NCBI RefSeq assembly: GCF_009905725.1
Contig: NZ_JAAAKV010000008.1
Span: 310,001 to 374,000 of the forward strand
From: Emticicia sp. CRIBPO
Lineage (GTDB): Bacteria; Bacteroidota; Bacteroidia; Cytophagales; Spirosomataceae
DNA length: 64,000 nt
Reading direction: 5' to 3'
In this document: piece after piece, positions 1 to 64,000 of the stretch
How positions within the stretch are numbered: position 1 is the first letter of the stretch
How the letters are laid out: each line of letters starts with the position of its first letter
Notes under the pieces: model-generated
Database searches by the model: none
Seen by the model: the letters and a program-made list of their open reading frames with translations, nothing else
Told to the model about the DNA's origin: nothing
Translations under genes and position numbers: made by a program

Positions 1-867
1 ATACCATATCAGAAGGTATTAAGTCTGGCTCTATCAGAAGAAGATACTAAAGATTGGTTTCCCACCTTCAGTAAGAGAGAATTTAAGCATTTAGATAGGT
101 TGCTTGAAAATGGGAATGAAAAAAAACAAAATTATTATAAAAGCCTCGATGCTCGATTAAAGCAAATTGACTTTTTTACATATGAGCTTGGCATGCAGGA
201 TTTTATAGAACTATTTAACTTCGGAACTTACCTTCAGGATATTAGTTTTCTGACTTTTGACCGGGAAGGTTATTTCCCGGAAGATGAAATCTTGCAATTA
301 CTTATAAGAAAAGGGGCAAAGGGGGTCATTGCCAATGTACCAGAGGTTTTCAAATTACCATATTATAATACTTATACTTATGATCAATTGGAAGAAAATT
401 TTGGGAAACAATTTTTTATTCAGCGATACAATAAAAACGATGTTAGGATAGCAAAAAAGGGTGATTTATTTCTGCCATCAAAAAATATTACTAATATACT
501 GGAAGGAGGAAGTTCTCAAGGGTTAAACATTGATAACCCCATTTTTGATGAAGATGTAATAGGTGTGGAAGAACGCTGGAGTGTTCGAACTTATAATGAA
601 TGGTTAAATTATTTAGCAAAAAAAAATAATTTGCCTTTAGTCGACTTGTATGCTCTTTATGAAAAGATTCTGGAGGGTAATTACATAACAGATGATGGTA
701 TACCCGTAAATCCAAAGTATCCTCAAGGGAACTTTTTTTCATCTGACGGTCTAACACCTACTTCTTTTGGGCAAGCAGTAATTACAAATGAGTTTATTAA
801 GGTGATAAATTCGTCTTATAGCTCTAATATTCCTTTAGTAGCCACCAAGTTATATTTGGCAAAATAA
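1..867 (+). CDS. SGNH/GDSL-like hydrolase family protein, 5'-truncated
   Basis: The frame is open from the first base of the window, so the N-terminus lies outside; the first in-frame start-like codon (TTG at 100) is not a convincing start. The C-terminal part resembles the end of Bacteroidota SGNH/GDSL hydrolases, with an SSDGLTPTSFGQAV block followed by a helix and an IPLV ending. In active family members this block usually reads DxxH. Here the histidine position is a threonine (D-G-L-T), so either this subfamily works differently or the protein is not an esterase. The block with the nucleophile serine would be upstream of the window. It ends 24 bases before a T9SS-secreted esterase-like gene, suggesting one operon. 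Local DNA is AT-rich compared with most of the window. Confidence 0.6.
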   Translation: MPYQKVLSLALSEEDTKDWFPTFSKREFKHLDRLLENGNEKKQNYYKSLDARLKQIDFFTYELGMQDFIELFNFGTYLQDISFLTFDREGYFPEDEILQLLIRKGAKGVIANVPEVFKLPYYNTYTYDQLEENFGKQFFIQRYNKNDVRIAKKGDLFLPSKNITNILEGGSSQGLNIDNPIFDEDVIGVEERWSVRTYNEWLNYLAKKNNLPLVDLYALYEKILEGNYITDDGIPVNPKYPQGNFFSSDGLTPTSFGQAVITNEFIKVINSSYSSNIPLVATKLYLAK

Positions 868-891
868 TTTCAACACTGAAAGTTTAAAATA

Positions 892-3030
892 ATGAAAAGT
901 ACCATAATATTATTTATTATATCGATAGTCATAGGATCAAATACCTATTCACAAGATATTTCATTTCCTATAGACAGAGCTGTTTTTCAAAGAAGTTCAA
1001 ATGCAGCAACGGCCACTGCAACAGTTACATTTGCGGGGGAATTTACGGAATCTGCAAGTGGTTCAGGAACAACAAACAATGCCACTTATGAAATAAGAAG
1101 ACTGCGAATTGATGGAGTGGATTTAGGAGCATATACTGGTCCAGTTTCATTTAGTGGTACAGAGAAAACCAGAATAGGTACAAGTGTTGGATATACCTAT
1201 TATTTTACCTTAAATATACCTACTGGCTGGTACCAGTTTAACTTAAAGAACGGCTCAAATAGTGTAGTAAAATCAATAAAGTTTGGCGTGGGGGAAGTAT
1301 TTATCATAGCAGGGCAAAGCAATGCACAAGGTTATGGGGCAACAGGTTTTGGTTATTCGGGCGTTAATAATACTTTTGATTGTGTAGTATCTCTTAAGAA
1401 TGTTCAAAATATAAGTACGGATGGTGGAGGAGTAGGATATGTGTCAGACTATGTAAATCTAGAACGTCCGGTTTTTGGCTTACTTCGATATACTACAGAT
1501 ATTGCTAATCCAGGTAATAATAATCCATGGATCGGGCCTAATTGTACGAGAACATGGTATTACCTTCATTTAGGAGAATGGCTAGCTAAAATGCACGGGG
1601 TTAATCCCCTTACCACAACAAATGGTAACTATACTACTCAACCACCAGTTCCTATCATGTTTTATAATGTGGCAGTAGCCGGAACAAGTATTAATAATTG
1701 GGAGGGGGCTATGAAAAAAACGAAAGGTTTTTTTAACAGTACTTATACTAATCCTTTAAACAACACAAACAATCCTTATTCTATTCCTAATATAACAGAT
1801 TATCCGTCAGTAATTCCCTGGGGTTTTACTACAGATTATGATAAACTGTTTACTGTCTTTAAAAACGTTCTTAGTTTTTATGGTGGAATGTTTGGTGTAA
1901 GGACAGTCATTTGGCATCAGGGGGAAGCCGAAACAAAAACATTATTAAATATAAATAAGTCAGGTATTTATAAGTTACAAGGCACTGTTCCCTCTGGTTA
2001 TGATGTAAAAAATTATGGCACCAAATTAAAAGCCATCATTGATGAATCCAGAACAATATTACCTAGTTTACAATGGAGTATTTATAGAACTTCTTTAATT
2101 ACTGAAGAGTTATCCTCATCATCAACAAAACATGAAAATATCGTTAATGATTACAGCTACCCTGGTCTACCTACTCAAAGTTGGTTGTATTCAGTGCCAG
2201 GAACATCGCCAAGTATGAGTGCAGTACAAATTGGAAGTAACGATGTTAATGCGAATGTTATCAAACAGCAGGAAGTATTACAAGCCAGTAACTCTTCCTA
2301 TATTTCTTTATTAAACAATACCGATACGTATACAACACTGACAACTTCCTGGCCTTATCAAAGTAGTCGCCAGGCTGATGGAACCCATTTTAATGGAAAT
2401 GCTCTTTATAGTTTGGGGTTAAATATCTTTCAGACATCCCCTTCATCCTCTGCTTTAACTACAACCCCCGTATCTCCGACCCCAATTCCAAAGCCTATTA
2501 TTAGTGGTTCATCGGGAAGTTATACGGTAAGTTTACAGGCTCCGTCGGGTATTTCGTATGTTAGTCATCAATGGTATGCTAATACTTCCAGCAATTTTAA
2601 TCAGGCTGCTTCAAATAGTACACCCAATTTTACAATGAATTATAGTAATACTTCGTTTACCGGGTATGTAAAGGATAATACTGGCAGGATTTCCATTATT
2701 CCTTACTCTCATATTATTGGTGTTGCGGGAGCTAGAGTGAGTAATGAATCGAATATTATGACAATATTCCCTAACCCTATTCTTCATAATGAAGATTTAG
2801 GCATTGAATATGAGGTTTTAGATGAGTCCAAAGAAAATATAGTTCTGGAGGTTGTAAATAAAACTGGGGAAGTATTATATACTGAAACGGTAAAGAAAAC
2901 AAAATCCGGCAAAAATAAGTGGACAGTAAAACGTGATTTATTAGGCAAAACAAATGATTTCGATTTTCTGTATGTCAGAATCATTGATAGAGAAAAGGTT
3001 AGTACTAAAAAATTGGTGGTCCTTCATTAA
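892..3030 (+). CDS. Secreted SGNH/sialate O-acetylesterase-like protein with T9SS C-terminal domain
   Basis: A signal peptide (about residues 1-20, ending TYSQ) precedes a beta-rich region and an SGNH-type catalytic domain. The nucleophile block is GQSNAQGYG near residue 141, followed by IWHQGEAE near 340 and an ADGTHF block near 496 that supplies Asp and His. This pattern matches the SASA/DUF303 acetylesterase families that remove O-acetyl groups from carbohydrates. The last ~85 residues begin TIFPNP and end KKLVVLH, typical of a type A sorting domain of the type IX secretion system, so the protein is probably exported across the outer membrane. Substrate cannot be read from sequence. It follows an SGNH-family gene by 24 bases, so two related hydrolases may act together. 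A strong hairpin terminator follows the stop codon. Confidence 0.8.
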   Translation: MKSTIILFIISIVIGSNTYSQDISFPIDRAVFQRSSNAATATATVTFAGEFTESASGSGTTNNATYEIRRLRIDGVDLGAYTGPVSFSGTEKTRIGTSVGYTYYFTLNIPTGWYQFNLKNGSNSVVKSIKFGVGEVFIIAGQSNAQGYGATGFGYSGVNNTFDCVVSLKNVQNISTDGGGVGYVSDYVNLERPVFGLLRYTTDIANPGNNNPWIGPNCTRTWYYLHLGEWLAKMHGVNPLTTTNGNYTTQPPVPIMFYNVAVAGTSINNWEGAMKKTKGFFNSTYTNPLNNTNNPYSIPNITDYPSVIPWGFTTDYDKLFTVFKNVLSFYGGMFGVRTVIWHQGEAETKTLLNINKSGIYKLQGTVPSGYDVKNYGTKLKAIIDESRTILPSLQWSIYRTSLITEELSSSSTKHENIVNDYSYPGLPTQSWLYSVPGTSPSMSAVQIGSNDVNANVIKQQEVLQASNSSYISLLNNTDTYTTLTTSWPYQSSRQADGTHFNGNALYSLGLNIFQTSPSSSALTTTPVSPTPIPKPIISGSSGSYTVSLQAPSGISYVSHQWYANTSSNFNQAASNSTPNFTMNYSNTSFTGYVKDNTGRISIIPYSHIIGVAGARVSNESNIMTIFPNPILHNEDLGIEYEVLDESKENIVLEVVNKTGEVLYTETVKKTKSGKNKWTVKRDLLGKTNDFDFLYVRIIDREKVSTKKLVVLH

Positions 3031-3031
3031 T

Positions 3032-3054
3032 AAAAAGGGGCAAGACCCCTTTTT
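3032..3054 (+). terminator. Intrinsic terminator or attenuator after the T9SS esterase
   Basis: AAAAAGGGG, a 5-base loop (CAAGA), then CCCCTTTTT forms a perfect 9 bp stem running into a T tract. It begins one base after the stop codon at 3030 and 17 bases before the next start, so it should reduce or end transcription into the lipoprotein gene at 3071. Confidence 0.85.
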
Positions 3055-3070
3055 ATAATTTTACAAAACA

Positions 3071-4015
3071 ATGAAAAATCTTATCTTATTTTTTATTCCA
3101 ATAGCTGTTTTAGCAGTAGTAAGTTGTAAAGAAAACAACAATGTACCCGAACCAGCGGTCCCTGTTTCAAAAGAAGACAGTATAAAAGCCCTTCTGCTCA
3201 AACCAGTTCCAACTAAAGAGCCCTACATCACGTTGGAAGATGATGGATTTGAGGCAGAACTAATTGCTCAGGGCATTGATACTGATAATCAGATTAATGG
3301 AAGAATAGCCTTGGAAGATGTCGGGAAAACAGAAAATTTTGGTCGGCCGGTTGTTATTCAACCCAATTCTAAAGAAGCAGAATATTACAAACCAATGTTG
3401 ACCAGATATACTGAAGTAATGCCTTTGTTAAAAAAAGAATTCAAAGGAAAAACTGGAACGGAACTTATTGTAAAGCAAATAACCGATATAAATAAGTTTA
3501 AAAAGCTCAAATATCTTTATCTCAATTTTTCAATTAACCCGGTTGATTCTTTAGATTTATCAGCTAATACGCAATTAGAAATATTTGAAACCAGCGATGC
3601 TCAGATAAAAGTTATCAATTTTGACAACTGTAAACAAATAAAAAAAATAAATTTTGGCTATTCTACCCATCCTCTGAAAACAACCATTCTGCACAAAATT
3701 TATGTTTCAAAATGCCCGGGTTTAGAATATCTCAGTTACAATGGAGACCCACGTACTTTAGATATTTCCCTGAATACCAATTTGAAATATCTCCAAATCG
3801 TGAACAGAGGAGATCTTAATCCGTTAAAGCTTGAAAGACTGGATTTATGTAATAATCCACACTTAGCCTCCCTTTTTGTAGAGGTATCTTATTATAAAGA
3901 TGTTTATTTATCAAAGGACGTTTATGCTACCTATGAAAATAGCAAAAAACAAAATCTCCCAAACGGTTTTCCTCTTTTAGATGCTACCGGAGCGTTAGTC
4001 AATGTGTGTAAATAA
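3071..4015 (+). CDS. Leucine-rich-repeat-like lipoprotein
   Basis: The N-terminus is a lipoprotein signal with a lipobox ending in Cys19 (AVVSC), so the mature protein is probably membrane-anchored. Residues ~130-290 show irregular repeats of the form LKYLYLNFS, LDLSANTQLE, LKYLQIV, LERLDLCNNPHL, which look like Bacteroidota leucine-rich repeats. These usually act in protein binding at the cell surface. No enzymatic motif is visible. It lies downstream of a terminator, so its expression may be weaker than that of the upstream genes. Confidence 0.65.
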   Translation: MKNLILFFIPIAVLAVVSCKENNNVPEPAVPVSKEDSIKALLLKPVPTKEPYITLEDDGFEAELIAQGIDTDNQINGRIALEDVGKTENFGRPVVIQPNSKEAEYYKPMLTRYTEVMPLLKKEFKGKTGTELIVKQITDINKFKKLKYLYLNFSINPVDSLDLSANTQLEIFETSDAQIKVINFDNCKQIKKINFGYSTHPLKTTILHKIYVSKCPGLEYLSYNGDPRTLDISLNTNLKYLQIVNRGDLNPLKLERLDLCNNPHLASLFVEVSYYKDVYLSKDVYATYENSKKQNLPNGFPLLDATGALVNVCK

Positions 4016-4017
4016 TT

Positions 4018-4061
4018 GGTACTTTTACTAGAGTGAATGAAGTCACTCCAGTAAGAGTACC
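4018..4061. repeat. Long inverted repeat downstream of the LRR lipoprotein gene
   Basis: GGTACTTTTACTAGAGTGA pairs with TCACTCCAGTAAGAGTACC across a 6-base loop, with one internal mismatch. It starts two bases after the stop at 4015. There is no T tract, so it is more likely an RNA-stabilising hairpin or weak terminator between convergent transcription units. Confidence 0.7.
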
Positions 4062-4111
4062 CTCTAGAAGCTCAGGTTAAAAATCAGCTGGACCAAAATT
4101 ATCAGGCATTC

Positions 4112-4141
4112 TTGTCCAATACGTCCGAAGACGCCGGACAG
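4112..4141 (-). repeat. Solitary REP-like palindrome of the RAYT-associated family
   Basis: On the minus strand this reads GTCCGGCGTCTTCGGACG followed by TATTGGAC. It has the same skeleton (GTCC..CGTCTTC.GACGTA..GGAC) as the ends of the elements at 8149, 10371 and 11177. Its apex is CGTC-TTCG-GACG, a classic stable tetraloop. It lies directly after the stop codon of the minus-strand gene at 4142, a common position for REP sequences. Confidence 0.65.
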
Positions 4142-5095
4142 CTAGAGTTTTTCCAGCTCCTTCATAAAGTCCTCTTTGGTGGTTTTCGTCAGCTTTATAT
4201 TGACCAGGTGTTCAGGCCGGATCACAATGTCTTCAAAGAAAGTATAATATTGTTCGTCGGTGGTCATCGCAAAAGATATCACTTTAGCCTTGGCTCCCAC
4301 CGGGACCGGAAAATCCTTCTCATAGTTTACTTTCATTACAGACACCAGGTCAGGGAAATACAGGAATGTCCTTATGTTTTCAAGGTTCATATCTGATTTG
4401 AATGCAATGGAGGTGGTGTTGGTATAGCCTATGAATTTATCAATATTGATCCAGCCGATGGAAGCTGGAAACAGCCTGTACTCAAATTGTCTGTCAAAAA
4501 TATTCTGGCAACCGGTGGTGGTTTCTATTTTACATACGCTATCCGGCACCCAATTAAACCCGTCGGGCGTCTCTTGTCCCAGGAAAATTGACATACCCTG
4601 CCTGTCTGTTGGTTTTCCTAAACCTCTCATATCAACCCTGAATGAAGAATATTTGTATACCGACAGTTCCTGGTTGTCTTTATAAGCTTTAATCAATATC
4701 TGGCCGTCGGTGGTCAGCAGTCTGCCGTTGGACACTGTTGGTTTTTCGTTCAGGATAATATCTTTGATAGACAGCAGTTCGGTTACTTCAAGCTTGAACG
4801 GGTAAGTCACGTAAGTTCCGCCGGGCATCGGATTAAAATCCAGGGGTTTGATGTAGATTTTAGTCCCGTTTTTGGTGATAAAGGGCAAATCCTGGTCAGA
4901 TTTGATGGTCACTACTTCGGCTTGTTTCCTAACGTTTTCCGGTATTTTGGATACAAAGACTATTTCAGGCTCTTTTTCTGTTGAATCTTTCCCGGCCACC
5001 GGCTTTTGTGGTTCTTTATCATCAATAGAGAACAAACGGTCTGTTGAACACGCCAGGGTGACTAAGAAAAGTAAAGCAAAAAGGATGTTTCTCAT
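4142..5095 (-). CDS. Uncharacterised lipoprotein, paralogue of the adjacent gene
   Basis: The signal ends in a lipobox with Cys16 (VTLACS). The remaining ~300 residues have no motif I recognise. They align closely in order with the neighbouring gene at 5120-6061: an FITKN..KIY block, TYPF.LEV.ELL.IKDIILN..PTVSNGRLL.TDGQIL..AYK, an IGWINID.F..YTNTT block, and the same C-terminal IKL.KTTKE....ELEKL. This is a tandem duplication in which conserved blocks are separated by divergent stretches. The blocks suggest a beta-sandwich surface protein, but that is inference. It is last in a three-gene minus-strand operon, 24 bases after its paralogue. Confidence 0.7.
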   Translation of the reverse strand: MRNILFALLFLVTLACSTDRLFSIDDKEPQKPVAGKDSTEKEPEIVFVSKIPENVRKQAEVVTIKSDQDLPFITKNGTKIYIKPLDFNPMPGGTYVTYPFKLEVTELLSIKDIILNEKPTVSNGRLLTTDGQILIKAYKDNQELSVYKYSSFRVDMRGLGKPTDRQGMSIFLGQETPDGFNWVPDSVCKIETTTGCQNIFDRQFEYRLFPASIGWINIDKFIGYTNTTSIAFKSDMNLENIRTFLYFPDLVSVMKVNYEKDFPVPVGAKAKVISFAMTTDEQYYTFFEDIVIRPEHLVNIKLTKTTKEDFMKELEKL

Positions 5096-5119
5096 GGGTA
5101 TTGTACGTTTTAATGAGCA

Positions 5120-6061
5120 TCAGAGCTTCTCCAGTTCTGCCAGGAGGGCTTCTTTGGTGGTTTTACTTAATTTAATATTGATTTCCATGTTGGGAGAGGC
5201 AACGAAGTCTTCTAAATAGGAATAAAGTACATCGTCGTCTGAAAAAGCAAATGAGATGACTTTGATTTTTACTCCTAAGGGTATAGGGAACTCTTTCTCC
5301 AAACACCACGTATTGATTACCGAATTCAGTTCCGGAAAAAATATAAAGGTTGATACATTGGTGAGATTGGCTTCCGATTTTAATTTTACCACCGTGGTGT
5401 TGGTGTAATTCACAAAGGCATCGATGTTGATCCAGCCTAAATCAGAAGGTATGGCAAAATAAACACTGTCTCTTGTTGTGATTTTTCCACAAACATACCT
5501 TTGTCGATAAAAAACACAGTTTTTGGTAGTGTCTTCCTGCCAGTTGGTGGTACTGTCCTTAGATTCTTCATCCAGAAAAAGCTTCATTTCCGGATCGGGA
5601 AGGTCGTTATTCATCCCTTTCATTTCAATAAAGAAATTATTATCCCAGTTCAGCGACAAGGCCACATCATTTTTATAAGCTCTCACCAAAATCTGACCGT
5701 CAGTAGAAAGCAGTCTGCCGTTAGACACCGTAGGCTTGTCATTCAGGATAATATCTTTGATGGTCAGCAATTCTTTTACTTCCAGGTGAAAAGGGTAAGT
5801 CACCTGCTTGCCGTCCGGCAGTCTGTTAAAATCATCCGGCTGCAGATAGATCTTATTCTTGTTTTTAGTCACAAACGGGACGTCAGCGGCGGAATTTATC
5901 ATCACTGTTTCTGAAGCTTTCTTCAGGTCCGACGGTATATCAGGCAGAAAGTTAACATCAGGTCCGGCAACCAGGAGGTTGTTACTTTCAGGGGAAAATA
6001 ACCTGTCTTTTGAACACGCCATTATACCCGCCAGCAGCAATATCATCAGTATATTTTTCAT
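5120..6061 (-). CDS. Uncharacterised lipoprotein, paralogue of the adjacent gene
   Basis: I place the start at 6061 (MKNILMILLLAG) rather than 6067. That start aligns with the paralogue at 4142 and makes a 4-base ATGA overlap with the stop of the upstream gene, a sign of translational coupling. The lipobox ends at Cys16 (GIMACS). The body shares with its paralogue the NGRLLSTDGQILVRAYK block, LGWINIDAFVNYTNTT, and the C-terminal LSKTTKEALLAELEKL. A middle segment (roughly residues 150-200) with several cysteines differs from the paralogue. Function is unknown; location is presumably an envelope membrane. Confidence 0.7.
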   Translation of the reverse strand: MKNILMILLLAGIMACSKDRLFSPESNNLLVAGPDVNFLPDIPSDLKKASETVMINSAADVPFVTKNKNKIYLQPDDFNRLPDGKQVTYPFHLEVKELLTIKDIILNDKPTVSNGRLLSTDGQILVRAYKNDVALSLNWDNNFFIEMKGMNNDLPDPEMKLFLDEESKDSTTNWQEDTTKNCVFYRQRYVCGKITTRDSVYFAIPSDLGWINIDAFVNYTNTTVVKLKSEANLTNVSTFIFFPELNSVINTWCLEKEFPIPLGVKIKVISFAFSDDDVLYSYLEDFVASPNMEINIKLSKTTKEALLAELEKL

Positions 6062-6606
6062 GGGCATCTGAGGGCTTTGGATGATCGTTTGTTATAAGGA
6101 TAGATCAGTACGCCGATTTCACCGTAAGATTCGTTCCAGAGAATGTTGTATTTGCCTTCTGCAAAAATCCTCAGGATATTTCCGCCCGCGGCTATACCCA
6201 GTCCCGCTTCAGGAAGGACATTGTTGGCCTTGGCTTTGGCGTTAAGACTGGGAGTGTAATTGATCCAGCGGTTATACAGCACACCGGCGGCCAGGTACAC
6301 AATCGGTTTGCGGGGTTCAGAGATCAGCTCATCCCCTCTCCTTCTGACATTCGTAATGAGATTATAATGCAGGTTGGCTCCGGCCATTATTTCGTGGATG
6401 TCATTGAATTTCGGGGCATATTTGACCTGGGGACTTACGGCCAGACGCTCGCCCAAAGGGACGTTGGCCCGAAATCCGGCGGCAATGGTTTTAAGCGGGA
6501 AGTTATAAACACCGGAAAGTCCGAATGAGATGGTTTCCTGACCGTAAATTTTCACACTGATAAGACACAGGAGGATGAGTCCCGTATTACGGAGATATCG
6601 AATCAT
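6058..6606 (-). CDS. Small outer-membrane beta-barrel-like protein
   Basis: A signal peptide (to about residue 22, IYGQ) is followed by alternating hydrophobic/polar strands with glycine turns (FGLSGVYNF, AAGFRANVPLG, GLGIAAGGNILRIFAEGKYN). This is the look of a small porin-like or OmpA-type barrel. It ends in a basic tail rather than the usual terminal aromatic, so a true barrel is not certain. It is first in a tight operon with the two lipoproteins downstream, coupled by an ATGA overlap, which suggests the three work as an envelope assembly. Confidence 0.6.
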   Translation of the reverse strand: MIRYLRNTGLILLCLISVKIYGQETISFGLSGVYNFPLKTIAAGFRANVPLGERLAVSPQVKYAPKFNDIHEIMAGANLHYNLITNVRRRGDELISEPRKPIVYLAAGVLYNRWINYTPSLNAKAKANNVLPEAGLGIAAGGNILRIFAEGKYNILWNESYGEIGVLIYPYNKRSSKALRCP

Positions 6607-6747
6607 ATATTTTGGGTTGCTGATGAAGTATATTTATACAACGCAAGCTGATTTATCCGAAAGTTAAGGACAAATTCCAGCCGCACAAAGTATATACATC
6701 ATTAAATTATACGAATGGGGCTGTTTAATGTCTTCATTGAATATTAT

Positions 6748-6773
6748 TGTAGAGACCTTGCCTGCAAGGTCTG
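6748..6773. repeat. Intergenic palindrome, family P1
   Basis: TGTAGAGACCTTGC followed by CTGCAAGGTCTG. Compared with other copies (for example 28361-28388, GAGACGTTGC/GCAACGTCTC), the stem pair C:G has swapped to keep pairing (ACC..GGT against ACG..CGT). Confidence 0.6.
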
Positions 6774-6827
6774 TTTTCGTGTCCCTGGTAATCCGAGTCT
6801 GTCAGGCATTTTGCTGTGAGACGTCTT

Positions 6828-6857
6828 GCAGATACGCACGGCCGTGCGTATCTGCAG
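6828..6857. repeat. Intergenic palindrome, family P2
   Basis: A perfect 30 bp palindrome, TGCAGATACGCACGG then CCGTGCGTATCTGCA. Related copies lie at 18619, 26921 and 47853. Confidence 0.7.
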
Positions 6858-7022
6858 AACATTGTGGAATAATTTCACCATGTTTCCGGGTGTGTGCTAA
6901 CATAGTATCCCATCGACGCAGAAAGGAGACGTTGCATCCCGGATAACAATTTGATAATGGGACATCTTATTATAAGATTAAAAAACTTCCTGAAATTGCT
7001 TCGTAAAACAATACACTTTTAA

Positions 7023-7427
7023 ATGAAAACACATCTTTTTAAAGTCAGAACAGTAAACTTCTTTTATCTTGTCTGCTTATTCAGCAGTTGTTCGTTTTTC
7101 GGAACGGAATTTAAGGAAACCAAAATGATCAAACCAGGCATGACGCAGGAGCTTACGGTGTTGCCACACAAGGATCAGAATAACGTTGTCATTATCAGGT
7201 ATGAGAGCATGACAAATACCAACTACCAGTTAAAAGTGGAGTTCTATTATGGAAAGAATCTCCCTCCAAACAGTACTGAATCAATAAATATCCCCAACGG
7301 CACCGTTAACGGCGAATGGAGAAGGGATTTCTATGGCGACAGGGCTAACGGAAGGGTTGTTGTTACTTATCTACCGGAACACTATGACGCCAACGGTGAG
7401 GTCCGTTTATTTACCGCTATCGAATAA
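7023..7427 (+). CDS. Small uncharacterised lipoprotein
   Basis: The 134-residue product has a hydrophobic leader ending in a lipobox with Cys23 (LFSSC). The mature part (~110 residues) is beta-rich, with IIRYESMTNTNYQLKVEFYYG and a GRVVVTYLPE block. I do not recognise the family. It stands alone between an intergenic palindrome cluster and the reductase gene 145 bases downstream. Confidence 0.6.
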   Translation: MKTHLFKVRTVNFFYLVCLFSSCSFFGTEFKETKMIKPGMTQELTVLPHKDQNNVVIIRYESMTNTNYQLKVEFYYGKNLPPNSTESINIPNGTVNGEWRRDFYGDRANGRVVVTYLPEHYDANGEVRLFTAIE

Positions 7428-7572
7428 TCTGTCCCTGATCAGTATTCCGGCTCCCTAACCAGTAATTGTTTTTGTCCTTCTTATATTTAAAAATATTGTT
7501 TTACTTTCGCATATCCGGCAGCGATCCACGGAAGGTATCGCTGTCAACCGGGAAACAATAAAACAAAACGCT

Positions 7573-8145
7573 ATGAGAAAGATAATTTCATTTATGCACA
7601 TATCGCTAGACGGTTTCGTGGCCGGGCCAAACGGTGAGATGAACTGGATTAAAGTGAACCAGGAAATTTTTGATTACGTCGGTAAGCGAATAAGTCAGGG
7701 TGATACGGCCCTATATGGCCGCAAAACCTACCAGATGATGGAAAGCTACTGGCCTACCGCAGCAGATCAGCCCAACGCCAGCAAACACGACATCGAACAT
7801 TCGAAATGGTACAGCGAAGTCCATAAAGTGGTGTTATCCAAATCGTTGGATCAGGCGAGTCTGACCAACACCACCGTCATCAGCGACAATTTGGCAGACC
7901 GCATCAATGAAATAAGACAACAGGACGGCGAAGACATCCTGCTCTTTGGCAGCCCGACAGCCACGCATGCACTTATCCAACAGGGCCTGATCGACGGCTA
8001 CTGGCTGTTCCTTAACCCAATCATCCTGGGGCAGGGCATTCCATTGTTCGTGGACGTCAAAGACAAAATAAAACTCAACCTGCTGAACACCAAACAGTTT
8101 GACTGTGGGGTTACGGAGTTGAATTATGTGGTGGAGAGACTATAA
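7573..8145 (+). CDS. Dihydrofolate reductase/RibD C-terminal family reductase
   Basis: The product (190 residues) starts with RKIISFMHISLDGFVAGPNGEMNW, the start of the RibD_C/DHFR-like fold, and has an ALYGRKTYQMM segment. Near residue 118 the block ILLFGSPTATHALIQQGLID followed by LNPIILGQGIPLF matches the NADPH-binding and C-terminal part of this family. These are stand-alone cytoplasmic reductases; their substrates are mostly unknown and differ from dihydrofolate. No resistance or riboflavin genes are nearby. A REP-type element begins immediately after the stop codon. Confidence 0.85.
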   Translation: MRKIISFMHISLDGFVAGPNGEMNWIKVNQEIFDYVGKRISQGDTALYGRKTYQMMESYWPTAADQPNASKHDIEHSKWYSEVHKVVLSKSLDQASLTNTTVISDNLADRINEIRQQDGEDILLFGSPTATHALIQQGLIDGYWLFLNPIILGQGIPLFVDVKDKIKLNLLNTKQFDCGVTELNYVVERL

Positions 8146-8148
8146 GCA

Positions 8149-8303
8149 GCTTTCCAACGTCTTCAGACGTACAGGAAGGTGAATTGCGGTCTCTGACCGC
8201 CGCCGTTTTAGAGTCACTTTTTATCTTTGAATAATTCGTGAATAAAGAAACTCCGGTCAGAGACCGGATGACACCTTCCGTACGTCTGAAGACGTTGGAA
8301 AGC
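8149..8303. repeat. 155 bp non-autonomous palindromic element of the RAYT-associated family
   Basis: It begins GCTTTCCAACGTCTTCAGAC and ends with the inverted sequence GTCTGAAGACGTTGGAAAGC, giving long terminal inverted repeats. Inside each arm lies a second palindrome (GCGGTCTCTGACCGC and CCGGTCAGAGACCGG). The unpaired centre differs from that of the copies beside the transposase. It starts three bases after the stop of the reductase gene. A half copy of palindrome P1 (GTGCAACGTCTCTAC) follows at about 8309. Confidence 0.75.
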
Positions 8304-8357
8304 ATTTGCGTGCAACGTCTCTACAGGATATTCCGAACAAATGGTCTCAGTGCCTGG

Positions 8358-10229
8358 TTACAACTGAAAGTTAAGCCCTACCCTGCCATAACCCCTTATT
8401 TTCTGATCAAATAGCTTGGTGGTAATGATGTCCTGTGCATATTTTTTCTCTGAAATATTATCCTGCCTGACCTGATTCCAGGTCAGGTGTGTTTTACCGG
8501 GGATGGTACTCGGAGAATTGGCAAATTTTACTACCTTCTGAATATCAGCCTCAGCGTATCTGTACTCCTTTGTATTGAAAGAATAGGTCAGAAAGATCGT
8601 AGTTTTCTTTTGTTTTAAAGAAACAGAGAAATCTGTATTAAATATCCAGCGGTTGATTTTGCCGTCCTTTACATTGTAATTGTCTTCGGGTTTGTCGCCT
8701 TCCTTGTATTCATATCCCATTAATTTTCTCACAGATTTGTATTCGTCATCGCTGCCGTCACTGTCGCTTTCCTTCGTGGTAAACCAACCCACTCCCTGCA
8801 GCATAGAGTTATGTATCACATGTTTCAGCTTAGTTTCCACTGAAAGCGATATAGACCTTTGAAGCCACCTTCCAAACTGGCTTCCCTTGTCAGCTCTTCT
8901 GCCGGGAGGAATATTGAAGTCATAGCCGCCACTTCTGTCTTTAAAGCTTATGTTTGAAAGGCCCAAACCCCCTCCCAGACCCGTGTATTGATTACCTGCA
9001 TGTACCTCAAAAGGGGCATAAAAGTGCAGGCTCCTGCGTTTATGTTTTTTGTATTCGGTAACTGAATATTGTCTGTTGGGTTTGAACATATCTCCATCTA
9101 CCGAATAAAGCATCAAATCTCCATAATAATCAAAGTTGATGGCCAGCCTGCCCCCGTCGCCGATCTGATTATCCCATTTTTCAACGTGGGTTGAGGCTAT
9201 GGTGATATCACGGTGAAGAACATCCTGGCCTTTTTTCCCAAGGTCTTTGCCTATCCATCCAATCTTCATTTCGTTTCTCAGACGCCACTTGCCCGTGTAA
9301 TGAAGCCTGTAGCGGGTTCTTCCGAAATACTGGAATGAGGCAAACGGCCTGTCAACATAATAAACAGAATCACGCAGGGTCGCCTCTTCCTGGCCAAACC
9401 TGATGTAAGGAGTGTAAGCCTCAACACCGAAGAACAAACTCTGGTAGGTTAACACGTTCGAATTGTTAAAGAATTTGCTGTCCTCAAAGATTTCCGAAAG
9501 AAAACGCATCTTCAGCTGGTCCGTGGTTACTTCAATTCTGATTCCGCCGGTATAATCCCTGTCATTGTTCAGCACGCTTAAAGGCTTGATAAAAAGGAAA
9601 TCGTTGTCATGATAGATATTAATGCCCTTAATGAGCTTGTTGCTGAGGTTCGTGTTTCTGTAAAGGGTATATTCCCTGTCCAGCAGAAATTCATACTGGT
9701 ATTTAATCAGGTCCATATTTTCAAGCACCTTCTTTATGTACACCTTCCTGTCTTCGAGTTTCAGTTTGTCATTGTCTTTTACGGCTATTCTCAATCTTTC
9801 ATGGACCTGAAAAATGGTCTGATAGTACCTGATATTATCCAGGTAGAACTCCACCTTCTCTTTTGGTAACGAAGTATCTTCAATGCCCAGCAAACAAATA
9901 AGTTCATCGACCATTTGCTTAATGGTGAAGGTCTCAAGGTATCTCTTTTTATCAATGACGGTAGTTTTTTTGTCAAATTCCGTTTGTAAAACAGGTGTAT
10001 TCCATGCACCTACCGCTTCATTCAGTTTGATGGGCTGGTTCATTTGCTGATTGTTCTGGACGGGTACGTCCACCTCATTAAATTTAGTATTTTTATTAAT
10101 GCTGGCTTTTATGATGCCGGCAATACGCTCGTCAAGCTCAATTATTCCGGCAACTCTTTCGCGGTCGTCTGTCTGGGCCGTTGCAAAACACGGCGTCAGA
10201 GCAATCAGGGTAATGATCAATCGTTTCAT
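8358..10229 (-). CDS. LpxR-like (lipid A deacylase family) outer-membrane protein with long N-terminal extension
   Basis: After a signal peptide (ending ATAQ, ~19 residues) comes a ~170-residue mostly helical region with no recognised domain. Then an LpxR/DUF2219-like barrel domain begins: HDNDFLFIKPLSVLNNDRDYTGGIRIEV, YTPYIRF, DRPFASFQYFGRTRYRLH, IGWIGKDLGKKGQDVLH and KWDNQIGDGG. These match in order the conserved ND, YTNG, DRPYAG, Q..H and WDNQ blocks of lipid A 3'-O-deacylases, which remodel lipid A in the outer membrane. The protein is 623 residues, about twice the usual length, because of the extension and a longer C-terminal barrel. Whether it deacylates lipid A is inference from the motif order. 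Confidence 0.65.
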   Translation of the reverse strand: MKRLIITLIALTPCFATAQTDDRERVAGIIELDERIAGIIKASINKNTKFNEVDVPVQNNQQMNQPIKLNEAVGAWNTPVLQTEFDKKTTVIDKKRYLETFTIKQMVDELICLLGIEDTSLPKEKVEFYLDNIRYYQTIFQVHERLRIAVKDNDKLKLEDRKVYIKKVLENMDLIKYQYEFLLDREYTLYRNTNLSNKLIKGINIYHDNDFLFIKPLSVLNNDRDYTGGIRIEVTTDQLKMRFLSEIFEDSKFFNNSNVLTYQSLFFGVEAYTPYIRFGQEEATLRDSVYYVDRPFASFQYFGRTRYRLHYTGKWRLRNEMKIGWIGKDLGKKGQDVLHRDITIASTHVEKWDNQIGDGGRLAINFDYYGDLMLYSVDGDMFKPNRQYSVTEYKKHKRRSLHFYAPFEVHAGNQYTGLGGGLGLSNISFKDRSGGYDFNIPPGRRADKGSQFGRWLQRSISLSVETKLKHVIHNSMLQGVGWFTTKESDSDGSDDEYKSVRKLMGYEYKEGDKPEDNYNVKDGKINRWIFNTDFSVSLKQKKTTIFLTYSFNTKEYRYAEADIQKVVKFANSPSTIPGKTHLTWNQVRQDNISEKKYAQDIITTKLFDQKIRGYGRVGLNFQL

Positions 10230-10260
10230 AAGTTTGGGTACTTAAAGGGTTTTAAATGAC

Positions 10261-10268
10261 CAAATGTA
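10261..10268 (-). promoter_or_regulatory. Putative -7 element for the LpxR-like gene
   Basis: On the minus strand this reads TACATTTG, an exact TAnnTTTG match, 32 bases before the start codon at 10229. I see no good TTG -33 element at the expected distance, so support is moderate. Confidence 0.45.
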
Positions 10269-10370
10269 TGCTGACTGCTACATAATTCACTCATTCGGGC
10301 CTTCATATTTATTAAACGGTATCTTGTATTCGGGATTCTATAGTGATTACAGACAAAGGGGTTTAACAAT

Positions 10371-10549
10371 GCTGTCCAACGTCTTCTGACGTACGGACGG
10401 TGAATATCGGTCTCTGACCGATATAGCATTAGTTTGTTTAATTTATACCATGTCAGATTTCTTTTTCGGATACTTTCCCGGCAGCGGTCAGAGACCGCGT
10501 GACGCCGACTGGGCGTCCCCTTCCGGTACGTCTGAAGACGTTGGAAAGC
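10371..10549 (+). repeat. RAYT-flanking palindromic element, downstream copy
   Basis: This 179 bp element starts GCTGTCCAACGTCTTCTGAC and ends CTGAAGACGTTGGAAAGC, with inner palindromes around CGGTCTCTGACCG and CGGTCAGAGACCG. Its interior (TTTATACCATGTCAGATTTC...) is nearly identical to the copy at 11177-11341 in the same orientation, with a small insertion (GCCGACTGGGCGTC) near the right end. It abuts the transposase stop codon at 10550. Confidence 0.8.
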
Positions 10550-11152
10550 TCACCAACTCATGATATCCACATCAAAACCTTTGCATTTTAAAGAGTTGAT
10601 GATGGATATGCCGGCGACGGTCACAGGAATCAGACTTTCTCTGTCTACATAGTTTGATGCACTGGAATACAGGTAATCAGATGCCTTGGATACTATCCCG
10701 GCCCTGACCGGATTCATATGAATGTAATTGATTTTGGTCCATAAGAAACTTTCCGAAAAAATCTCTTCGGGATGATTACCGGTTTGCCAGAACTGATGTT
10801 CGCTGTGTTTCTGGTTATTTTTTGCCGCAAAAAGAAACCTTTTCAGCATCCAGTCTGACCGGCTCTCTTCCGGCGTGGCTATTTCTTCCAGTATATTTTG
10901 TGCCGTAAACTTTTTAAAGTCCCTGATCAGGTCTGACAGCTTTCTGTTTTCAGATTGTGCTATAAGATGTATGTGATTACTCATAACGACATAAGCCGTG
11001 AGTGTGAGCCCCTTCTCTTTTTGGCAAAACAACAGACTGTCAAGAAGAACATCCCTGTATTTCTTCCTGGTGAATACGTCTACCCAATCTACGATAGTAA
11101 GCGTCAGAAAATGCATAGCGTCCTGGTTGCGGATGTGATTTCCTTTAATCAT
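10550..11152 (-). CDS. REP-associated tyrosine transposase (RAYT, Y1/HUH family)
   Basis: The product carries the HUH motif HIH in YVVMSNHIHLIAQ (about residues 60-62) and the catalytic-tyrosine block KINYIHMNPVRAG near residue 143. Together they define REP-associated tyrosine transposases related to IS200/IS605 TnpA. Such proteins nick single-stranded hairpin DNA and are thought to spread REP sequences. I choose the ATG at 11152 over the TTG at 11185, because the TTG start would lie inside the flanking repeat. Length (200 residues) is normal and no catalytic residue is missing, so it may be active. It sits between two near-identical palindromic elements, with further relatives at 4112, 8149 and 12008 as likely substrates. 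Confidence 0.9.
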   Translation of the reverse strand: MIKGNHIRNQDAMHFLTLTIVDWVDVFTRKKYRDVLLDSLLFCQKEKGLTLTAYVVMSNHIHLIAQSENRKLSDLIRDFKKFTAQNILEEIATPEESRSDWMLKRFLFAAKNNQKHSEHQFWQTGNHPEEIFSESFLWTKINYIHMNPVRAGIVSKASDYLYSSASNYVDRESLIPVTVAGISIINSLKCKGFDVDIMSW

Positions 11153-11176
11153 TGCGTGTATATTTTTTTTGGTGGT

Positions 11177-11341
11177 GCTGTCCAACGTCTTCAGACGTAC
11201 GGACGGTGAATATCGGTCTCCGACCGATTTAGCGTTACGTTAGTTTAATTTATACCATGTCAGATTTCTTCTTCGGATACTTTCCTGGCAGCGGTCAGAG
11301 ACCGCGTGTCGCCTTCCTTACGTCTGAAGACGTTGGAAAGC
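11177..11341 (+). repeat. RAYT-flanking palindromic element, upstream copy
   Basis: This 165 bp element starts GCTGTCCAACGTCTTCAGAC and ends with GACGTTGGAAAGC. Its interior matches the copy at 10371-10549 almost base for base and has the same orientation. It lies 24 bases upstream of the transposase start, so it may also hold the gene's promoter or operator. Confidence 0.8.
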
Positions 11342-11489
11342 CCGAGCTTCCTGCTTTATACCGGCATCTCACGGAAACGTTTTACATTACGGCCTTCATG
11401 AATTCTTTTGGTGGGTGTTGCTGTATGTGTCATATCAATATAACGGGATTTATTGAGGGTGAAAATTACATATTTTATTGATCAGAAAA

Positions 11490-11497
11490 TACTTTTG
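11490..11497 (+). promoter_or_regulatory. Possible -7 element upstream of the hairpin array
   Basis: TACTTTTG is an exact TAnnTTTG match. Transcription from it would start ~50 bases before the array and run through the hairpins. No TTG lies at the expected -33 distance, so this is tentative. Confidence 0.35.
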
Positions 11498-11550
11498 CGA
11501 TGAAAATTTGGACGTTTTGAGGGTTTTGCTACAAGGTTTGGCAAGTAGGG

Positions 11551-11916
11551 TGGAAATTGGAGCTCCGAGCTCTAAATCAGAGCTTCATAGCTCCGATTTG
11601 CAGCTATAGGGCTCCAATTTGGAGCCCCAAGGCTCTAATTTAGAGCATCAGGGCTCTGATTTAGAGCTGTCACCCTCCAAATTAGAGCTCCATAGCTCGA
11701 ATTTCGAGCTACAAGGCTCCAAATTGGAGCATCAGGGCTCTAATTTAGAGCTGTTACCCTCCAACATCGGAGCTTTTACTGCCAATTTGGAGCTTTGATC
11801 GGGAAATTAGAGCTCAGACTGCCAATGTTGGAGCTTTTACTGGAAAATTGGAGCTTTGCCTGCCAAATTCGAGCTACTACCCTCTGATTTGGAGCTAAAA
11901 CATGAAAATTTGGGTC
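11551..11916 (+). repeat. Array of about 17 tandem 20-21 bp hairpin units
   Basis: Each unit holds a 15-base palindrome of the form GCTCxAATTTxGAGC followed by a ~6-base spacer. Units 2-11 begin at 11569, 11590, 11611, 11632, 11653, 11674, 11695, 11716, 11737 and 11758, exactly 21 bases apart. Five are perfect 7 bp stems (11611, 11632, 11695, 11716, 11737), and their fifth pair is C:G, T:A, G:C, C:G and T:A, so the arms vary together. Units from 11781 onward keep the right arm (TTGGAGC) but have lost most of the left arm, with 20-21 base pitch. A three-unit block (GAGCATCAGGGCTCT...) occurs twice, showing internal duplication. The last unit (11901-11916) is degraded. I do not recognise this array. 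Confidence 0.85.
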
Positions 11917-12007
11917 AGCAGTGCCCGGGTTTGAGGATTTGATCGGTGAGTGTGGTCTTTTAGAATCTCGAAATCAGATGTTTTCGGCGAGAAATTATAA
12001 TGCGGTA

Positions 12008-12073
12008 AGCTTCCCAGCGTCTGGGGACGTTGAAAAGGGACGCCAAATCGGCTGATTTCGGTCTTTGACCGGT
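12008..12073 (+). repeat. Decayed REP-like element of the RAYT family
   Basis: GCTTCCCAGCGTCTGGGGACG followed later by CGGTCTTTGACCGG keeps the outline of the RAYT-flanking elements (GCTTTCCAACGTC..., CGGTCTCTGACCG) with several changes. Only the left half is present. Confidence 0.5.
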
Positions 12074-12198
12074 CTTGTAAATAACAATAGGAGATATTGG
12101 TTAAAAGGCCACCAATTCTTTAACTTCAATACTTTTTATGTAATAATAATTTATTAGTAAATTGAAAGTTCGTATATTCAAAAAAATATATTAAGTAA

Positions 12199-14013
12199 AT
12201 GATCTTACACCTACGTAATGACAAAATTCTGAAGGATGCTTCAGATATAAAAATTAGTGATTTTACTGTGCTTACCGGAGAGAATGGTTCGGGAAAAACT
12301 CAACTCCTGGAATTTTTATGGAATCGCCGTAGCGGTCTCTTGTATTTTGATAAAAATGGCAATACAGTAGACGATGAAGATGGTTCGCATAAAATTGAAT
12401 ACTTTTTAACCGACGATGAAAAAAAACCTCTTATAGAGATTACTTACTCCTCTCCTGGCTTGAGGAACACAAATATAGAAGGAAATGAGCCAGCTTTGAT
12501 TGATACCATTAAACAGCAATGGTCTGAATTAGAACCTAATTTGATGTCAATTTTTCTAGCTTATAACTCAATAGGTGATAGGTCTTTCTCTAATGAGACT
12601 GGTGAATTAAATGAAGTGAATTTTAGAATTGCCGACATTTTTAAGGGAGTATCAACCCCGGGTAGCTCTTCTACAGGCCCATCAGCAAAAGTAATAACAC
12701 TTAATCAACTACAACAAATTAAGGAATTGGCAAGTAACTCTGGGAAGAAAATTGAGAATTTAACCTTCGTAGATTATCTTATTTTTTATCCGATTCCATT
12801 GGATTTGTTTTCTGCCGCTTTGGATCTGTTGTTTCATCAATTTTTCCTCAAGCAGAAATACTATAAGCAGTTAACTGATGACATTATTCCTCCTTGGGAC
12901 ACTTTTAATGAGATTTTAAAAAGGGCGGACTTCAACTACAAAGCACGTTATGCCGAGAGCCTTAATGAAAACTATCCTTATCCCGTAAAACTTATTGATA
13001 AACAGAATAATGAAATATATTTTCAGGGGCTTTCTTCTGGAGAAACTACAATCTTAGCCCTGATTTTTGTATTATATAATTCTTCAAATAAAGGTCATTT
13101 CCCGCAGGTCATACTTTTTGACGAGCCTGATGCTCATCTTCATCCCTCTTTAACTCAGATATTTCTTGATGTTGTTCAGGAGGTTTTGGTAAAAGAACAT
13201 AATGTAAAAGTTATTTTAACGACACACTCGCCATCGACAGTCGCTCTGGCTCCTGATGATTCAATATATTGTATGGATCGTAATCTTGGCCGCCCGGTTA
13301 AACAAAATAAAAAGGCGGCAATCAATGCCTTAAGCAGCGGATTGACTTCACTGACTATCGAAGAGAGCAGTTTTGGGATTTCCTACAATATAAAAAAGGC
13401 GAATAAACACATTCTATTTACAGAAGGGATTACAGACAAGATTATACTTGAAACAGTCTGGAAAAAACTTTATCCCGAAAAAGAAATGAATTTCTACATT
13501 CAGGATTGTTTTTCGGCCAGTTTTTTAGGTCAGCTTTTTAATTCTGGTGATCAAAAGCCAGACGGGATTTTTCATCAATTCATTGAGTTAAAAATGATTG
13601 CTTTATTTGATTTTGATAGTGCAGGATATGGAAACTGGAATCGCAATAAAAAATTCCCAGTTGATATTGAGAAAGATCCGAGAAAAGGTTTAACTAAATT
13701 TAATAATGGTAATGGATATATGATGTTGCTCCCAGTACCAAGTATTGATGCTATTAGTAAAAATGTCATCATTTCAGAAACTGAGACTTATGAGGAAAAG
13801 TCTTCTCTGACAATCGAAGGGTTGTTATTTGATTGTGAAGGTTTAAAAGATTATTTTAAAGCGATTCCTTCACCCGGAGGAAATGTAGTTTACGAGATTA
13901 TCGCAGGGAAAAAAAGAGAGTTCTCATCTAGAATATCTCAGCTTGATGCGGCGGCATTTGTACATTTTAAAGCATTGTTTGAGAAGATTGACATTTTGCT
14001 TTCGAAGTCTTGA
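12199..14013 (+). CDS. OLD-like AAA/ABC ATPase with C-terminal TOPRIM-like domain
   Basis: The N-terminal half is an SMC/ABC-type ATPase: Walker A GENGSGKT (about residues 29-36), a signature LSSGET near 277, Walker B ILFDEPDAHLHP near 306-317, and H-loop LTTHSPS near 340. The C-terminal third has LFTEGITDKIILE near 406 and IALFDFDSAG near 470. These supply the Glu and DxD metal ligands expected of a TOPRIM nuclease, as in OLD-family and GajA-type proteins. Such proteins are DNA-cleaving ATPases often used against phages. No UvrD-type helicase partner (as in Gabija) follows, so it would act alone or with the next operon. The gene lies in AT-rich DNA between a transposase/repeat region and a second ATPase operon, consistent with an acquired defence island. 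Role is inferred from domains and context. Confidence 0.75.
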   Translation: MILHLRNDKILKDASDIKISDFTVLTGENGSGKTQLLEFLWNRRSGLLYFDKNGNTVDDEDGSHKIEYFLTDDEKKPLIEITYSSPGLRNTNIEGNEPALIDTIKQQWSELEPNLMSIFLAYNSIGDRSFSNETGELNEVNFRIADIFKGVSTPGSSSTGPSAKVITLNQLQQIKELASNSGKKIENLTFVDYLIFYPIPLDLFSAALDLLFHQFFLKQKYYKQLTDDIIPPWDTFNEILKRADFNYKARYAESLNENYPYPVKLIDKQNNEIYFQGLSSGETTILALIFVLYNSSNKGHFPQVILFDEPDAHLHPSLTQIFLDVVQEVLVKEHNVKVILTTHSPSTVALAPDDSIYCMDRNLGRPVKQNKKAAINALSSGLTSLTIEESSFGISYNIKKANKHILFTEGITDKIILETVWKKLYPEKEMNFYIQDCFSASFLGQLFNSGDQKPDGIFHQFIELKMIALFDFDSAGYGNWNRNKKFPVDIEKDPRKGLTKFNNGNGYMMLLPVPSIDAISKNVIISETETYEEKSSLTIEGLLFDCEGLKDYFKAIPSPGGNVVYEIIAGKKREFSSRISQLDAAAFVHFKALFEKIDILLSKS

Positions 14014-14145
14014 AATTCATAAATATCTGAGATTTAGTCACAAAGAAATTAACAAAAATAACAAAGCAAAGTAATTGAGTGCCTATCTAACCGTTTAATC
14101 AAATATTAATAGGTTTAGTTTGCCTAGCCTTCCTATGTTGTTTGC

Positions 14146-14178
14146 TACAACGTTAGATGTTCGTACATCACCGTTGTA
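14146..14178. promoter_or_regulatory. Nested dyad operator overlapping the -33 box
   Basis: Outer arms TACAACG (14146-14152) and CGTTGTA (14172-14178) enclose inner arms GATGT (14156-14160) and ACATC (14165-14169) around TCGT. The two dyads share nearly the same centre (162 and 162.5). The right outer arm contains the TTG of the -33 element, so a bound protein would block the promoter. Confidence 0.55.
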
Positions 14179-14203
14179 TAATCGAATTTAAGTAATAAAT
14201 TTG
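14174..14203 (+). promoter_or_regulatory. Promoter of the ATPase/TOPRIM-like operon
   Basis: TTG (14174-14176), a 19-base spacer, then TAAATTTG (14196-14203) matches the Bacteroidota -33/-7 consensus exactly. The predicted transcription start lies about 20 bases before the start codon at 14229. Confidence 0.75.
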
Positions 14204-14228
14204 CCAATTATAATAAACAAATAGTAGT

Positions 14229-15389
14229 ATGACTATTTCAGAATTCAAATTTGAAGATAAATCGCTTGATTGGAGACTAGAACAGTTTCCTTTAAATAAG
14301 CTAACTCTGTTGGTAGGGGCTTCCGGAGTGGGTAAAACTCAAATATTAAGAGCTCTGATGGCTTTAAAGCAAATTGCTGGTGGTTCGTCAATAAATGGAA
14401 TAAGTTGGGAAATTAAATTTGAGACGCTTGCCAATCATAAATATATTTGGAAAGGAGAGTTTGAAAACAAAGGGATAGAAATTTTTATTGACGCCGATGA
14501 AGACGATGACGATGATGACAAAAAAAATAGACCTCGAATAATTCATGAAGAATTACTCCTAAATGGAGAGGAAGTCATTTTCAGAGACGAGGAGAAGATT
14601 CTTTTTATGGGTAATCCTACCATCAAACTTTCTCAACAACAGAGTATTATACACCTTCTAAAGGAGGAGGATAAAATAAATCCTGCATATAGTGGATTAA
14701 GAAAGCTTGATTTTGTTGATCATTCTAATTCTGCTAGTATCGGGCAAGGATTCAGATTCAGTTTTCTCAATGCAAAAAGTTTATCAAAGAAATATGATAC
14801 GATTGTAAAAATACAAGAAAGTGAGCTTGAAACACCGTTGAAGTTATTTTTTGTACAAAAGGCGGACAAAAAAGTTTTCGCAACAATAAAACAGCGATTT
14901 GCAGATATATTTCCACAAATAGAAGATATTAAAATTGCTTCGCTGGAGACGAAAGAAAAGGAGATGCCTAATTTTCTTAAGGATTATCCGTTCATACAAA
15001 TCAAAGAAAAAGGTGTTGTACACTGGATTAGCCAAAATAGGATTTCATCTGGAATGTATAGGACGTTGATTCAACTGAGTGAATTATATTTGTGTTCAGA
15101 GGGAACCGTATTTCTTATAGATGAATTTGAAAACAGTCTTGGAATAAACTGCATCAATGAGATTACTAACGATATTTTGGCCTCTAAAAGAAAGCTACAA
15201 TTTGTTTTAACGAGTCACCATCCATATATCATTGATACAATTGGTTTTAATAATTGGAAGCTTGTAACTCGAAATGCCGGGATTATTAAAACCCATGATA
15301 TTGACAAGTTCAATATTGGGAACTCTAAGCATAGTGCATTTATGCAATTAATTCAATTGGAAGAATATCAAACAGGTCAGGAGCAATGA
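14229..15389 (+). CDS. SMC/ABC-like ATPase, partner of a TOPRIM-like protein (putative defence)
   Basis: Walker A is GASGVGKT (about residues 31-38) and Walker B is FLIDEFENSLG near 297-307. An LTSHHP switch lies near 327, and the signature region reads RISSGMYRTLIQ. A very acidic stretch (DADEDDDDDDKKN) near residue 95 is unusual. The layout is that of small AAA_15/AAA_21-type ATPases that pair with an effector nuclease in anti-phage systems such as PARIS or RloA/RloB-like pairs. The ATPase lacks an own TOPRIM domain; the next gene, overlapping by 4 bases (ATGA), seems to supply it. Which named system, if any, it belongs to cannot be settled here. Confidence 0.7.
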   Translation: MTISEFKFEDKSLDWRLEQFPLNKLTLLVGASGVGKTQILRALMALKQIAGGSSINGISWEIKFETLANHKYIWKGEFENKGIEIFIDADEDDDDDDKKNRPRIIHEELLLNGEEVIFRDEEKILFMGNPTIKLSQQQSIIHLLKEEDKINPAYSGLRKLDFVDHSNSASIGQGFRFSFLNAKSLSKKYDTIVKIQESELETPLKLFFVQKADKKVFATIKQRFADIFPQIEDIKIASLETKEKEMPNFLKDYPFIQIKEKGVVHWISQNRISSGMYRTLIQLSELYLCSEGTVFLIDEFENSLGINCINEITNDILASKRKLQFVLTSHHPYIIDTIGFNNWKLVTRNAGIIKTHDIDKFNIGNSKHSAFMQLIQLEEYQTGQEQ

Positions 15390-16078
15390 ATGTTTATTTC
15401 TTAGTAGAAGGAAGGCGGACAGAAGTGAAAGTTTACCCAAAATGGTTGTCTATACTCGTTCCTGAGTTAAAAAAAGTACAATGGCATCATCAGGTTTCAG
15501 CAAATAACTATTGTATTTTCACGGGGGAAGGTTTCCCTTGCCTTTTAAATAATCATTTAAAAAACAGTATCCAAGATGTCAATGAATCAGGAAATTTTGA
15601 TTATTTGATAATATGTCTCGATTCAGATGATTATACAGTCGAGGAAAAGAAAAACCAAGTCTTAGATTTTATTGATAACGAGAATATTATATTAAATTCT
15701 AAAACCAAGCTTGAAATTATTGTTCAAAATAAGTGTTTTGAAACTTGGTTTCTAGGCAACACTAAAGTTTTCAAGCAAAATCCCAAAAGTACTTTTTTAG
15801 CTAAATGTGTTAGGCACTTTAATGTTAGAAATGAGGATCCTGAGTTAATGGATAAACCTGCTAGTTTTGCGGGATCAACGGCAGTATTTCATTCCAAATA
15901 TTTACAAGAAATCTTTGAAGAAAGAAAAATGAATTACACCAAAAGAAACCCTCAGGTAGTTGCAGAAGAATATTTTTTAAACGAATTGATTAAACGAAAT
16001 AAAAAAACAAATCATATTCAGACTTTTAAGTACTTCATCGATTTTTGCCGTACGATTAGTCAAGGACTTCAAAATTGA
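15386..16078 (+). CDS. TOPRIM/RloB-like effector encoded with the ATPase
   Basis: The product begins MNVYFLVEGRRTE and has YLIICLDSDDY near residues 73-83. Conserved Glu at the first strand and Asp-x-Asp at the second are the signature layout of TOPRIM or RloB/DUF4276-like metal-dependent nuclease folds. A further block VQNKCFETWFLGN near residue 112 looks conserved. No membrane segment or signal is seen, so it should act in the cytoplasm. Its start codon overlaps the ATPase stop by 4 bases, so the two are translationally coupled. By analogy with PARIS, the ATPase would sense a phage trigger and release this effector; that is inference. The family assignment beyond TOPRIM-like is uncertain. 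Confidence 0.55.
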   Translation: MNVYFLVEGRRTEVKVYPKWLSILVPELKKVQWHHQVSANNYCIFTGEGFPCLLNNHLKNSIQDVNESGNFDYLIICLDSDDYTVEEKKNQVLDFIDNENIILNSKTKLEIIVQNKCFETWFLGNTKVFKQNPKSTFLAKCVRHFNVRNEDPELMDKPASFAGSTAVFHSKYLQEIFEERKMNYTKRNPQVVAEEYFLNELIKRNKKTNHIQTFKYFIDFCRTISQGLQN

Positions 16079-16493
16079 GAAAGGAAAATATATTTTATTA
16101 ATTTTATTAGCATTACGTATAATAATTAAAAAGACTTAATGACTAAGAATTAATATTTTAATCAAATTGATTGCCTTGAAATTTCAATTCTTCTTAAATA
16201 TCTGTTTCCCGAGGAGAAGATCGGGCTCGACACTTTAAATTACTCCTTGCCCCTACGGGGAACAGAACCCTTGTTTCATCCCACCATGTGACGAAGGCGA
16301 GACTCGAACTCCGCAGAGAGGAAGAGATTCGAACTCTCGATACAGCAAATTGTGTGTAATAATAAAGGCCTCCCAAACAACTTTAGCAGCTTTATACCCT
16401 AAATTTAAGCAAAATTTTATAATTTGCAATAAACTGAGTGGCGGGTTGGTGCCTGCGGTTTACTAAAACCTGACTATAAGCTGTGAAATTCTG
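16079..16493. other. AT-rich junction between the accessory island and the core region
   Basis: No gene is visible. It contains the stack of tRNA 3'-end fragments (16206-16346) and then the leader of the regulator gene at 16494. The base composition shifts from AT-rich on the left to more GC-rich on the right. Confidence 0.6.
16206..16346 (-). other. Cluster of tRNA 3'-end fragments (possible attachment-site remnants)
   Basis: On the minus strand, 16288-16311 is identical over 24 bases to the T-arm and acceptor end of the tRNA-Leu gene at 60591 (GAGTTCGAGTCTCGCC plus CTTCGTCAC). Next to it, 16312-16346 reads as another T-arm and acceptor (GAGAGTTCGAATCTCTTCC), resembling a tRNA-Ser. A weaker third candidate (GTCGAGCCCGATC) lies near 16220-16232. 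No fragment has D or anticodon arms, so none is a functional tRNA. Such 3' fragments are typically left at integration sites of tRNA-targeting mobile elements. Confidence 0.55.
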
Positions 16494-18371
16494 ATGAAAG
16501 ACTCTGACAAGGTGTTAATGGATAGGCTTAATACGCTTATCGAGCTTAATTTTGATAACCCTGCCTTCGGAAATGAAGACATTTGCCGCGAATTAGGGGT
16601 CAGTCGCTCTCATTTATACCGTGTCGTCAAAGAACACACGCAGCTTTCCACCTCCCTTTACATCCGTCACATTAAACTCATCAAGGCCAAAGAATGGCTC
16701 AGGTCTCCTGACATGAAAATTGCGGAGATCGCCTACAAACTCGGGATAGATAGTCCCCAGAACTTCAGCAAGTACTTTACCAAAGAGTTTGGCCTCACTC
16801 CTACCGACTACCGTAAAAACCATGCTGCCGTGCCGGTGGCTGAGCAGGCGGTTGTACCGGAAACGGTTGAGGAACCTGTGCTGCCCCCTGCGTCTAACCG
16901 TAAAGTAACTACGACACGCAAATACCTGTACATGGGCCTCGGCCTGTTGTGTTTGCTGGCCTTGGGGCTTACCGCCTTTTTGCTGAAGACAAAAATGAAG
17001 AGCGAGCCGGGCTTTTCGGAAAACTCCATCGCCATTATGCCCTTTAAAAATATGGGCTCTGCCGAAAGCGACTTCTTCTCTGACGGACTGATGCAGCAGA
17101 TCCACAGTTCGCTGGGGATTATTCCCAAACTGAAGATCATTTCGACGACGTCGTCCAACAAATACAAAAATTCGGATAAACTCATCCCCCAGATCGCTAA
17201 AGAACTGCACGTCAACTATATTATGGAGGGCTCGGTGTTGCTGATGAACAACAAAATCAGGATTACGCTGAACCTCATCAATGCGGAAGACGACTTGTCG
17301 GTGTGGACCAGGAAGTATGACGGCGAAGCCAAAGATGTGCTGGCTTTTATGACGACGGTGTCAAAAGAAGTGGCTGATGAACTGGACCAGAAACTGACCG
17401 AAGCGACCTCTGAAAGGCTGAACAAAGTACCGACGAAGAATCCCGAGGCCTACCGCGAGTACCTGCAGGGCCGGGAGCTGATCGGCAGCCGCACCAAAGA
17501 AGAACTGGAAGCGGGACTGAAGAAGTTTACGAATGCGATTGAACTGGACCCTGACTTTGCGATGGCGTACGCTTATCGCTCTACGGCCTGGTACCTGCTT
17601 GGCGACGGGGGATTCCTGGATGAGGCAACCCAGTATAAGATGTCGGAGCGGGATGCCCTCACGGCGATCAGGCTCGACGGCACCAACGGACTGGCCTATG
17701 CCAACCTGGCGAACATTTACCGCGACCAGAAGAAGTGGGACCCCGCCAAAACGGCGTACGAGATTGCGTTGAAGTACAGTCCCAACGACGCCATCATCAA
17801 CTACTGGTACGGCATTCAGCTGAAAACCCTCGGTGAAATGAAAGAAGCCGTAAAATACAACGCCAGGGCGGTGGAGCTGGATCCCCTCTTTCATGTGATC
17901 AACTGCGGTTATATCTGGACCCTGATTTATTCAGGGGAACTGGAGCTGGCGAAGAAGAAACTGGATGAAGGCGAGGTATTGTTTAATGATTCCTTTGTGT
18001 ATTACTGGGTCAAGGGCCTGTATTATGTTGCGAAAAAGGATTATAAAAATGCAATAGTCAACCTTGAACTGTCCAGTAAGATGAATACCAGGGTTAAAGT
18101 AGTGAAGTACTATTTAGCCTTTTGTAAAGCCAGGAACGGCCGGCAGGATGAAACCCTGGCATTTATCAACAGCCTGCCTGCAACCCCCGATAACGACATT
18201 TCCAGGTCCATTGCCTACGCCGGACTGAGGGATAAAAAGCAGAGTCTCTATTACCTTCAGAAAGCGGCAGACCGCAACGTCATCCCGATGGACCTTAAAG
18301 TCTTCCCCTTCCTCGACATCCTCGAAGGCGACCCGCAGTATGAGGCGATTTTGAGGAAGTTTGGGCTTTGA
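16494..18371 (+). CDS. Membrane-anchored AraC-type transcriptional regulator with TPR sensor domain
   Basis: Unusually, the DNA-binding domain is N-terminal. Residues ~10-110 form an AraC/XylS-type double helix-turn-helix (ICRELGVSRSHLYRVVKEH and IAEIAYKLGIDSPQNFSKYF, then GLTPTDYR). A proline-rich linker and one membrane segment (about 145-165) follow. Residues ~180-300 resemble the TolB/FlgO-like domain seen in adenylyl-cyclase-TPR proteins (SIAIMPFKNMGS, FFSDGLMQQI, YIMEGSV, IRITLNLINA). The rest (~315-600) is TPR repeats, presumably in the periplasm. The protein should therefore regulate promoters from the membrane in response to an outside cue. It lies just upstream of a promoter with tandem direct repeats whose 21 bp pitch suits an AraC-type dimer, making it a candidate activator of that set. 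Confidence 0.8.
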   Translation: MKDSDKVLMDRLNTLIELNFDNPAFGNEDICRELGVSRSHLYRVVKEHTQLSTSLYIRHIKLIKAKEWLRSPDMKIAEIAYKLGIDSPQNFSKYFTKEFGLTPTDYRKNHAAVPVAEQAVVPETVEEPVLPPASNRKVTTTRKYLYMGLGLLCLLALGLTAFLLKTKMKSEPGFSENSIAIMPFKNMGSAESDFFSDGLMQQIHSSLGIIPKLKIISTTSSNKYKNSDKLIPQIAKELHVNYIMEGSVLLMNNKIRITLNLINAEDDLSVWTRKYDGEAKDVLAFMTTVSKEVADELDQKLTEATSERLNKVPTKNPEAYREYLQGRELIGSRTKEELEAGLKKFTNAIELDPDFAMAYAYRSTAWYLLGDGGFLDEATQYKMSERDALTAIRLDGTNGLAYANLANIYRDQKKWDPAKTAYEIALKYSPNDAIINYWYGIQLKTLGEMKEAVKYNARAVELDPLFHVINCGYIWTLIYSGELELAKKKLDEGEVLFNDSFVYYWVKGLYYVAKKDYKNAIVNLELSSKMNTRVKVVKYYLAFCKARNGRQDETLAFINSLPATPDNDISRSIAYAGLRDKKQSLYYLQKAADRNVIPMDLKVFPFLDILEGDPQYEAILRKFGL

Positions 18372-18398
18372 GAGAATGAATGAATGCCTCAATGAGTA

Positions 18399-18428
18399 CC
18401 TGCCCGACCTGGGCTTAGCCCGGGCGGG
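18399..18428 (-). repeat. Intergenic palindrome, family P3
   Basis: The minus strand reads CCCGCCCGGGC, TAA, GCCCAGGTCGGGCAGG: nested arms GCCCG/CGGGC and GGGC/GCCC. It is inverted relative to the copy at 18899-18928. The two copies are flanked by ATTCA-rich sequence. Confidence 0.65.
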
Positions 18429-18548
18429 AATGATTCATTGAATGATTCATTGAATGATTGAGTGAATGAATGATAGAGTGATTGAATGTATGGCGACCAG
18501 AGCCCCGCTCTTGCGATAAAAAGGAGTTAAGCTCATTAAGGTTTTTTG

Positions 18549-18574
18549 TTGTAGAGACGTTGCATGCAACTTCT
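18549..18574. repeat. Intergenic palindrome, family P1
   Basis: TTGTAGAGACGTTGC / ATGCAACTTCTG, an imperfect copy of the family best seen at 28361. Confidence 0.55.
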
Positions 18575-18618
18575 GTTCTTTTCTGTCCGAATTAACCATT
18601 TATATTATTTCAATAAAT

Positions 18619-18649
18619 CCCGCAGATATGCACGGCCGTGCGTATTTAC
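18619..18649. repeat. Intergenic palindrome, family P2
   Basis: CCGCAGATATGCACGG / CCGTGCGTATTTACC. The core CACGGCCGTG is kept while the outer arms have diverged. Confidence 0.55.
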
Positions 18650-18709
18650 CGATTCGACGTGGGTATTTTAGAATTACACGTTAAATATGCGGGGTCGATG
18701 TGTTCGCGG

Positions 18710-18737
18710 CAAAGACGTTGCGTGCAACGTCTCTACT
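18710..18737. repeat. Intergenic palindrome, family P1
   Basis: CAAAGACGTTGC / GTGCAACGTCTCTACTG, core stem GACGTTGC/GCAACGTC. Confidence 0.55.
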
Positions 18738-18898
18738 GGTTCTTGTCTTTGATCTTCATGTTCTTCATGCCTTAATGGTTCTCCCGTCGTGTCCCGAAAT
18801 CCGGATTCTATTATTTATTCTATCATTGAATCATGGAGGCATTCAAAATTATTCCTCTTCGTGTCCCGAATCCAAATTCTATCATTCTATCATTCACT

Positions 18899-18928
18899 CC
18901 CGCCCGGGCGGAGCCCAGGTCGGGCAGG
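18899..18928 (+). repeat. Intergenic palindrome, family P3
   Basis: CCCGCCCGGGC, GGA, GCCCAGGTCGGGCAGG. It is identical over 30 bases to the copy at 28491 and inverted relative to 18399. Confidence 0.65.
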
Positions 18929-18954
18929 CATTCCATCATTCAAAATTGCCCTCA

Positions 18955-19041
18955 GGCAACAATAAACTAACCCCCTGACCAAATAAACCAAGGAATTGGA
19001 CAGATAGACCAACAGGGTTGGTGGTGGGCAGGCTAGCTTTG
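18955..19041 (+). promoter_or_regulatory. Promoter with tandem 21 bp direct repeats (site A)
   Basis: Three units lie head to tail. Unit 0 is degenerate (18955-18975, AATAAACTAA). Unit 1 (18976-18996) begins TGACCAAATAAACCAA and unit 2 (18997-19017) begins TGGACAGATAGACCAA. A TTG follows directly (19018), and 17 bases lie between unit 1-2 and the next element less one: unit 2 ends at 19017 and TAGCTTTG, an exact -7 match, starts at 19034. The same arrangement recurs upstream of 28822 and 48189, so this is a shared activator site. Confidence 0.75.
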
Positions 19042-19092
19042 TGACAGTAATAAGGAACTGAAAAATCGATCTGAACCCAAAACTTACAGAAC

Positions 19093-19611
19093 ATGAAAAG
19101 AATGAGATTTTTGATACTCGCCCTGATGGTGTCTGTGGCGGGCTGTAAAAGCGAACCGTCGGAAGAATGTGTAAAACTGGAAGCCGCCAACAAGCAACTC
19201 GAGGCCAATTTAAAGATGTATGAAACCACCTGGGACGAGATTATCAACAAAGGCAAGATTGACCTGATCAACGAAACGAATTTTGACAAGAATATCACGC
19301 TTGTGACGGCCCCTGAGAACATCGTGGGTATTGAAGGGTTCAAGGCTTATTATCAGAACTACCTTACCGGGTTTTCGAAAGTGACGTTCACGATCGTCGA
19401 CGTGTTCGGCCAGGGCGACAAGATCGTGAAGCACTGGAACTTCAAAGGCACCCACAGCGGCGAATTCTTCGGTATTCCGGCCACAGAAAAGGAAGTAAAC
19501 GTGGATGGAGTGACCCTTGTGAAGATGAAAGACGGGAAAATAGCCCGGGAGCAGGATTTTATGGATAACCTGGAGTTTATGCAGCAGCTGGGGATTATCC
19601 CGCGACAATAA
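19093..19611 (+). CDS. SnoaL/NTF2-like lipoprotein
   Basis: The lipoprotein signal ends near Cys18 (VAGC). The mature part is a single SnoaL-like ester-cyclase fold: helix TTWDEIINKGKID, GIEGFKAYYQNYL, then strands KVTFTIVDVFGQGDKIVKHWNFKGTHSGEFFGIPATEKEVNVDGVTLVKMKDGKIA, ending in the usual DFMDNLEFMQQLG. NTF2-fold proteins bind small hydrophobic molecules and are sometimes enzymes; no catalytic residue can be assigned here. As a lipoprotein it would face an envelope compartment, which suits a ligand-binding or sensing role. It is driven by direct-repeat site A and begins the plus-strand run of genes to 28298. Confidence 0.8.
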   Translation: MKRMRFLILALMVSVAGCKSEPSEECVKLEAANKQLEANLKMYETTWDEIINKGKIDLINETNFDKNITLVTAPENIVGIEGFKAYYQNYLTGFSKVTFTIVDVFGQGDKIVKHWNFKGTHSGEFFGIPATEKEVNVDGVTLVKMKDGKIAREQDFMDNLEFMQQLGIIPRQ

Positions 19612-19751
19612 CAAGACTTTTGATCAACAGTCAGGATCGGCAGATATGAATTTTATAGCCATGAAAAGATAATTTTTGTACCTGGTTCTGCTGTTGGTTT
19701 TATATGCTTAACTTTACATACTTTGGTGTGTACGATAAAAGATCAATAAAC

Positions 19752-20648
19752 ATGAAGACATCGATGGCCTCCGGATTTTCAATTCTGGTTTCTTTATTCA
19801 TGTTCTCCTATTCTGTGCTCATGGCACAGGCGGGTCCTGTCATTAATGAGCAGAAAAAACATCTTTTAAAATCAGGTATCAACGGGGCTGATTACCACTT
19901 GAGTGTTTCCCTTCCTAAGCACTATGCTCCGGCTGAGGCGACCCGTTACCCGGTTTTATTTATGTTAGACGGAGGACTTGGTTTTCCGGTGGCCCATGCT
20001 GCCAGAACAGGTTTTGATATGTTCGGCGATATGGAAGACCTCATTATTGTAGCCATCGAATATGAATGGGAAAAATCGCTGAGCCCCTGGTTTGTTAACC
20101 GGAGCAGGGATTATACGCCCTCAAAGGACGCTGTTTTCGAGTCCAATCCCGGTTATGCTAAATTATTCGGGTTTCCCGAGGGCTCGCTGGTCACCGGTGG
20201 CGGGCCGGTTTTCCTGGACGTCATCAGAAAGGAAATCATTCCGTTTGTGGATAAAAACTATAAAACGACCAAAGACCGTGGCATATCAGGCCATTCATTC
20301 GGCGGTTTGTTTGTCGGCTATTGCCTTTTGACTGCCCCCGACCTTTTCCAGCGGTATGGCATCAACAGCCCTTCTTTCTGGTGGAACAAGAAAGAGATGT
20401 TTGGCATGGAAAAAGAATTTTCAAAACGTACTCAGAGTTTACCGGTAAAAGTATTTATGTCGGTGGGCAGTCTGGAGGGTAACTCGATGACTCCCGTCAT
20501 GACGGCCTTCGCAGACAGTCTGAAAAGCAGGAATTACCAGGGTTTGAGTTTAACTACGCACATTTTTGAGGGTGAAACGCATATGTCGGTAGTTCCGGCG
20601 ATGATCAGCCGGACACTCAGGGTTTTATATCCGGCGAAAAAAGAGTAG
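19752..20648 (+). CDS. Secreted alpha/beta-hydrolase, esterase D/Fes-like
   Basis: I place the start at the ATG at 19752, because it gives a clean signal peptide (ending LMAQAG); the upstream extension to 19704 begins with an unlikely leader. The fold follows the putative esterase family (IroE/Fes/esterase D): YPVLFMLDGG, then IPFVDKNYKTT, the nucleophile elbow GHSFGGLF near residue 180, and a late histidine in FEGETHMSVVPAM. It should hydrolyse an ester or siderophore-type substrate in the periplasm. The substrate is unknown and no siderophore genes are visible. It lies 140 bases after the SnoaL-like lipoprotein. Confidence 0.8.
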   Translation: MKTSMASGFSILVSLFMFSYSVLMAQAGPVINEQKKHLLKSGINGADYHLSVSLPKHYAPAEATRYPVLFMLDGGLGFPVAHAARTGFDMFGDMEDLIIVAIEYEWEKSLSPWFVNRSRDYTPSKDAVFESNPGYAKLFGFPEGSLVTGGGPVFLDVIRKEIIPFVDKNYKTTKDRGISGHSFGGLFVGYCLLTAPDLFQRYGINSPSFWWNKKEMFGMEKEFSKRTQSLPVKVFMSVGSLEGNSMTPVMTAFADSLKSRNYQGLSLTTHIFEGETHMSVVPAMISRTLRVLYPAKKE

Positions 20649-20699
20649 CCCTCAATGGCTTTGTTGATGATATTGATTTTGAAGTGAAATAATAATTAA

Positions 20700-21491
20700 A
20701 TGGAGGATTTTAAAGACAAAGTCGTCTGGATCACAGGAGCCTCTTCAGGTTTAGGCAAGTTTATGGCTTATGAATTTGCCAAGTCGGGAGCAAAACTGGC
20801 CCTGTCGGCACGCAGAACGACAGAACTGGAGCATGTTCTGGAAAAAGTGATGATATTGGGTTGTCAGGGCATCGTCGTACCCTGTGATATTATGGATGAA
20901 TCCGCCATTGAGCAGGCTGTCGCCACGATTACCGGGCATTTCGGCGGGCTGGATGTGGCCGTTGCCAATGCCGGCTTCGGTGTTTCCGGTAAAATTGAGC
21001 AGCTGAGTGCTGACGATTGGAAAAGACAGCTGGACATCAACGTGGTTGGCCTGGCGTTGACGGCTAAACATGCCCTGCCCCATTTAAGGGCGGTTAAGGG
21101 ACGCCTGGTGCTGATTGGCAGTGTGGCTGCTTACATTCCGAGTCCGGGTACCGGGGCTTACGGAGCCTCGAAAGCCGCTGTGCGGTCCATTGGGCAAACC
21201 CTGCAGCTGGAACTGAAAGGAAGCGGTGTAAGCTGCACCGTCATTCATCCGGGTTTTGTAGATTCGGATATCGCCAGGGTGAATAACGAGGGTGTTTTAA
21301 ACGCTGAAAAGACAGACCCAAGGCCCAAAAAACTGATGTGGCCCACTGAAAAGGCCGCGAAAGTGATGGTTAGGGCCATTGCATCAAGAAAGAAGTCGTT
21401 TGTATTTACAGGTCATGGGGTGATCATGGCCTGGATCGGTCAGCATTTTCCGGGTACAGCCGCCTGGTTGCTGGGCAAAGTGAGTCCGTAG
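20700..21491 (+). CDS. Short-chain dehydrogenase/reductase
   Basis: Classical SDR motifs are complete: cofactor loop TGASSGLG (residues 12-19), NAGFG near 91, a catalytic serine in LIGSVAAY near 140, and YGASK near 154. ARR after the second strand (ALSARR) suggests NADP(H) preference. Length (263 residues) is normal. The substrate is unknown. It sits between a secreted esterase and an amidohydrolase in an apparent operon (gaps of 51 and 62 bases). Confidence 0.88.
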   Translation: MEDFKDKVVWITGASSGLGKFMAYEFAKSGAKLALSARRTTELEHVLEKVMILGCQGIVVPCDIMDESAIEQAVATITGHFGGLDVAVANAGFGVSGKIEQLSADDWKRQLDINVVGLALTAKHALPHLRAVKGRLVLIGSVAAYIPSPGTGAYGASKAAVRSIGQTLQLELKGSGVSCTVIHPGFVDSDIARVNNEGVLNAEKTDPRPKKLMWPTEKAAKVMVRAIASRKKSFVFTGHGVIMAWIGQHFPGTAAWLLGKVSP

Positions 21492-21553
21492 ACAAAGTTT
21501 TAGTTTTTGATGAACCGGATGAAGTTCCGGCCATAGCCTTTAAAATCAAACCC

Positions 21554-22459
21554 ATGAAAAAGACCCTCCTATTTGTTTTACTGGGCTTACCGCTCCTGTC
21601 CACCGCCCAACGGAAGATCATAGACATGCATGCTCACTCTTATACCGACAGCGATTTCGGCGAACGTGAGCCTGCAGCCGATTTTTACGGCCGGAAAGGT
21701 TCAAAGAATGCGGAAGAACACCGTTCGGCCAGTTTCGCAGCCTTCAAAAAATGGAATGTTGTCAAAGCTATGGTCAGCGGTAATCCCGAAAGTGTGGAGA
21801 ACTGGGCTGCGAAAGACACTAACTTGGTGATCAGGGGCATCCTGATGTTTAATCCGGACGATTACGGCATGACACCGGACAAACTGGAACAGATGATCAA
21901 AGATAAAAAGCTGGAAGTCTTCGGCGAAATCGGTAATTACTACATGGGCACCATCCTGAGCGACCCGATATGGCAACCCTACCTGGCCATTTGTGAAAAA
22001 TTCGACATCCCGGTAGCCGTTCACACCGGTGGCGGTGATCCGGGAGGCACCTATTCCTGGTCGCCCAAAGCGAGGCTGGCCCTGGGAGATCCTTATCTGA
22101 TGGAAGATGTGCTGGTGAAGTATCCGAAACTCCGGATTTACCTGATGCATGCCGGAGGTGAGGAATGGCACGAACATACCTTGCGGCTGATGGCTTATTA
22201 TCCGCAGTTGTATACTGATATCGCGGTGATGCTGTGGGTGGAGCCGAACTCGCAGCGGACGATCAGGGAATTTCTGCAGCATGCCAAAGAAGCGGGCTAC
22301 CTTAACCGCGTCATGTTTGGCTCAGACCAGATGATATGGCCCTATGCGATAGAGAAATCGATCCGCTACCTCGACAACCTGAAGTTTCTGAGCAAAAAGG
22401 ATAAAGAGGATATCTTCTATAACAATGCCGCACGGTTTTTAAAACTGAAAAACGATTAG
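21554..22459 (+). CDS. Secreted amidohydrolase-2 family protein
   Basis: A signal peptide (ending STAQ) is followed by the metal-binding IDMHAHS motif near residue 24. Later come VAVHTGGGD near 157, LMHAGGEEWHEH near 198 and FGSDQM near 255. These histidines and the Asp are the expected metal and catalytic ligands of the amidohydrolase-2 TIM-barrel family, whose members hydrolyse or decarboxylate small carbonyl compounds. The signal peptide points to the periplasm, less common for this family. Substrate is unknown. Confidence 0.78.
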   Translation: MKKTLLFVLLGLPLLSTAQRKIIDMHAHSYTDSDFGEREPAADFYGRKGSKNAEEHRSASFAAFKKWNVVKAMVSGNPESVENWAAKDTNLVIRGILMFNPDDYGMTPDKLEQMIKDKKLEVFGEIGNYYMGTILSDPIWQPYLAICEKFDIPVAVHTGGGDPGGTYSWSPKARLALGDPYLMEDVLVKYPKLRIYLMHAGGEEWHEHTLRLMAYYPQLYTDIAVMLWVEPNSQRTIREFLQHAKEAGYLNRVMFGSDQMIWPYAIEKSIRYLDNLKFLSKKDKEDIFYNNAARFLKLKND

Positions 22460-22494
22460 GAAGCTGAAATGTCTATCAAACCAATACCCCTGCT

Positions 22495-23790
22495 ATGAAT
22501 TTAAATGAAAGTACACTATCCGCTTCAAAACTCTCAGAGAGGATCCAGTCGCTGGACATCATGAGAGGCATTGTCTTATTCGGCATCCTGCTGATGAACA
22601 TCAACGGCATGGGTCTCACGGGTGCTTATGACGACCCCACCGTGTCGGGAGGATCCACCGGATGGGATCTTTACACCTGGATAACCACCAATATGTTGTT
22701 TGAGGGCACCATGCGGGCTTTGTTCTCGCTGTTGTTCGGTGTAGGCATGTTTATTCTCCTGGAAGGCCTCGAGAAAAAAGGAGCCGGGATCACCGCCGCC
22801 AACATTTACTTCAGAAGGCTGACCTGGCTGCTGGTTTTCGGGCTGATCAACGGCTATCTGTTGTTATGGCGGGGCGAGATTCTGTACAATTATGCCCTGA
22901 TGGGCTTCCTGGTTTTTTCTTTCAGGAGTTTAAAACCCAGACAATTGATCCTCATATCCGTATTTCTGTCTGCCGTGGGTACGCTGTGGAGTTACACAGA
23001 GTACAAAAAGGATGTGAAGTTTATGGAGCAGCTGGAACTGGCCCAGAAAAATACAAGAGAAGGAAAGGCATTGTCGGCCGACATGAAAGAAGCCGATGAA
23101 AGATGGAAAAAAAGAACAGCGGACAGATCAGCTGAAGGTGTGGCGGCGAGCGATAAAAACATGCAAAAGGGCTACCTGGATGTGGTGACTTACCTTGCCC
23201 CGTTCAATACGCACTACAATGAGTTGTTTCCTTACCGCTACGATGTATGGGATATATTGAGCATGATGTTGCTCGGCATTGCCCTTTACAAACTGAAGAT
23301 ACTTTCGGGTGAAAAGTCGTATGGTTTTTACGGTCTCATGGTTTTACTGGGCTATGCTGTCGGATTAAGTGTCAATTATTATGAAACCCGGCTGATCATG
23401 GACAGTCATTTCTCTTTGCTGGGTTTTTCACAGGCCAATGTTACCTATGATGTGGGTCGTGTGCCTACGGCCATAGGACACGTCGGGCTGATTATGCTTT
23501 TCTGTAAATTACCGCTATTGAGCTGGCTGAAGACCGGGCTGGCCGCTGTAGGTAAAATAGCCCTGACAAATTACATCATGCATTCTGTGATCGCGATGTT
23601 CATCTTTACCGGTGCGGGGTTCGGGCTTTTCGGGAAACTGCAGCGTCATGAATTGCTGTATGTGGTGTTCACTATCTGGGTTGTTCAGCTGATCATCAGT
23701 CCCATCTGGCTGAAATACTTCCAGTTTGGCCCTATGGAGTGGGTCTGGAGAAACCTGAGTTATATGAAAAGACATCCTTTCAGAAAATAA
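22495..23790 (+). CDS. DUF418 (YeiB-like) integral membrane protein
   Basis: The start (RIQSLDIMRGIVLFGILLMNI), the FSLLFGVGMFI block, and the C-terminal GKIALTNYIMHS with FQFGPMEWVWR are hallmarks of DUF418/YeiB-type membrane proteins. Many membrane segments are visible with a soluble loop near residues 180-230. The family is distantly related to membrane acyltransferases, but function is not established. A second DUF418 gene lies at 27072 in the same run. Confidence 0.85.
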   Translation: MNLNESTLSASKLSERIQSLDIMRGIVLFGILLMNINGMGLTGAYDDPTVSGGSTGWDLYTWITTNMLFEGTMRALFSLLFGVGMFILLEGLEKKGAGITAANIYFRRLTWLLVFGLINGYLLLWRGEILYNYALMGFLVFSFRSLKPRQLILISVFLSAVGTLWSYTEYKKDVKFMEQLELAQKNTREGKALSADMKEADERWKKRTADRSAEGVAASDKNMQKGYLDVVTYLAPFNTHYNELFPYRYDVWDILSMMLLGIALYKLKILSGEKSYGFYGLMVLLGYAVGLSVNYYETRLIMDSHFSLLGFSQANVTYDVGRVPTAIGHVGLIMLFCKLPLLSWLKTGLAAVGKIALTNYIMHSVIAMFIFTGAGFGLFGKLQRHELLYVVFTIWVVQLIISPIWLKYFQFGPMEWVWRNLSYMKRHPFRK

Positions 23791-23808
23791 ACATTAAACC
23801 CCTGCCCT

Positions 23809-24507
23809 ATGGAAACCCTCAGAACAGAACAAGTCAGGAAAATCCGCTTTGATAAGTCGGGTTACTATTTTATCGCTTTGATGGCCCTGGCCTTTGCCGG
23901 CTTCTGGAAGTCGTATTTCTCTAAATTTTTCAGCGGTACGAACGATTTCAACTTCTATTTTCACTTTCATGCGTTCATGATGGTGCTTTGGGTGACCTTG
24001 CTCATTGTCCAGCCCCTGCTGATCCGCAAAAAGAAGCTGGAATTGCACAGAATGATCGGTAGGCTGACCTACGTTCTGATGCCGGTGATGCTGATATCGG
24101 TGCTATTGATATTAAATAGTGGTATGAAAGCCGTTCCGGCAGCAGACCTTGCTTTCGCGAATGTACTTTTCCCGGTAAGGGACTTCTTCTTCCTGGCCAT
24201 CTACTTCAGCATCGGCGTGGCGTACAGACGTCAGGTACAGATACACGCCAGGGCCATGATCGTAACAGGTATTGTGTTTATAGAGCCCGCCCTTTTCAGG
24301 TTTGTGGGCGGCGAGATCGGAATTCCCATCATCCTTGGCCTGTTGATCACCCTGATTGTGCTCGAAAGAAAACAAAAGCAGGGAAGATGGCTGTTTCCGG
24401 CCTTCCTGATGGTGGATGTGATGGTTTACCTGTTGGTGATTTTCGAGGTTCCGCTGTCGTTTCTTGATCCTTTGGTGCGATGGTTTGTCAAACTGCCTCT
24501 GACGTGA
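23809..24507 (+). CDS. DUF2306-like integral membrane protein
   Basis: The product has about six or seven membrane segments. The block FYFHFHAFMMVLWVTLLIVQPLLIRKKKLELHRMIGRLTYVL is typical of a small family annotated as DUF2306-like or CopD-like membrane proteins, with conserved histidines that could bind heme or metal. It starts 18 bases after the DUF418 gene, so they are cotranscribed. Function is unknown. Confidence 0.6.
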   Translation: METLRTEQVRKIRFDKSGYYFIALMALAFAGFWKSYFSKFFSGTNDFNFYFHFHAFMMVLWVTLLIVQPLLIRKKKLELHRMIGRLTYVLMPVMLISVLLILNSGMKAVPAADLAFANVLFPVRDFFFLAIYFSIGVAYRRQVQIHARAMIVTGIVFIEPALFRFVGGEIGIPIILGLLITLIVLERKQKQGRWLFPAFLMVDVMVYLLVIFEVPLSFLDPLVRWFVKLPLT

Positions 24508-24600
24508 GATGATGCCTCTCATGGCCATTAAATAGCTGATAGCAATGATCCCCGGAATTATTTTTATTTTAGAGAAAAACTGGGAAACATCCCCGAAACC

Positions 24601-25656
24601 ATGAAAAAACTGTTATTGATACTTATTTTTTCCAGCTATGCTATTTCCGCGGCATCACAAAATCTGCCACGCATCATTGTGCTGTCGACAGGCGGCACCA
24701 TAGCCGGTCAACAACCCAATACCGACCGGGCCGGGTATATACCGGGGAAAATCCCGGTAGATGAATTGCTGAAGAATATCCCTTCGATCAAACAGAAAGC
24801 CAATATCCAGGGAGAACAGATCGCCGCTATCGGAAGTTACGACATGACGGTTGAGATCTGGCTGAAACTAGCCAGGCGGATCAATGAAATATTTGCTAAA
24901 AATGAAGCGGACGGCGTGGTCATCACCCACGGAACGGACACCCAGGAAGAAACCGCTTATTTTCTCAGCCTGACGGTGCAATCAGACAAACCAGTCGTTT
25001 TAACCGGGTCCATGCGGCCCGGTACGGCCATCAGCAGCGACGGTCCTAAAAACCTGTATGATGCCATCATTGTAGCAAGTGATGTTAACAGTACCGGAAA
25101 AGGCGTACTGGTATGTTTCAATGAAAATGTATATGAGGCCCGGCATGTGGTGAAGGTAAACACTCTTAATGTCAACGCATTCGCAGCCCCAAATGCCGGT
25201 CCGATTGGTCAGGTGTATGATGGAAAAGTATCTTACAACGCTCCGTCGTCCGTTAAGAATCGCAGTTTTGTGCCTTTTGACATCAGTAAAACGGAAACTT
25301 TGCCGACGGTCGAAATTGTATATGCCTATGCGGATGCCTCCAATGTGGCTATCAATGCCTTTATTAATGCTGATCATCCGGGGATAATCATAGCCGGTAC
25401 GGGCAACGGGAGTATAAATAAAACCATATTGGAATCAGTAAAAACTGCGGTAAAAAAGGACATCATCGTGGTAAGATCGTCAAGGGTGGTGTCAGGTCAG
25501 GTGACTACGCAATATGTGGGGCCGTTTGAAGATGCAAAACTCGGAACCATCGTATCGAATAAACTCAATCCCCAGAAAGCCAGGATACTTTTAATGCTGG
25601 CTTTAACGGTGACAAAAGATAAGAGTAAAATTCAGGAGATGTTCCTTACTTATTGA
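24601..25656 (+). CDS. ansB: Type II L-asparaginase, periplasmic
   Basis: A signal peptide (ending AASQ, ~20 residues) precedes the two catalytic threonine motifs of bacterial asparaginases: STGGTIAG near residue 31 and THGTDTQEETAYF near 109. The SMRPGTAISSDGPKNLYDAI block follows. Together they indicate periplasmic hydrolysis of asparagine (and some glutamine) to aspartate and ammonia. Length (351 residues) and motif order match type II enzymes. It fits with the amino-acid and peptide enzymes further right (45.4-50.4 kb). Confidence 0.92.
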   Translation: MKKLLLILIFSSYAISAASQNLPRIIVLSTGGTIAGQQPNTDRAGYIPGKIPVDELLKNIPSIKQKANIQGEQIAAIGSYDMTVEIWLKLARRINEIFAKNEADGVVITHGTDTQEETAYFLSLTVQSDKPVVLTGSMRPGTAISSDGPKNLYDAIIVASDVNSTGKGVLVCFNENVYEARHVVKVNTLNVNAFAAPNAGPIGQVYDGKVSYNAPSSVKNRSFVPFDISKTETLPTVEIVYAYADASNVAINAFINADHPGIIIAGTGNGSINKTILESVKTAVKKDIIVVRSSRVVSGQVTTQYVGPFEDAKLGTIVSNKLNPQKARILLMLALTVTKDKSKIQEMFLTY

Positions 25657-25711
25657 CTTAAAAAAGGACAATCCCTGAGAGATTTTTAACCTAACTAAAT
25701 ATAAAAAGACT

Positions 25712-26875
25712 ATGACAGACCTTAACAAAAACAGAATTGAATCTATTGATCTTTTGAAAGGATTGGTCATGGTGGTCATGGCCCTTGACCATACCCGGGA
25801 CTATTTTTATAACTCTGTTGGTGTGTTGGACATCACCGACCCTGCCCAGGCCACCCTGGTGGTTTATTTTACCCGTTGGGTTACCCATTTCTGTGCCCCA
25901 ACTTTCAGTTTCCTGGCCGGAATATCCGCTTTTATGAGTGGTAAAAGAAAAACAAAGGCCGAACTTTCAACTTTTCTCATCAAGCGTGGGCTGTGGCTGG
26001 TTTTCCTGGAGCTGACGATCATCACCTTTGCCTGGTATTTTGACGTGCAGTTCCGGAATGTGGATATGGCTGTGATCTGGTGCCTGGGCATCAGCATGAT
26101 TTTTCTCGCCGGGTTTATCCATTTACCGAAAAACGCGATCCTGGTAATCTCCTGTATACTCATCTTCGGGCATAACCTCCTGGATACGGTTCATTTTGAT
26201 GGCAGTGTGTGGTGGAGCGTGCTTCATGAGTTTACCACTGTCAAATTATCGGCTAAGCACCAAATTAACATCGTTTATCCCATCATCCCCTGGATCGGTG
26301 TAATGGCCCTAGGCTATTATTTCGGCAATTTCTATGCCTCTTCTTTCGGAAATCACCGCAGAAAGAAGCTGTTCAATACCATCGGATTCTCGGCCCTTTT
26401 GCTTTTTGTATTGCTCCGCTGGTCCAACCTGTACGGCGACCCGCAGCCATGGAAATCCTATGAAACAGCCGCTCAGACCCTGATGTCATTCCTGAATGTG
26501 AATAAATACCCGCCGTCACTTTTGTATCTGCTGGTTACTTTATCTGTTGCTTTATTGTTTCTTGCCAATTCAGAAAAGTGGAAAGGGAAACTGGTTGAGT
26601 TCTTCAGCGTCTTTGGCAGGGTGCCGTTTTTCTATTATATCATGCATTTGTATCTGATCCGTGTGCTTTCTTTCATCACCGCTGAGCTGACCGGGCACGG
26701 CTGGGAGCTGATGGTACAGACTTCATTCGACATTAACCTGAAAGACTTCGGTTTTAATCTCGGCGTCGTTTACCTGATCTGGATGGGGATTGTTTTGATG
26801 CTTTATCCTTTGTGTAAAAAGTTTGACGCCTATAAAAAGAAACATAAGGAGAAATGGTGGCTGGGGTATTTGTAG
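25712..26875 (+). CDS. DUF1624-family membrane protein (heparan-alpha-glucosaminide acetyltransferase-like)
   Basis: The N-terminus IESIDLLKGLVMVVMALDHTRDYF is the signature of DUF1624/YeiB-related membrane proteins. Around ten hydrophobic segments follow, with conserved blocks YFTRWVTHFCAPTFSFLAG and FGRVPFFYYIMHLYLI. Relatives include eukaryotic lysosomal acetyltransferases, which move acyl groups across a membrane. Whether this protein transfers acyl groups is not shown. It is one of four YeiB/DUF-type membrane proteins in this run. Confidence 0.8.
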   Translation: MTDLNKNRIESIDLLKGLVMVVMALDHTRDYFYNSVGVLDITDPAQATLVVYFTRWVTHFCAPTFSFLAGISAFMSGKRKTKAELSTFLIKRGLWLVFLELTIITFAWYFDVQFRNVDMAVIWCLGISMIFLAGFIHLPKNAILVISCILIFGHNLLDTVHFDGSVWWSVLHEFTTVKLSAKHQINIVYPIIPWIGVMALGYYFGNFYASSFGNHRRKKLFNTIGFSALLLFVLLRWSNLYGDPQPWKSYETAAQTLMSFLNVNKYPPSLLYLLVTLSVALLFLANSEKWKGKLVEFFSVFGRVPFFYYIMHLYLIRVLSFITAELTGHGWELMVQTSFDINLKDFGFNLGVVYLIWMGIVLMLYPLCKKFDAYKKKHKEKWWLGYL

Positions 26876-26920
26876 GTTTGAGCGGTAAGCTATAAGCTTT
26901 AAGCAGTAGGCTGTTCTCCA

Positions 26921-26950
26921 TGTAGATACACACAGCCGTGTGTATCTACG
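26921..26950. repeat. Intergenic palindrome, family P2
   Basis: TGTAGATACACACAG / CCGTGTGTATCTACG. Against the copy at 6828, C:G pairs in the arms became T:A or A:T on both sides (TACGCAC..GTGCGTA against TACACAC..GTGTGTA), so pairing is kept. Confidence 0.65.
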
Positions 26951-26988
26951 GTATTGATAATATCTGTAGAAAATTGATTTTAAATATC

Positions 26989-27016
26989 TGCAGAGAAAGC
27001 TTGCATGCAACGTCTG
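26989..27016. repeat. Intergenic palindrome, family P1
   Basis: CAGAGAAAGCTTGC / ATGCAACGTCTGTTT. The right arm is intact and the left arm is decayed. Confidence 0.45.
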
Positions 27017-27071
27017 TTTGCCGGAAAGAAATTTTATGTTTAAATTACCTGAAATTACCCCCTAAACAGCC

Positions 27072-28298
27072 ATGAATCAACCCGTTACCCTGACCGAACG
27101 TCACCATTTACTGGATGTGCTCCGTGGATTTGCCTTACTGGGCGTGCTACTGGCCAATATGGTCAGTCATGCCGTGTATTTCCTGTTGTCAGATGCCGGA
27201 CAGGAAGCCCTGGGCACCACCGGTATTGATCATTATGTAGAATGGTTAGAGCATTTTCTGATCGACGGGAAATTTTACTCCCTCTTTTCTATGCTTTTCG
27301 GGATTGGCTTTGCGTTGCAGATGCAGCGGTCTTCCGGCGTGGGCAGGGATTTCACGTTTCGTTTCGTCAGAAGGCTCATCATCATGTTTGTCATCGGAAT
27401 ACTTCATGCCGTTCTTTTATTTATCGGTGACATTCTGACGGTTTATGCCATGCTGGGCTTTGTGTTGCTGCTGTTCAGGAAATCTTCGGACAAAACCTTA
27501 ATTCGCACTGCCATTGTTATGCTCTTACTTCCTGTTATTCAATATGGCATATTCTGGGGTTTAAACCTGGTTCATCCCCAGGCACCGGTTTCTGCTGAGG
27601 CGATTCTTGAAAACGAGGCATTTTTCAAACACGTCATCCAGGTATTTCAAAGCGGGAGCTATCCTGAAATTATTGAAATGAATATCGGCGGACTGGTGAT
27701 AGGCAGATACCCGGATCTGGTATTTACCGGAAGATTTTTCAGGGTATTCGCTATGTTTCTCATTGGTTTTTATGTGGCAAAAAATATGCTTTATGCAAAT
27801 GTGAGTGCCAACCGTTCTTTTATCCGTAAGGCAATGATCTGGGGGGCTGTCATTGGTGTGCCTTGTAATATCGTATTGGCCATGATGATGACCACAGATG
27901 CTTACTATGATCTTCAACCGATGGGCATTATCCAGCCGGTGGTGTATGCATTCGGTGTGCCTGCCTTGTGTATTTTCTATGCTTCGGCCATTGCTCTGGC
28001 GTTTGAAAACCCTGTCTGGCGGAAAAGATGGATGATTTTTGCCCCTGTCGGACAAATGGCCCTTACCAATTACCTGATGCAGTCAGTGCTTTGCTGTTTT
28101 GTTTTTATGAGCTATGGCCTGGGACTGGCCGCAAAACTAGGGCCTGCCAAACTGACCCTGATTGCTTTGGCTATTTATGTGATACAAATGATCTACAGCC
28201 ATATCTGGTTAAAATATTTCCGTTTCGGGCCGATGGAGTGGCTCTGGCGTTCACTGACTTACAGGAAAATGCAGCCTTTCAGAAGAAGGGAGCTGTAA
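27072..28298 (+). CDS. DUF418 (YeiB-like) integral membrane protein, second copy
   Basis: Same family as the gene at 22495: LLDVLRGFALLGVLLANM, YSLFSMLFGIGFALQMQ, GQMALTNYLMQSV and FRFGPMEWLWRSLTYRKMQPFRR. Multiple membrane segments span the whole length. The two copies are clearly diverged, so this is not a recent duplication. It is last in the run and followed by a repeat-rich gap. Confidence 0.85.
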   Translation: MNQPVTLTERHHLLDVLRGFALLGVLLANMVSHAVYFLLSDAGQEALGTTGIDHYVEWLEHFLIDGKFYSLFSMLFGIGFALQMQRSSGVGRDFTFRFVRRLIIMFVIGILHAVLLFIGDILTVYAMLGFVLLLFRKSSDKTLIRTAIVMLLLPVIQYGIFWGLNLVHPQAPVSAEAILENEAFFKHVIQVFQSGSYPEIIEMNIGGLVIGRYPDLVFTGRFFRVFAMFLIGFYVAKNMLYANVSANRSFIRKAMIWGAVIGVPCNIVLAMMMTTDAYYDLQPMGIIQPVVYAFGVPALCIFYASAIALAFENPVWRKRWMIFAPVGQMALTNYLMQSVLCCFVFMSYGLGLAAKLGPAKLTLIALAIYVIQMIYSHIWLKYFRFGPMEWLWRSLTYRKMQPFRRREL

Positions 28299-28342
28299 GC
28301 ATTTAGCTATAGGCTATAAGCTGTAAGGTTTAGGCTATAAGC
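28290..28342. repeat. AGC-TATAGGCT-type short intergenic repeat (P4)
   Basis: Repeated AGCTGTAAGC, AGCTATAGGCTATAAGC and GGCTATAAGC words alternate in both orientations. Similar sequence lies at 26884-26914 and 52563-52611, each just after a gene end. Confidence 0.5.
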
Positions 28343-28360
28343 ATTTTTTTTGATTCTTTT

Positions 28361-28388
28361 TGTAGAGACGTTGCATGCAACGTCTCTT
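28361..28388. repeat. Intergenic palindrome, family P1 (best copy)
   Basis: TGTAGAGACGTTGC / ATGCAACGTCTCTT: a near-perfect palindrome with core GAGACGTTGC/GCAACGTCTC. Confidence 0.65.
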
Positions 28389-28490
28389 TCGTACGTACAG
28401 CTTCGACAAGCCTTGGCTGGGCCGAGACTCTTTAAATCATTCCCTCATTAAATATTCTGTCATTTCAGGTCGGGTAAACATTCTAACATT

Positions 28491-28520
28491 CCCGCCCGGG
28501 CGGAGCCCAGGTCGGGCAGG
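28491..28520 (+). repeat. Intergenic palindrome, family P3
   Basis: CCCGCCCGGGC, GGA, GCCCAGGTCGGGCAGG, the same 30 bases as at 18899. A half copy (CAGGTCGGGTAAACATTC) lies just left at 28466. Confidence 0.65.
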
Positions 28521-28568
28521 CACTCATTGAACATTCACTCATTCATTCATTGAACATTCCCCAAGCCC

Positions 28569-28654
28569 TGCAACAATAGACTAAGTCCTGAACAAATAAA
28601 CCAAGGAATTGAACAGATAGACCAATGCCTTCCGGAGAGGTTCGTATAAATTTG
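28569..28654 (+). promoter_or_regulatory. Promoter with tandem 20-21 bp direct repeats (site B), kinase operon
   Basis: Unit 0 (28569-28588) is degenerate (ACAATAGACTAAG). Unit 1 (28589-28609) begins TGAACAAATAAACCAA and unit 2 (28610-28630) begins TGAACAGATAGACCAA. TAAATTTG at 28647-28654 is an exact -7 match starting 17 bases after unit 2, as at sites A and C. There is no TTG -33 element, as expected for an activator-dependent promoter. Confidence 0.75.
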
Positions 28655-28821
28655 TTATGGCTGAAAATCAATCATTTGTACTGAAAGATCAGCCGGAAAT
28701 GAATTTGGAAAATGACTGAACAGACAGGGCGGAAAACTTCATCATTACCCGTGATGGTGTTTGACTGCTTCCTGTAGAAAATATGATGTTGAATACCTTA
28801 AAACTCCTAAACCCCTAAGCT

Positions 28822-31800
28822 GTGAAGAATTTTTTTCAGATCGTCCGGTTTTTATTTTTTACGTGCTTTTCTTTCTTTATCATCACTTCATGCCAACTGA
28901 AAAACGGCAAAACCCTCTCTGAAAATGAGCTGGCGAGTAAACCGCCGGTTACCAGGCCCTTCAAACTGCCCGCCGCAAAACCGATAAAATGGAAGGAATA
29001 TCCGCAGGACAGTACCCCGAAACCGGAAACGGTCAGGTTTAACCTGGACAAGCTTCCATCGAAGCCCTTCGGACTCCATGCGTTCAAGCCTCTGAAGGCT
29101 CCGCTTGGTTCGCTTGATTTTGACTGGGACAAACTGGAGCAGGTGCCCATGTTCCTGGATACCGTCAAACCCATAAAATTCATTTACAAAAAGTTCTTAC
29201 TTCCGAAACCGGTCGTCACCCAGGCCACAGCCCCCGGGCTGTGGGAAAAAGGCACTTCGGGTATCGTAAAACTGGGCCAGGCGGAAGGTTTGCTGGGTAG
29301 TAAAGTTTTCGCCATTGTCACTGATCCTCGGGGCGGCGTATGGATCAGTACAGAACGTGGGCTAAGTAAATACAACGGCAGTGAGTTCATGAACTACAAT
29401 TTCTTCGTAAAAGACGAAACAGGCGGTACAGAATCTATTCCTGATTTAGTGATCGACAAGCAGGGTCGTCTGATCGCCACGGCCAATGCCTCAGGGATTT
29501 TCAGGATAGATTTGAAAACGGGCATCGTTGAAAATTATTATTTAAAAGACAAGCTCGGCATAGGCAGACTGACCTTTGATGCAACGGGAAAAATCTGGGG
29601 AACCAACGGGAATATCGGGTTGATAAATCTGGAAAAAAAAGTAGCCTACCAGTTCAAACCACAATCGGATAAGGTTAAGCTTCCCAGAGCTTCTGGCCAC
29701 AGATTTGACAGTTCAGGCCGGCTTTGGCTTGCTTTTCAGGGTAAAGTGGGCATCGTTTCACCCGATTTGAAAAACATTCGGATGATCGGAGAAAACGAAG
29801 GGCTGCTTGTAAAAACAGCTTATGATTTTACACCGGACGCTGAAGGCAACATGTGGGTGGTGGCGAGCAATTCAGACGCGGCTTACTCCATTTCTTTAAA
29901 GAAAGAAAAGATATTTTTCCTTGGCAAAAAGCAGGGCTTCAGCGGACGGGTTCTGGATGTATTTACAGATAAAAAAGACAGGGTCTGGATACTTTCCAAC
30001 GATACGGTTACTGTTTATGATCCCAGGCTGGCCCTGATGAAAAAAATGGTGACCGGCACTAACGTTGTTCTCAATAATTTCCCTTCGTCCGGAATGACAG
30101 GCAACGATGGGACCATCTGGCTGGGCAGCAACAACGACGGCGTTCTGCTGATAGACCCTGAAGGTATGCTGTCTGAGCATTTCAGCATCAAGGATGGCCT
30201 GGAAAGCAACGATGTCTGGGGTATACAGGAAGATTCAAAAGGCAGGATTTGGATCATCAGTTACAAAGGAATAAACATATATGACCCGGCGACAGAACGA
30301 CTCTCTTTGCTGAAATTTCCACAGGAAATGATGATTAATGAACACCGGAATATTTACAAAATCGGTAAAGATGTCTTTTTTCTCGGAACAATAGGCGGAT
30401 TCGGCATTATAGACCTGAACACCTCCGCCTTTACCTTTTACAATACCAGGAAACTGAAAATAAGCGACCTCAGTTTTACAGGTTTTCAGATGGATGACGG
30501 CAGTATCTGGTTTTCGGGGGGTGACGGGGTCATTGTGTATGATCCTGCAAAAAAGACCATAAAAGCCCTTAATGAAGCTGGCGGACTTGTTTCAAACCTC
30601 GCGTTTTTAACACGCAGAGACAAACAGGGAAGAATCTGGGTGATTACTGAAAAAGGGGCGAATCTGGTGGATGCCCGGGCAAATACCATTATCACCCTGA
30701 ACGAAAGCAGCGGTTTGCAGGGAAATTACACCTCTATGTTTTTCGAGTCTTCTCGGGGCGACATCTTCATAGGCGGGGAATTCGGCTTGTCTGTTTTTGA
30801 CAAAGACCTGAAAACCATCACCAACATCAGTGCTGAAAATGGCATGAGTCCGCCGGCTATGTATGATATGACGGAAGTTAACGGCAGGATTCACATCGGT
30901 TCAGAAAACGGTATCCAGGTGGTCGAACGCCCTGATTCAAAAGATAAGCCATGGAAGTTCTACAATTATAATAAGTCGGCGGGTTTCCCTTACAACGACT
31001 ACAACCAGGCTACTGTGATGGTGGCTTCAAACGGCCAGACCTGGTGGGCTGCCTCCCCTGTCATGACCGTCACCCACCAGGATCCCGTCATTGACCTTGC
31101 CTCGCCTTCCGTGCATATCAAAGGCATCAATATTATGGACCAGAACCCGGTTTTTCACAGCAATGCCTATATAAAAAAGCAACTGGCGAAGGGAGATACG
31201 CTGACGCTGGGAGGGAAAAAATATACCAAAGATAAATTGCCTGCCGACCAGGGCTATCTGGCTGATAATAAGATTGAATGGGACGATATAACGCCGGGAT
31301 TCCAGATGCCGGTCGGTTTAAAACTGCCCTATCACCAGAATTCCTTCAATTTCTCCTTCACCAACCAGTCGGTGACCGGCAGGGATAAGATCGTTTACCG
31401 CTATTTCCTGGAGGGCCAGGACGAAGAATGGTCTGAGGCGAGTGCGAAGAACACATCCAGGATCTACTACAACATGGCCCCCGGAAATTATGCCTTTAAA
31501 GTGATCAGCAAAGGTTTTAACGGGATTTGGAGCCAGCCGGATGTGCTGAAATTCACGATATCACCGCCCTGGTGGCGTACCTGGTGGGCCTATACCATCT
31601 TTGTACTGATAGCCTTCCTTATTGTTTACTTCATTGTCAAGCTGCGGTCCGGATGGCTCGAAAAAGAAAACCGCATACTGGAAGAAAAAGTCAGGGACAG
31701 GACTTCGGAACTGAACCAGAAAATGGAAGAACTGAAATCTACCCAGGCACAGCTGATTCAATCTGAAAAGATGGCTTCTCTGGGAGAGCTGACCGCTGGT

Positions 31801-32544
31801 ATTGCCCATGAGATACAGAATCCGTTAAATTTTGTCAATAATTTCAGTGAAGTGAGTGTGGAGCTGATAGAAGAATTGGCTGGAGAACGGAGAAAGGAGG
31901 ATGGAAAAAGGGATACCGGGCTTGAAAACGATCTGCTGGCAGATATTTCCGAAAACCTGCGAAAAATCAGTCACCACGGCAAGCGGGCTGACGCCATCGT
32001 CAAAGGCATGCTGCAGCACTCGGGCAACAGCAACGGTCAGAAAGAACCTGCAGACCTCAATGCTCTGTGTGACGAATACCTGCGTCTCTCCTATCACGGA
32101 TTGAGGGCCAAAGACAAATCCTTTAACGCTACCCTTAAAACGGACTTTGACACTGGCATCGGTAAAATCAACGTCGTGTCCCAGGATATGGGCCGGGTGA
32201 TTCTGAACCTGCTCACCAACGCATTCTATGCCGTAAGTGAGAAAAAGCAGGCCGCCAGGGTCTCCGGAGAAAAGTACGACCCTACGGTGGCCGTAAGCAC
32301 AAAAAAGTCCGGTGATAAAATAGAAATAAAAATCAGCGATAACGGAAACGGCATACCGCAAAGGGTGCTGGACAAGATCTTCCAGCCTTTCTTTACCACC
32401 AAACCAACCGGGCAAGGCACAGGTCTTGGACTGTCGCTGAGCTACGATATTGTCACCAAAGGGCACAATGGTGAACTGAAAGTGGAAACACAGGAAGGGA
32501 GCGGCACCACATTCATCATTATTTTACCCGCCTGGATGATATGA
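28822..32544 (+). CDS. Two-component regulator propeller/Y_Y_Y sensor histidine kinase
   Basis: The start is a GTG. The leader has a lipobox-like ITSC near residue 25. Residues ~130-760 are two-component-regulator propeller repeats (GGVWISTERGLSKYNG, GRIWIISYKGINIYD, GSIWFSGGDGVIVYD). A Y_Y_Y domain follows near 840-925 (YFLEGQDEEWSEA...), a membrane segment near 935-958, then a dimerisation domain with the phospho-accepting His in GIAHEIQNP near 995. The ATPase domain has NAFYAV, DNGNGIP and GTGLGLSLSYD. It lacks the C-terminal receiver and HTH domains of the classic polysaccharide-sensing hybrids. Its core is closely related to four more kinases downstream. It is driven by site B. Confidence 0.88.
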   Translation: MKNFFQIVRFLFFTCFSFFIITSCQLKNGKTLSENELASKPPVTRPFKLPAAKPIKWKEYPQDSTPKPETVRFNLDKLPSKPFGLHAFKPLKAPLGSLDFDWDKLEQVPMFLDTVKPIKFIYKKFLLPKPVVTQATAPGLWEKGTSGIVKLGQAEGLLGSKVFAIVTDPRGGVWISTERGLSKYNGSEFMNYNFFVKDETGGTESIPDLVIDKQGRLIATANASGIFRIDLKTGIVENYYLKDKLGIGRLTFDATGKIWGTNGNIGLINLEKKVAYQFKPQSDKVKLPRASGHRFDSSGRLWLAFQGKVGIVSPDLKNIRMIGENEGLLVKTAYDFTPDAEGNMWVVASNSDAAYSISLKKEKIFFLGKKQGFSGRVLDVFTDKKDRVWILSNDTVTVYDPRLALMKKMVTGTNVVLNNFPSSGMTGNDGTIWLGSNNDGVLLIDPEGMLSEHFSIKDGLESNDVWGIQEDSKGRIWIISYKGINIYDPATERLSLLKFPQEMMINEHRNIYKIGKDVFFLGTIGGFGIIDLNTSAFTFYNTRKLKISDLSFTGFQMDDGSIWFSGGDGVIVYDPAKKTIKALNEAGGLVSNLAFLTRRDKQGRIWVITEKGANLVDARANTIITLNESSGLQGNYTSMFFESSRGDIFIGGEFGLSVFDKDLKTITNISAENGMSPPAMYDMTEVNGRIHIGSENGIQVVERPDSKDKPWKFYNYNKSAGFPYNDYNQATVMVASNGQTWWAASPVMTVTHQDPVIDLASPSVHIKGINIMDQNPVFHSNAYIKKQLAKGDTLTLGGKKYTKDKLPADQGYLADNKIEWDDITPGFQMPVGLKLPYHQNSFNFSFTNQSVTGRDKIVYRYFLEGQDEEWSEASAKNTSRIYYNMAPGNYAFKVISKGFNGIWSQPDVLKFTISPPWWRTWWAYTIFVLIAFLIVYFIVKLRSGWLEKENRILEEKVRDRTSELNQKMEELKSTQAQLIQSEKMASLGELTAGIAHEIQNPLNFVNNFSEVSVELIEELAGERRKEDGKRDTGLENDLLADISENLRKISHHGKRADAIVKGMLQHSGNSNGQKEPADLNALCDEYLRLSYHGLRAKDKSFNATLKTDFDTGIGKINVVSQDMGRVILNLLTNAFYAVSEKKQAARVSGEKYDPTVAVSTKKSGDKIEIKISDNGNGIPQRVLDKIFQPFFTTKPTGQGTGLGLSLSYDIVTKGHNGELKVETQEGSGTTFIIILPAWMI

Positions 32545-34682
32545 AAAGAATCCTGTCAGGCCTGTTCATTTTTCTTACTTCTTACCTCTGTTATGCACAG
32601 GACAAAACAACTGTGCTTTCAGCAGACATGTTTCATACGCATCAGAGGCTGTTTCTGGCTCCTCTGGAGGGCTGGCTTTTCAGGCAGGGCCATGATCCTT
32701 CATGGGCAAAAGAAGACATTGACCTGACGGGCTGGAAAAAACTCAATCTGACGGAGTTGAATGCCGGAATGGAAGATGCCTCCGGACGGGTGGAAGGATG
32801 GTTCAGAATTAAAATAAAGCCGGACAGCTCGTTTAATGGTATGCCGCTTGGCCTCAGCCGTGATCTCTGGGCTGCAACCGATATCTACCTGGATGGAAAG
32901 CTGATTCATGCATTTGGTAATACCGGAAATCCCTATAAAGCGTATAATCCTATCCTGAAATACCCTGTTCCGGTGTGCATTATTCCGGGTAAAGAGTACC
33001 TCCTGGCCATTCATTTTGTAGATTATGAGACCACTTTTACGCAGCGAGAAATCAGGCTGAAGCCGCATAACCTCCAGAGCCTTATCAACATTACCGGTCC
33101 GGAGTATGTCAGCTGGGTTACTTACGACCATAAACTCACGCATATCTATGGTGCTATCAGCATTTCTGTGTCGTTTTTGCTGTTCTTCCTCTTCTGGTTG
33201 CTGGTTTTTCTGAATCCCGGACAAAGAATTTTCTGGTTGATTGCCATATCGACCACTTTTGTCCTGATTGCAGCTGCAGGAAGCTTCTGGAATACTTTTT
33301 TTGAGATCACTTATCCCGACGAGAAGATCCGTTACCTCATTTCGGTAACCACACAGCCCATCATGACCGTATTTGGTATGATCATCCTGGAGTGGGTGCT
33401 TTTAAAGCGGATCACCCGGCTAAACCTCGTGATTATCCTCCTGATGATTATCACCAGCGACATAGCCCACATATTCTCCATTTCGGCCCCGTTTGGTTTG
33501 TTTTTCATGGCAATGATTTCGTATTTAATCTATCTTATAATCAGATATAGAAAAAATATACAAGGTGCCCCGTCTGCCATCGTGGCCGGTATCGTGGTGA
33601 CTGTCCTGGCTGCTTTCGCTTACATTACCTTGCATAAGAATTTTCCGGACCTTTATTACGAATATGAAAAACCGCTCCTTTCACTGACGTTTCTGGGAGC
33701 CCCGCTCCTGCTGATGGTCTATATTTCAATACGCTTCAAGGAGATATTGAAGAGCGTTTCAGACGAAGCCGAAAAAGTACTCAAAATAACGGAAGAGAAA
33801 AAGGAGCTGCTGGCAGATCAGAATATACTATTGGAAAAGCAGGTAAATGAAAGGACAGCGGAACTGAAAACCTCCCTCGAAAACCTGAAATCCACACAGT
33901 CGCAACTGATCCAGTCAGAAAAAATGGCCTCATTGGGTGAACTAACCGCCGGCATTGCCCATGAAATACAGAATCCCCTGAATTTTGTCAATAACTTCAG
34001 TGAGGTAAGTGTGGAGTTGATAGAAGAATTGGCTGGAGAACGGAGTAAGGAGGACGGAGAAAGGGATACGGGGCTTGAAAATGAGCTATTATCCGATATT
34101 TCAGAAAATCTCAGGAAAATCAGTCACCACGGCCAGCGGGCAGACGCCATTGTAAAAGGGATGCTGCAACACAGCCGGAGCAGCAACGGCATAAAAGAAC
34201 AGACTGATATCAATGCCCTTACAGACGAATACCTCCGTCTGGCTTACCATGGTCTGAGGGCGAAAGACAAATCGTTTAACGCTGCATTAATCACGGATTT
34301 TGATGAAAGAATCGGCAAAATAGAGCTGATCCCCCAGGAAATGGGAAGGGTGATACTTAACCTCATCACCAATGCTTTTTATGCCGTTAGTGAGCGGAAA
34401 AGACAATCGGAGGATGGTTTTGAGCCCAAGGTGTCTGTTACCACTTCCAAATCGGGCAACAAGGTGGAGATCCGCGTGAGCGACAACGGAAATGGTATTC
34501 CCGACAGAATCCTCGACAAGATCTTTCAGCCGTTTTTTACCACCAAACCAACCGGCCAGGGTACCGGACTGGGCCTGTCGCTGGCCTACGACATCGTGAA
34601 AGCACACGGCGGCGAACTGAGAGTAGAAACGAAAAATGGCGAAGGTACCACATTTATCATCAGCGTCCCCGGCAATGAATAA
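32541..34682 (+). CDS. 7TM-type sensor histidine kinase
   Basis: The start overlaps the previous stop by 4 bases (ATGA). A signal peptide (ending CYAQ) leads an extracytoplasmic beta-sandwich domain (~20-195; GWLFRQGHDPSW..., VEGWFRIKI, IYLDGKLIHAFG). Seven hydrophobic segments (~205-400) and a coiled coil follow, then the kinase core with His in GIAHEIQNP near 472 and ATPase motifs NAFYAV, DNGNGIP, GTGLGLSLAYD. This is the 7TMR-DISM layout for sensing small extracellular ligands. The DNA around the H-box is very similar to the neighbouring kinase genes, pointing to recent duplication or gene conversion. Confidence 0.85.
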   Translation: MKRILSGLFIFLTSYLCYAQDKTTVLSADMFHTHQRLFLAPLEGWLFRQGHDPSWAKEDIDLTGWKKLNLTELNAGMEDASGRVEGWFRIKIKPDSSFNGMPLGLSRDLWAATDIYLDGKLIHAFGNTGNPYKAYNPILKYPVPVCIIPGKEYLLAIHFVDYETTFTQREIRLKPHNLQSLINITGPEYVSWVTYDHKLTHIYGAISISVSFLLFFLFWLLVFLNPGQRIFWLIAISTTFVLIAAAGSFWNTFFEITYPDEKIRYLISVTTQPIMTVFGMIILEWVLLKRITRLNLVIILLMIITSDIAHIFSISAPFGLFFMAMISYLIYLIIRYRKNIQGAPSAIVAGIVVTVLAAFAYITLHKNFPDLYYEYEKPLLSLTFLGAPLLLMVYISIRFKEILKSVSDEAEKVLKITEEKKELLADQNILLEKQVNERTAELKTSLENLKSTQSQLIQSEKMASLGELTAGIAHEIQNPLNFVNNFSEVSVELIEELAGERSKEDGERDTGLENELLSDISENLRKISHHGQRADAIVKGMLQHSRSSNGIKEQTDINALTDEYLRLAYHGLRAKDKSFNAALITDFDERIGKIELIPQEMGRVILNLITNAFYAVSERKRQSEDGFEPKVSVTTSKSGNKVEIRVSDNGNGIPDRILDKIFQPFFTTKPTGQGTGLGLSLAYDIVKAHGGELRVETKNGEGTTFIISVPGNE

Positions 34683-36627
34683 GACCATGAAACTAACAAA
34701 AGAACAGGAATCAGACATACTTCAATTCCATTACGCCAACTGGGAGGCCAATCTTGGCGGAGATATGGAAACTTTTGCTGCTTGTCTGGACGACGATTTC
34801 AGTATTTTCGGATCAGCCAACGGAGAAGTGTTCTACGGCAAGCAGGAAGCCCTGGCGTTTTATACCGCCACCGCCGACCAGATGAAAGGCAAGGCCCAAC
34901 TCCGCAACAGGAACATCAGCATACAGCCGCTGGATCATGATTGTGTTGTTGTCCGTGAACTCAGCGACCTGTATGTCCTGATCGGCGAAGAGTGGACTTT
35001 CTACGGACATTGCAGGCTTTCCTGTATTTCAAGGCGGACGGTTGGCGGCTGGAGGCTGGTTCACCAGCACGTGTCACTACCCGATCACCGGACTGAAGAA
35101 GGTGAGCAGATTGCCGCCGAAAAAATAGAAAAGGAGAACCTGGAGCTAAGGGAAGCCGTAAAAAGGCGTACAGCGGAGCTGGAACATAAAAACCGCGAAC
35201 TGGCCATTGAGGCGGCATTGGAACGCGTGCGGGCCAGGACCATGGCCATGCAGCACAGCCACGAGCTGGCTGAAACCTCTCTTATCCTCGTACAGCAGAT
35301 AGCCGCCCTGGGAATAAAAACATGGGGTTGTGCCTTTAATATCACGGATGAGGCTCAGGGTAACTCCCAGGAGTGGTTCAGCAGTGCTGAGGGCTCAATG
35401 CCGATGTACAGAACGCCACGTGTGGGGATTTTTAAACATTATTATGAAATCGGTCAGCGGGGTGAAACCCTGCACGTAGAAGAGATTTCAGGGAAAGTCT
35501 GTGAAGACCATTACGAATTCCTGTGTTCACTGCCGGTGGTAGGCGAATCTTTGCTGGCTATCAAAGCAGCAGGCGGTTCATTTCCTTCCTTTCAAATTGA
35601 TCATGTGGCTTACTTTAAATATGGTCATCTGCTCTTTATTACCTTTGAGCACGTGCCCGAAGCCTACGACATCTTTAAACGCTTTGCCAGGGCCTTTGAA
35701 CAGACCTATACCCGCTTCCTGGACCTTCAGAAGGCTGAAGAACAGACCGTAAAGGCTGAAGAAGATCTTATAAAACTGCAGACAGAAAAGAAAAGGGCCG
35801 AAGAAGCCCTGAGAGAACTGAAAGCCACCCAGAATCAACTGATCCAGTCGGAGAAAATGGCTTCGCTGGGTGAGCTCACTGCGGGCATTGCCCATGAAAT
35901 CCAGAACCCGCTCAATTTTGTTAATAATTTCAGTGAACTGAGTGTGGAGCTGATAGAGGAACTGTCGGCGGAACGGAAGAAGCGGCAGCTTCAGGAAAAA
36001 GGACAACGTAATGAAGACCTTGAAGATGAATTGTTGTCTGATATCTCAGACAATCTGCAGAAAATCAGCCACCACGGAAAACGGGCCAGCAGCATTGTCA
36101 AAGGAATGCTGGAGCATTCGAGGAAGAGTACCGGTGAAAAAGGACAGGCTGATCTCAATGCCATGGCCGAAGAATACCTTCGTTTGGCCTATCATGGACT
36201 GCGGGCTAAAGACAAAAGCTTCAGATCGGACTTTAAAACAGATCTTGATGCTGATTTGCCAAAAATTTATGTTGTTTCTCAGGATTTTAGCCGGGTATTG
36301 TTAAATTTGATAAGTAATGCCTTTTATGCTACAAGGCACACTGAAAAACCAGAAGTAAAAGTTACCACAAAACTGGACGGAGACCGGGCAATTATCTGCA
36401 TTTCTGACAATGGCCATGGTATACCTGATGCTATAAAAGACAAAATCTTCCAGCCTTTTTTTACAACTAAACCGACAGGAGAAGGCACCGGCCTGGGACT
36501 TAGCCTGGCGTACGATATCATTGTAAAAGGACACGGGGGAAATCTGACCGTAGATAGTAAGCCAGGAGAAGGCTCAATTTTTACTATTTCTATACCGGTT
36601 TCCGGCTTTAAGACGGGCAAGACCTGA
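34675..36627 (+). CDS. Sensor histidine kinase with N-terminal NTF2/SnoaL-like domain
   Basis: The start could be ATG 34675 (overlapping the previous gene by 8 bases) or ATG 34687; both are just upstream of the first domain. Residues ~1-145 form an NTF2/SnoaL-like (DUF4440-type) domain: YANWEANLGGDMETFAACLDDDFSIFGSANGEVFYGKQEALAFY and GGWRLVHQHVS. A coiled coil and a second sensor region (ALERVRARTMAMQHSHEL onward, ~190-350) follow, then a coil and the shared kinase core with His near 405. There is no signal peptide or membrane segment, so this kinase should be cytoplasmic and sense an internal ligand. NTF2-like domains on kinases are uncommon. Confidence 0.8.
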   Translation: MNKTMKLTKEQESDILQFHYANWEANLGGDMETFAACLDDDFSIFGSANGEVFYGKQEALAFYTATADQMKGKAQLRNRNISIQPLDHDCVVVRELSDLYVLIGEEWTFYGHCRLSCISRRTVGGWRLVHQHVSLPDHRTEEGEQIAAEKIEKENLELREAVKRRTAELEHKNRELAIEAALERVRARTMAMQHSHELAETSLILVQQIAALGIKTWGCAFNITDEAQGNSQEWFSSAEGSMPMYRTPRVGIFKHYYEIGQRGETLHVEEISGKVCEDHYEFLCSLPVVGESLLAIKAAGGSFPSFQIDHVAYFKYGHLLFITFEHVPEAYDIFKRFARAFEQTYTRFLDLQKAEEQTVKAEEDLIKLQTEKKRAEEALRELKATQNQLIQSEKMASLGELTAGIAHEIQNPLNFVNNFSELSVELIEELSAERKKRQLQEKGQRNEDLEDELLSDISDNLQKISHHGKRASSIVKGMLEHSRKSTGEKGQADLNAMAEEYLRLAYHGLRAKDKSFRSDFKTDLDADLPKIYVVSQDFSRVLLNLISNAFYATRHTEKPEVKVTTKLDGDRAIICISDNGHGIPDAIKDKIFQPFFTTKPTGEGTGLGLSLAYDIIVKGHGGNLTVDSKPGEGSIFTISIPVSGFKTGKT

Positions 36628-36651
36628 ACGATACCTAACCTATATAAACCT

Positions 36652-37929
36652 ATGACTAAAATTATCCTTTTAACCCTGCCGGGAGTTTTTCTGATAGCCT
36701 CCATCGCATTTATTATCTGGTATAAGGCATTGAAAAAAAGGGCTTTGAAGAAAGTTGACGCGATGGACACTAAGACTACACAAGACTGGTCGCCCGAATT
36801 TCTTGAAAGTAAACGGCTCAGAAAAGATGCGTTTGCAGACGATCTGGTCGAAGTCATGATGAATCACAAGGGGCTGGGAAAAGTAAACCACCTTTTCCAG
36901 CTTATTACAAGTGATTTTCAACGCTTACCGGACGATGCCCCGGATGAATTAAAGCAATATTTTAAAGAAAGTGCCCGCTTACCTTCCTGGGCAGATAAAG
37001 ACCTGATACACCTTGGGCAACAGACTTTTATCCGGCATGGCATCTGGGTAAGCCTGCTCCTGTCTTATAAATCGCTGCCGGAATGCTACGCCTGTGCCAA
37101 AGGAGCTGAGGTACTGCACCGGACGGCCCGCCTGAATGAACAACATGGCTCGATGGACACGTTTTCACGCCGGATAGTAGAAACTGCCCAGTTTGTGATG
37201 TTTGCCATGTCTCCTGGTGGGCTTTCACCGGAGGGGCGGGGACTTATTGCCGCTCAGAAGGTGCGTCTGATTCACGCCGTAATCAGGCATTACCTCAAAA
37301 ACGACTGGGACGTTAACTTGTACGGTGAGCCGGTTAACCAGGAAGACATGGCCGGTACGCTGATGTCGTTTTCCTCGCTTATTCTCGAGGGGCTTTCACA
37401 AATGGGCATAGACCTGGAACCGGTAGAGAAAGAGGCTTACATCCACTGCTGGCGGGTCATCGGACACATTATGGGTCTCGACCACGACCTTCTGCCAGAC
37501 AATTCGGCCGATGCCCTCAAACTTGGCTACAGCATCCTGGACCATCAGATGGCACCCAGCTACCAGGGTTCTCACCTGATGAAAGCACTGCTGGAGTTTC
37601 AGCATAAAAAATCAGCCATGTTCCTGGGACCCAAAACCAATGTGGACATGCTACGTTTGCTGATGGGAAACAAAATCTCCGACATGCTGGAAGTACCGGC
37701 ATCTGACGACAAAAGTATTGCGAAACTGCAGAAAAGGATAAAAATAGTGACGGGGGTGATGGAAGTTATCGACCACAGCCTGATATTGGCCATGGTGCTC
37801 CAGTTTTTTGTCAAAGTGTCCACGGCTTTTATGCTGAAGCGGATGTCGGCAGCCAATCTCATTAATTTTTATCTGCCTAAGGCCCTTACCGAGTGGAGTG
37901 GCTTTAATCATGTACATAAAAAACACTAA
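36652..37929 (+). CDS. MpaB-family oxygenase (DUF2236/latex-clearing-protein-like)
   Basis: An N-terminal membrane segment (about 5-23) anchors a ~390-residue helical domain. Its features fit the MpaB/rubber-oxygenase (DUF2236) family: IRHGIWVSLLLSYKSLPECYACAKGAEVLHRTARL, RRIVETAQFVMFAM, KVRLIHAVIRHYL and a late W.VIGHIMGLDHDLLP. The conserved histidines probably bind b-type heme, as in latex clearing protein. Members oxidatively cleave or oxidise isoprenoid-type chains. It starts 24 bases after one kinase gene and ends 5 bases before the next membrane-protein gene, deep inside the kinase operon. Its substrate, and any link to what the kinases sense, is unknown. Confidence 0.7.
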   Translation: MTKIILLTLPGVFLIASIAFIIWYKALKKRALKKVDAMDTKTTQDWSPEFLESKRLRKDAFADDLVEVMMNHKGLGKVNHLFQLITSDFQRLPDDAPDELKQYFKESARLPSWADKDLIHLGQQTFIRHGIWVSLLLSYKSLPECYACAKGAEVLHRTARLNEQHGSMDTFSRRIVETAQFVMFAMSPGGLSPEGRGLIAAQKVRLIHAVIRHYLKNDWDVNLYGEPVNQEDMAGTLMSFSSLILEGLSQMGIDLEPVEKEAYIHCWRVIGHIMGLDHDLLPDNSADALKLGYSILDHQMAPSYQGSHLMKALLEFQHKKSAMFLGPKTNVDMLRLLMGNKISDMLEVPASDDKSIAKLQKRIKIVTGVMEVIDHSLILAMVLQFFVKVSTAFMLKRMSAANLINFYLPKALTEWSGFNHVHKKH

Positions 37930-37934
37930 AACAC

Positions 37935-38603
37935 ATGAAGCACCCTTTTATTAACCTTGAAACCTATACCATAACCCAGATTGTCTTCCTGCTGGCAGGG
38001 ACTATTTTCTGGAACGTGGCTTATTTCATCATCATCAGGAATGCCATCCGGTTTAAAAGGATGGAAATGCCGTTTCTGGCCGTGGCTTCCAATATTGCCT
38101 GGGAGTTTGCCTGGGCATTTCTGTTGTACACCGATCTGGGTGTTTTGTTTGAATGGGGCCTGCGGATATGGTTTTTAATGGATGTCGGCATATTTATTTA
38201 TACGGTGAAATACGGGGCTTCGCAAATGGACAAAAACGTTTTCGGAAAATTGTTTACCCCTTTTCTCCTGCTGCTTGTGGTCTGGTGGGTCCCGGTATTC
38301 TACTGCTTTGAAACCGAAGGCCTTGATACCAAAATGGGAACTACCTCAGCCTATCTGATCACCGTGGTAATGGCCTCATTGTTTGTGTATAACGCCACCC
38401 GGAAAGCATCCGGGCTGATCGCTACGCGGAGTGTGGCCTGGACGAAGTTTTTCGGGAATTCGTTTATGAGCGTATTTGTGTGGCTGCACCACCCCGAAGC
38501 CAACTTTCTGAAGCTGCTCACTTTTGCTGTTTTTGTGTTAAACATTATTTATATCATACAGGCAGGAAAAAAACAGGATATTAAATCTTTACAAAGCGTA
38601 TGA
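37935..38603 (+). CDS. Seven-segment membrane protein, possibly related to transmembrane terpene cyclases
   Basis: The 222-residue product has about seven hydrophobic segments and no signal. A buried block ASNIAWEFAWAF around Glu57 recalls the conserved Asn-x-x-Trp-Glu motif of Pyr4/PaxB-type transmembrane terpene cyclases, also ~240 residues with seven segments. Their second acid, an Asp in the last segment, seems to be Asn here (VLNIIYII). So homology is a guess from motif and topology, and activity is doubtful. It starts 5 bases after an MpaB-type oxygenase and overlaps the next kinase by 4 bases, so all are cotranslated. Confidence 0.45.
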   Translation: MKHPFINLETYTITQIVFLLAGTIFWNVAYFIIIRNAIRFKRMEMPFLAVASNIAWEFAWAFLLYTDLGVLFEWGLRIWFLMDVGIFIYTVKYGASQMDKNVFGKLFTPFLLLLVVWWVPVFYCFETEGLDTKMGTTSAYLITVVMASLFVYNATRKASGLIATRSVAWTKFFGNSFMSVFVWLHHPEANFLKLLTFAVFVLNIIYIIQAGKKQDIKSLQSV

Positions 38604-40714
38604 AAACTTTTCATCGTCGGGAAATAGCAAACCGGACCGATGCCCTTAAAATGGCCTTGCGGATCATCATGGCTTTGTTTTTCTGTTCGGCCGGCAGTCC
38701 CGTCGATGCACAGAGTCCGCCGGTCAGTGTTATCCGGGTAGACGCCGAAAGCAAAGAACCCTACCCTGTTTCCGGGCATGCGGCCATGTTGAAAACGGAC
38801 AAAGGCGTACCGGCAGATGAAGTGGTGAAAAGAGCGGCAGATTTCAGGACATTTGTCAATTCTGAACTGCAGGCCGATGAGAAAGGGAAATTTGACTACT
38901 GGTTTTTATTCGAGGTAAAAGCCGGCACCTCTCCCCTTTACCTGACCCTGCCCATTATCCAGAGTTTTGAACTGGAATTATTCAAATGGGATCAGAAGGG
39001 CCTCATGCTCCTGTCGAAAGGCGGTATTCTGACCGATGAAAAGGAAAAATACCTCAACCATTCCACCGATGTTTTCGATTTAAACATAGATCCGGATGTA
39101 AGTACGAAATATTTACTCAAAATAAACAGGCTGCCCTACAAAACCTTTTCTGCCAGGATATTCACTTCACGGGCCTTGTTAATCCAGAATTTCCAAGGCT
39201 CCATGCTCGAAGGTTTGTTACTGGGCATTATCCTTTGTGTGATCCTTTATCATCTGCTGATCTATTTAAGGGTCCGCGAAACCGAGTATATGCTTTTGGC
39301 AGTCTACATGTTCTTTTTAAGTATCCAGATCATTACGATCACCGGTTCGTTCGGTGCCGTCTGGTATTTTAAGGATACCAGCTGGAACCACATTTTTTAC
39401 AACAGCGTAGCTCCTTTTTCAGCATTTTTCAGCTTTTGGTTTAGCTATGTTTTCCTCAACATCAGCAGGAAAGAACACCCCTGGATATCAAAGATTTTCT
39501 TTGCATTTATGGGGATTTTTGTATTGTCTCTCATATTTGCTTTAGCCAGGGTAAGAAGCCTGGAACAGCTCACCACCATGATTTCGGGCCTGGCCTCTGT
39601 TTTTCTGTTCATCATCGGTATCATCAGGCTGAGGCACCAGTTCAAGCCGGCCATAGTCTATATCATTGCCTACATCCCTACTTTTATATCCATTCCTTAC
39701 CTGCTTTTCTATTTCTTCGGCTACATTACCTACTCTTGGTTTACGCATAACAACCTCCTGATAAGCATAGCCCTTCAGGCAATTTTATTTTCACTGGCCA
39801 TTGCGGCCAAGATAAACATCCTGAAAACTGAGAATGAAAATCTGCTCCAGGCAGAAAACCAGCGTCTGGAAAGCATGGTATCGAGCCGGACAGCCGAACT
39901 GCAGAAAGAAAAAAGCAAAGTAGAAAATACCCTTGTTGAACTTAAAAATACACAGGCCCAGCTTATCCAGTCCGAAAAACTGGCGAGTCTTGGTGAGCTG
40001 ACGGCAGGCATCGCCCATGAAATTCAGAACCCTTTGAATTTTGTTAACAACTTCAGCGAAGTGAGTGTGGAGCTGATTGAAGAACTGGCGGCAGAACGAA
40101 AAAAGGATAAAGGAGAACGTGACGAGGAACTTGAAAACGACATTTTATCCGATATTTCAGGTAATCTTCAAAAAATAAATCACCACGGCAAGCGGGCCAG
40201 CAGTATTGTCAAAGGCATGCTGGAGCATTCAAGGGCCAGTTCGGGCTTAAAAGAGCTGATAGACATCAATGCGATGGCCGAAGAATACCTGCGTCTGGCT
40301 TATCACGGGCTCAGGGCCAATGACAAGAGCTTTAAGGCTGAATTCAAGATGGAATTGGATCCTGGTCTGCCTGAAGTCGAAGTGATCCAGCAGGATTTTG
40401 GCCGAGTTTTGCTAAATCTGATCAATAACGCGTTTTATGCAACTAAAAGAGTGGAAAAGCCACTGGTAACCGTTAAAACAGAACGAAAAGATAATCAGGT
40501 ACTGATAAGAATTTCTGACAATGGAAGCGGAATACCTGAGGCTGTGAAAGATAAGATATTTCAGCCCTTTTTCACCACCAAACCAACCGGAGAAGGCACC
40601 GGTTTGGGGTTGAGCCTGGCTTATGATATTGTCAAAGCCCATGGCGGGGAATTGAAAGTAGAAACGAAAGAGACAGAGGGCAGTGAGTTTATCATTAATT
40701 TCCCTGTTGCCTGA
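38600..40714 (+). CDS. 7TMR-DISM sensor histidine kinase
   Basis: It overlaps the previous gene by 4 bases (ATGA). After a leader comes an extracellular DISM-type beta domain (~40-195; FDYWFLFEVKAGTSPLYLTLP), then the seven-segment membrane domain (~200-410; LEGLLLGIILCVILYHLLIYLRVRETEY) and a coiled coil. The shared kinase core follows (QLIQSEKLASLGELTAG, His in GIAHEIQNP near 472, DNGSGIP, GTGLGLSLAYD). It probably binds an extracellular small molecule. It is the fourth of five paralogous kinases in this operon. Confidence 0.87.
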   Translation: MKTFHRREIANRTDALKMALRIIMALFFCSAGSPVDAQSPPVSVIRVDAESKEPYPVSGHAAMLKTDKGVPADEVVKRAADFRTFVNSELQADEKGKFDYWFLFEVKAGTSPLYLTLPIIQSFELELFKWDQKGLMLLSKGGILTDEKEKYLNHSTDVFDLNIDPDVSTKYLLKINRLPYKTFSARIFTSRALLIQNFQGSMLEGLLLGIILCVILYHLLIYLRVRETEYMLLAVYMFFLSIQIITITGSFGAVWYFKDTSWNHIFYNSVAPFSAFFSFWFSYVFLNISRKEHPWISKIFFAFMGIFVLSLIFALARVRSLEQLTTMISGLASVFLFIIGIIRLRHQFKPAIVYIIAYIPTFISIPYLLFYFFGYITYSWFTHNNLLISIALQAILFSLAIAAKINILKTENENLLQAENQRLESMVSSRTAELQKEKSKVENTLVELKNTQAQLIQSEKLASLGELTAGIAHEIQNPLNFVNNFSEVSVELIEELAAERKKDKGERDEELENDILSDISGNLQKINHHGKRASSIVKGMLEHSRASSGLKELIDINAMAEEYLRLAYHGLRANDKSFKAEFKMELDPGLPEVEVIQQDFGRVLLNLINNAFYATKRVEKPLVTVKTERKDNQVLIRISDNGSGIPEAVKDKIFQPFFTTKPTGEGTGLGLSLAYDIVKAHGGELKVETKETEGSEFIINFPVA

Positions 40715-40910
40715 GTACATAGGTAATCGGATTATAAGAATTTATAGTGTATAAAAATACGGAAGCCAGGAAATTATTTAACTCCTGAGGCACCTGAAAC
40801 GGTATTTGCAAAGGAGTGGAAGAGAATTGAAAGTAGGGACAAAGAAGGATATTTTCGGAGTTTATTGTTACTTTGCATGCATAACTTTTTTAAATATTAC
40901 TAATGTAGTT

Positions 40911-42278
40911 ATGGTTTTACAGACGATACTGACACTCATCATTTTGAGTCAATTACGCAAAACTCTTAAAACAGCCGGACTGCTATCCAAATGGGATAAA
41001 CTTATCTGGACTGGTGTATTTCTTTGCATCGCATTGATCGTGCTTAATTCCATCCTGAAAGAAAACGTGCAGATCGCAATTTGGCTCAGTCATGCACTGT
41101 TTTTCTCGTTATTGTATCTGATATTTACGCAAAAAGAGTTTCTTTCGGCAAAACCTTTGATATATGCACTGTTGCCTTTAACAGCTATCAACTTTATTGA
41201 AGATGTAGTTAAAGCAGTAGATCATGATTTTTATAAAAGCACGGAGGATTATTTCGGGACAGCCGTAATGTTCGCTGTTGTCTGGATGATAGCTATGCTC
41301 ATTATTAATAACAAACAAAAAAAAGAGCTTGAAAATGAGCGGCTAAAAAATGAAGAAAAAGAAAAGGAATATAAAATAACCGAAACTTTAAAAGCTGCTT
41401 TGGAAGTGCAGGTAAAAGAACGCACCGCAGAATTAACAAGACAAAAAGAAGAGTTGGAGCAAACGCTTAATGAACTGAAGTCTGCCCAGTCCCAACTCAT
41501 TCAATCTGAAAAAATGGCAAGTTTAGGCGAACTCACCGCCGGCATTGCCCACGAGATACAAAACCCGTTAAATTTTGTCAATAATTTTTCAGAAGTAAGC
41601 AAAGAACTGCTCGACGAAATGAAGGCAGAGATGGATATGGGTAATGGTGAGGCAGCAAGAGATCTTGCAGATGATGTTATCCAAAACCTGGAAAAGATAA
41701 ATCATCATGGAAAACGGGCTGATGCCATCGTTAAGGGCATGTTGCAACATTCGAGGGCAAGCTCGAATGAAAAAGAACCGGTCGATATCAATGCTCTGTG
41801 CGACGAATACCTGCGTCTCTCCTATCATGGCCTCCGGGCAAAGGACAAGTCTTTTAACGCAACCCTGAAAACAGATTTCGATGACTCGATAAAGAAAATT
41901 AACATAGTTCCTCAAGACGTCGGAAGGGTGATCATGAATTTACTGACCAATGCATTTTATGCGGTAACAGAGAAGAAAGTGGACATGATCGCGGCAGGAC
42001 TAAAATATGAGCCAAGTGTGTCAATCATTACTAAAAAGGTACCTGAAGGAGTGGAAATAAGGGTATGCGATAACGGTAAGGGAATTCCGGAAGAGATAAA
42101 AGAAAAAATTTTTCAACCTTTTTTTACCACTAAACCCACCGGAAAAGGCACGGGATTGGGCTTGTCGTTGAGCTATGACATCATCACCAAAGGCCATAAT
42201 GGTGAACTGAAAGTGGAAACAAAGGAAAACGATTCAGAAAATACGGGTACCACCTTCATTATCAGTTTACCCGAATAG
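40911..42278 (+). CDS. Membrane sensor histidine kinase
   Basis: I place the start at ATG 40911 (MVLQTILTLIILS) rather than TTG 40806, since the upstream part has no coding character. Four or five hydrophobic segments (~1-130) without a large outside domain are followed by a coiled coil and the kinase core (His in GIAHEIQNP near 212, DNGKGIP, GTGLGLSLSYD). The region after the H-box (SKELLDEMKAEMDMG) differs from the other four kinases, so this is the most diverged of the set. It starts 196 bases after the previous gene and may have its own promoter. It directly precedes two response regulators. Confidence 0.8.
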   Translation: MVLQTILTLIILSQLRKTLKTAGLLSKWDKLIWTGVFLCIALIVLNSILKENVQIAIWLSHALFFSLLYLIFTQKEFLSAKPLIYALLPLTAINFIEDVVKAVDHDFYKSTEDYFGTAVMFAVVWMIAMLIINNKQKKELENERLKNEEKEKEYKITETLKAALEVQVKERTAELTRQKEELEQTLNELKSAQSQLIQSEKMASLGELTAGIAHEIQNPLNFVNNFSEVSKELLDEMKAEMDMGNGEAARDLADDVIQNLEKINHHGKRADAIVKGMLQHSRASSNEKEPVDINALCDEYLRLSYHGLRAKDKSFNATLKTDFDDSIKKINIVPQDVGRVIMNLLTNAFYAVTEKKVDMIAAGLKYEPSVSIITKKVPEGVEIRVCDNGKGIPEEIKEKIFQPFFTTKPTGKGTGLGLSLSYDIITKGHNGELKVETKENDSENTGTTFIISLPE

Positions 42279-42309
42279 AAATAATTTACTAATAAAAAGC
42301 CATAGAAAA

Positions 42310-42687
42310 ATGAAAATTCTCGTAGTAGACGACGAAACCGATGTACAGATGCTTTTTACCCAGAGATTCAGAAGCGAAATCCGGAATAAGGAGATGGAGT
42401 TTGCTTTTGCTTTTTCGGGCGAAGAAGCCATCGAATACATGGAGGGCCATGAAAACGAAGCAGTTCTGATTTTATCCGACATCAACATGCCGGGGATGAG
42501 CGGACTCGAGTTGCTGAAACATATTAAATTAAAATATGAAAAACCACCCCCGGTAGTCATGATGATCACAGCTTACGGCGATGATGAGAACTACAACGAA
42601 GCGATGAAGCTCGGGGCTGATGATTTTTTAACCAAGCCTGTAGATTTTCCTAAATTAAAAGAAAAGCTAAAAACCCAATTGATATGA
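42310..42687 (+). CDS. Single-domain response regulator
   Basis: The whole product is one receiver domain: acidic pair in KILVVDDE, phospho-acceptor Asp in LILSDINMPG near 58, Thr in MMITAYG, and Lys in FLTKPVD. It lacks an output domain, so it probably passes phosphate on or acts by protein contact. The next gene overlaps it by 4 bases, and the two receivers are similar (SDINMP in both). Confidence 0.9.
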   Translation: MKILVVDDETDVQMLFTQRFRSEIRNKEMEFAFAFSGEEAIEYMEGHENEAVLILSDINMPGMSGLELLKHIKLKYEKPPPVVMMITAYGDDENYNEAMKLGADDFLTKPVDFPKLKEKLKTQLI

Positions 42688-43715
42688 CCAAGATCTTAGT
42701 GGCCGACGACGAAGCAGACCTGGAAACGCTTATTCGTCAGAAATTCAGACAGAAAATCAGGGAACAGCAATATGAATTTGTTTTTGCCGTCAACGGACAG
42801 GATGCCCTTCATAAAATAGAAGAACATCCTGATATAGAAATTGTACTGAGCGACATCAACATGCCCGAAATGGACGGATTGACCCTCCTGACCAAACTGG
42901 GCGAAGGCAATCCGCTGATCAAAGCGGTCATGGTCTCAGCCTATGGCGACATGGACAACATCCGGGTGGCCATGAACCGCGGGGCTTTTGATTTTATCAC
43001 CAAACCCGTCAATTTCCAGGACCTGGAACTGACGATGGAAAAAACCATCGGGCATGTAAAACAGCTCAGGGAAACCTTGAAAGCCATCAAGGAAAACAAT
43101 ATCCTGAAGATGTATGTGGATGAGAATGTCCTTAACTTTATGGGAACGAGAGAATATGAGAATTCACTCACCGATAATGAAACGATTGAAGGCTCGGTGG
43201 CCTTCATTGATATCTGCAGTTTTACTTCTATCAGTGAAAAAGAAACACCCGACACTGTCGTGAAAATGCTGAACCAGTATTTTGATCTGATGGTAAAGGA
43301 AATCATTGCCCAGAACGGCATCGTCGATAAGTTTATCGGAGACTGCATTATGGCAGTTTTCAAAGGCCCTTTTCATCTCGACAGGGCCATCGACGCCTGT
43401 CTTAGCATAAAAAGCAAGATTGATCAGTTACCGGCTGATCATGGTTTTACACCCAAAGTCTCGATAGGCATCAATAGCGGAGAAATGGTCTCAGGCAATA
43501 TCGGGTCTGCCACTCTGAAAAGGCTGGATTACACCGTCATAGGCGACATTGTCAATACTGCTCAGAGACTACAGGGTGCCGCGGGCATAAACCAGGTGCT
43601 TATTACGGAAGAGTGCTACGAAAAAGTAAAGCAATCATTCAGTTGTAAGCAGATCGGAGCATCGACCCTGAAAAACAAGGCGGCCAAAGTAATGTTATAT
43701 GAAGTACTTAACTGA
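42684..43715 (+). CDS. Response regulator with class III adenylate cyclase output domain
   Basis: Residues ~1-125 are a receiver domain (KILVADDE, phospho-Asp in LSDINMPEMDG, FITKPVN). After a helical linker, residues ~165-343 are a class III nucleotide cyclase. Metal-binding Asp residues sit in VAFIDICSFT and KFIGDCIMAVF. The substrate-selecting pair is Lys (VDKFIGD) and Thr (YTVIGDIVN), and NTAQRLQ supplies the transition-state residues. Lys/Thr is the class IIIb pattern of adenylate cyclases such as Spirulina CyaC, many of which respond to bicarbonate. So phosphorylation from the upstream kinases probably controls cAMP synthesis. It overlaps the previous receiver gene by 4 bases. Confidence 0.87.
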   Translation: MTKILVADDEADLETLIRQKFRQKIREQQYEFVFAVNGQDALHKIEEHPDIEIVLSDINMPEMDGLTLLTKLGEGNPLIKAVMVSAYGDMDNIRVAMNRGAFDFITKPVNFQDLELTMEKTIGHVKQLRETLKAIKENNILKMYVDENVLNFMGTREYENSLTDNETIEGSVAFIDICSFTSISEKETPDTVVKMLNQYFDLMVKEIIAQNGIVDKFIGDCIMAVFKGPFHLDRAIDACLSIKSKIDQLPADHGFTPKVSIGINSGEMVSGNIGSATLKRLDYTVIGDIVNTAQRLQGAAGINQVLITEECYEKVKQSFSCKQIGASTLKNKAAKVMLYEVLN

Positions 43716-43800
43716 TGGAAGAAGGAGAATGGAGTATGGAAAACGAAAGTTATCGCGTCCTGCCTCACCGTTCGACCGGATAATCGTTCTACTATTCATT

Positions 43801-43830
43801 CCCGCCCGAACAAAGTTCAGGTCGGGTAAA
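43801..43830 (+). repeat. Intergenic palindrome, family P3
   Basis: CCCGCCCGAAC, AAA, GTTCAGGTCGGGTAAA. The inner stem GAAC/GTTC replaces GGGC/GCCC of the other copies with pairing kept. ATTCA-rich sequence follows (43831-43890). Confidence 0.6.
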
Positions 43831-43909
43831 CATTCAATCATTCATTTATTCTATCATTCATTCACTCTATCATTCTTTTATTCTCTCATTGAAAACTAAC
43901 TGAAATCGT

Positions 43910-45370
43910 ATGAAATATGAACAGGTTTATTCTTTTTTAATAGAAAAATTACAAACCGGATTACCCTCTTATACCACTTATCATGACGTTTCCCATACCC
44001 TGAGTGTGATTCAATATGCTGAAGAACTGGCGGCCTCAGAGAACATCACCGGCGATGAACTGACATTGCTCAAGACAGCTGCATTATTTCACGACGCGGG
44101 CTTTCTTCAGAGCCATATAGAGCATGAAATGCTCTCATGTAAACTCGCCCGGAAATACCTGCCTGACTATGATTACACCGAAGACCAGATTGAGAGCATC
44201 TGTTCGATGATCATGTCTACCAAACTACCGCAATCTGCCGACAACCAGCTTAGCCAGATACTCTGCGACGCCGATCTTTTCTATTTCGGAGATGATGATT
44301 ACCCGGCCAAAGCAGAAAAGCTGTACAAAGAATTCCACCATAACGGAATGATAAAAAACAGGGAAGAATGGGACCAGAAACAGGTTGAATTCGTTTCAGA
44401 GCACCAGTACTTTACGAAAGTCGCCCGGAAAAGCAGAGAAAAAGGAAAACAAAAAAACTTATTTAATCTTGTCTCAAAATTGGAACACTCAAAACATCTG
44501 AAAAAAAACAGTATTTCTGTAAACCTGCTGAAAGACGCCGTGTCTATGGTGGTCGGGGTCGTTATCGCCGCCTTTGCCTTAAAAGGCTTCCTGGTACCCA
44601 ACCATTTCTTTGACGGTGGGGTGACAGGTATTTCCTTATTACTTCACGAAATCTATCATATAAACCTTGCGGCGGTCATTATTTTGCTGAATATCCCTTT
44701 TATCATCGTCAGTTTTTTTACGGTCAGCAGAACTTTTGCATTGAGAACATTTATCAGTGTGGTTTTACTGGGCATATGCCTGGTACTGCTTCCCCAATTT
44801 TCACTCACCCATGATAAACTGCTCATTTCCATTTTCGGCGGGGCATTTCTCGGCATAGGCATCGGGCTGGTGATGCGGGCAGGTGCAGCTCTCGACGGGA
44901 TTGAAGTACTGGCCCTTTACACCCTGAAAAGAACCTCATTTACCATTTCTGAGATCATTCTGGGGATCAACATCATTATATTTACCATCGCCGCCTTTCA
45001 GTTTGGTATTGAAACAGCCTTATACTCTATCCTGACTTACTTTACAGCCACCAGGACGATCGATTATGTAGTGGAAGGCCTCCAGGCCCATACAGGGGTC
45101 ACGATCATTTCAAGCAAGAGTGAGGTAATCAAACACCAGCTCGTTAACACCATGGGCAAAGGAATCACGGTTTACAAAGGTGAGAGGGGCTTTCTGCCGG
45201 GGAATTTTGACGAAAGTGCCGATTGCGACATCATATTTACCGTCATTACCAGGCTGGAACTGAGGAAACTGAAAAATCTTATCGCGGAAGTGGATCCGCG
45301 GGCCTTTGTGTTTGCCAACACGATCAAGGAAGCCAGTGGCGGAATCCTTAAAAGACGGAATCGTCATTGA
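43910..45370 (+). CDS. HD-domain/YitT membrane protein fusion
   Basis: Residues ~1-190 form an HD phosphohydrolase-like domain: YHDVSHTLSVI, the HD pair in LFHDAGFLQSHIEHE, and CDADLFYFG. Residues ~205-375 are the YitT (DUF161) membrane domain (VVGVVIAAFALKGFLVPNHFFDGGVTGISLLLHE). The C-terminal ~395-475 is DUF2179 (GVTIISSKSEVIKHQLVNTMGKGITVYKGERGFLPGN), a domain thought to bind small ligands. Most YitT proteins have no HD domain. HD enzymes commonly cleave phosphate from nucleotides or cyclic nucleotides, and the neighbour upstream is a cyclase, so linked nucleotide turnover is possible but unproved. Confidence 0.8.
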   Translation: MKYEQVYSFLIEKLQTGLPSYTTYHDVSHTLSVIQYAEELAASENITGDELTLLKTAALFHDAGFLQSHIEHEMLSCKLARKYLPDYDYTEDQIESICSMIMSTKLPQSADNQLSQILCDADLFYFGDDDYPAKAEKLYKEFHHNGMIKNREEWDQKQVEFVSEHQYFTKVARKSREKGKQKNLFNLVSKLEHSKHLKKNSISVNLLKDAVSMVVGVVIAAFALKGFLVPNHFFDGGVTGISLLLHEIYHINLAAVIILLNIPFIIVSFFTVSRTFALRTFISVVLLGICLVLLPQFSLTHDKLLISIFGGAFLGIGIGLVMRAGAALDGIEVLALYTLKRTSFTISEIILGINIIIFTIAAFQFGIETALYSILTYFTATRTIDYVVEGLQAHTGVTIISSKSEVIKHQLVNTMGKGITVYKGERGFLPGNFDESADCDIIFTVITRLELRKLKNLIAEVDPRAFVFANTIKEASGGILKRRNRH

Positions 45371-45437
45371 TCCGGATTTATTCCCGGAAGTGCGTGATCG
45401 TCAGTTTTTTCATCACGATTTAAAATGTAGCCATTAC

Positions 45438-46595
45438 ATGAAAGCATCAGTATTTATTGCCTCTCTTCTGCTTGTTCCTGCCCTGACCATCGCCCAAAAG
45501 CCCAGGGCAAGGGATATCGGCGTGCCTTTTGACGGTAATCCTGGTAAGTTCAATGCCATCACCGATGTCAAAGGCGTTGAAGTGGGTTACAGCACGATTA
45601 TTTCGGGTCAGGGAAAGAATATAAGAGGCAAAGGCCCGGTAAGAACCGGGGTAACTGCCATTTTTCCAAGGGGGAGAAAGAACAATCCGGTGTATGCCAA
45701 CTGGTATTCGCTCAACGGCAACGGCGAAATGACAGGAACCACCTGGATCACGGAATCAGGCTTCCTGGAAGGTCCGCTCATGATCACCAACACCAACAGC
45801 GTAGGTGTCGTACGGGACGCGGTGTTAAAATGGTATGTCAAAAACAAATGGTATAACGAGGATTTCTGGTACACTTACCCTGTTGTGGCCGAAACCTACG
45901 ATGGCTTCATGAATGACATTTACGGCTTCCATGTGCAGGAAAAACATGCTTATGAGGCCCTGGATAACGCTAAAAGCGGCCTTCTGGCCGAAGGAAACGT
46001 CGGCGGCGGCACGGGCATGATGTGTCTGGGTTTTAAAGGCGGCACCGGAACCTCGTCCAGGGTGGTCAGCGTAAAAGACTCAACTTATACCGTCGGGGTG
46101 CTGGTACAGTCCAATTTCGGAGGCAAGCGGAACTTCACCGTGGCAGGCGTACCCGTCGGGAAAGAGCTGAAAGACACCCTGAACTACGAATTCAAAGCCC
46201 CGCCCTCCTATCAACCCGGTGACGGTTCCATCATTGTCGTAGTAGCAACAGATGCTCCCTTATTACCCCACCAGCTGAAAAGAATAGCCGCCAGGGTGCC
46301 ACTGGGTATCGGAAAAGTGGGTGGCAGAGGCGAAAATGGTTCCGGGGATATTTTCCTGGCGTTTTCCACGGCCAACCCCGGAGCATTTCAGCGGGAGAAT
46401 TTCGCTAAACTGGATGAATTTCCCAATGATCTCATCAATCCTTTGTTTGAAGCCACCGTGCAGGCTGTTGAAGAAGCCATCATTAATGCCATGGTGGCGG
46501 CAGAAACCATGGAGGGCATCAACGGCAACAAAGCCTACGGATTACCCCACAAAGAACTCATCGCGATCCTTAAAAAATATAACCGGGTAAAATAG
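45438..46595 (+). CDS. P1-family aminopeptidase (DmpA-like), secreted
   Basis: I place the start at ATG 45438, which gives a signal peptide (ending LTIAQ); the longer frame from 45306 overlaps the previous gene. The product follows the DmpA/L-aminopeptidase order: RDIGVPFDGNPGKFNAITDVKGVEVGYSTI, GPVRTGVTAIFPRG, TNTNSVGVVRDAV, and LAEGNVGGGTGMMCLGFKGGTGTSSRVV. In the last block the GTGTSS step is the likely self-cleavage site that frees the nucleophile serine. It probably releases N-terminal residues from peptides in the periplasm. A dipeptidase gene follows by 51 bases. Confidence 0.87.
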   Translation: MKASVFIASLLLVPALTIAQKPRARDIGVPFDGNPGKFNAITDVKGVEVGYSTIISGQGKNIRGKGPVRTGVTAIFPRGRKNNPVYANWYSLNGNGEMTGTTWITESGFLEGPLMITNTNSVGVVRDAVLKWYVKNKWYNEDFWYTYPVVAETYDGFMNDIYGFHVQEKHAYEALDNAKSGLLAEGNVGGGTGMMCLGFKGGTGTSSRVVSVKDSTYTVGVLVQSNFGGKRNFTVAGVPVGKELKDTLNYEFKAPPSYQPGDGSIIVVVATDAPLLPHQLKRIAARVPLGIGKVGGRGENGSGDIFLAFSTANPGAFQRENFAKLDEFPNDLINPLFEATVQAVEEAIINAMVAAETMEGINGNKAYGLPHKELIAILKKYNRVK

Positions 46596-46602
46596 TACAG
46601 CT

Positions 46603-46622
46603 GCGGGTTTCAACCCGTTGTA
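46603..46622. repeat. Short hairpin between the two peptidase genes
   Basis: GCGGGTTTCAACCCGTTG: stem CGGGTT/AACCCG with a two-base centre. No T tract follows, so it may modulate rather than end transcription. Confidence 0.45.
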
Positions 46623-46646
46623 AACAGAATAAAGCATTAATCCCTT

Positions 46647-47816
46647 ATGAAGTCAAAAATCATAATCCTGCTTGTCTTTTTTTCTCAGCAAGTGTTGGCA
46701 CAATCCTATCAGCAAGTCCATCAGAAGGCCATATTGGTAGATACACATAACGATATCCTGACCCAAACCATGGAAAAGGGGTTCGTTTTTGACAATGATC
46801 TTAAAGGTAAAACGCATAGTGACCTCAAAAGATGGAAACAGGGCGGTCTTGACGTACAATTCTTCTCCGTCTGGTCTGACGGCAACCAGGTGAAGCCTTT
46901 TGAATTTGCCGTAAGACAGATAGACTCGCTGGATGCCGTTATAAAACGCAATCCGGACAAGATCGTGAAGGTGGCCAACAGCACTGAACTTTATAAGGCC
47001 GTTAATCAGAAGAAAATAGCTGCCCTTATCGGCGTAGAAGGCGGTCACATGATCGAAGATGACATGACAAAACTGGATTATCTCTATAAAAGAGGTGTGA
47101 GGTACATGACCCTCACCTGGAACAACTCCACGCCCTGGGCCAGCAGTGCTTTTGATGAAACGTTCAGTAAAACGCTGGATCATAAAGGCTTATCAGATCT
47201 TGGTAAGCAGATTGTCAGAAGAATGAACACGCTGGGCATGATGGTGGACATCAGTCATGTCGGAGAAAAAACGTTCTGGGATGTCATAAAAACCACCAGT
47301 AAACCGATCATTGCCTCTCATAGCTCTGTTTATAACATTTGTCCTCACCAGAGAAACCTCAAAGACGAGCAGATCAGGGCCATCGCCAAAAATGGCGGGG
47401 TTGTCCAGGTCAATTTTTATTCAGGATTCATTGACAGTACTTATCAGCGTAAAAGCGACGCCTTTATAAACAGCCATAAGACAGAAAGCGATTCGCTCAC
47501 CCGCCTCGGAATGGCAGATTACCTGGTTGGCGAGTATTTGTTCTCTAAATATCCTGATGAAGTAACAGCCCTGAGACCCCCGCTTTCTTTACTGATACAA
47601 CACATCGAGTACATCATTAAGTTAGTGGGTGTTGACTATGTGGGCCTGGGCTCTGATTTTGACGGCATTGAGTCGGCTCCGCAGCAACTTGACGACGTCA
47701 CCTCCTACCCGCTGATCACCAAAGCCCTGCTAGAAAAAGGATATTCTGAAAAAGACCTCAACAAAATCCTTGGAGGCAATATCCTGAGGGTTCTGAAAGC
47801 GAATGAGGCAAAATAA
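46647..47816 (+). CDS. Membrane dipeptidase (peptidase M19 family), secreted
   Basis: A signal peptide (ending VLAQ) is followed by the M19 renal-dipeptidase motifs: VDTHNDI near residue 29, IGVEGGHMIEDD near 131, MVDISHVGEKTFWDV near 200, ASHSSVYNICPHQRNLKDEQI near 222, and GLGSDFDGIES near 330. These His, Asp and Glu residues bind two zinc ions. The enzyme splits dipeptides, often with D-residues. It fits a peptide-use cluster with the P1 peptidase before it and the YfcC carrier after. Confidence 0.9.
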   Translation: MKSKIIILLVFFSQQVLAQSYQQVHQKAILVDTHNDILTQTMEKGFVFDNDLKGKTHSDLKRWKQGGLDVQFFSVWSDGNQVKPFEFAVRQIDSLDAVIKRNPDKIVKVANSTELYKAVNQKKIAALIGVEGGHMIEDDMTKLDYLYKRGVRYMTLTWNNSTPWASSAFDETFSKTLDHKGLSDLGKQIVRRMNTLGMMVDISHVGEKTFWDVIKTTSKPIIASHSSVYNICPHQRNLKDEQIRAIAKNGGVVQVNFYSGFIDSTYQRKSDAFINSHKTESDSLTRLGMADYLVGEYLFSKYPDEVTALRPPLSLLIQHIEYIIKLVGVDYVGLGSDFDGIESAPQQLDDVTSYPLITKALLEKGYSEKDLNKILGGNILRVLKANEAK

Positions 47817-47852
47817 GCCTGTTAGTACTCAGCTTTTCTCAAAGACATATTC

Positions 47853-47884
47853 CTGCAGATAAGCACGCCTGTGCGTATCTGCAG
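47853..47884. repeat. Intergenic palindrome, family P2
   Basis: CTGCAGATAAGCACGC / CTGTGCGTATCTGCAG; outer arms CTGCAGATA/TATCTGCAG are intact. Confidence 0.6.
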
Positions 47885-48000
47885 CTTAATCTTAATAGTA
47901 TTCCGTCGCGTCCTGAATCCATTCAATCATTGAAATATTCCTTCACTGAAGTATTTAATAATCTCCCATTCAATCACTCACTCATTGAAAATTATACCCC

Positions 48001-48087
48001 CACAACAATAAGCCAAGCTTCTGACCAAATAAACCAAGCGATTGACCAGATAGACCAACACGTTTTTAATGGCTGAATATAACTTTG
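48001..48087 (+). promoter_or_regulatory. Promoter with tandem 21 bp direct repeats (site C)
   Basis: Unit 0 (48001-48021) is degenerate (AACAATAAGCCAAG). Unit 1 (48022-48042) begins TGACCAAATAAACCAA and unit 2 (48043-48063) begins TGACCAGATAGACCAA. TAACTTTG, an exact -7 match, is at 48080-48087, starting 17 bases after unit 2, exactly as at sites A and B. Confidence 0.75.
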
Positions 48088-48188
48088 TGATAGTCAGTGA
48101 GCTACCATTTGCTGAGATCGTTAGGGTTAGTAATCCACACAAATTTTACAATTTGTTTCAGTCGTGTTATATTCTAATCACCATCGTT

Positions 48189-48728
48189 ATGAAGCATTTC
48201 ATAAAAAAGCCGCTGTATTCTCTGATAGGCATTGTATCAGTACTTATTCCAGCATTCAGGTGCTCTGAAGAACCCCGTGAAGCAGAGCATTACAGCATTG
48301 CTTCTTCAGATTACGGCATCCTGGCAGAGAAATCACTTGACCTAATGAGCAGCCTTGACATCGACAACTGGGGAAGTATGATGAGCGACAGCGTAGTGTA
48401 TTATTTCCCGGATGAAACCCAGACAAAACTGGTAGGAAAAGCCGAAGTACTTTCATGGTGGAAAAACTATGTAAGCACTTCAGGCCTGAAATCGATGACC
48501 ATTGAAAACGCAAGTTATCTGCCGGTTTCCCTGGATAACAACCTCGGAACGAAAGAACTACCGGGAGTGCAGGTTATCGCCTATTTTTCCAATAAAATGG
48601 TTTACCGGGAGCATACCAGTTCAATAAGAATGAATTTTGTTATTCATTTTGATAAAGAGAAACTGATTGACGGATATTACACCTATTATGACCGGTCTGA
48701 CATAATGCCTGAAGTGAAGCACTTGTGA
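48189..48728 (+). CDS. SnoaL/NTF2-like lipoprotein
   Basis: I place the start at ATG 48189, since an upstream frame start at 48069 would lie inside the predicted promoter. From 48189 the product opens with a lipoprotein-type leader (KKPLYSLIGIVSVLIPAFRC). The mature part follows an NTF2-like pattern: AEKSLDLMSSLDIDNWGSMMSDSVVYYFPDE, LVGKAEVLSWWKNYV, VQVIAYFSNKMVYREHTSSIRMNFVIHFDKEKLIDGYYTYYD. It resembles in fold and location the lipoprotein at 19093 and shares its promoter architecture. A ligand-binding role at the envelope is inferred. Confidence 0.7.
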   Translation: MKHFIKKPLYSLIGIVSVLIPAFRCSEEPREAEHYSIASSDYGILAEKSLDLMSSLDIDNWGSMMSDSVVYYFPDETQTKLVGKAEVLSWWKNYVSTSGLKSMTIENASYLPVSLDNNLGTKELPGVQVIAYFSNKMVYREHTSSIRMNFVIHFDKEKLIDGYYTYYDRSDIMPEVKHL

Positions 48729-48904
48729 AGAGTCATGTTTTGAAATACTATTGAGCCTGTTTGGCTTACTGAGTGTCAGGATTAATTAAGAATTATTTAT
48801 ATATTTAGTTTACCATCCCCTGCCGGGCTGTGGGTGCAAGCTTTTTTCTTTCAGATCAATAAGTCCCTGGTTTAAGAGTATAATACGTATTTTACTATCA
48901 ATAT

Positions 48905-50413
48905 ATGTCAAAAAAGAAATCATTTCCCCAGCCGATTACCATCCTGATGGTCATTATCGTGCTGGCGGGCATCAGTACCTGGCTGTTGCCGGCAGGGCAA
49001 TACAATAAACTGACGGCCAATGCCGGGAAAAACTTTGTCATGACCACGCCATCCGGAGAAGTAACCTTTCCGTTTACCCAAAAGACGCTGGACAGCCTTA
49101 AACTTAATATTTCTCTTGAAAAATTCAGGCATGGCGATATCCGCAAACCGGTGTCTGTGCCGGGCACGTTCCAGGTGCAGGAAAGAACCCCCCAGGGTTT
49201 TGTCAACATCATACAGGCCCCTGTAAAAGGAATATATGACAGCATCGACATCATCCTGTTTATCCTCATAATAGGCGGATTTATGTACGTTTTTAATGAA
49301 ACGCAGGCCATTTTCAAAGGCATCGCCTCGCTTTCTCATACCATGAAAGGCCGCGAGTCCTGGCTGATCATCATCCTGATCTTTATTTTTGCTTTTCTGA
49401 GGTCTTCTTATGGCATGGAAGAAGAAGCCCTGGTGTTTTATCCTATTCTTGTGCCGCTGTTCCTGGCGGCGGGATATGACCTGATGGTGCCCCTGGCCGT
49501 TATTTTCGGAGGTACTACCATTGGCGGCATCCCTGGTTTTTCAAACCCCTTTTCCACCATTATAGCTTCCAATGCCGCCGGGATCAACTGGATGGATGGT
49601 TTATATGAGAGGCTCATTCTTTTTGCCATCGCCACTCCTCTGATGACCTGGTATGTGCTTCGTTATGCCCGCAAAGTAAAGAAAGATCCGTCAGCCTCAC
49701 TGGTTTTCCAGACAGACGGACATGTGGCGTCGCCATATGAGATGCACCTTACGGAGGGAAATGAATCCCCGAAGCTTGACCTGAAAACAAAGTTGTTATT
49801 GCTGATATACCTGCTTACTTTCCTGGTGATGATTTTTGGTGTCGTATTTTATGACTGGTGGACCCTCGAGATGTCTGCACTCTTTCTGGGCTCATCCATC
49901 CTGGTGGCGTTTATTTCAGGAATTTCAGAGAAAAAGTTCGTCAGAGAATTTGTCAGCGGAGCCGAGAGCCTGCTTACTGTAGCCTTTATTGTGGGTGTAG
50001 CCAGGGGCGTTACGGTCATTCTTAATGAAGGCCATGTAAGTGATTCCCTGCTTTTTTATGGCACTCAGTTGGTCGGTGGCATGCCTCCGGCTTTGTTCAT
50101 ATTGCTGCTGATGGTCTTTTATATGTTTTTCTCGCTGTTCATCAGTTCTTCTTCAGGCATGGCCGTGCTGACCATGCCGATTATCGGGGCCATGGCGATT
50201 ATTGTCAATATTCCCGGCCGGGAAATTGTCAACGCCTACCTTTATGGCATTAATATCATGTTTTTTGTGTCCCCTACCAGCCTTTTGCTGCCCTCTCTGG
50301 CGTTGGTCAACGTAAGCCTGAAAGCCTGGATGCGTTTCATCACTCCCATGCTGGTGATGCTGGTCATCCTTTGTTCGGTTTTCCTGGTTGCCGGAATCTG
50401 GTTTGGATCATAA
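48905..50413 (+). CDS. YfcC-family (DcuC-like) membrane carrier
   Basis: About twelve membrane segments cover most of the 502 residues. The N-terminus (PITILMVIIVLAGISTWLLPAGQY) and the ERTPQGFVNIIQAPVKGIYDSIDIILFILIIGGFMYVFNETQA block are typical of YfcC/DcuC-type carriers, as is GGTTIGGIPGFSNPFSTIIASNAAGI. These usually move dicarboxylates, amino acids or peptides across the inner membrane. Placement after two peptidases suggests uptake or exchange of amino acids or dipeptides; that is inference. Confidence 0.82.
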   Translation: MSKKKSFPQPITILMVIIVLAGISTWLLPAGQYNKLTANAGKNFVMTTPSGEVTFPFTQKTLDSLKLNISLEKFRHGDIRKPVSVPGTFQVQERTPQGFVNIIQAPVKGIYDSIDIILFILIIGGFMYVFNETQAIFKGIASLSHTMKGRESWLIIILIFIFAFLRSSYGMEEEALVFYPILVPLFLAAGYDLMVPLAVIFGGTTIGGIPGFSNPFSTIIASNAAGINWMDGLYERLILFAIATPLMTWYVLRYARKVKKDPSASLVFQTDGHVASPYEMHLTEGNESPKLDLKTKLLLLIYLLTFLVMIFGVVFYDWWTLEMSALFLGSSILVAFISGISEKKFVREFVSGAESLLTVAFIVGVARGVTVILNEGHVSDSLLFYGTQLVGGMPPALFILLLMVFYMFFSLFISSSSGMAVLTMPIIGAMAIIVNIPGREIVNAYLYGINIMFFVSPTSLLLPSLALVNVSLKAWMRFITPMLVMLVILCSVFLVAGIWFGS

Positions 50414-50572
50414 ATTATTGTTTATCAGCTTTGTATTAGTCAATAACCGGAACCTCCTGAAGATTTTAAGCGGGGGGTGATCAGGTTCTTTATTTGAAAG
50501 AATTGAAATTCCGGAGTAAAGAAAACTTCAAAAAAGCCGGCAGCTCTTTGATGATTGCTTACAGCTATTTTG

Positions 50573-50580
50573 TACATTTG
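50573..50580 (+). promoter_or_regulatory. Putative -7 element for the cytochrome c/PQQ gene
   Basis: TACATTTG is an exact TAnnTTTG match, 35 bases before the start codon at 50615. The nearest TTG (50548-50550) is 22 bases upstream, slightly longer than the usual spacing. Confidence 0.5.
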
Positions 50581-50614
50581 AATAAACCGACCCAAATTCA
50601 AAGCCTGTTTTACT

Positions 50615-52441
50615 ATGAAAGCATCACTATTCGGGATGATGTCGATTGTCCTGGTTTTATCATCAGCTTACGTTTTCGCTCAAAACGCCCTTCCGGATTC
50701 TGTAAAAGCCCTTGGAAAGGACATCTATCAAAATAAATGCAGTGTTTGCCATACCAAGGGAGGGGTCGAAGGAGCCCCCGGACAGGAATTGTTGTCGGGC
50801 ATGAGCTCCAAAGCGATTTATGCGGCCCTGATCACCGGAAAAATGAAGGTACAAGGCCAGGCTCTCACCGATACAGAAAGAAAAGCGGTGGCCCAATGGC
50901 TCACAGGCAGGGCTTTAACCGATACAAAGCTACCGTCAGAAGCCTATACAAAGTTTTATCTGCCCCAGAAAGTCAGTTATGAATCAGGCTGGGGTGGAAA
51001 TCCGGAAGGCACTGGATTTGTAAAATACTCCGGCATCAATGCTGACAACGTCGGTTCATTAAAGTTGAAATGGGCGTTCGCTTTTCCTGAAGGCACACAG
51101 GTCAGAAGTAAGCCTGCCATAGCGGGTGACTGGCTCATTGTAGGCGGACAATACGGGGAAGTCTATGCTATCCATAAGAGAACAGGTAAAATAGGCTGGG
51201 AATTTAAAGCAGATGCCGCCATTCGCGGTGCGGTGGCTATTGCACCCGCTGCCAGCGGATTAAGGGTCTATTTTGCGGATTACTCCACCAATGTCTATGC
51301 ACTGAACCTGGCCAGCGGCCGGTTGATCTGGAAGAAAAGGTCGGGAAAACACCCTTTATCAGCCAATACAGGCTCTGTGGCTGTCTCCGGAAACACAGTT
51401 TTGGTGCCACTCACTTCCTTTGAAATCAACTCTACAGCGAATCCTGATTACAATTGTTGCACCTCTTCCGGGGAACTCGTGGCCCTGGATGCCGTATCAG
51501 GAGAAATCAGATGGAGACACCGTGTGATCCCCGAAGAAGCTAAAATCAGCGGTAAAAAGAAGAACGGAGCAGATTTCTACGGACCATCCGGAGCCCCGGT
51601 ATGGTGCAGCCCTACAGTAGATGTTCAGAGAGGCCTGGTGTATATCGGTACGGGAGAGAATTATACCAACCCGCCTTCAAAAACGAGCGATGCCATCCAG
51701 GCCATCGATATAAAAACAGGCAAACTGGTCTGGACTTTTCAGGCGACGCAAAACGACGCCTGGAATTTAGCCTGTCCCGATGCCCCCAACTGTCCTGAAA
51801 AGAGCGGCCCTGACTTTGATTTCGGTATGGCTCCCCTGCTGATCAAAGGCGGCAATGCCGGCAAAGACATCCTGGTGGTGGGTCAGAAATCGGGCATGGT
51901 GCACGGCCTGGATCCGGTTTGCGGCCATGTGATCTGGCAAAACCGCGTCGGTAAAGGCGGAATGCTCGGCGGTATTCACTGGGGCATGGCCTCAGACGGC
52001 CGCAAAGTATATGTGGCGAATGCGGATAATTTTTATGCCCTGAATCCGGGTGAACCTGGATTGAAGGCTGCTCCGGGCTTATTTGCCCTTGACGTGGCTA
52101 CCGGAAAAACCCTCTGGTATCAGGCTACGCCCGCTTGTCCGGGTGTGGTTCCTTGTATTCCGGCAAATTCTGCCGCACCGCTGGCTTTGCCGGGCCTGGT
52201 ATTCGCCGGAACCCTCGATGGCCATATCAGGGCCTATAAGGCTGAGAGCGGCGAGATTATCTGGGACTTTAACACCATCCGTGACTACCAGACGGTTAAC
52301 GGCGTAAAAGGAAAAGGCGGTTCTCTTGACGGCCCCTCTCCTGTCGTGTCCGGCAATATGCTCTTTGTCAATTCCGGTTATGGTATGTTTGGCGAAATTC
52401 CCGGCAATCTGCTGATTGCATTCGAATTGGACAATAAGTGA
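50615..52441 (+). CDS. PQQ-dependent dehydrogenase-like protein with N-terminal cytochrome c domain
   Basis: A signal peptide (ending VFAQ) is followed by a cytochrome c domain with heme motif CSVCH near residue 42 and a likely Met ligand in GKMKVQG. Residues ~115-608 are a PQQ-type beta-propeller (GEVYAIHKRTGKIGWEFKADAAIRGAV, SGRLIWKKR, TGKTLWYQ, GEIIWDFN). NCCTSSGELV near 285 holds adjacent cysteines, the vicinal disulphide of quinoprotein alcohol dehydrogenases. The c-type domain ahead of the propeller is the layout of polyvinyl-alcohol dehydrogenase (cytochrome). It should oxidise an alcohol in the periplasm and pass electrons to the respiratory chain. Substrate is not readable. Confidence 0.82.
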   Translation: MKASLFGMMSIVLVLSSAYVFAQNALPDSVKALGKDIYQNKCSVCHTKGGVEGAPGQELLSGMSSKAIYAALITGKMKVQGQALTDTERKAVAQWLTGRALTDTKLPSEAYTKFYLPQKVSYESGWGGNPEGTGFVKYSGINADNVGSLKLKWAFAFPEGTQVRSKPAIAGDWLIVGGQYGEVYAIHKRTGKIGWEFKADAAIRGAVAIAPAASGLRVYFADYSTNVYALNLASGRLIWKKRSGKHPLSANTGSVAVSGNTVLVPLTSFEINSTANPDYNCCTSSGELVALDAVSGEIRWRHRVIPEEAKISGKKKNGADFYGPSGAPVWCSPTVDVQRGLVYIGTGENYTNPPSKTSDAIQAIDIKTGKLVWTFQATQNDAWNLACPDAPNCPEKSGPDFDFGMAPLLIKGGNAGKDILVVGQKSGMVHGLDPVCGHVIWQNRVGKGGMLGGIHWGMASDGRKVYVANADNFYALNPGEPGLKAAPGLFALDVATGKTLWYQATPACPGVVPCIPANSAAPLALPGLVFAGTLDGHIRAYKAESGEIIWDFNTIRDYQTVNGVKGKGGSLDGPSPVVSGNMLFVNSGYGMFGEIPGNLLIAFELDNK

Positions 52442-52508
52442 ATTTTGAATGTTTCAATGATGAATGCCTGAATGACCTGAGCCCGGCTCAGGCTGGAATA
52501 AATCATTT

Positions 52509-52535
52509 ACAGAGACCTTGCATACAATGTCTGTC
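52509..52535. repeat. Intergenic palindrome, family P1, partly decayed
   Basis: ACAGAGACCTTGC / ATACAATGTCTGTC. P4-type words (AAGCCTGTGGCTTAAGGCCT) follow at 52563-52611. Confidence 0.45.
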
Positions 52536-52641
52536 TTTGAATTAATAAGTAATAAAAATATCTGCTTAAAGCTAAAAGCCTGTGGCTTAAGGCCTGCAGC
52601 TTACAGCTAAAAAATTAATCAACCTTCAAAATAACAGCCAT

Positions 52642-53019
52642 ATGAGCAGCAATGAAAGACCTACCCGGGGTAACGGGAAAATATGTTATCTCGAGATACC
52701 TTCCCTGGATATCGCCGTTTCTGTATCGTTCTATAAAAATGTGTTCGGATGGAATATAAGAGAACACGGCAACGGACATTTCTCGTTTGACGATGGTGTG
52801 GGGGAAGTAAGCGGTATGTGGGTTACGGGCACAAAACCCCACACAGATCCGGGGATCATCGTCAGTATTATGGTTGACAGTGCCGAAGCCACAATAAACG
52901 CGATCGAAGAAAACGGAGGCAGAATAGTAAGGGAATTAGGCTTCCAGGCCCCGGAAATCACCGCACATTTCAGCGACCCGGCAGGAAACATACTGGGCAT
53001 TTACCAGGAGCCGGTCTAG
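52642..53019 (+). CDS. VOC-family (glyoxalase-like) protein
   Basis: A single 125-residue vicinal-oxygen-chelate module pair: GKICYLEIPSLDIAVSVSFYKNVFGWNIRE, a central GMWVTG strand, then IVSIMVDSAEATINAIEENGGRIV and the closing FSDPAGNILGIYQ. Such proteins bind metal and act as lyases, dioxygenases or resistance proteins; the C-terminal Glu/Tyr pattern does not identify which. It stands alone on the plus strand. Confidence 0.85.
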   Translation: MSSNERPTRGNGKICYLEIPSLDIAVSVSFYKNVFGWNIREHGNGHFSFDDGVGEVSGMWVTGTKPHTDPGIIVSIMVDSAEATINAIEENGGRIVRELGFQAPEITAHFSDPAGNILGIYQEPV

Positions 53020-53201
53020 GTGATGTTCAATGATGGGTGCCTCAATGCCTGAATGAGTAGTTTGCAGGGATATTGCCTGTAATCAATGCTATCAGCCCCA
53101 AATGTGCTTCCGGAACTGTCTGTTTACGGTATACATAGTGCCTCATCAACGGCCTCACTCTGGTTTATCGTCGGAACATTCGACTCTTTTGTGTCGTAAA
53201 C

Positions 53202-53264
53202 AAGCCAAACAGATGGTTTGGACTAATGGTTTTTTGCAACCGTGGTCTCCAATCTGTTTGGCTT
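53202..53264. repeat. Inverted repeat with 13 bp perfect arms
   Basis: AAGCCAAACAGAT (53202-53214) and ATCTGTTTGGCTT (53252-53264) are exact inverse complements across a 37-base loop. It lies 28 bases downstream of the minus-strand hydrolase gene end, so it could be a terminator-type hairpin or mobile-element scar. Confidence 0.6.
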
Positions 53265-53292
53265 TGAGGGTAATATGCTTCTAATTACTTAT

Positions 53293-54243
53293 TTAAGCAT
53301 TTTGTTTTTCCAACCACTTCAAAATTGATTGGGTAGTTTCCTCCGGCTTTTCCTGTTGAATCCAATGACCACAATCCAGACTGACGATATCCAGATCAGG
53401 AACAATATTTTTCAGGTTTTCAGACTTGGGAATCGTATCCTGTTCACCATATATCATAAGAGTCGGTTGGTGAATGATTGGGGTTATGTCCGCCATTAAG
53501 TGCCAGTTTCTGTCCAGGTTTCTGTACCAGTTTATACCTCCCGTAAAGCCTGATGACTCGAATGCAGAAACAAAGACAGACAGTTCGTTGTCTTCCATTA
53601 AAGGTTCCCCAAGTGGTTTTTCTGCTCTTGCAAGATTTATCATTAACATTCCGGGCTCTGGTGGTGTGAGAGATACGTTTTTGCGGAATATGTTACGGAG
53701 GAACCGGGAGGTGTTTTCATTCATTATCGCATCTGCTACTCCCGGTTGCCGATTGAAGTGCACGAAATAGAAGTCTCCTCCAAAAAAGGCTTCCATGAAT
53801 TCAATCCAAGGCGTTTCCCCACGTTCCTGATAAGGCAAAGCCAGGTTTATTACTTTATTTACCCGTTCAGGATGCAATAAAGCCAGACTCCAAACGACAT
53901 TTGCACCCCAGTCGTGACCAACAAAAGTGGCATTTTCATATCCAAAGTAATCGAGTAGTCCGACCAGGTCACCTGTCAGGTGTTCAATGTCGTATTCAGT
54001 TACTTCGGTCGGCCTGGATGAGTTGCCATAGCCTCTCTGGTTTGGAATGATGACATGATAGCCGGCTGCAACAAGTGCCGGAACCTGATAACGCCAGGAA
54101 AAAGCATGTTCCGGAAAACCGTGACAGAGGACAATAGGTTTTCCCGCATTTTGTTTACCTGCTTCAAAGACTTCCAGTTCTGCACCGTTGACTGAAATAA
54201 GAGTGGGTTTCGGGAAATTGGCTGAGTTAATTACGTTTGTCAT
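53293..54243 (-). CDS. Alpha/beta hydrolase (epoxide-hydrolase-like)
   Basis: The oxyanion block VLCHGFPEHAFSWRYQ, GYHVIIPNQRGYGNSSRP, and a nucleophile elbow VGHDWGANVVW with Asp as nucleophile mark the epoxide hydrolase/haloalkane dehalogenase branch of alpha/beta hydrolases. The catalytic histidine sits in DCGHWIQQEKPEE near the C-terminus. No signal peptide, so it is cytoplasmic. A WYL regulator 79 bases upstream on the same strand may control it. Confidence 0.85.
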   Translation of the reverse strand: MTNVINSANFPKPTLISVNGAELEVFEAGKQNAGKPIVLCHGFPEHAFSWRYQVPALVAAGYHVIIPNQRGYGNSSRPTEVTEYDIEHLTGDLVGLLDYFGYENATFVGHDWGANVVWSLALLHPERVNKVINLALPYQERGETPWIEFMEAFFGGDFYFVHFNRQPGVADAIMNENTSRFLRNIFRKNVSLTPPEPGMLMINLARAEKPLGEPLMEDNELSVFVSAFESSGFTGGINWYRNLDRNWHLMADITPIIHQPTLMIYGEQDTIPKSENLKNIVPDLDIVSLDCGHWIQQEKPEETTQSILKWLEKQNA

Positions 54244-54322
54244 TTTTATTCTTTTAAAGATGAATTAATGCTCAAACTTATCCCTCGTAAATGACAGCCT
54301 TATGTCAGGGGTCAAAAAGAAA

Positions 54323-55012
54323 CTAGTAGTAGTTTTCAAAATATTCCTGCAAGGTTATTTTATGCGGCTCAAATTTCTCGGCAAGTATTTCCAATTTTTT
54401 AATTCTGTCCAAACGGAAAAAACGAAATTCACTTCTTAGCCGGCAATAGGCAACCAACAACCAATTTTCGGTGCTTAACAATGCAAACGGTTCAATATGC
54501 CGGGTGGTGGTATTGTTTTGTTCGTTGATGTATTCAAGTTTTGTAAGGCGAAAATTTGTCAAAGCAAATTGCAGGTCAGATAAGCTGCTGCTGTTTCTTT
54601 CCTCACGGGTATTCTGGTCAAACCGTGTTCTTTCTGAAATTAAGTTAACTTTGTCTCTCGTGTTGCGTTTCAGGACCGATTTTATTTTTTCAATGGCTTC
54701 GGTGTAATCTTTAATGAATGAAGTGTCTTTGTTTTTCTGAACCCATTGTTCTGCGGTAATTAACGCATTCGCCTGTGCCTCTGTAAACATTACGGGCGGA
54801 ACCCTGTAACCTTCCATCAGCGAATAACCTTTCCCGTCTTCCGTAATAATCGGAACACCCGCTTGTTCCAAAGCCCTTATGTCCCGGTAAATTGTCCTGA
54901 TACTCACGCTGAATTTTTCTGCGAGTGTCGTTGCATTCAAAAGACGTTTCGTTTGTAACTGTGTTAATATGGCAGTCAGCCGGGAAAGCCGCTTAGTGTC
55001 GTTGTCGTTCAT
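54323..55012 (-). CDS. HTH/WYL-domain transcriptional regulator (YafY-like)
   Basis: Residues ~8-65 form a DeoR/HTH_11-type winged helix (LNATTLAEKFSVSIRTIYRDIRALEQAGVPI). Residues ~135-215 form a WYL domain, with LEYINEQNNTTTRHIEPFALLSTENWLLVAYCRLRSEFRFFRLDRI. These regulators bind an unknown ligand or single-stranded DNA through WYL. It is transcribed with, and probably controls, the hydrolase at 53293. Confidence 0.88.
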   Translation of the reverse strand: MNDNDTKRLSRLTAILTQLQTKRLLNATTLAEKFSVSIRTIYRDIRALEQAGVPIITEDGKGYSLMEGYRVPPVMFTEAQANALITAEQWVQKNKDTSFIKDYTEAIEKIKSVLKRNTRDKVNLISERTRFDQNTREERNSSSLSDLQFALTNFRLTKLEYINEQNNTTTRHIEPFALLSTENWLLVAYCRLRSEFRFFRLDRIKKLEILAEKFEPHKITLQEYFENYY

Positions 55013-55234
55013 TTTTTTTCTGACTGTTCATGTTTGCAAGTGGTATTGCGTCCGGAAACGGCTTTTTGTCTGCAGGATAAATACCGTAAAGTATGCCAAA
55101 CATTTTTTATCACTCGTTTTATCCGTTCACAACGGGAGACTGGTTGCGACTTTCTATATGCCCGCTAAAATCAATAATAATATGGAGCCTGGCACGAAAC
55201 TTCTGGCACCATAATGACCGGAAACCTGCAGCAG

Positions 55235-55435
55235 CTACCCTGCCACATGCTCCGGCCTGTAAATATCCAGGGACTGAAATTTGAATGAAAAGCCTTCCAC
55301 GACCTTTGTAGCTACCAGTTCTATGTCTTTTTGATAGCTTCCGGAGCTTCTTACCACTTTTCTGGCTTGTTGTTCGGTATCGGCTTCTACTACCCACCGG
55401 TCTTTGCTTCCGATTCTGGCAAATATGTATATCAT
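55235..55435 (-). CDS. Small uncharacterised protein
   Basis: Starting at the ATG at 55435 it encodes 66 residues with balanced composition (MIYIFARIGSKDRW, VEADTEQQARKVV...). An upstream start at 55483 would add a basic, low-quality leader. I recognise no domain. The residue pattern looks coding, but support is limited. Confidence 0.4.
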   Translation of the reverse strand: MIYIFARIGSKDRWVVEADTEQQARKVVRSSGSYQKDIELVATKVVEGFSFKFQSLDIYRPEHVAG

Positions 55436-55623
55436 AGCATTCTCCCTTTTTTGACGAAGTAAATTTAAATACTTTATTAGCAAGATGTTGCTAAGATTTT
55501 TAGAATCTTGGAAAAATTAAAAAAATCTTCTGATTTAAGCCACGAAAAGGACGTCAGATGGGGAGTATAAGAAATGTAGTTTATTTTTGTAATCTCCTTA
55601 TTATCAGTGATAATCAATGTAGT

Positions 55624-56451
55624 TTACCGTCTTCTTCCCGGCAATTTAGGAAAGAACGCCGGGACATTTTTTATGTAATCAGCATATCCCGGTTTTGATT
55701 CACTCAGCTTTTTTTCGAGTAAGGTAACGCCGGATACCTCCATTAACAAGAAGCTCATCAGTAAAGGACTGAATACATAGAAGTATTGCCCGGAGGGCAA
55801 CACAAAGAGAAAATAACCCCACCAGATCAGGGCATCTCCGAAATAATTGGGATGCCGGGTCATTGCCCATAATCCTGTGTTCAATACTTTTCCCCTGTTT
55901 TCAGGGTCTTTTTTGAACTGCATCAGCTGCCAGTCACCACCGGCTTCGAAAAGGATGCCTACGACCCAGAAATAAATGCCGACATATTCTGAAAAACCAA
56001 AGGAAGTCCTGGACATGGCGGGTACAAATAAAGAAGAAACAACCCATAAAATGACGCCCTGCAGCAGAAATACCCTGAACAAAGACACCCACCACCAGTT
56101 TTGGCCATATTGCTGACGCCATTCCCGGTACCGGTAATCTTCGCCTTTACCTATGTTTCTGATAGCCAGGTAGAGACTGAGTCTTAAACCCCACAGGCTG
56201 ACCATGATGCAGAATATCAATGACCTGAGGTCTGAAAAACCGGTTTTGTACCTGTAAAACCATACAGCAATGACAAAGCCCATGCCCCAGAAAATATCAA
56301 TGATACTGGAATCTTGTAAAATAAGGCTGATCAGCCAGAGGACAAAAAGACACGAGGTGATGACTGCCGCACCCGTCAAAAACGGGTAATCGCGGGTCCC
56401 GAGGAAAAAACAAACGGCCAAAAGCATCAGAAGAAGTATAATTCTGGCCAT
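55624..56451 (-). CDS. DUF1295/steroid 5-alpha-reductase-like membrane protein
   Basis: About seven membrane segments. The block SSIIDIFWGMGFVIAVWFY near residue 50, and the C-terminal VLNTGLWAMTRHPNYFGDALIWWGYFLF with the RHPNYFG motif, identify the DUF1295 family. These proteins are related to steroid 5-alpha reductases and isoprenylcysteine methyltransferases and may bind NADPH. Substrate is unknown. It stands alone on the minus strand. Confidence 0.87.
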   Translation of the reverse strand: MARIILLLMLLAVCFFLGTRDYPFLTGAAVITSCLFVLWLISLILQDSSIIDIFWGMGFVIAVWFYRYKTGFSDLRSLIFCIMVSLWGLRLSLYLAIRNIGKGEDYRYREWRQQYGQNWWWVSLFRVFLLQGVILWVVSSLFVPAMSRTSFGFSEYVGIYFWVVGILFEAGGDWQLMQFKKDPENRGKVLNTGLWAMTRHPNYFGDALIWWGYFLFVLPSGQYFYVFSPLLMSFLLMEVSGVTLLEKKLSESKPGYADYIKNVPAFFPKLPGRRR

Positions 56452-56548
56452 AGATTCTCAGGTTTTGGGTTAAATATATCCCAAAATAATACTTTTACCG
56501 GAAATTAAGAAATAATTAATCTAAAATATTATCGTCATTAAACAAAGA

Positions 56549-56585
56549 AAAGGAAACCAGTCTGAAATGGACTAATTTCCTTTTT
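56549..56585 (-). terminator. Terminator of the hybrid kinase gene
   Basis: AAAAGGAAACCAGTC and GGACTAATTTCCTTTTT form a long stem around CTGAAAT. Read on the minus strand it ends in a T-rich tract, 29 bases after the stop at 56614. Confidence 0.65.
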
Positions 56586-56613
56586 CTGTTCTCCCTTTCT
56601 CCGTTTACCTTCA

Positions 56614-59600
56614 TCAATGAGTCAAAGTCTTTGCCTTGTTCTGCTCCTTCTTGAGGAAAATGGTCGCCTGGTTGAAAATATTCTTCAGAATATAGAAGTT
56701 ACCGTAGATAGACTCTATTTCCGTACGGGTATTGGCCTGGTCTTCAATAAATTTAAGAATTCCCTTTTCGTTTACTCCTATATGATAAAACGAAGCTTTT
56801 AGTTTATGAGAAATCTCCTTGATGGTTTCATATTCCGTTTCATTGATCGCGTCTTCCAGCATTTTGAGGTCAAACGCCGATTCGTTAATGAACGAGTCAA
56901 TCACCCGCATTTCGTAATCCACATCGCCTTCAGATAGTATCCTGAGCTGCGTCAGGTCTACCACAACCTCCTTAACAGGGCTGCTGCCGTTTAAGGACTC
57001 AATTTTCACTTTATTGAGGTTGGCAAACGTCGTAATCTTATTAAACAGCTCATCCGGAGAGAATGGTTTCGGAATATAGTCATTCATCCCTATCGACATA
57101 CACTTGTCTTTCTCACCTACCAGGGAGTGAGCGGTCATAGCAATGATCGGAATGTTGTTTTTAAGTTCATTCCTGATATAGGTAGTGGCCTGATAGCCAT
57201 CCATTTCGGGCATCTGAAGGTCCATCAGCACGACGTCATACGCTTGTTGCTGTACTTTTTCAACGGCAATTCTGCCGTTTTGAGCCAGATCAGGCAGGAA
57301 CCCGAATTTTTCGAGTACCCTCAGTGCCAGTTTCTGGTTCAGAAGGTTGTCTTCTACCAGCAGCACCTTGATTTCCTTGTCGCTGTTCAGGTTGGCGTTT
57401 TTACCTTTATCTTCTTCGGCGTCTTTACCGACCACTTTCTTGAATGAAAGGGAGAAATAGAAATTAGAACCCTCTCCCAGCTTACTTTCTACATTAATTT
57501 TACCGTTCTGAAGCTCGATCAGTGATTTCGAGATGCTCAGACCCAATCCTGTTCCTCCATATTTACGGGTGGTGTCGGTATTGGCCTGTGAAAAACGGTC
57601 GAATATAACCTTCAGCTTGTCGTTCGAAATACCGATACCGGTATCAATGATGTTAAACTGGATGGTTACCTGCTCTTCGGTTTCTTCGGCAAGGTCCGCA
57701 ATGATGTTAATCGATCCTTTTTCTGTGAATTTGATCGCATTATTGGTAAGATTCAGCAAAATCTGGCTTAATCTCGTAGGATCTCCCAAAATACGCTTCG
57801 GAATACTCTCATTCAGATACGGATCAAGGGTTAGGCCTTTTTCTTCCACCTTGGCGTTCAGGACAGACTTGATGTTATTGACGATCTCATACAAACTGAA
57901 CGGAATTTCTTCCAGCGTAATGTTGCCTGATTCGATCTTGGATACATCCAGGATGTCATTTATAATCCCCAGAAGGTTTTCAGAGGCAATATTGATGTTT
58001 TTGACGTATTCGTTTTGCTCGCTTTCAAGGAAAGTGTCCATCAGAAGCTTAGTAAACCCGATAATGGCGTTCATCGGCGTTCTGATCTCGTGACTCATGT
58101 TGGCAAGGAAGGCATCCTTGGCCCTGGCATTTTTCTCGGCCACAATCTTGGATTTGATAAGCTCACGCTCCATCCTGATCCTCGATGACATGTCGGTAGC
58201 ATTGCCTATGACATATTTTTTACCGTCCAGCAGTTCAGAAAGAACGTTATTGAACATCCAGGTCTTTAAACTGCCGTCTTTATGAACAATATTCAGTAAA
58301 CCCTTATAAAAACCGTTTTCTTCCACCGTTTTCAGATAATTACTCAGGTTTTCCCTGGCATGATTCGGCACCACATCAAAAATGGTCATTTTTATCACCT
58401 CTTCGACCGTATAACCGATCAGTTCGGCACCTGCCGGGTTAATGGTCAGGAAATTGCCCTCAAGGTCATGTGTACACATAAAACCCTGGGTATTTTCAAA
58501 GAAACCTCTGTGCTTTTCTTCGCTCAGCAGCAGTTGTCTTTCCCATACCTTTTTGCTGGTAATGTCTTTACCGATACCCAGGTAGCCTGTGACGTTGTTA
58601 TTATCGTCCCTAAGTGTCGTTATTGAGACTTCAACCGTGATTTTACTGCCATCTTTGCGGACGTAGGTCCATTCTTCCGTATTGGAATAAGTACTGCCGT
58701 CGGCATAATCCGCATGCAGTTTTTTACCCAGCTCCGCCCTTCTCTGGTTCATTTCAGCAGCGTCATGCACTTCCTGGAAAACAGAGTGGCCCATAATTTC
58801 ATCTGCTTTATAGCCCAACATGAGTTCTGCCCCTTTATTGAAGGTGGTTATGTGGCCATATTTATCAGTCGTAATGATAGAGATATCAGTGCTGGCATTC
58901 ATAATGGCTTTCAGCTGACCGAAAACCTTATCGAGGGCCATCCTGTTCTTTTTCTCAACATCTATATCCTGGAATGTTCCGTAGACCCTCTTCACTACGC
59001 CGTCGACGCTCTCACATTTGGCGATTATCCTTATCCAGATTTCATGACCTTTAGCGGTAACGATCTGCAGTTCTTCTTCAAAAGTATCGCCTTTTTCAAA
59101 AGCATGGGCGAATAAGTCCCTTACGTGCTGTTTATTGTCTTCTCCTTTGACAAAGTCGGTGCCGTTCTGCCAGCTTGGAACAAAATCCGGGCCTACTTCG
59201 TGGATTTCACGGGTCATGTGAGTCCACTGGACAGTCTGGTTGATGACATCAATGTTCCATCCGCCGACTCTTGCCACCTGGTTGGTTTGGATCAGGATTT
59301 CACGGATATGCTTTAATTCTATCTGGGCTTTGGTCTGGCTGGTTATATCCCTTCCTATGGCATAAAGTTGCTCTTTGAGGGCATCCGGCGTGGCTACCCA
59401 TTCCAGGTTCCTCACTTCTCCCGATTTGGTGAGAAAGCGGCTGGTAAAATTCAGGGGAGTCTTACCGTTGCCCTGTCTGAGGATCTTCATTTTGATGTCT
59501 TTAAGATCATCAGGATGGACAAAATCTATATAATTGGAATTAATCAGTTCCTCCTCCGACCAGCCCATGGTTGTACTGATGGAAGGGTTGGTTCTTTTCA

Positions 59601-60174
59601 GAGATCCGTCGTTTTCTGTTATACAGATGAGGTCTTCGGACTGAATAAAGAGGTTTTCAAAATTTTCAAGTTGCAGGCGTTCCTTCCTCGACACAATCTG
59701 TGAAGCCGCTTCTTCTGCCAGCAATTTGAAGGCATTACGCTGATCTTCTGTTAATTTTTTTGGTTTGTAGTCAATCACACAAAGTGTGCCCAGCGTAAAT
59801 CCGTCAGGATCAATGATGGGAAAACCGGCGTAAAATTTCACAAACGGCTCCCCCGTTACACCAGGAAATTCTTTAACTCTCTCGTCTTTGGTAGCGTCTT
59901 CGATTTCAAGCAGTTTTGTGTCCTGAATGGCAAACTGACAGAAAGAGTATTTCAGCGGCACGGAGTCGTTTTCCAAGCCCAGCTTTGCTTTATACCATTG
60001 GATTTCTTTATCTATCAGGGTAAGTAGTGAGATCGGAGTTCCGCAAATAATAGAAGCTAATTTTGTTAAGCGGTCAAACTCTTCTTCAGGTTCGCTGTAA
60101 AGAATCCTGTAATTCTCCAAAGCTTTTAACCTTTCAGATTCATTTTTCGGGGTCAGATTTGCGTTTGATGACAT
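56614..60174 (-). CDS. Cytoplasmic hybrid histidine kinase (GAF, four PAS, HisKA, HATPase, receiver, HPt)
   Basis: Domains in order: GAF (~20-175; ISLLTLIDKEIQWYKA, FPIIDPDGFTLGTLCVID), four PAS/PAC units (~180-675; closings such as YAIGRDIT, YGTFQDID, LGIGKDIT, IGNATDM), and HisKA with His in NMSHEIRTPMN near 695. HATPase (~800-920; GTGLGLSISK), a receiver (~935-1055; phospho-Asp in VVLMDLQMPEMDG), and a C-terminal HPt with His in EISHKLKAS near 1123 follow. All phosphorelay residues are present. There is no signal or membrane segment, so it senses internal cues such as redox or energy state. No separate output regulator lies beside it. Confidence 0.9.
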   Translation of the reverse strand: MSSNANLTPKNESERLKALENYRILYSEPEEEFDRLTKLASIICGTPISLLTLIDKEIQWYKAKLGLENDSVPLKYSFCQFAIQDTKLLEIEDATKDERVKEFPGVTGEPFVKFYAGFPIIDPDGFTLGTLCVIDYKPKKLTEDQRNAFKLLAEEAASQIVSRKERLQLENFENLFIQSEDLICITENDGSLKRTNPSISTTMGWSEEELINSNYIDFVHPDDLKDIKMKILRQGNGKTPLNFTSRFLTKSGEVRNLEWVATPDALKEQLYAIGRDITSQTKAQIELKHIREILIQTNQVARVGGWNIDVINQTVQWTHMTREIHEVGPDFVPSWQNGTDFVKGEDNKQHVRDLFAHAFEKGDTFEEELQIVTAKGHEIWIRIIAKCESVDGVVKRVYGTFQDIDVEKKNRMALDKVFGQLKAIMNASTDISIITTDKYGHITTFNKGAELMLGYKADEIMGHSVFQEVHDAAEMNQRRAELGKKLHADYADGSTYSNTEEWTYVRKDGSKITVEVSITTLRDDNNNVTGYLGIGKDITSKKVWERQLLLSEEKHRGFFENTQGFMCTHDLEGNFLTINPAGAELIGYTVEEVIKMTIFDVVPNHARENLSNYLKTVEENGFYKGLLNIVHKDGSLKTWMFNNVLSELLDGKKYVIGNATDMSSRIRMERELIKSKIVAEKNARAKDAFLANMSHEIRTPMNAIIGFTKLLMDTFLESEQNEYVKNINIASENLLGIINDILDVSKIESGNITLEEIPFSLYEIVNNIKSVLNAKVEEKGLTLDPYLNESIPKRILGDPTRLSQILLNLTNNAIKFTEKGSINIIADLAEETEEQVTIQFNIIDTGIGISNDKLKVIFDRFSQANTDTTRKYGGTGLGLSISKSLIELQNGKINVESKLGEGSNFYFSLSFKKVVGKDAEEDKGKNANLNSDKEIKVLLVEDNLLNQKLALRVLEKFGFLPDLAQNGRIAVEKVQQQAYDVVLMDLQMPEMDGYQATTYIRNELKNNIPIIAMTAHSLVGEKDKCMSIGMNDYIPKPFSPDELFNKITTFANLNKVKIESLNGSSPVKEVVVDLTQLRILSEGDVDYEMRVIDSFINESAFDLKMLEDAINETEYETIKEISHKLKASFYHIGVNEKGILKFIEDQANTRTEIESIYGNFYILKNIFNQATIFLKKEQNKAKTLTH

Positions 60175-60590
60175 AATCTTGTTATAATGAAATTACTTTT
60201 TTGAGTTTTAATGGTTATAATTTGCGAAGTATGTGTGTCTTTATAATTTAAGATTCATCTTCATTAATCATTTAACAAGGCAATTTTTGTACCAGTTTAT
60301 AGGTGTGTGCCAATTTTTCTTTTTTTTCTATTATAAATTTTCCAAGATTTCCCTCCGGGCATTCTGACAAGATAGCACCGGCAGCTTTCTGACTAAAAAT
60401 GCTGATAATCAAAGTACAAGAGAAAAAGAAACAATTTTCATTCCTGATAATTACTGGACAAAAATAAATGGCGGATCCAAATATTTTTTTTACCCGCTTT
60501 TCTTTGAACGTAAAAGCTTGCAAAAAGATTAAAAAAATTATCGCTTAGTTTTGGAATAAGCCTGTTTTACTATAGATTTGCAGCTCAAAT
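60175..60590. other. Intergenic region upstream of the hybrid kinase
   Basis: AT-rich. I see no gene or repeat apart from the tRNA-Leu promoter at its right end (60551-60580). A promoter for the minus-strand kinase must lie near 60200, but no clear consensus is visible. Confidence 0.5.
60551..60580 (+). promoter_or_regulatory. Promoter of the tRNA-Leu gene
   Basis: TTG (60551-60553), a 19-base spacer, then TAGATTTG (60573-60580): an exact Bacteroidota promoter 10 bases before the tRNA. Confidence 0.8.
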
Positions 60591-60674
60591 GGCGAAGTGG
60601 TGGAACTGGTAGACACGCTACTTTGAGGGGGTAGTGGGCGTTAGCCTATGCGAGTTCGAGTCTCGCCTTCGTCA
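60591..60674 (+). tRNA. tRNA-Leu (anticodon GAG)
   Basis: An 84-base class II tRNA: acceptor GGCGAAG pairs with CTTCGTC (one G-T pair), D arm TGGTGGAACTGGTAGACACG, anticodon stem CTACT/GGTAG with loop TTGAGGG (anticodon GAG), a variable arm, and T arm GCGAGTTCGAGTCTCGC. CCA is not encoded. A 24-base piece of its 3' end is repeated at 16288-16311 on the minus strand. Confidence 0.93.
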
Positions 60675-60675
60675 C

Positions 60676-60710
60676 GAAAAAGGCCTTCTGCTGAGCGGAA
60701 GGCTTTTTGT
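60676..60710 (+). terminator. Intrinsic terminator of the tRNA-Leu gene
   Basis: GCCTTC (60683-60688) and GAAGGC (60698-60703) pair, extended by flanking A and T runs (AAAAAG...CTTTTT). It also faces the end of the minus-strand gene at 60740. Confidence 0.85.
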
Positions 60711-60739
60711 TTATAGAATCTTCCTGTTAATTGTACTAT

Positions 60740-62305
60740 TTACACTTTTCTGAAGAAGCTCAGTTTCTTTTTCCTGTAGCCTTTGATCTTATAATTTTCA
60801 TCATAATAGCACTTCAGAGGGCTTTTCGGCAGTCTTGCATAGATCGGAAGGAAAAGCCCTGCATATACTGATATGCCTCTTGGATTCCCGATATTAAAAA
60901 TGCCCAGTGCATTATCTGAACCCAGGTACAGCCCACCCGCTCTGACCGCCAGACCTACGTTAAGATTAGAATAATTGTTGTCAAGCGATATCGGAGCAGA
61001 AAACTCAAAATATTTCCGCTCGTAACGGGGAATCACGCTGATTCCAGAGTGCCCGATCGGCCCTCTCCTGTTGCCGGGCAGAACGCTTTGTCGCCAGATG
61101 GTATGAATATATATTTTTTCGGAATAAGCATAATCGAAACTAAGTATGGTTGTTGCCGGAAACAAAACCGTATAACTGTGCTGATAAGTGGTGGGATCAA
61201 GGGAATAGACATTTTCAATAGATCGTATAAAACCATCTGTACCTTTCAGTTTGTAGAAATCATCCGGTTCTATCCTGTCGTTTGTGCTGCTTACGTTGGC
61301 GACATTTACCATTCCAGGGTCACTGTACCTGAGGTATCCTATGTCGACTATTGAAAAACCGATTCTGTATTTGTACTTGTTTTTCGTAGGATCAGATACC
61401 CTCTGACCGTTATGGGTAAATTCATATTTTCTTCCGTCCGGTCTGAATTCATAGATCAAGCCTAAATCGAGTCCGAATCCTGTCCCCAGCCCGTTGATTT
61501 TTGTGAGGCTGCTGAGCCCGAGGCTTCCTGCCGTTACATTGCTGAAAGACCCTTCCGTTTTAGGCAGGTCTATGGTGGTTCTGATCATACCGGGCTTCCA
61601 GTTGGAAGGCGTCCGGCTCAGCAGATAATCTATATCGGTACCTGTTACATTCGTGGCAAAATCGCTCACAAACCTCTTTAAAGTAATTCCTCCTTTAAAA
61701 AAGCCCTCATCTTCATCTTTGATGACTTTACCAATGGTAATAAAATATTCATTATATAACCCGTTGTTCAATGTAAAAGCATTACCGGTACTTGGGGTTG
61801 TGGTGTAATTGGGAGACTTAAGACTGGTAACAATAGCCTCTCCAACCGGCTCTGAGGTATTATTCAGTGAAGTCATCAGTCTGTATCTGACTCCCATCGC
61901 AATTCCTGTTTTATGCTTCTGATTGTTATACTGAATGGCCGGGCCACGCCCTTCAACGTTGAGGATCATCCTGATATTCTTCCTGTTCTGATTAACGCCG
62001 GCGTATGAATTCATCCACTTTAGCGGGCCTCCTGGGCTTGTTCTGTATTTGTCATCATAGGTACCGGTAGCCATCGTTACAAAAGAAAAAGGGGCTGACC
62101 AGCGGGCATAATTATTCTGAAGGTCCAGACCTACCCCGCCCACATGTACAAAGAGCAGATAACGGCTATCCACTACGTTGGCTGGGTTTAAGGGCAGAGC
62201 GTTGGTTCCTGAATAGTTTCCTGAAGATGCTCCCAAAAAATTTTGAGAAAAAACCTTAACCGAAAAGAAAAAGAAAAAGAATATTTTGTATTTTGAAGGC
62301 TTCAA
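60740..62305 (-). CDS. DUF5723-like outer-membrane protein
   Basis: A signal peptide (ending KVFSQ) is followed by NFLGASSGNYSGTNALPLNPANVVDSRYLLFVHVGGVGLDLQNNY, the opening typical of Bacteroidota DUF5723 proteins. Long amphipathic strands follow, with HKTGIAMGVRYRLM, TGFGLDLGLIYEFRP and YRIGFSIVDIGYLRYSD, consistent with an outer-membrane barrel. Function is unknown. It is divergent from the ATP-grasp gene, and a minus-strand TAACTTTG -7 motif lies at about 62332-62339. Confidence 0.75.
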   Translation of the reverse strand: MKPSKYKIFFFFFFSVKVFSQNFLGASSGNYSGTNALPLNPANVVDSRYLLFVHVGGVGLDLQNNYARWSAPFSFVTMATGTYDDKYRTSPGGPLKWMNSYAGVNQNRKNIRMILNVEGRGPAIQYNNQKHKTGIAMGVRYRLMTSLNNTSEPVGEAIVTSLKSPNYTTTPSTGNAFTLNNGLYNEYFITIGKVIKDEDEGFFKGGITLKRFVSDFATNVTGTDIDYLLSRTPSNWKPGMIRTTIDLPKTEGSFSNVTAGSLGLSSLTKINGLGTGFGLDLGLIYEFRPDGRKYEFTHNGQRVSDPTKNKYKYRIGFSIVDIGYLRYSDPGMVNVANVSSTNDRIEPDDFYKLKGTDGFIRSIENVYSLDPTTYQHSYTVLFPATTILSFDYAYSEKIYIHTIWRQSVLPGNRRGPIGHSGISVIPRYERKYFEFSAPISLDNNYSNLNVGLAVRAGGLYLGSDNALGIFNIGNPRGISVYAGLFLPIYARLPKSPLKCYYDENYKIKGYRKKKLSFFRKV

Positions 62306-62331
62306 ACCGGAAAGTTTTAAATAGTTATCAC

Positions 62332-62339
62332 AAAGTTAG
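62332..62339 (-). promoter_or_regulatory. Putative -7 element for the DUF5723-like gene
   Basis: On the minus strand TAACTTTG, an exact TAnnTTTG match, about 27 bases before the start codon at 62305. Confidence 0.5.
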
Positions 62340-62390
62340 GTAATTGTAAGTAAAACGAAAGGTTTAAAAAATTATTCCAAAGAAAAACAT

Positions 62391-63824
62391 ATGAAAAACA
62401 ATTTCTCTAATTATCAGACTCAGGGGTTTTATGATGAGCTCGTAAAACAAGACAATCTCCCCCGTCCCGGGAACGAAGTAATTTATGATTTTATCAATAA
62501 ATTAAGTTCCGAAGACCTCAGCCAGCGTCAGAAAAGTATGGAAATTGCGATGATGAACATGGGGATTACCTTTAATGTTTATTCTGAAGAAGGCGGTACT
62601 GAGCGAATCATTCCGGTGGATGTTATTCCGAGGGTAATTACAGCTAATGAGTGGAAAGTCCTTGAAAAGGGCCTCAAACAGCGTATTATGGCCCTGAACG
62701 AGTTCCTGAAGGACATTTACCATGACCAGAAAATCCTGAAGGACAAGGTCATACCGAAACATGTGGTCTATTCCAGCAAAGGTTTTATGAAGGAATGTAT
62801 GGGGATTATGCCCCCCAAAGAGATCTTCATTCACATTACCGGCTCGGATCTTATCCGTAATGAAAAAGGAGAGTTTACTGTCCTGGAAGATAACTTAAGA
62901 TGTCCGTCCGGCGTATCTTATATGCTGGAAAACAGGGAGTTATCTAAACAAATCCTTTCCAAACTGGTTTCGAAAGCAAAAGTAAGGTCCATTTCAGAAT
63001 ATACTGAAAAACTGTTTGATGCTTTAAAATTTACTTCCGGCAAAGCCAATCCTACGATCGTTGTGCTTACACCGGGTATCTATAATTCGGCTTATTTTGA
63101 GCACTCTTACCTGGCCCAGCAAATGGGCGTCGAACTGGTGGATTACCGTGACCTGGTGGTGGAAAACGACCACGTCATGATGAGAACCACCAAGGGATAT
63201 AAAACGGTGGATGTGATTTACAGAAGGCTGGATGATATGTTTATTGACCCTTTGAAATTTAACCCGAACTCACTGATTGGTATTCCAAACCTGTTCAAAG
63301 CCTACAAAAAGGGCAATATCGGTCTGGCTAACGCCCTGGGAACCGGCGTGGCGGATGACAAAGTGGTGTATGCTTATGTTCCGAAAATGATCAAATATTA
63401 TCTGAACGAAGAGCCGATCATTTCCAATGTTGAAACGTACATCTGTGAAGAGCCGAAAAGCATGAAGTATGTATTGGAAAATATCGAAAAACTGGTGGTA
63501 AAGGAAGCGAACGAGGCCGGTGGATATGGTATGTTGATCGGACCTAAGGCCAGCAAAGCCGATCATGACCTTTTCAGAGAGAAAATCAAGGAAAACCCGC
63601 GTAATTTCATTGCCCAGCCGACCATTTCGCTCTCAACCAACCCTTGCCTGATCGATAACCAGATCGAAGGCCGGCATGTTGATCTGCGACCATACATTAT
63701 TTTTGGAGAGGAAATTTACGTTACACCGGGCGGTTTGACCAGGGTAGCCCTCAAAAAAGGATCATTGGTCGTTAATTCATCGCAAGGTGGTGGCAGTAAA
63801 GACACCTGGGTTTTGAAGGAATAA
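62391..63824 (+). CDS. Circularly permuted type 2 ATP-grasp protein
   Basis: The product (477 residues) carries the blocks of the DUF404/DUF407 circularly permuted ATP-grasp family: YDELVKQDNLPRPGNEVIYDF, GMDVIPR-type FNVYSEEGGTERIIPVDVIPRVI, VLEDNLRCPSGVSYMLENRE, DVIYRRLDDMFIDPL, and VVKEANEAGGYGMLIGPKAS with ISLSTNPCLIDN. It should form a peptide-like or other carboxylate-amine bond with ATP. In many genomes it is next to an alpha-E domain protein and a transglutaminase; neither is within the window, although the next gene is cut off. Confidence 0.9.
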   Translation: MKNNFSNYQTQGFYDELVKQDNLPRPGNEVIYDFINKLSSEDLSQRQKSMEIAMMNMGITFNVYSEEGGTERIIPVDVIPRVITANEWKVLEKGLKQRIMALNEFLKDIYHDQKILKDKVIPKHVVYSSKGFMKECMGIMPPKEIFIHITGSDLIRNEKGEFTVLEDNLRCPSGVSYMLENRELSKQILSKLVSKAKVRSISEYTEKLFDALKFTSGKANPTIVVLTPGIYNSAYFEHSYLAQQMGVELVDYRDLVVENDHVMMRTTKGYKTVDVIYRRLDDMFIDPLKFNPNSLIGIPNLFKAYKKGNIGLANALGTGVADDKVVYAYVPKMIKYYLNEEPIISNVETYICEEPKSMKYVLENIEKLVVKEANEAGGYGMLIGPKASKADHDLFREKIKENPRNFIAQPTISLSTNPCLIDNQIEGRHVDLRPYIIFGEEIYVTPGGLTRVALKKGSLVVNSSQGGGSKDTWVLKE

Positions 63825-63857
63825 GGATTTAGATTATGATAAAATTAATTCCTTTGG

Positions 63858-63865
63858 TACCTTTG
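63858..63865 (+). promoter_or_regulatory. Putative -7 element for the last gene
   Basis: TACCTTTG is an exact TAnnTTTG match, 16 bases before the start codon at 63882. No clear TTG lies at the expected upstream distance. Confidence 0.5.
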
Positions 63866-63881
63866 TGAAAAAATAGGAAGA

Positions 63882-64000
63882 ATGGACAAATCAGAATTAA
63901 AAACAGGTTTATTGATTTCGGGGATTATATTGTTTGCGTCTTTGACCAGGCTGATAGATCATCCGATGAATTTTACGTCTGTTACCGCCATCGCTCTTTT
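63882..64000 (+). CDS. DUF6580-like membrane protein, 3'-truncated by window end
   Basis: Only the first 39 residues are present: a basic start (MDKSELKTG), a hydrophobic segment LLISGIILFASLTRL, then DHPMNFTSVTAIALF. The order R-L-I-x-H-P-x-N-F-T-x-V-x-A-x-A-L-F matches the start of DUF6580/ECF-type transporter subunits in Bacteroidota. The rest is outside the window. Confidence 0.55.
   Translation, partial: MDKSELKTGLLISGIILFASLTRLIDHPMNFTSVTAIAL

Follow-up and report, generated by a model that had tools for sequence, protein, structure and literature searches.

What binds a repeat that recurs at three widely separated promoters, and what does it do there? The question is raised by a window of 64,000 nucleotides from Emticicia sp. 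CRIBPO (the whole stretch of DNA that was analyzed), in which the first-pass annotation had described a tandem direct repeat at three sites, each with a weaker distal unit and two good units, a description that is confirmed. All three arrays lie on the forward strand with their units head-to-tail: array 1 at 18955..19012 (units at 18955, 18976 and 18997), array 2 at 28569..28625 (units at 28569, 28589 and 28610) and array 3 at 48001..48058 (units at 48001, 48022 and 48043). The pitch is 21 bp throughout, the sole exception being the 20 bp between units 1 and 2 of site 2. The weaker distal unit reads GGCAACAATAAACTAA at site 1, TGCAACAATAGACTAA at site 2 and CACAACAATAAGCCAA at site 3, and it is followed in every array by TGAMCAAATAAACCAA and then TGRMCAGATAGACCAA. 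An identical 28-bp palindromic element lies upstream of both site 1 and site 2.

Specificity resides in the tandem and not in the single unit. A single unit allowed two mismatches is not specific (61 genome matches against 39 in a reversed control). TGAMCARATARACCAA occurs exactly five times in the genome, every time within the three sites, and with one mismatch it has two genome matches: the sixth good unit of the arrays and one elsewhere (C6:13424). The exact pair CARATARACCAA-N9-CARATARACCAA is found at the three window sites alone among 99 genomes, including the 6.06-Mb genome of the window. Across the window, the three sites have pair scores of 49.8-51.9, and the best position after them reaches 7.7, excluding readings that use the same arrays. 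A refined pattern finds the three sites and no others in the window's own genome, so the regulon looks local, not global, and a genome-wide regulon was rejected for this genome.

Each array is followed by a promoter box. The relevant passages of PMC10620806 give TTTG / TAnnTTTG as the consensus of Bacteroidota sigma-ABfr promoters. Of these features, the TAnnTTTG -7 box is present exactly at all three sites (on the forward strand, TAGCTTTG at 19034..19041, TAAATTTG at 28647..28654 and TAACTTTG at 48080..48087) and the -33 TTTG element is absent. The first-pass annotation had placed the last unit at a fixed 17 bases before the box: the distance is indeed constant, but it measures 21 bp at each site, counted between the last CCAA and the TAnnTTTG box. 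It had also noted that two of the three promoters lack a TTG -33 element; the absence stands and extends further, as none has a TTG at normal spacing, the one in question (site 1) lying just 13 bp from the box. Random distances from promoters were to count against an activator, and that test was run on arrays sought without a promoter constraint beside homologues of the candidate regulator described below. An exact TAnnTTTG lies within 45 bases of the array in 12 of 42 loci, and the 13 exact boxes in these 12 loci stand at 21 (n=6), 22 (n=6) or 10 (n=1) bases. The arrangement of an AraC/XylS class II promoter, with the proximal site over the -35/-33 position at fixed phase, is thus what is seen.

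Site 1 adjoins a gene (16494..18371, forward strand) whose product is the likely activator acting at the arrays; these are very probably docking sites for it. The protein combines an AraC double HTH (residues ~1-110), a TM helix (~144-167) and a CadC-like/TPR sensor (~175-625). Its Pfam matches include HTH_18 (PF12833, 4e-22) and HTH_AraC (PF00165, 1.5e-16), both above their cut-offs, and several TPR families; at E 0.001 Pfam returns AraC HTH and TPR families only, with the winged-helix Trans_reg_C absent. The AF2 model (pLDDT 88) has helices at 38-49, 88-99 and 144-167, of which the first two are the candidate recognition helices, and a hydrophobic 19-mer starts at residue 145 (mean 2.2). Among homologues of at least 150 aa, the TM segment passes the cut in 49 of 69 and fails in 20. 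Compared with the CadC periplasmic domain 3ly8, the model gives a TMt of 0.68 over 310 columns, and the set 3ly8/3ly7/3ly9/3lya gives 0.66-0.68 at an rmsd of 4.5 and 13-14% identity. The NCBIfam CadC model matches the regulator at 1.9e-8, far below that model's cut-off score. Designed TPR proteins outdo the CadC structures by E-value in the same structure comparison.

We put at about 0.84 the probability that the arrays are operators of this AraC-type regulator, whose monomers would sit head-to-tail, replace the -33 element and activate. One DNA-binding domain would span a single 21-bp unit by contacting two neighboring major grooves, with HTH1 reading the upstream half (TTGRNCA) and HTH2 the downstream half (NACYAA). 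In a class II, XylS/Pm-like geometry, two or three monomers would line up on one face of the helix. The last unit, at a constant 21-22 bp from the TAnnTTTG box, would stand where a -33 element otherwise lies, which could allow the protein to recruit the Bacteroidota sigma factor without a -33 box. In the form encoded in the window, the DNA-binding domain would be tethered to the inner membrane (the presumed topology in vivo) and joined to a CadC-like periplasmic sensor; an envelope signal, if that is what is sensed, would then switch on the adjacent operons. The repeat geometry, promoter phase, missing -33 element, regulator linkage, protein-DNA covariation and predicted architecture support this proposal computationally. 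The earlier suggestion of an activator-dependent regulon gains support from the phase, from the missing -33 element and from the strong candidate beside site 1, whose homologues throughout the family are found linked to operators of this type.

The regulator could own the arrays and yet repress, with bound units beside the -7 box blocking polymerase. Geometry alone would fit this equally: the arrays overlap the -33 position, and an array beside a gene could serve repression. Two observations make it improbable. First, none of 32 operator promoters (boxes TA, CA or GA..TTTG; the count covers operator promoters only) has a TTG at spacers 15-23, and promoters that lack a -33 element should be weak unaided. 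Second, the phase is fixed at 21-22 bp, as polymerase contact requires, whereas repression tolerates many positions.

Linkage of gene and operator was surveyed in 222 genomes of the window organism's family (Spirosomaceae, as we infer). A first family-wide pattern was noisy at three mismatches, with a reversed control of the same order, and its exact matches alone were used. The relaxed operator pattern has 54 matches in 27 of the 222 genomes (two overlapping in one array), against 2 in the reversed control. Measured to homologues in a listing that reaches E about 1e-20 only, the distance is at most 1 kb for 34 of the 54 matches, at most 5 kb for 36 and at most 30 kb for 42. Of the 51 matches that remain when the three window sites are excluded, 33 are at most 1 kb and 39 at most 30 kb from a homologue. 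All 42 matches within 30 kb are on the homologue's strand, and 40 are downstream of it. With a leave-one-out profile without promoter constraint (on a set for which 11 of 77 loci were picked by hand), 33 of 42 homologues have a tandem pair within 700 bp on their downstream side; the upstream side has one in 0 of 41 (one has too little sequence) and the reverse strand in 0 of 42. At a laxer cut, an array was found with 60 of 71 regulators, 42 of which had trained the profile, and none with the other 11. Judged by sequence, a comparable arrangement of gene and docking site is conserved in some two dozen related genomes, each with its own version. Membrane tethering finds no support as the cause of this adjacency: shorter homologues lacking the TM segment also have adjacent arrays. 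Two genomes of another family (G618 and G342) carry the motif; the fetched surroundings contain no homologue, though both genomes have homologues elsewhere.

Regulator residues and operator bases were also compared for covariation. Five loci were removed beforehand for a frameshift or weak HTH match (L251, L260, L265, L267 and L271; E 1.4e-5 to 3.5e-7), and six have no HTH reading frame (L245, L246, L248, L262, L266 and L272). The test of HTH1 residue 42 used 58 of the 60 array-bearing regulators and counted in-register units alone, excluding off-register ones. Unit position 9 is mostly C in 1 of 35 regulators with His42 versus 14 of 20 with Phe or Tyr42 (Fisher 1e-7), and in 1 of 22 versus 8 of 12 once HTHs are clustered at 80% identity (p 2e-4); mixed arrays occur among the Tyr42 regulators. 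In an unbiased mutual-information scan N90-16 comes first, and Y42-9 and S39-8 are among the nine best pairs whichever of the two clusterings is used, but no single pair clears the family-wise permutation threshold (0.108 and 0.132), and pairs outside the recognition helices rank equally high: L55-16 is second or third, and M74-11 is third or eighth. At 70% clustering K93-18 falls to rank 286, and phylogenetic signal partly remains after clustering in these tests. The RamA residues aligned with S39, Y42 and N90 are W, Q and T, which occupy DNA-contacting positions in MarA. A joint test of MarA-contact-aligned residues against the matching half-unit gave p 1/3001 (about 0.001 for matching minus crossed, 0.38-0.47 for crossed), an optimistic value since the test was framed after the ranking had been seen. 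Together these comparisons suggest that operator bases covary with recognition-helix residues, in the expected halves. With the arrangement kept in related genomes, each in its own version, genome sequences may reveal part of the code by which the regulator reads DNA.

These results bear on whether another regulator, such as a second AraC protein or a response regulator of operon 2, binds the arrays while the AraC-CadC gene is a mere neighbor. Operon 2 does encode several kinases and receivers, and distal units have their own consensus (often CAACAATA, in 14 of 60 first units versus 2 of 60 last units). In addition, 12 of the 54 matches are not within 30 kb of any listed homologue: the stretches fetched around seven of them (five loci) contain none, and two have only a C-terminal regulator remnant nearby (nine of the 12 were examined). 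Such a regulator is quite improbable, however, given that linkage spans many genera and includes L269 and L270, whose reading frames of 114 and 124 aa hold little beyond the HTH, that covariation seems to fall in the expected halves, and that Pfam at E 0.001 finds no DNA-binding domain in the two receiver proteins of operon 2. That a single intergenic repeat, devoid of a regulatory role, gave rise to all three sites by duplication is hardly credible: the palindromic element shared by sites 1 and 2 would fit, as would the G061:C35 operator, which lies behind a 96-aa C-terminal remnant of a regulator and indicates that operators can travel by duplication, but the spacers of the three sites are unrelated outside units and box, and box phase and same-strand linkage are conserved across genera.

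Under activation by the adjoining regulator, the putative targets are the genes behind each box. Operon 1 (19093..28298, forward strand; extent inferred from gene order alone) begins with a SnoaL protein carrying a lipoprotein-like signal, its ATG 51 bp after the box, followed by an esterase, an SDR, an amidohydrolase, DUF418, an unknown protein, an asparaginase, an HGSNAT-like protein and DUF418. Operon 2 (28822..47816, forward strand; extent likewise presumed) encodes a propeller/Y_Y_Y histidine kinase, four further kinases and two receiver proteins, of which one carries a guanylate cyclase domain, as well as MpaB/Lcp-like, Pyr4-like TM cyclase-like, YitT, S58 and M19 proteins. Target gene 3 (48189..48728, forward strand) has a weak SnoaL_2 match and a lipoprotein-like signal; its start was set at 48189, the mechanical ORF start at 48069 falling upstream of the -7 box. 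It is 50% identical to a Dyadobacter gene that sits directly behind a regulator plus operator, as the first gene there (locus L128). The domain scan of first genes covers 9 of 20 such genes and the window gene at 48189. The first genes at sites 1 and 3 resemble SnoaL/NTF2-like lipoproteins that would be exported.

A broader picture, to which we give even odds, is one of private switches across the lineage: membrane-tethered AraC-CadC hybrid activators and soluble sister forms would each stand beside their own 21-bp tandem operator, operator and two or three recognition-helix residues would drift together, and regulons would grow by copying the operator with the regulator's 3′ end before new targets. 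If so, a single gene neighborhood would constitute a natural protein-DNA specificity code. To our knowledge, Bacteroidota outside gut genera offer few activators whose operator is known. Here regulator, operator, -7 box phase and first target gene could be read directly from some two dozen genomes, which makes two questions testable: how an activator substitutes for the contact that the Bacteroidota sigma factor makes at -33, and which residues in the AraC recognition helices select which bases.

Literature searches found no report of this regulator-operator system, in agreement with the earlier remark that no named regulon is known to have this site. In the sections of PMC5481539 that concern it, XylS binds direct repeats of 15 bp in tandem, in each of which a 5′ box A and a 3′ box B are contacted by the two recognition helices of a monomer, and its sites overlap those of polymerase. 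XylS/Pm and other class II AraC activators resemble the window system in their tandem direct repeats and in a proximal site overlapping the polymerase site. The pitch at the Pm promoter is 21 bp. The window units differ in sequence, however, and the window promoter is of the Bacteroidota TAnnTTTG type; moreover, the window regulator has its DNA-binding domain at the N-terminus, with a TM helix and a CadC-like/TPR sensor, where XylS-type proteins have an N-terminal ligand domain. CadC, a ToxR-like membrane-integrated one-component regulator, shares the N-terminal DNA-binding domain, single TM and CadC-like C-terminal domain, but its DNA-binding domain is a winged helix and that of the window regulator an AraC double HTH. 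An AraC HTH on a CadC-like sensor would unite two classic regulator families in one protein. Over residues 171-551 the C-terminal region also aligns with the HilA/EilA family at 7e-12, with a score that falls far short of the curated cut-off; HilA itself lacks a TM, and its DNA-binding domain is a winged helix. The HTH has relatives with solved structures in RamA (7bef, 2.3e-13), SoxS (2.4e-10) and MarA (1bl0, 2e-7), which are lone HTH proteins acting on single sites, whereas the window system has tandem arrays and a sensor.

The window belongs to contig C38, part of a genome of 6.06 Mb. Its three arrays, at 18955-19012, 28569-28625 and 48001-48058 (+), each consist of three head-to-tail units at a pitch of 21 bp (20 in one case), and each array is followed, after a spacer of 21 bp, by an exact TAnnTTTG box. 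Units and box are kept across the three sites; the spacers differ. The exact unit has five copies in the whole genome, all within these sites, and the exact tandem was found only here among 99 genomes searched; a single unit with two mismatches allowed is not informative (61 matches in the genome vs 39 for a reversed control pattern). The first-pass annotation had proposed an operator class in fixed phase with the -7 box, and the class proves to be real. The distal unit (from 18955, 28569 and 48001), which had been called degenerate, may not be random, as CAACAATA occurs in 14 of 60 first units vs 2 of 60 last units, including some in arrays whose regulators carry Phe or Tyr at residue 42. The distal unit may be contacted more loosely, or bound by another protein altogether.

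The candidate regulator is a 625-aa protein encoded at 16494-18371 (+), on the same strand as the first site and ending about 580 bases upstream of it. This long gap may be due to palindromic elements, of the GCCCGGGCGGAGCCCAGGTCGGGCAGGC kind and the GACGTTGCATGCAACGTC kind, which lie upstream of the first two sites (18398-18425 (-), 18902-18929 (+) and 28494-28521 (+); 18554-18575, 18712-18733 and 28365-28386) and which, with a Y1 (IS200-like) transposase gene at 10553-11185 (-), look like REP/RAYT elements. The protein has an AraC double helix-turn-helix (HTH) at its N terminus (Pfam), a hydrophobic helix at residues ~144-167 and a TPR-rich C-terminal part. Its AlphaFold2 model (mean pLDDT 88, built from 21 sequences) matched TPR proteins and the CadC periplasmic domain in Foldseek over the C-terminal part, with CadC 3ly8 at TMt 0.68, TMq 0.38 and rmsd 4.5; the NCBIfam models for HilA and CadC also matched, both far below their cut-offs. 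The HTH, the helix and the TPR/CadC structural matches together make the modelled protein look like an AraC-CadC hybrid, that is, a CadC-type sensor with an AraC DNA-binding domain. At two related loci (L269 and L270) the reading frames, 114 and 124 aa long, comprise little beyond the HTH and lack the sensor; an array lies immediately downstream of each. Upstream of the regulator, at 12199-16078, two AAA/ABC-type ATPase genes and, after them, a DUF4276/RloB-like gene (a sub-threshold match) are possibly a defence module.

Across the family, a first relaxed pattern gave exact matches in the window genome (3), G023, G061, G079 (2), G213 (2) and G219; its weaker matches, little above the reversed control, were left out. 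A refined pattern, searched without regulator positions as input (a few linked examples were already known at that point), gave 54 matches in 27 of 222 genomes of the window's family, probably Spirosomaceae, vs 2 for the reversed control; one array accounts for two overlapping matches among the 54. Counting regulator homologues among the matches listed, down to E ~1e-20, 34 of the 54 lie within 1 kb of one, 36 within 5 kb and 42 within 30 kb; all 42 are on the homologue's strand and 40 are downstream. Without the three window sites the counts are 33/51 within 1 kb and 39/51 within 30 kb of a listed homologue. Because the list stops at E ~1e-20, linkage to weaker homologues is missed. Twelve matches have no listed homologue within 30 kb; the DNA around seven of these (five stretches examined) holds none, and two follow a C-terminal remnant of one. 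In G061 (contig C35; L093:15883-16170) a 96-aa remnant directly precedes the operator, followed by another gene, and L095 has a similar remnant; duplication of remnant and operator is a plausible route of operator spread. Among 395 genomes of the class, four match (reversed control, 0): the window's own genome, another from its family, and G342 and G618, both from a single other family. In these last two, the stretches examined around the motifs contain no homologue, and homologues with best E values of 3.5e-32 and 1.2e-29 occur in other parts of the genomes. Two Spirosoma-like regulators, L172 with a weaker array and L177 with a clear one, are found in a record named Flavobacterium sp. SUN052; this may reflect transfer, or else an assembly that is misnamed or mixed.

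The arrays are also recovered without the promoter. In a model-free scan of 600 bp downstream of 31 homologues at lags 15-44, lag 21 was the most frequent best lag (12/31, followed by lag 40 at 9, counting ties), with a mean best identity of 20.9/34 vs 15.0-17.4 at other lags and 16.6 upstream at lag 21. A leave-one-out unit profile, its starting consensus chosen by hand, found a tandem pair downstream of 33 of 42 homologues, upstream of 0/41 (one region being too short) and on the reverse strand in 0/42. Within 45 bases past the last detected unit, 12 of the 42 loci carry 13 exact TAnnTTTG boxes, at distances of 21 (six), 22 (six) and 10 (one, in a locus with another at 22); one-mismatch boxes such as GAACTTTG number nine at 21-22 and five elsewhere (7, 13, 26, 34 and 35). 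TAnnTTTG is the Bacteroidota promoter consensus as quoted in PMC10620806. A TA, CA or GA..TTTG box stands 20-23 bases past an array in 32 promoters. In these array-linked promoters TTG occurs at spacer 13 (5) and spacer 14 (2) and at spacers 15-23 in 0/32.

For covariation we used 71 homologues (five dropped, six more lacking an HTH frame), 60 of which have arrays at a score of at least 10; the profile was trained on 42 of them. Units in register divide according to residue 42, which lies in the first recognition helix: with His, positions 9-10 are AC in 68/81 units, and position 9 is C in 16/20 units with Phe and 16/22 with Tyr. Per regulator, a C majority at position 9 is seen in 1/35 His vs 14/20 Phe/Tyr proteins. 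In an unbiased scan of 104 residues by 21 positions, with two clusterings and permutation over clusters, N90-16 ranked first and Y42-9 and S39-8 were in the top nine at both clusterings; no single pair reached family-wise significance (best 0.108 and 0.132), two pairs whose residues fall outside the recognition helices, L55-16 and M74-11, rank equally high, and K93-18 ranks 20th and 286th. S39, Y42 and R43, and Q89, N90 and K93, align to the MarA DNA contacts; among the homologues compared, R43 does not vary and Q89 hardly does. Testing these residues jointly against the matching half-unit gave p 1/3001, which is optimistic because the test was chosen after the ranking was known. A fairer internal control comes from the crossed halves: matching minus crossed gave ~0.001 and crossed alone 0.38-0.47. 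This outcome is consistent with HTH1 contacting the upstream half and HTH2 the half nearer the promoter.

Behind the operators in relatives, first genes often have signal-like N termini and so often look exported, judging by sequence. A domain scan of ten proteins (nine of 20 first genes, plus the window gene at 48189) gave a SnoaL-family match in six (one above cut-off), a secretion-tail domain below cut-off in two and no match in two; the leading gene of putative operon 1 clearly encodes a SnoaL protein (9.5e-28). In a Dyadobacter genome, the gene that immediately follows regulator and operator shares 50% identity with the window gene at 48189; in the window this gene lies 30 kb from the regulator with its operator kept and two other operator-headed gene runs between. 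The products of the same-strand gene run at 28822-43715 include five histidine kinases, a pair of receiver proteins of which one has a guanylate cyclase domain, an MpaB/Lcp-like oxygenase and a homologue of Pyr4-like membrane cyclases.

Linkage, phase and covariation together make the neighbouring AraC-CadC hybrid very likely the ligand of the arrays, and activation rather than repression from these predicted operators is the best inference. That the arrays are operators of the 16494-18371 regulator, of an activating class, we would put at about 0.84, a figure set slightly lower to allow for a joint covariation test chosen once the ranking was known. No report of the regulator or operator class was found by title or abstract in the open-access literature, weak evidence of absence because only open-access papers were covered. 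ToxT is covered in PMC6882843. Among known systems, CadC shares the periplasmic domain fold matched by the C-terminal part, whereas the DNA-binding domain here is of AraC type, and the predicted split of HTH1 and HTH2 between half-units resembles the box A/box B reading of XylS (PMC5481539).
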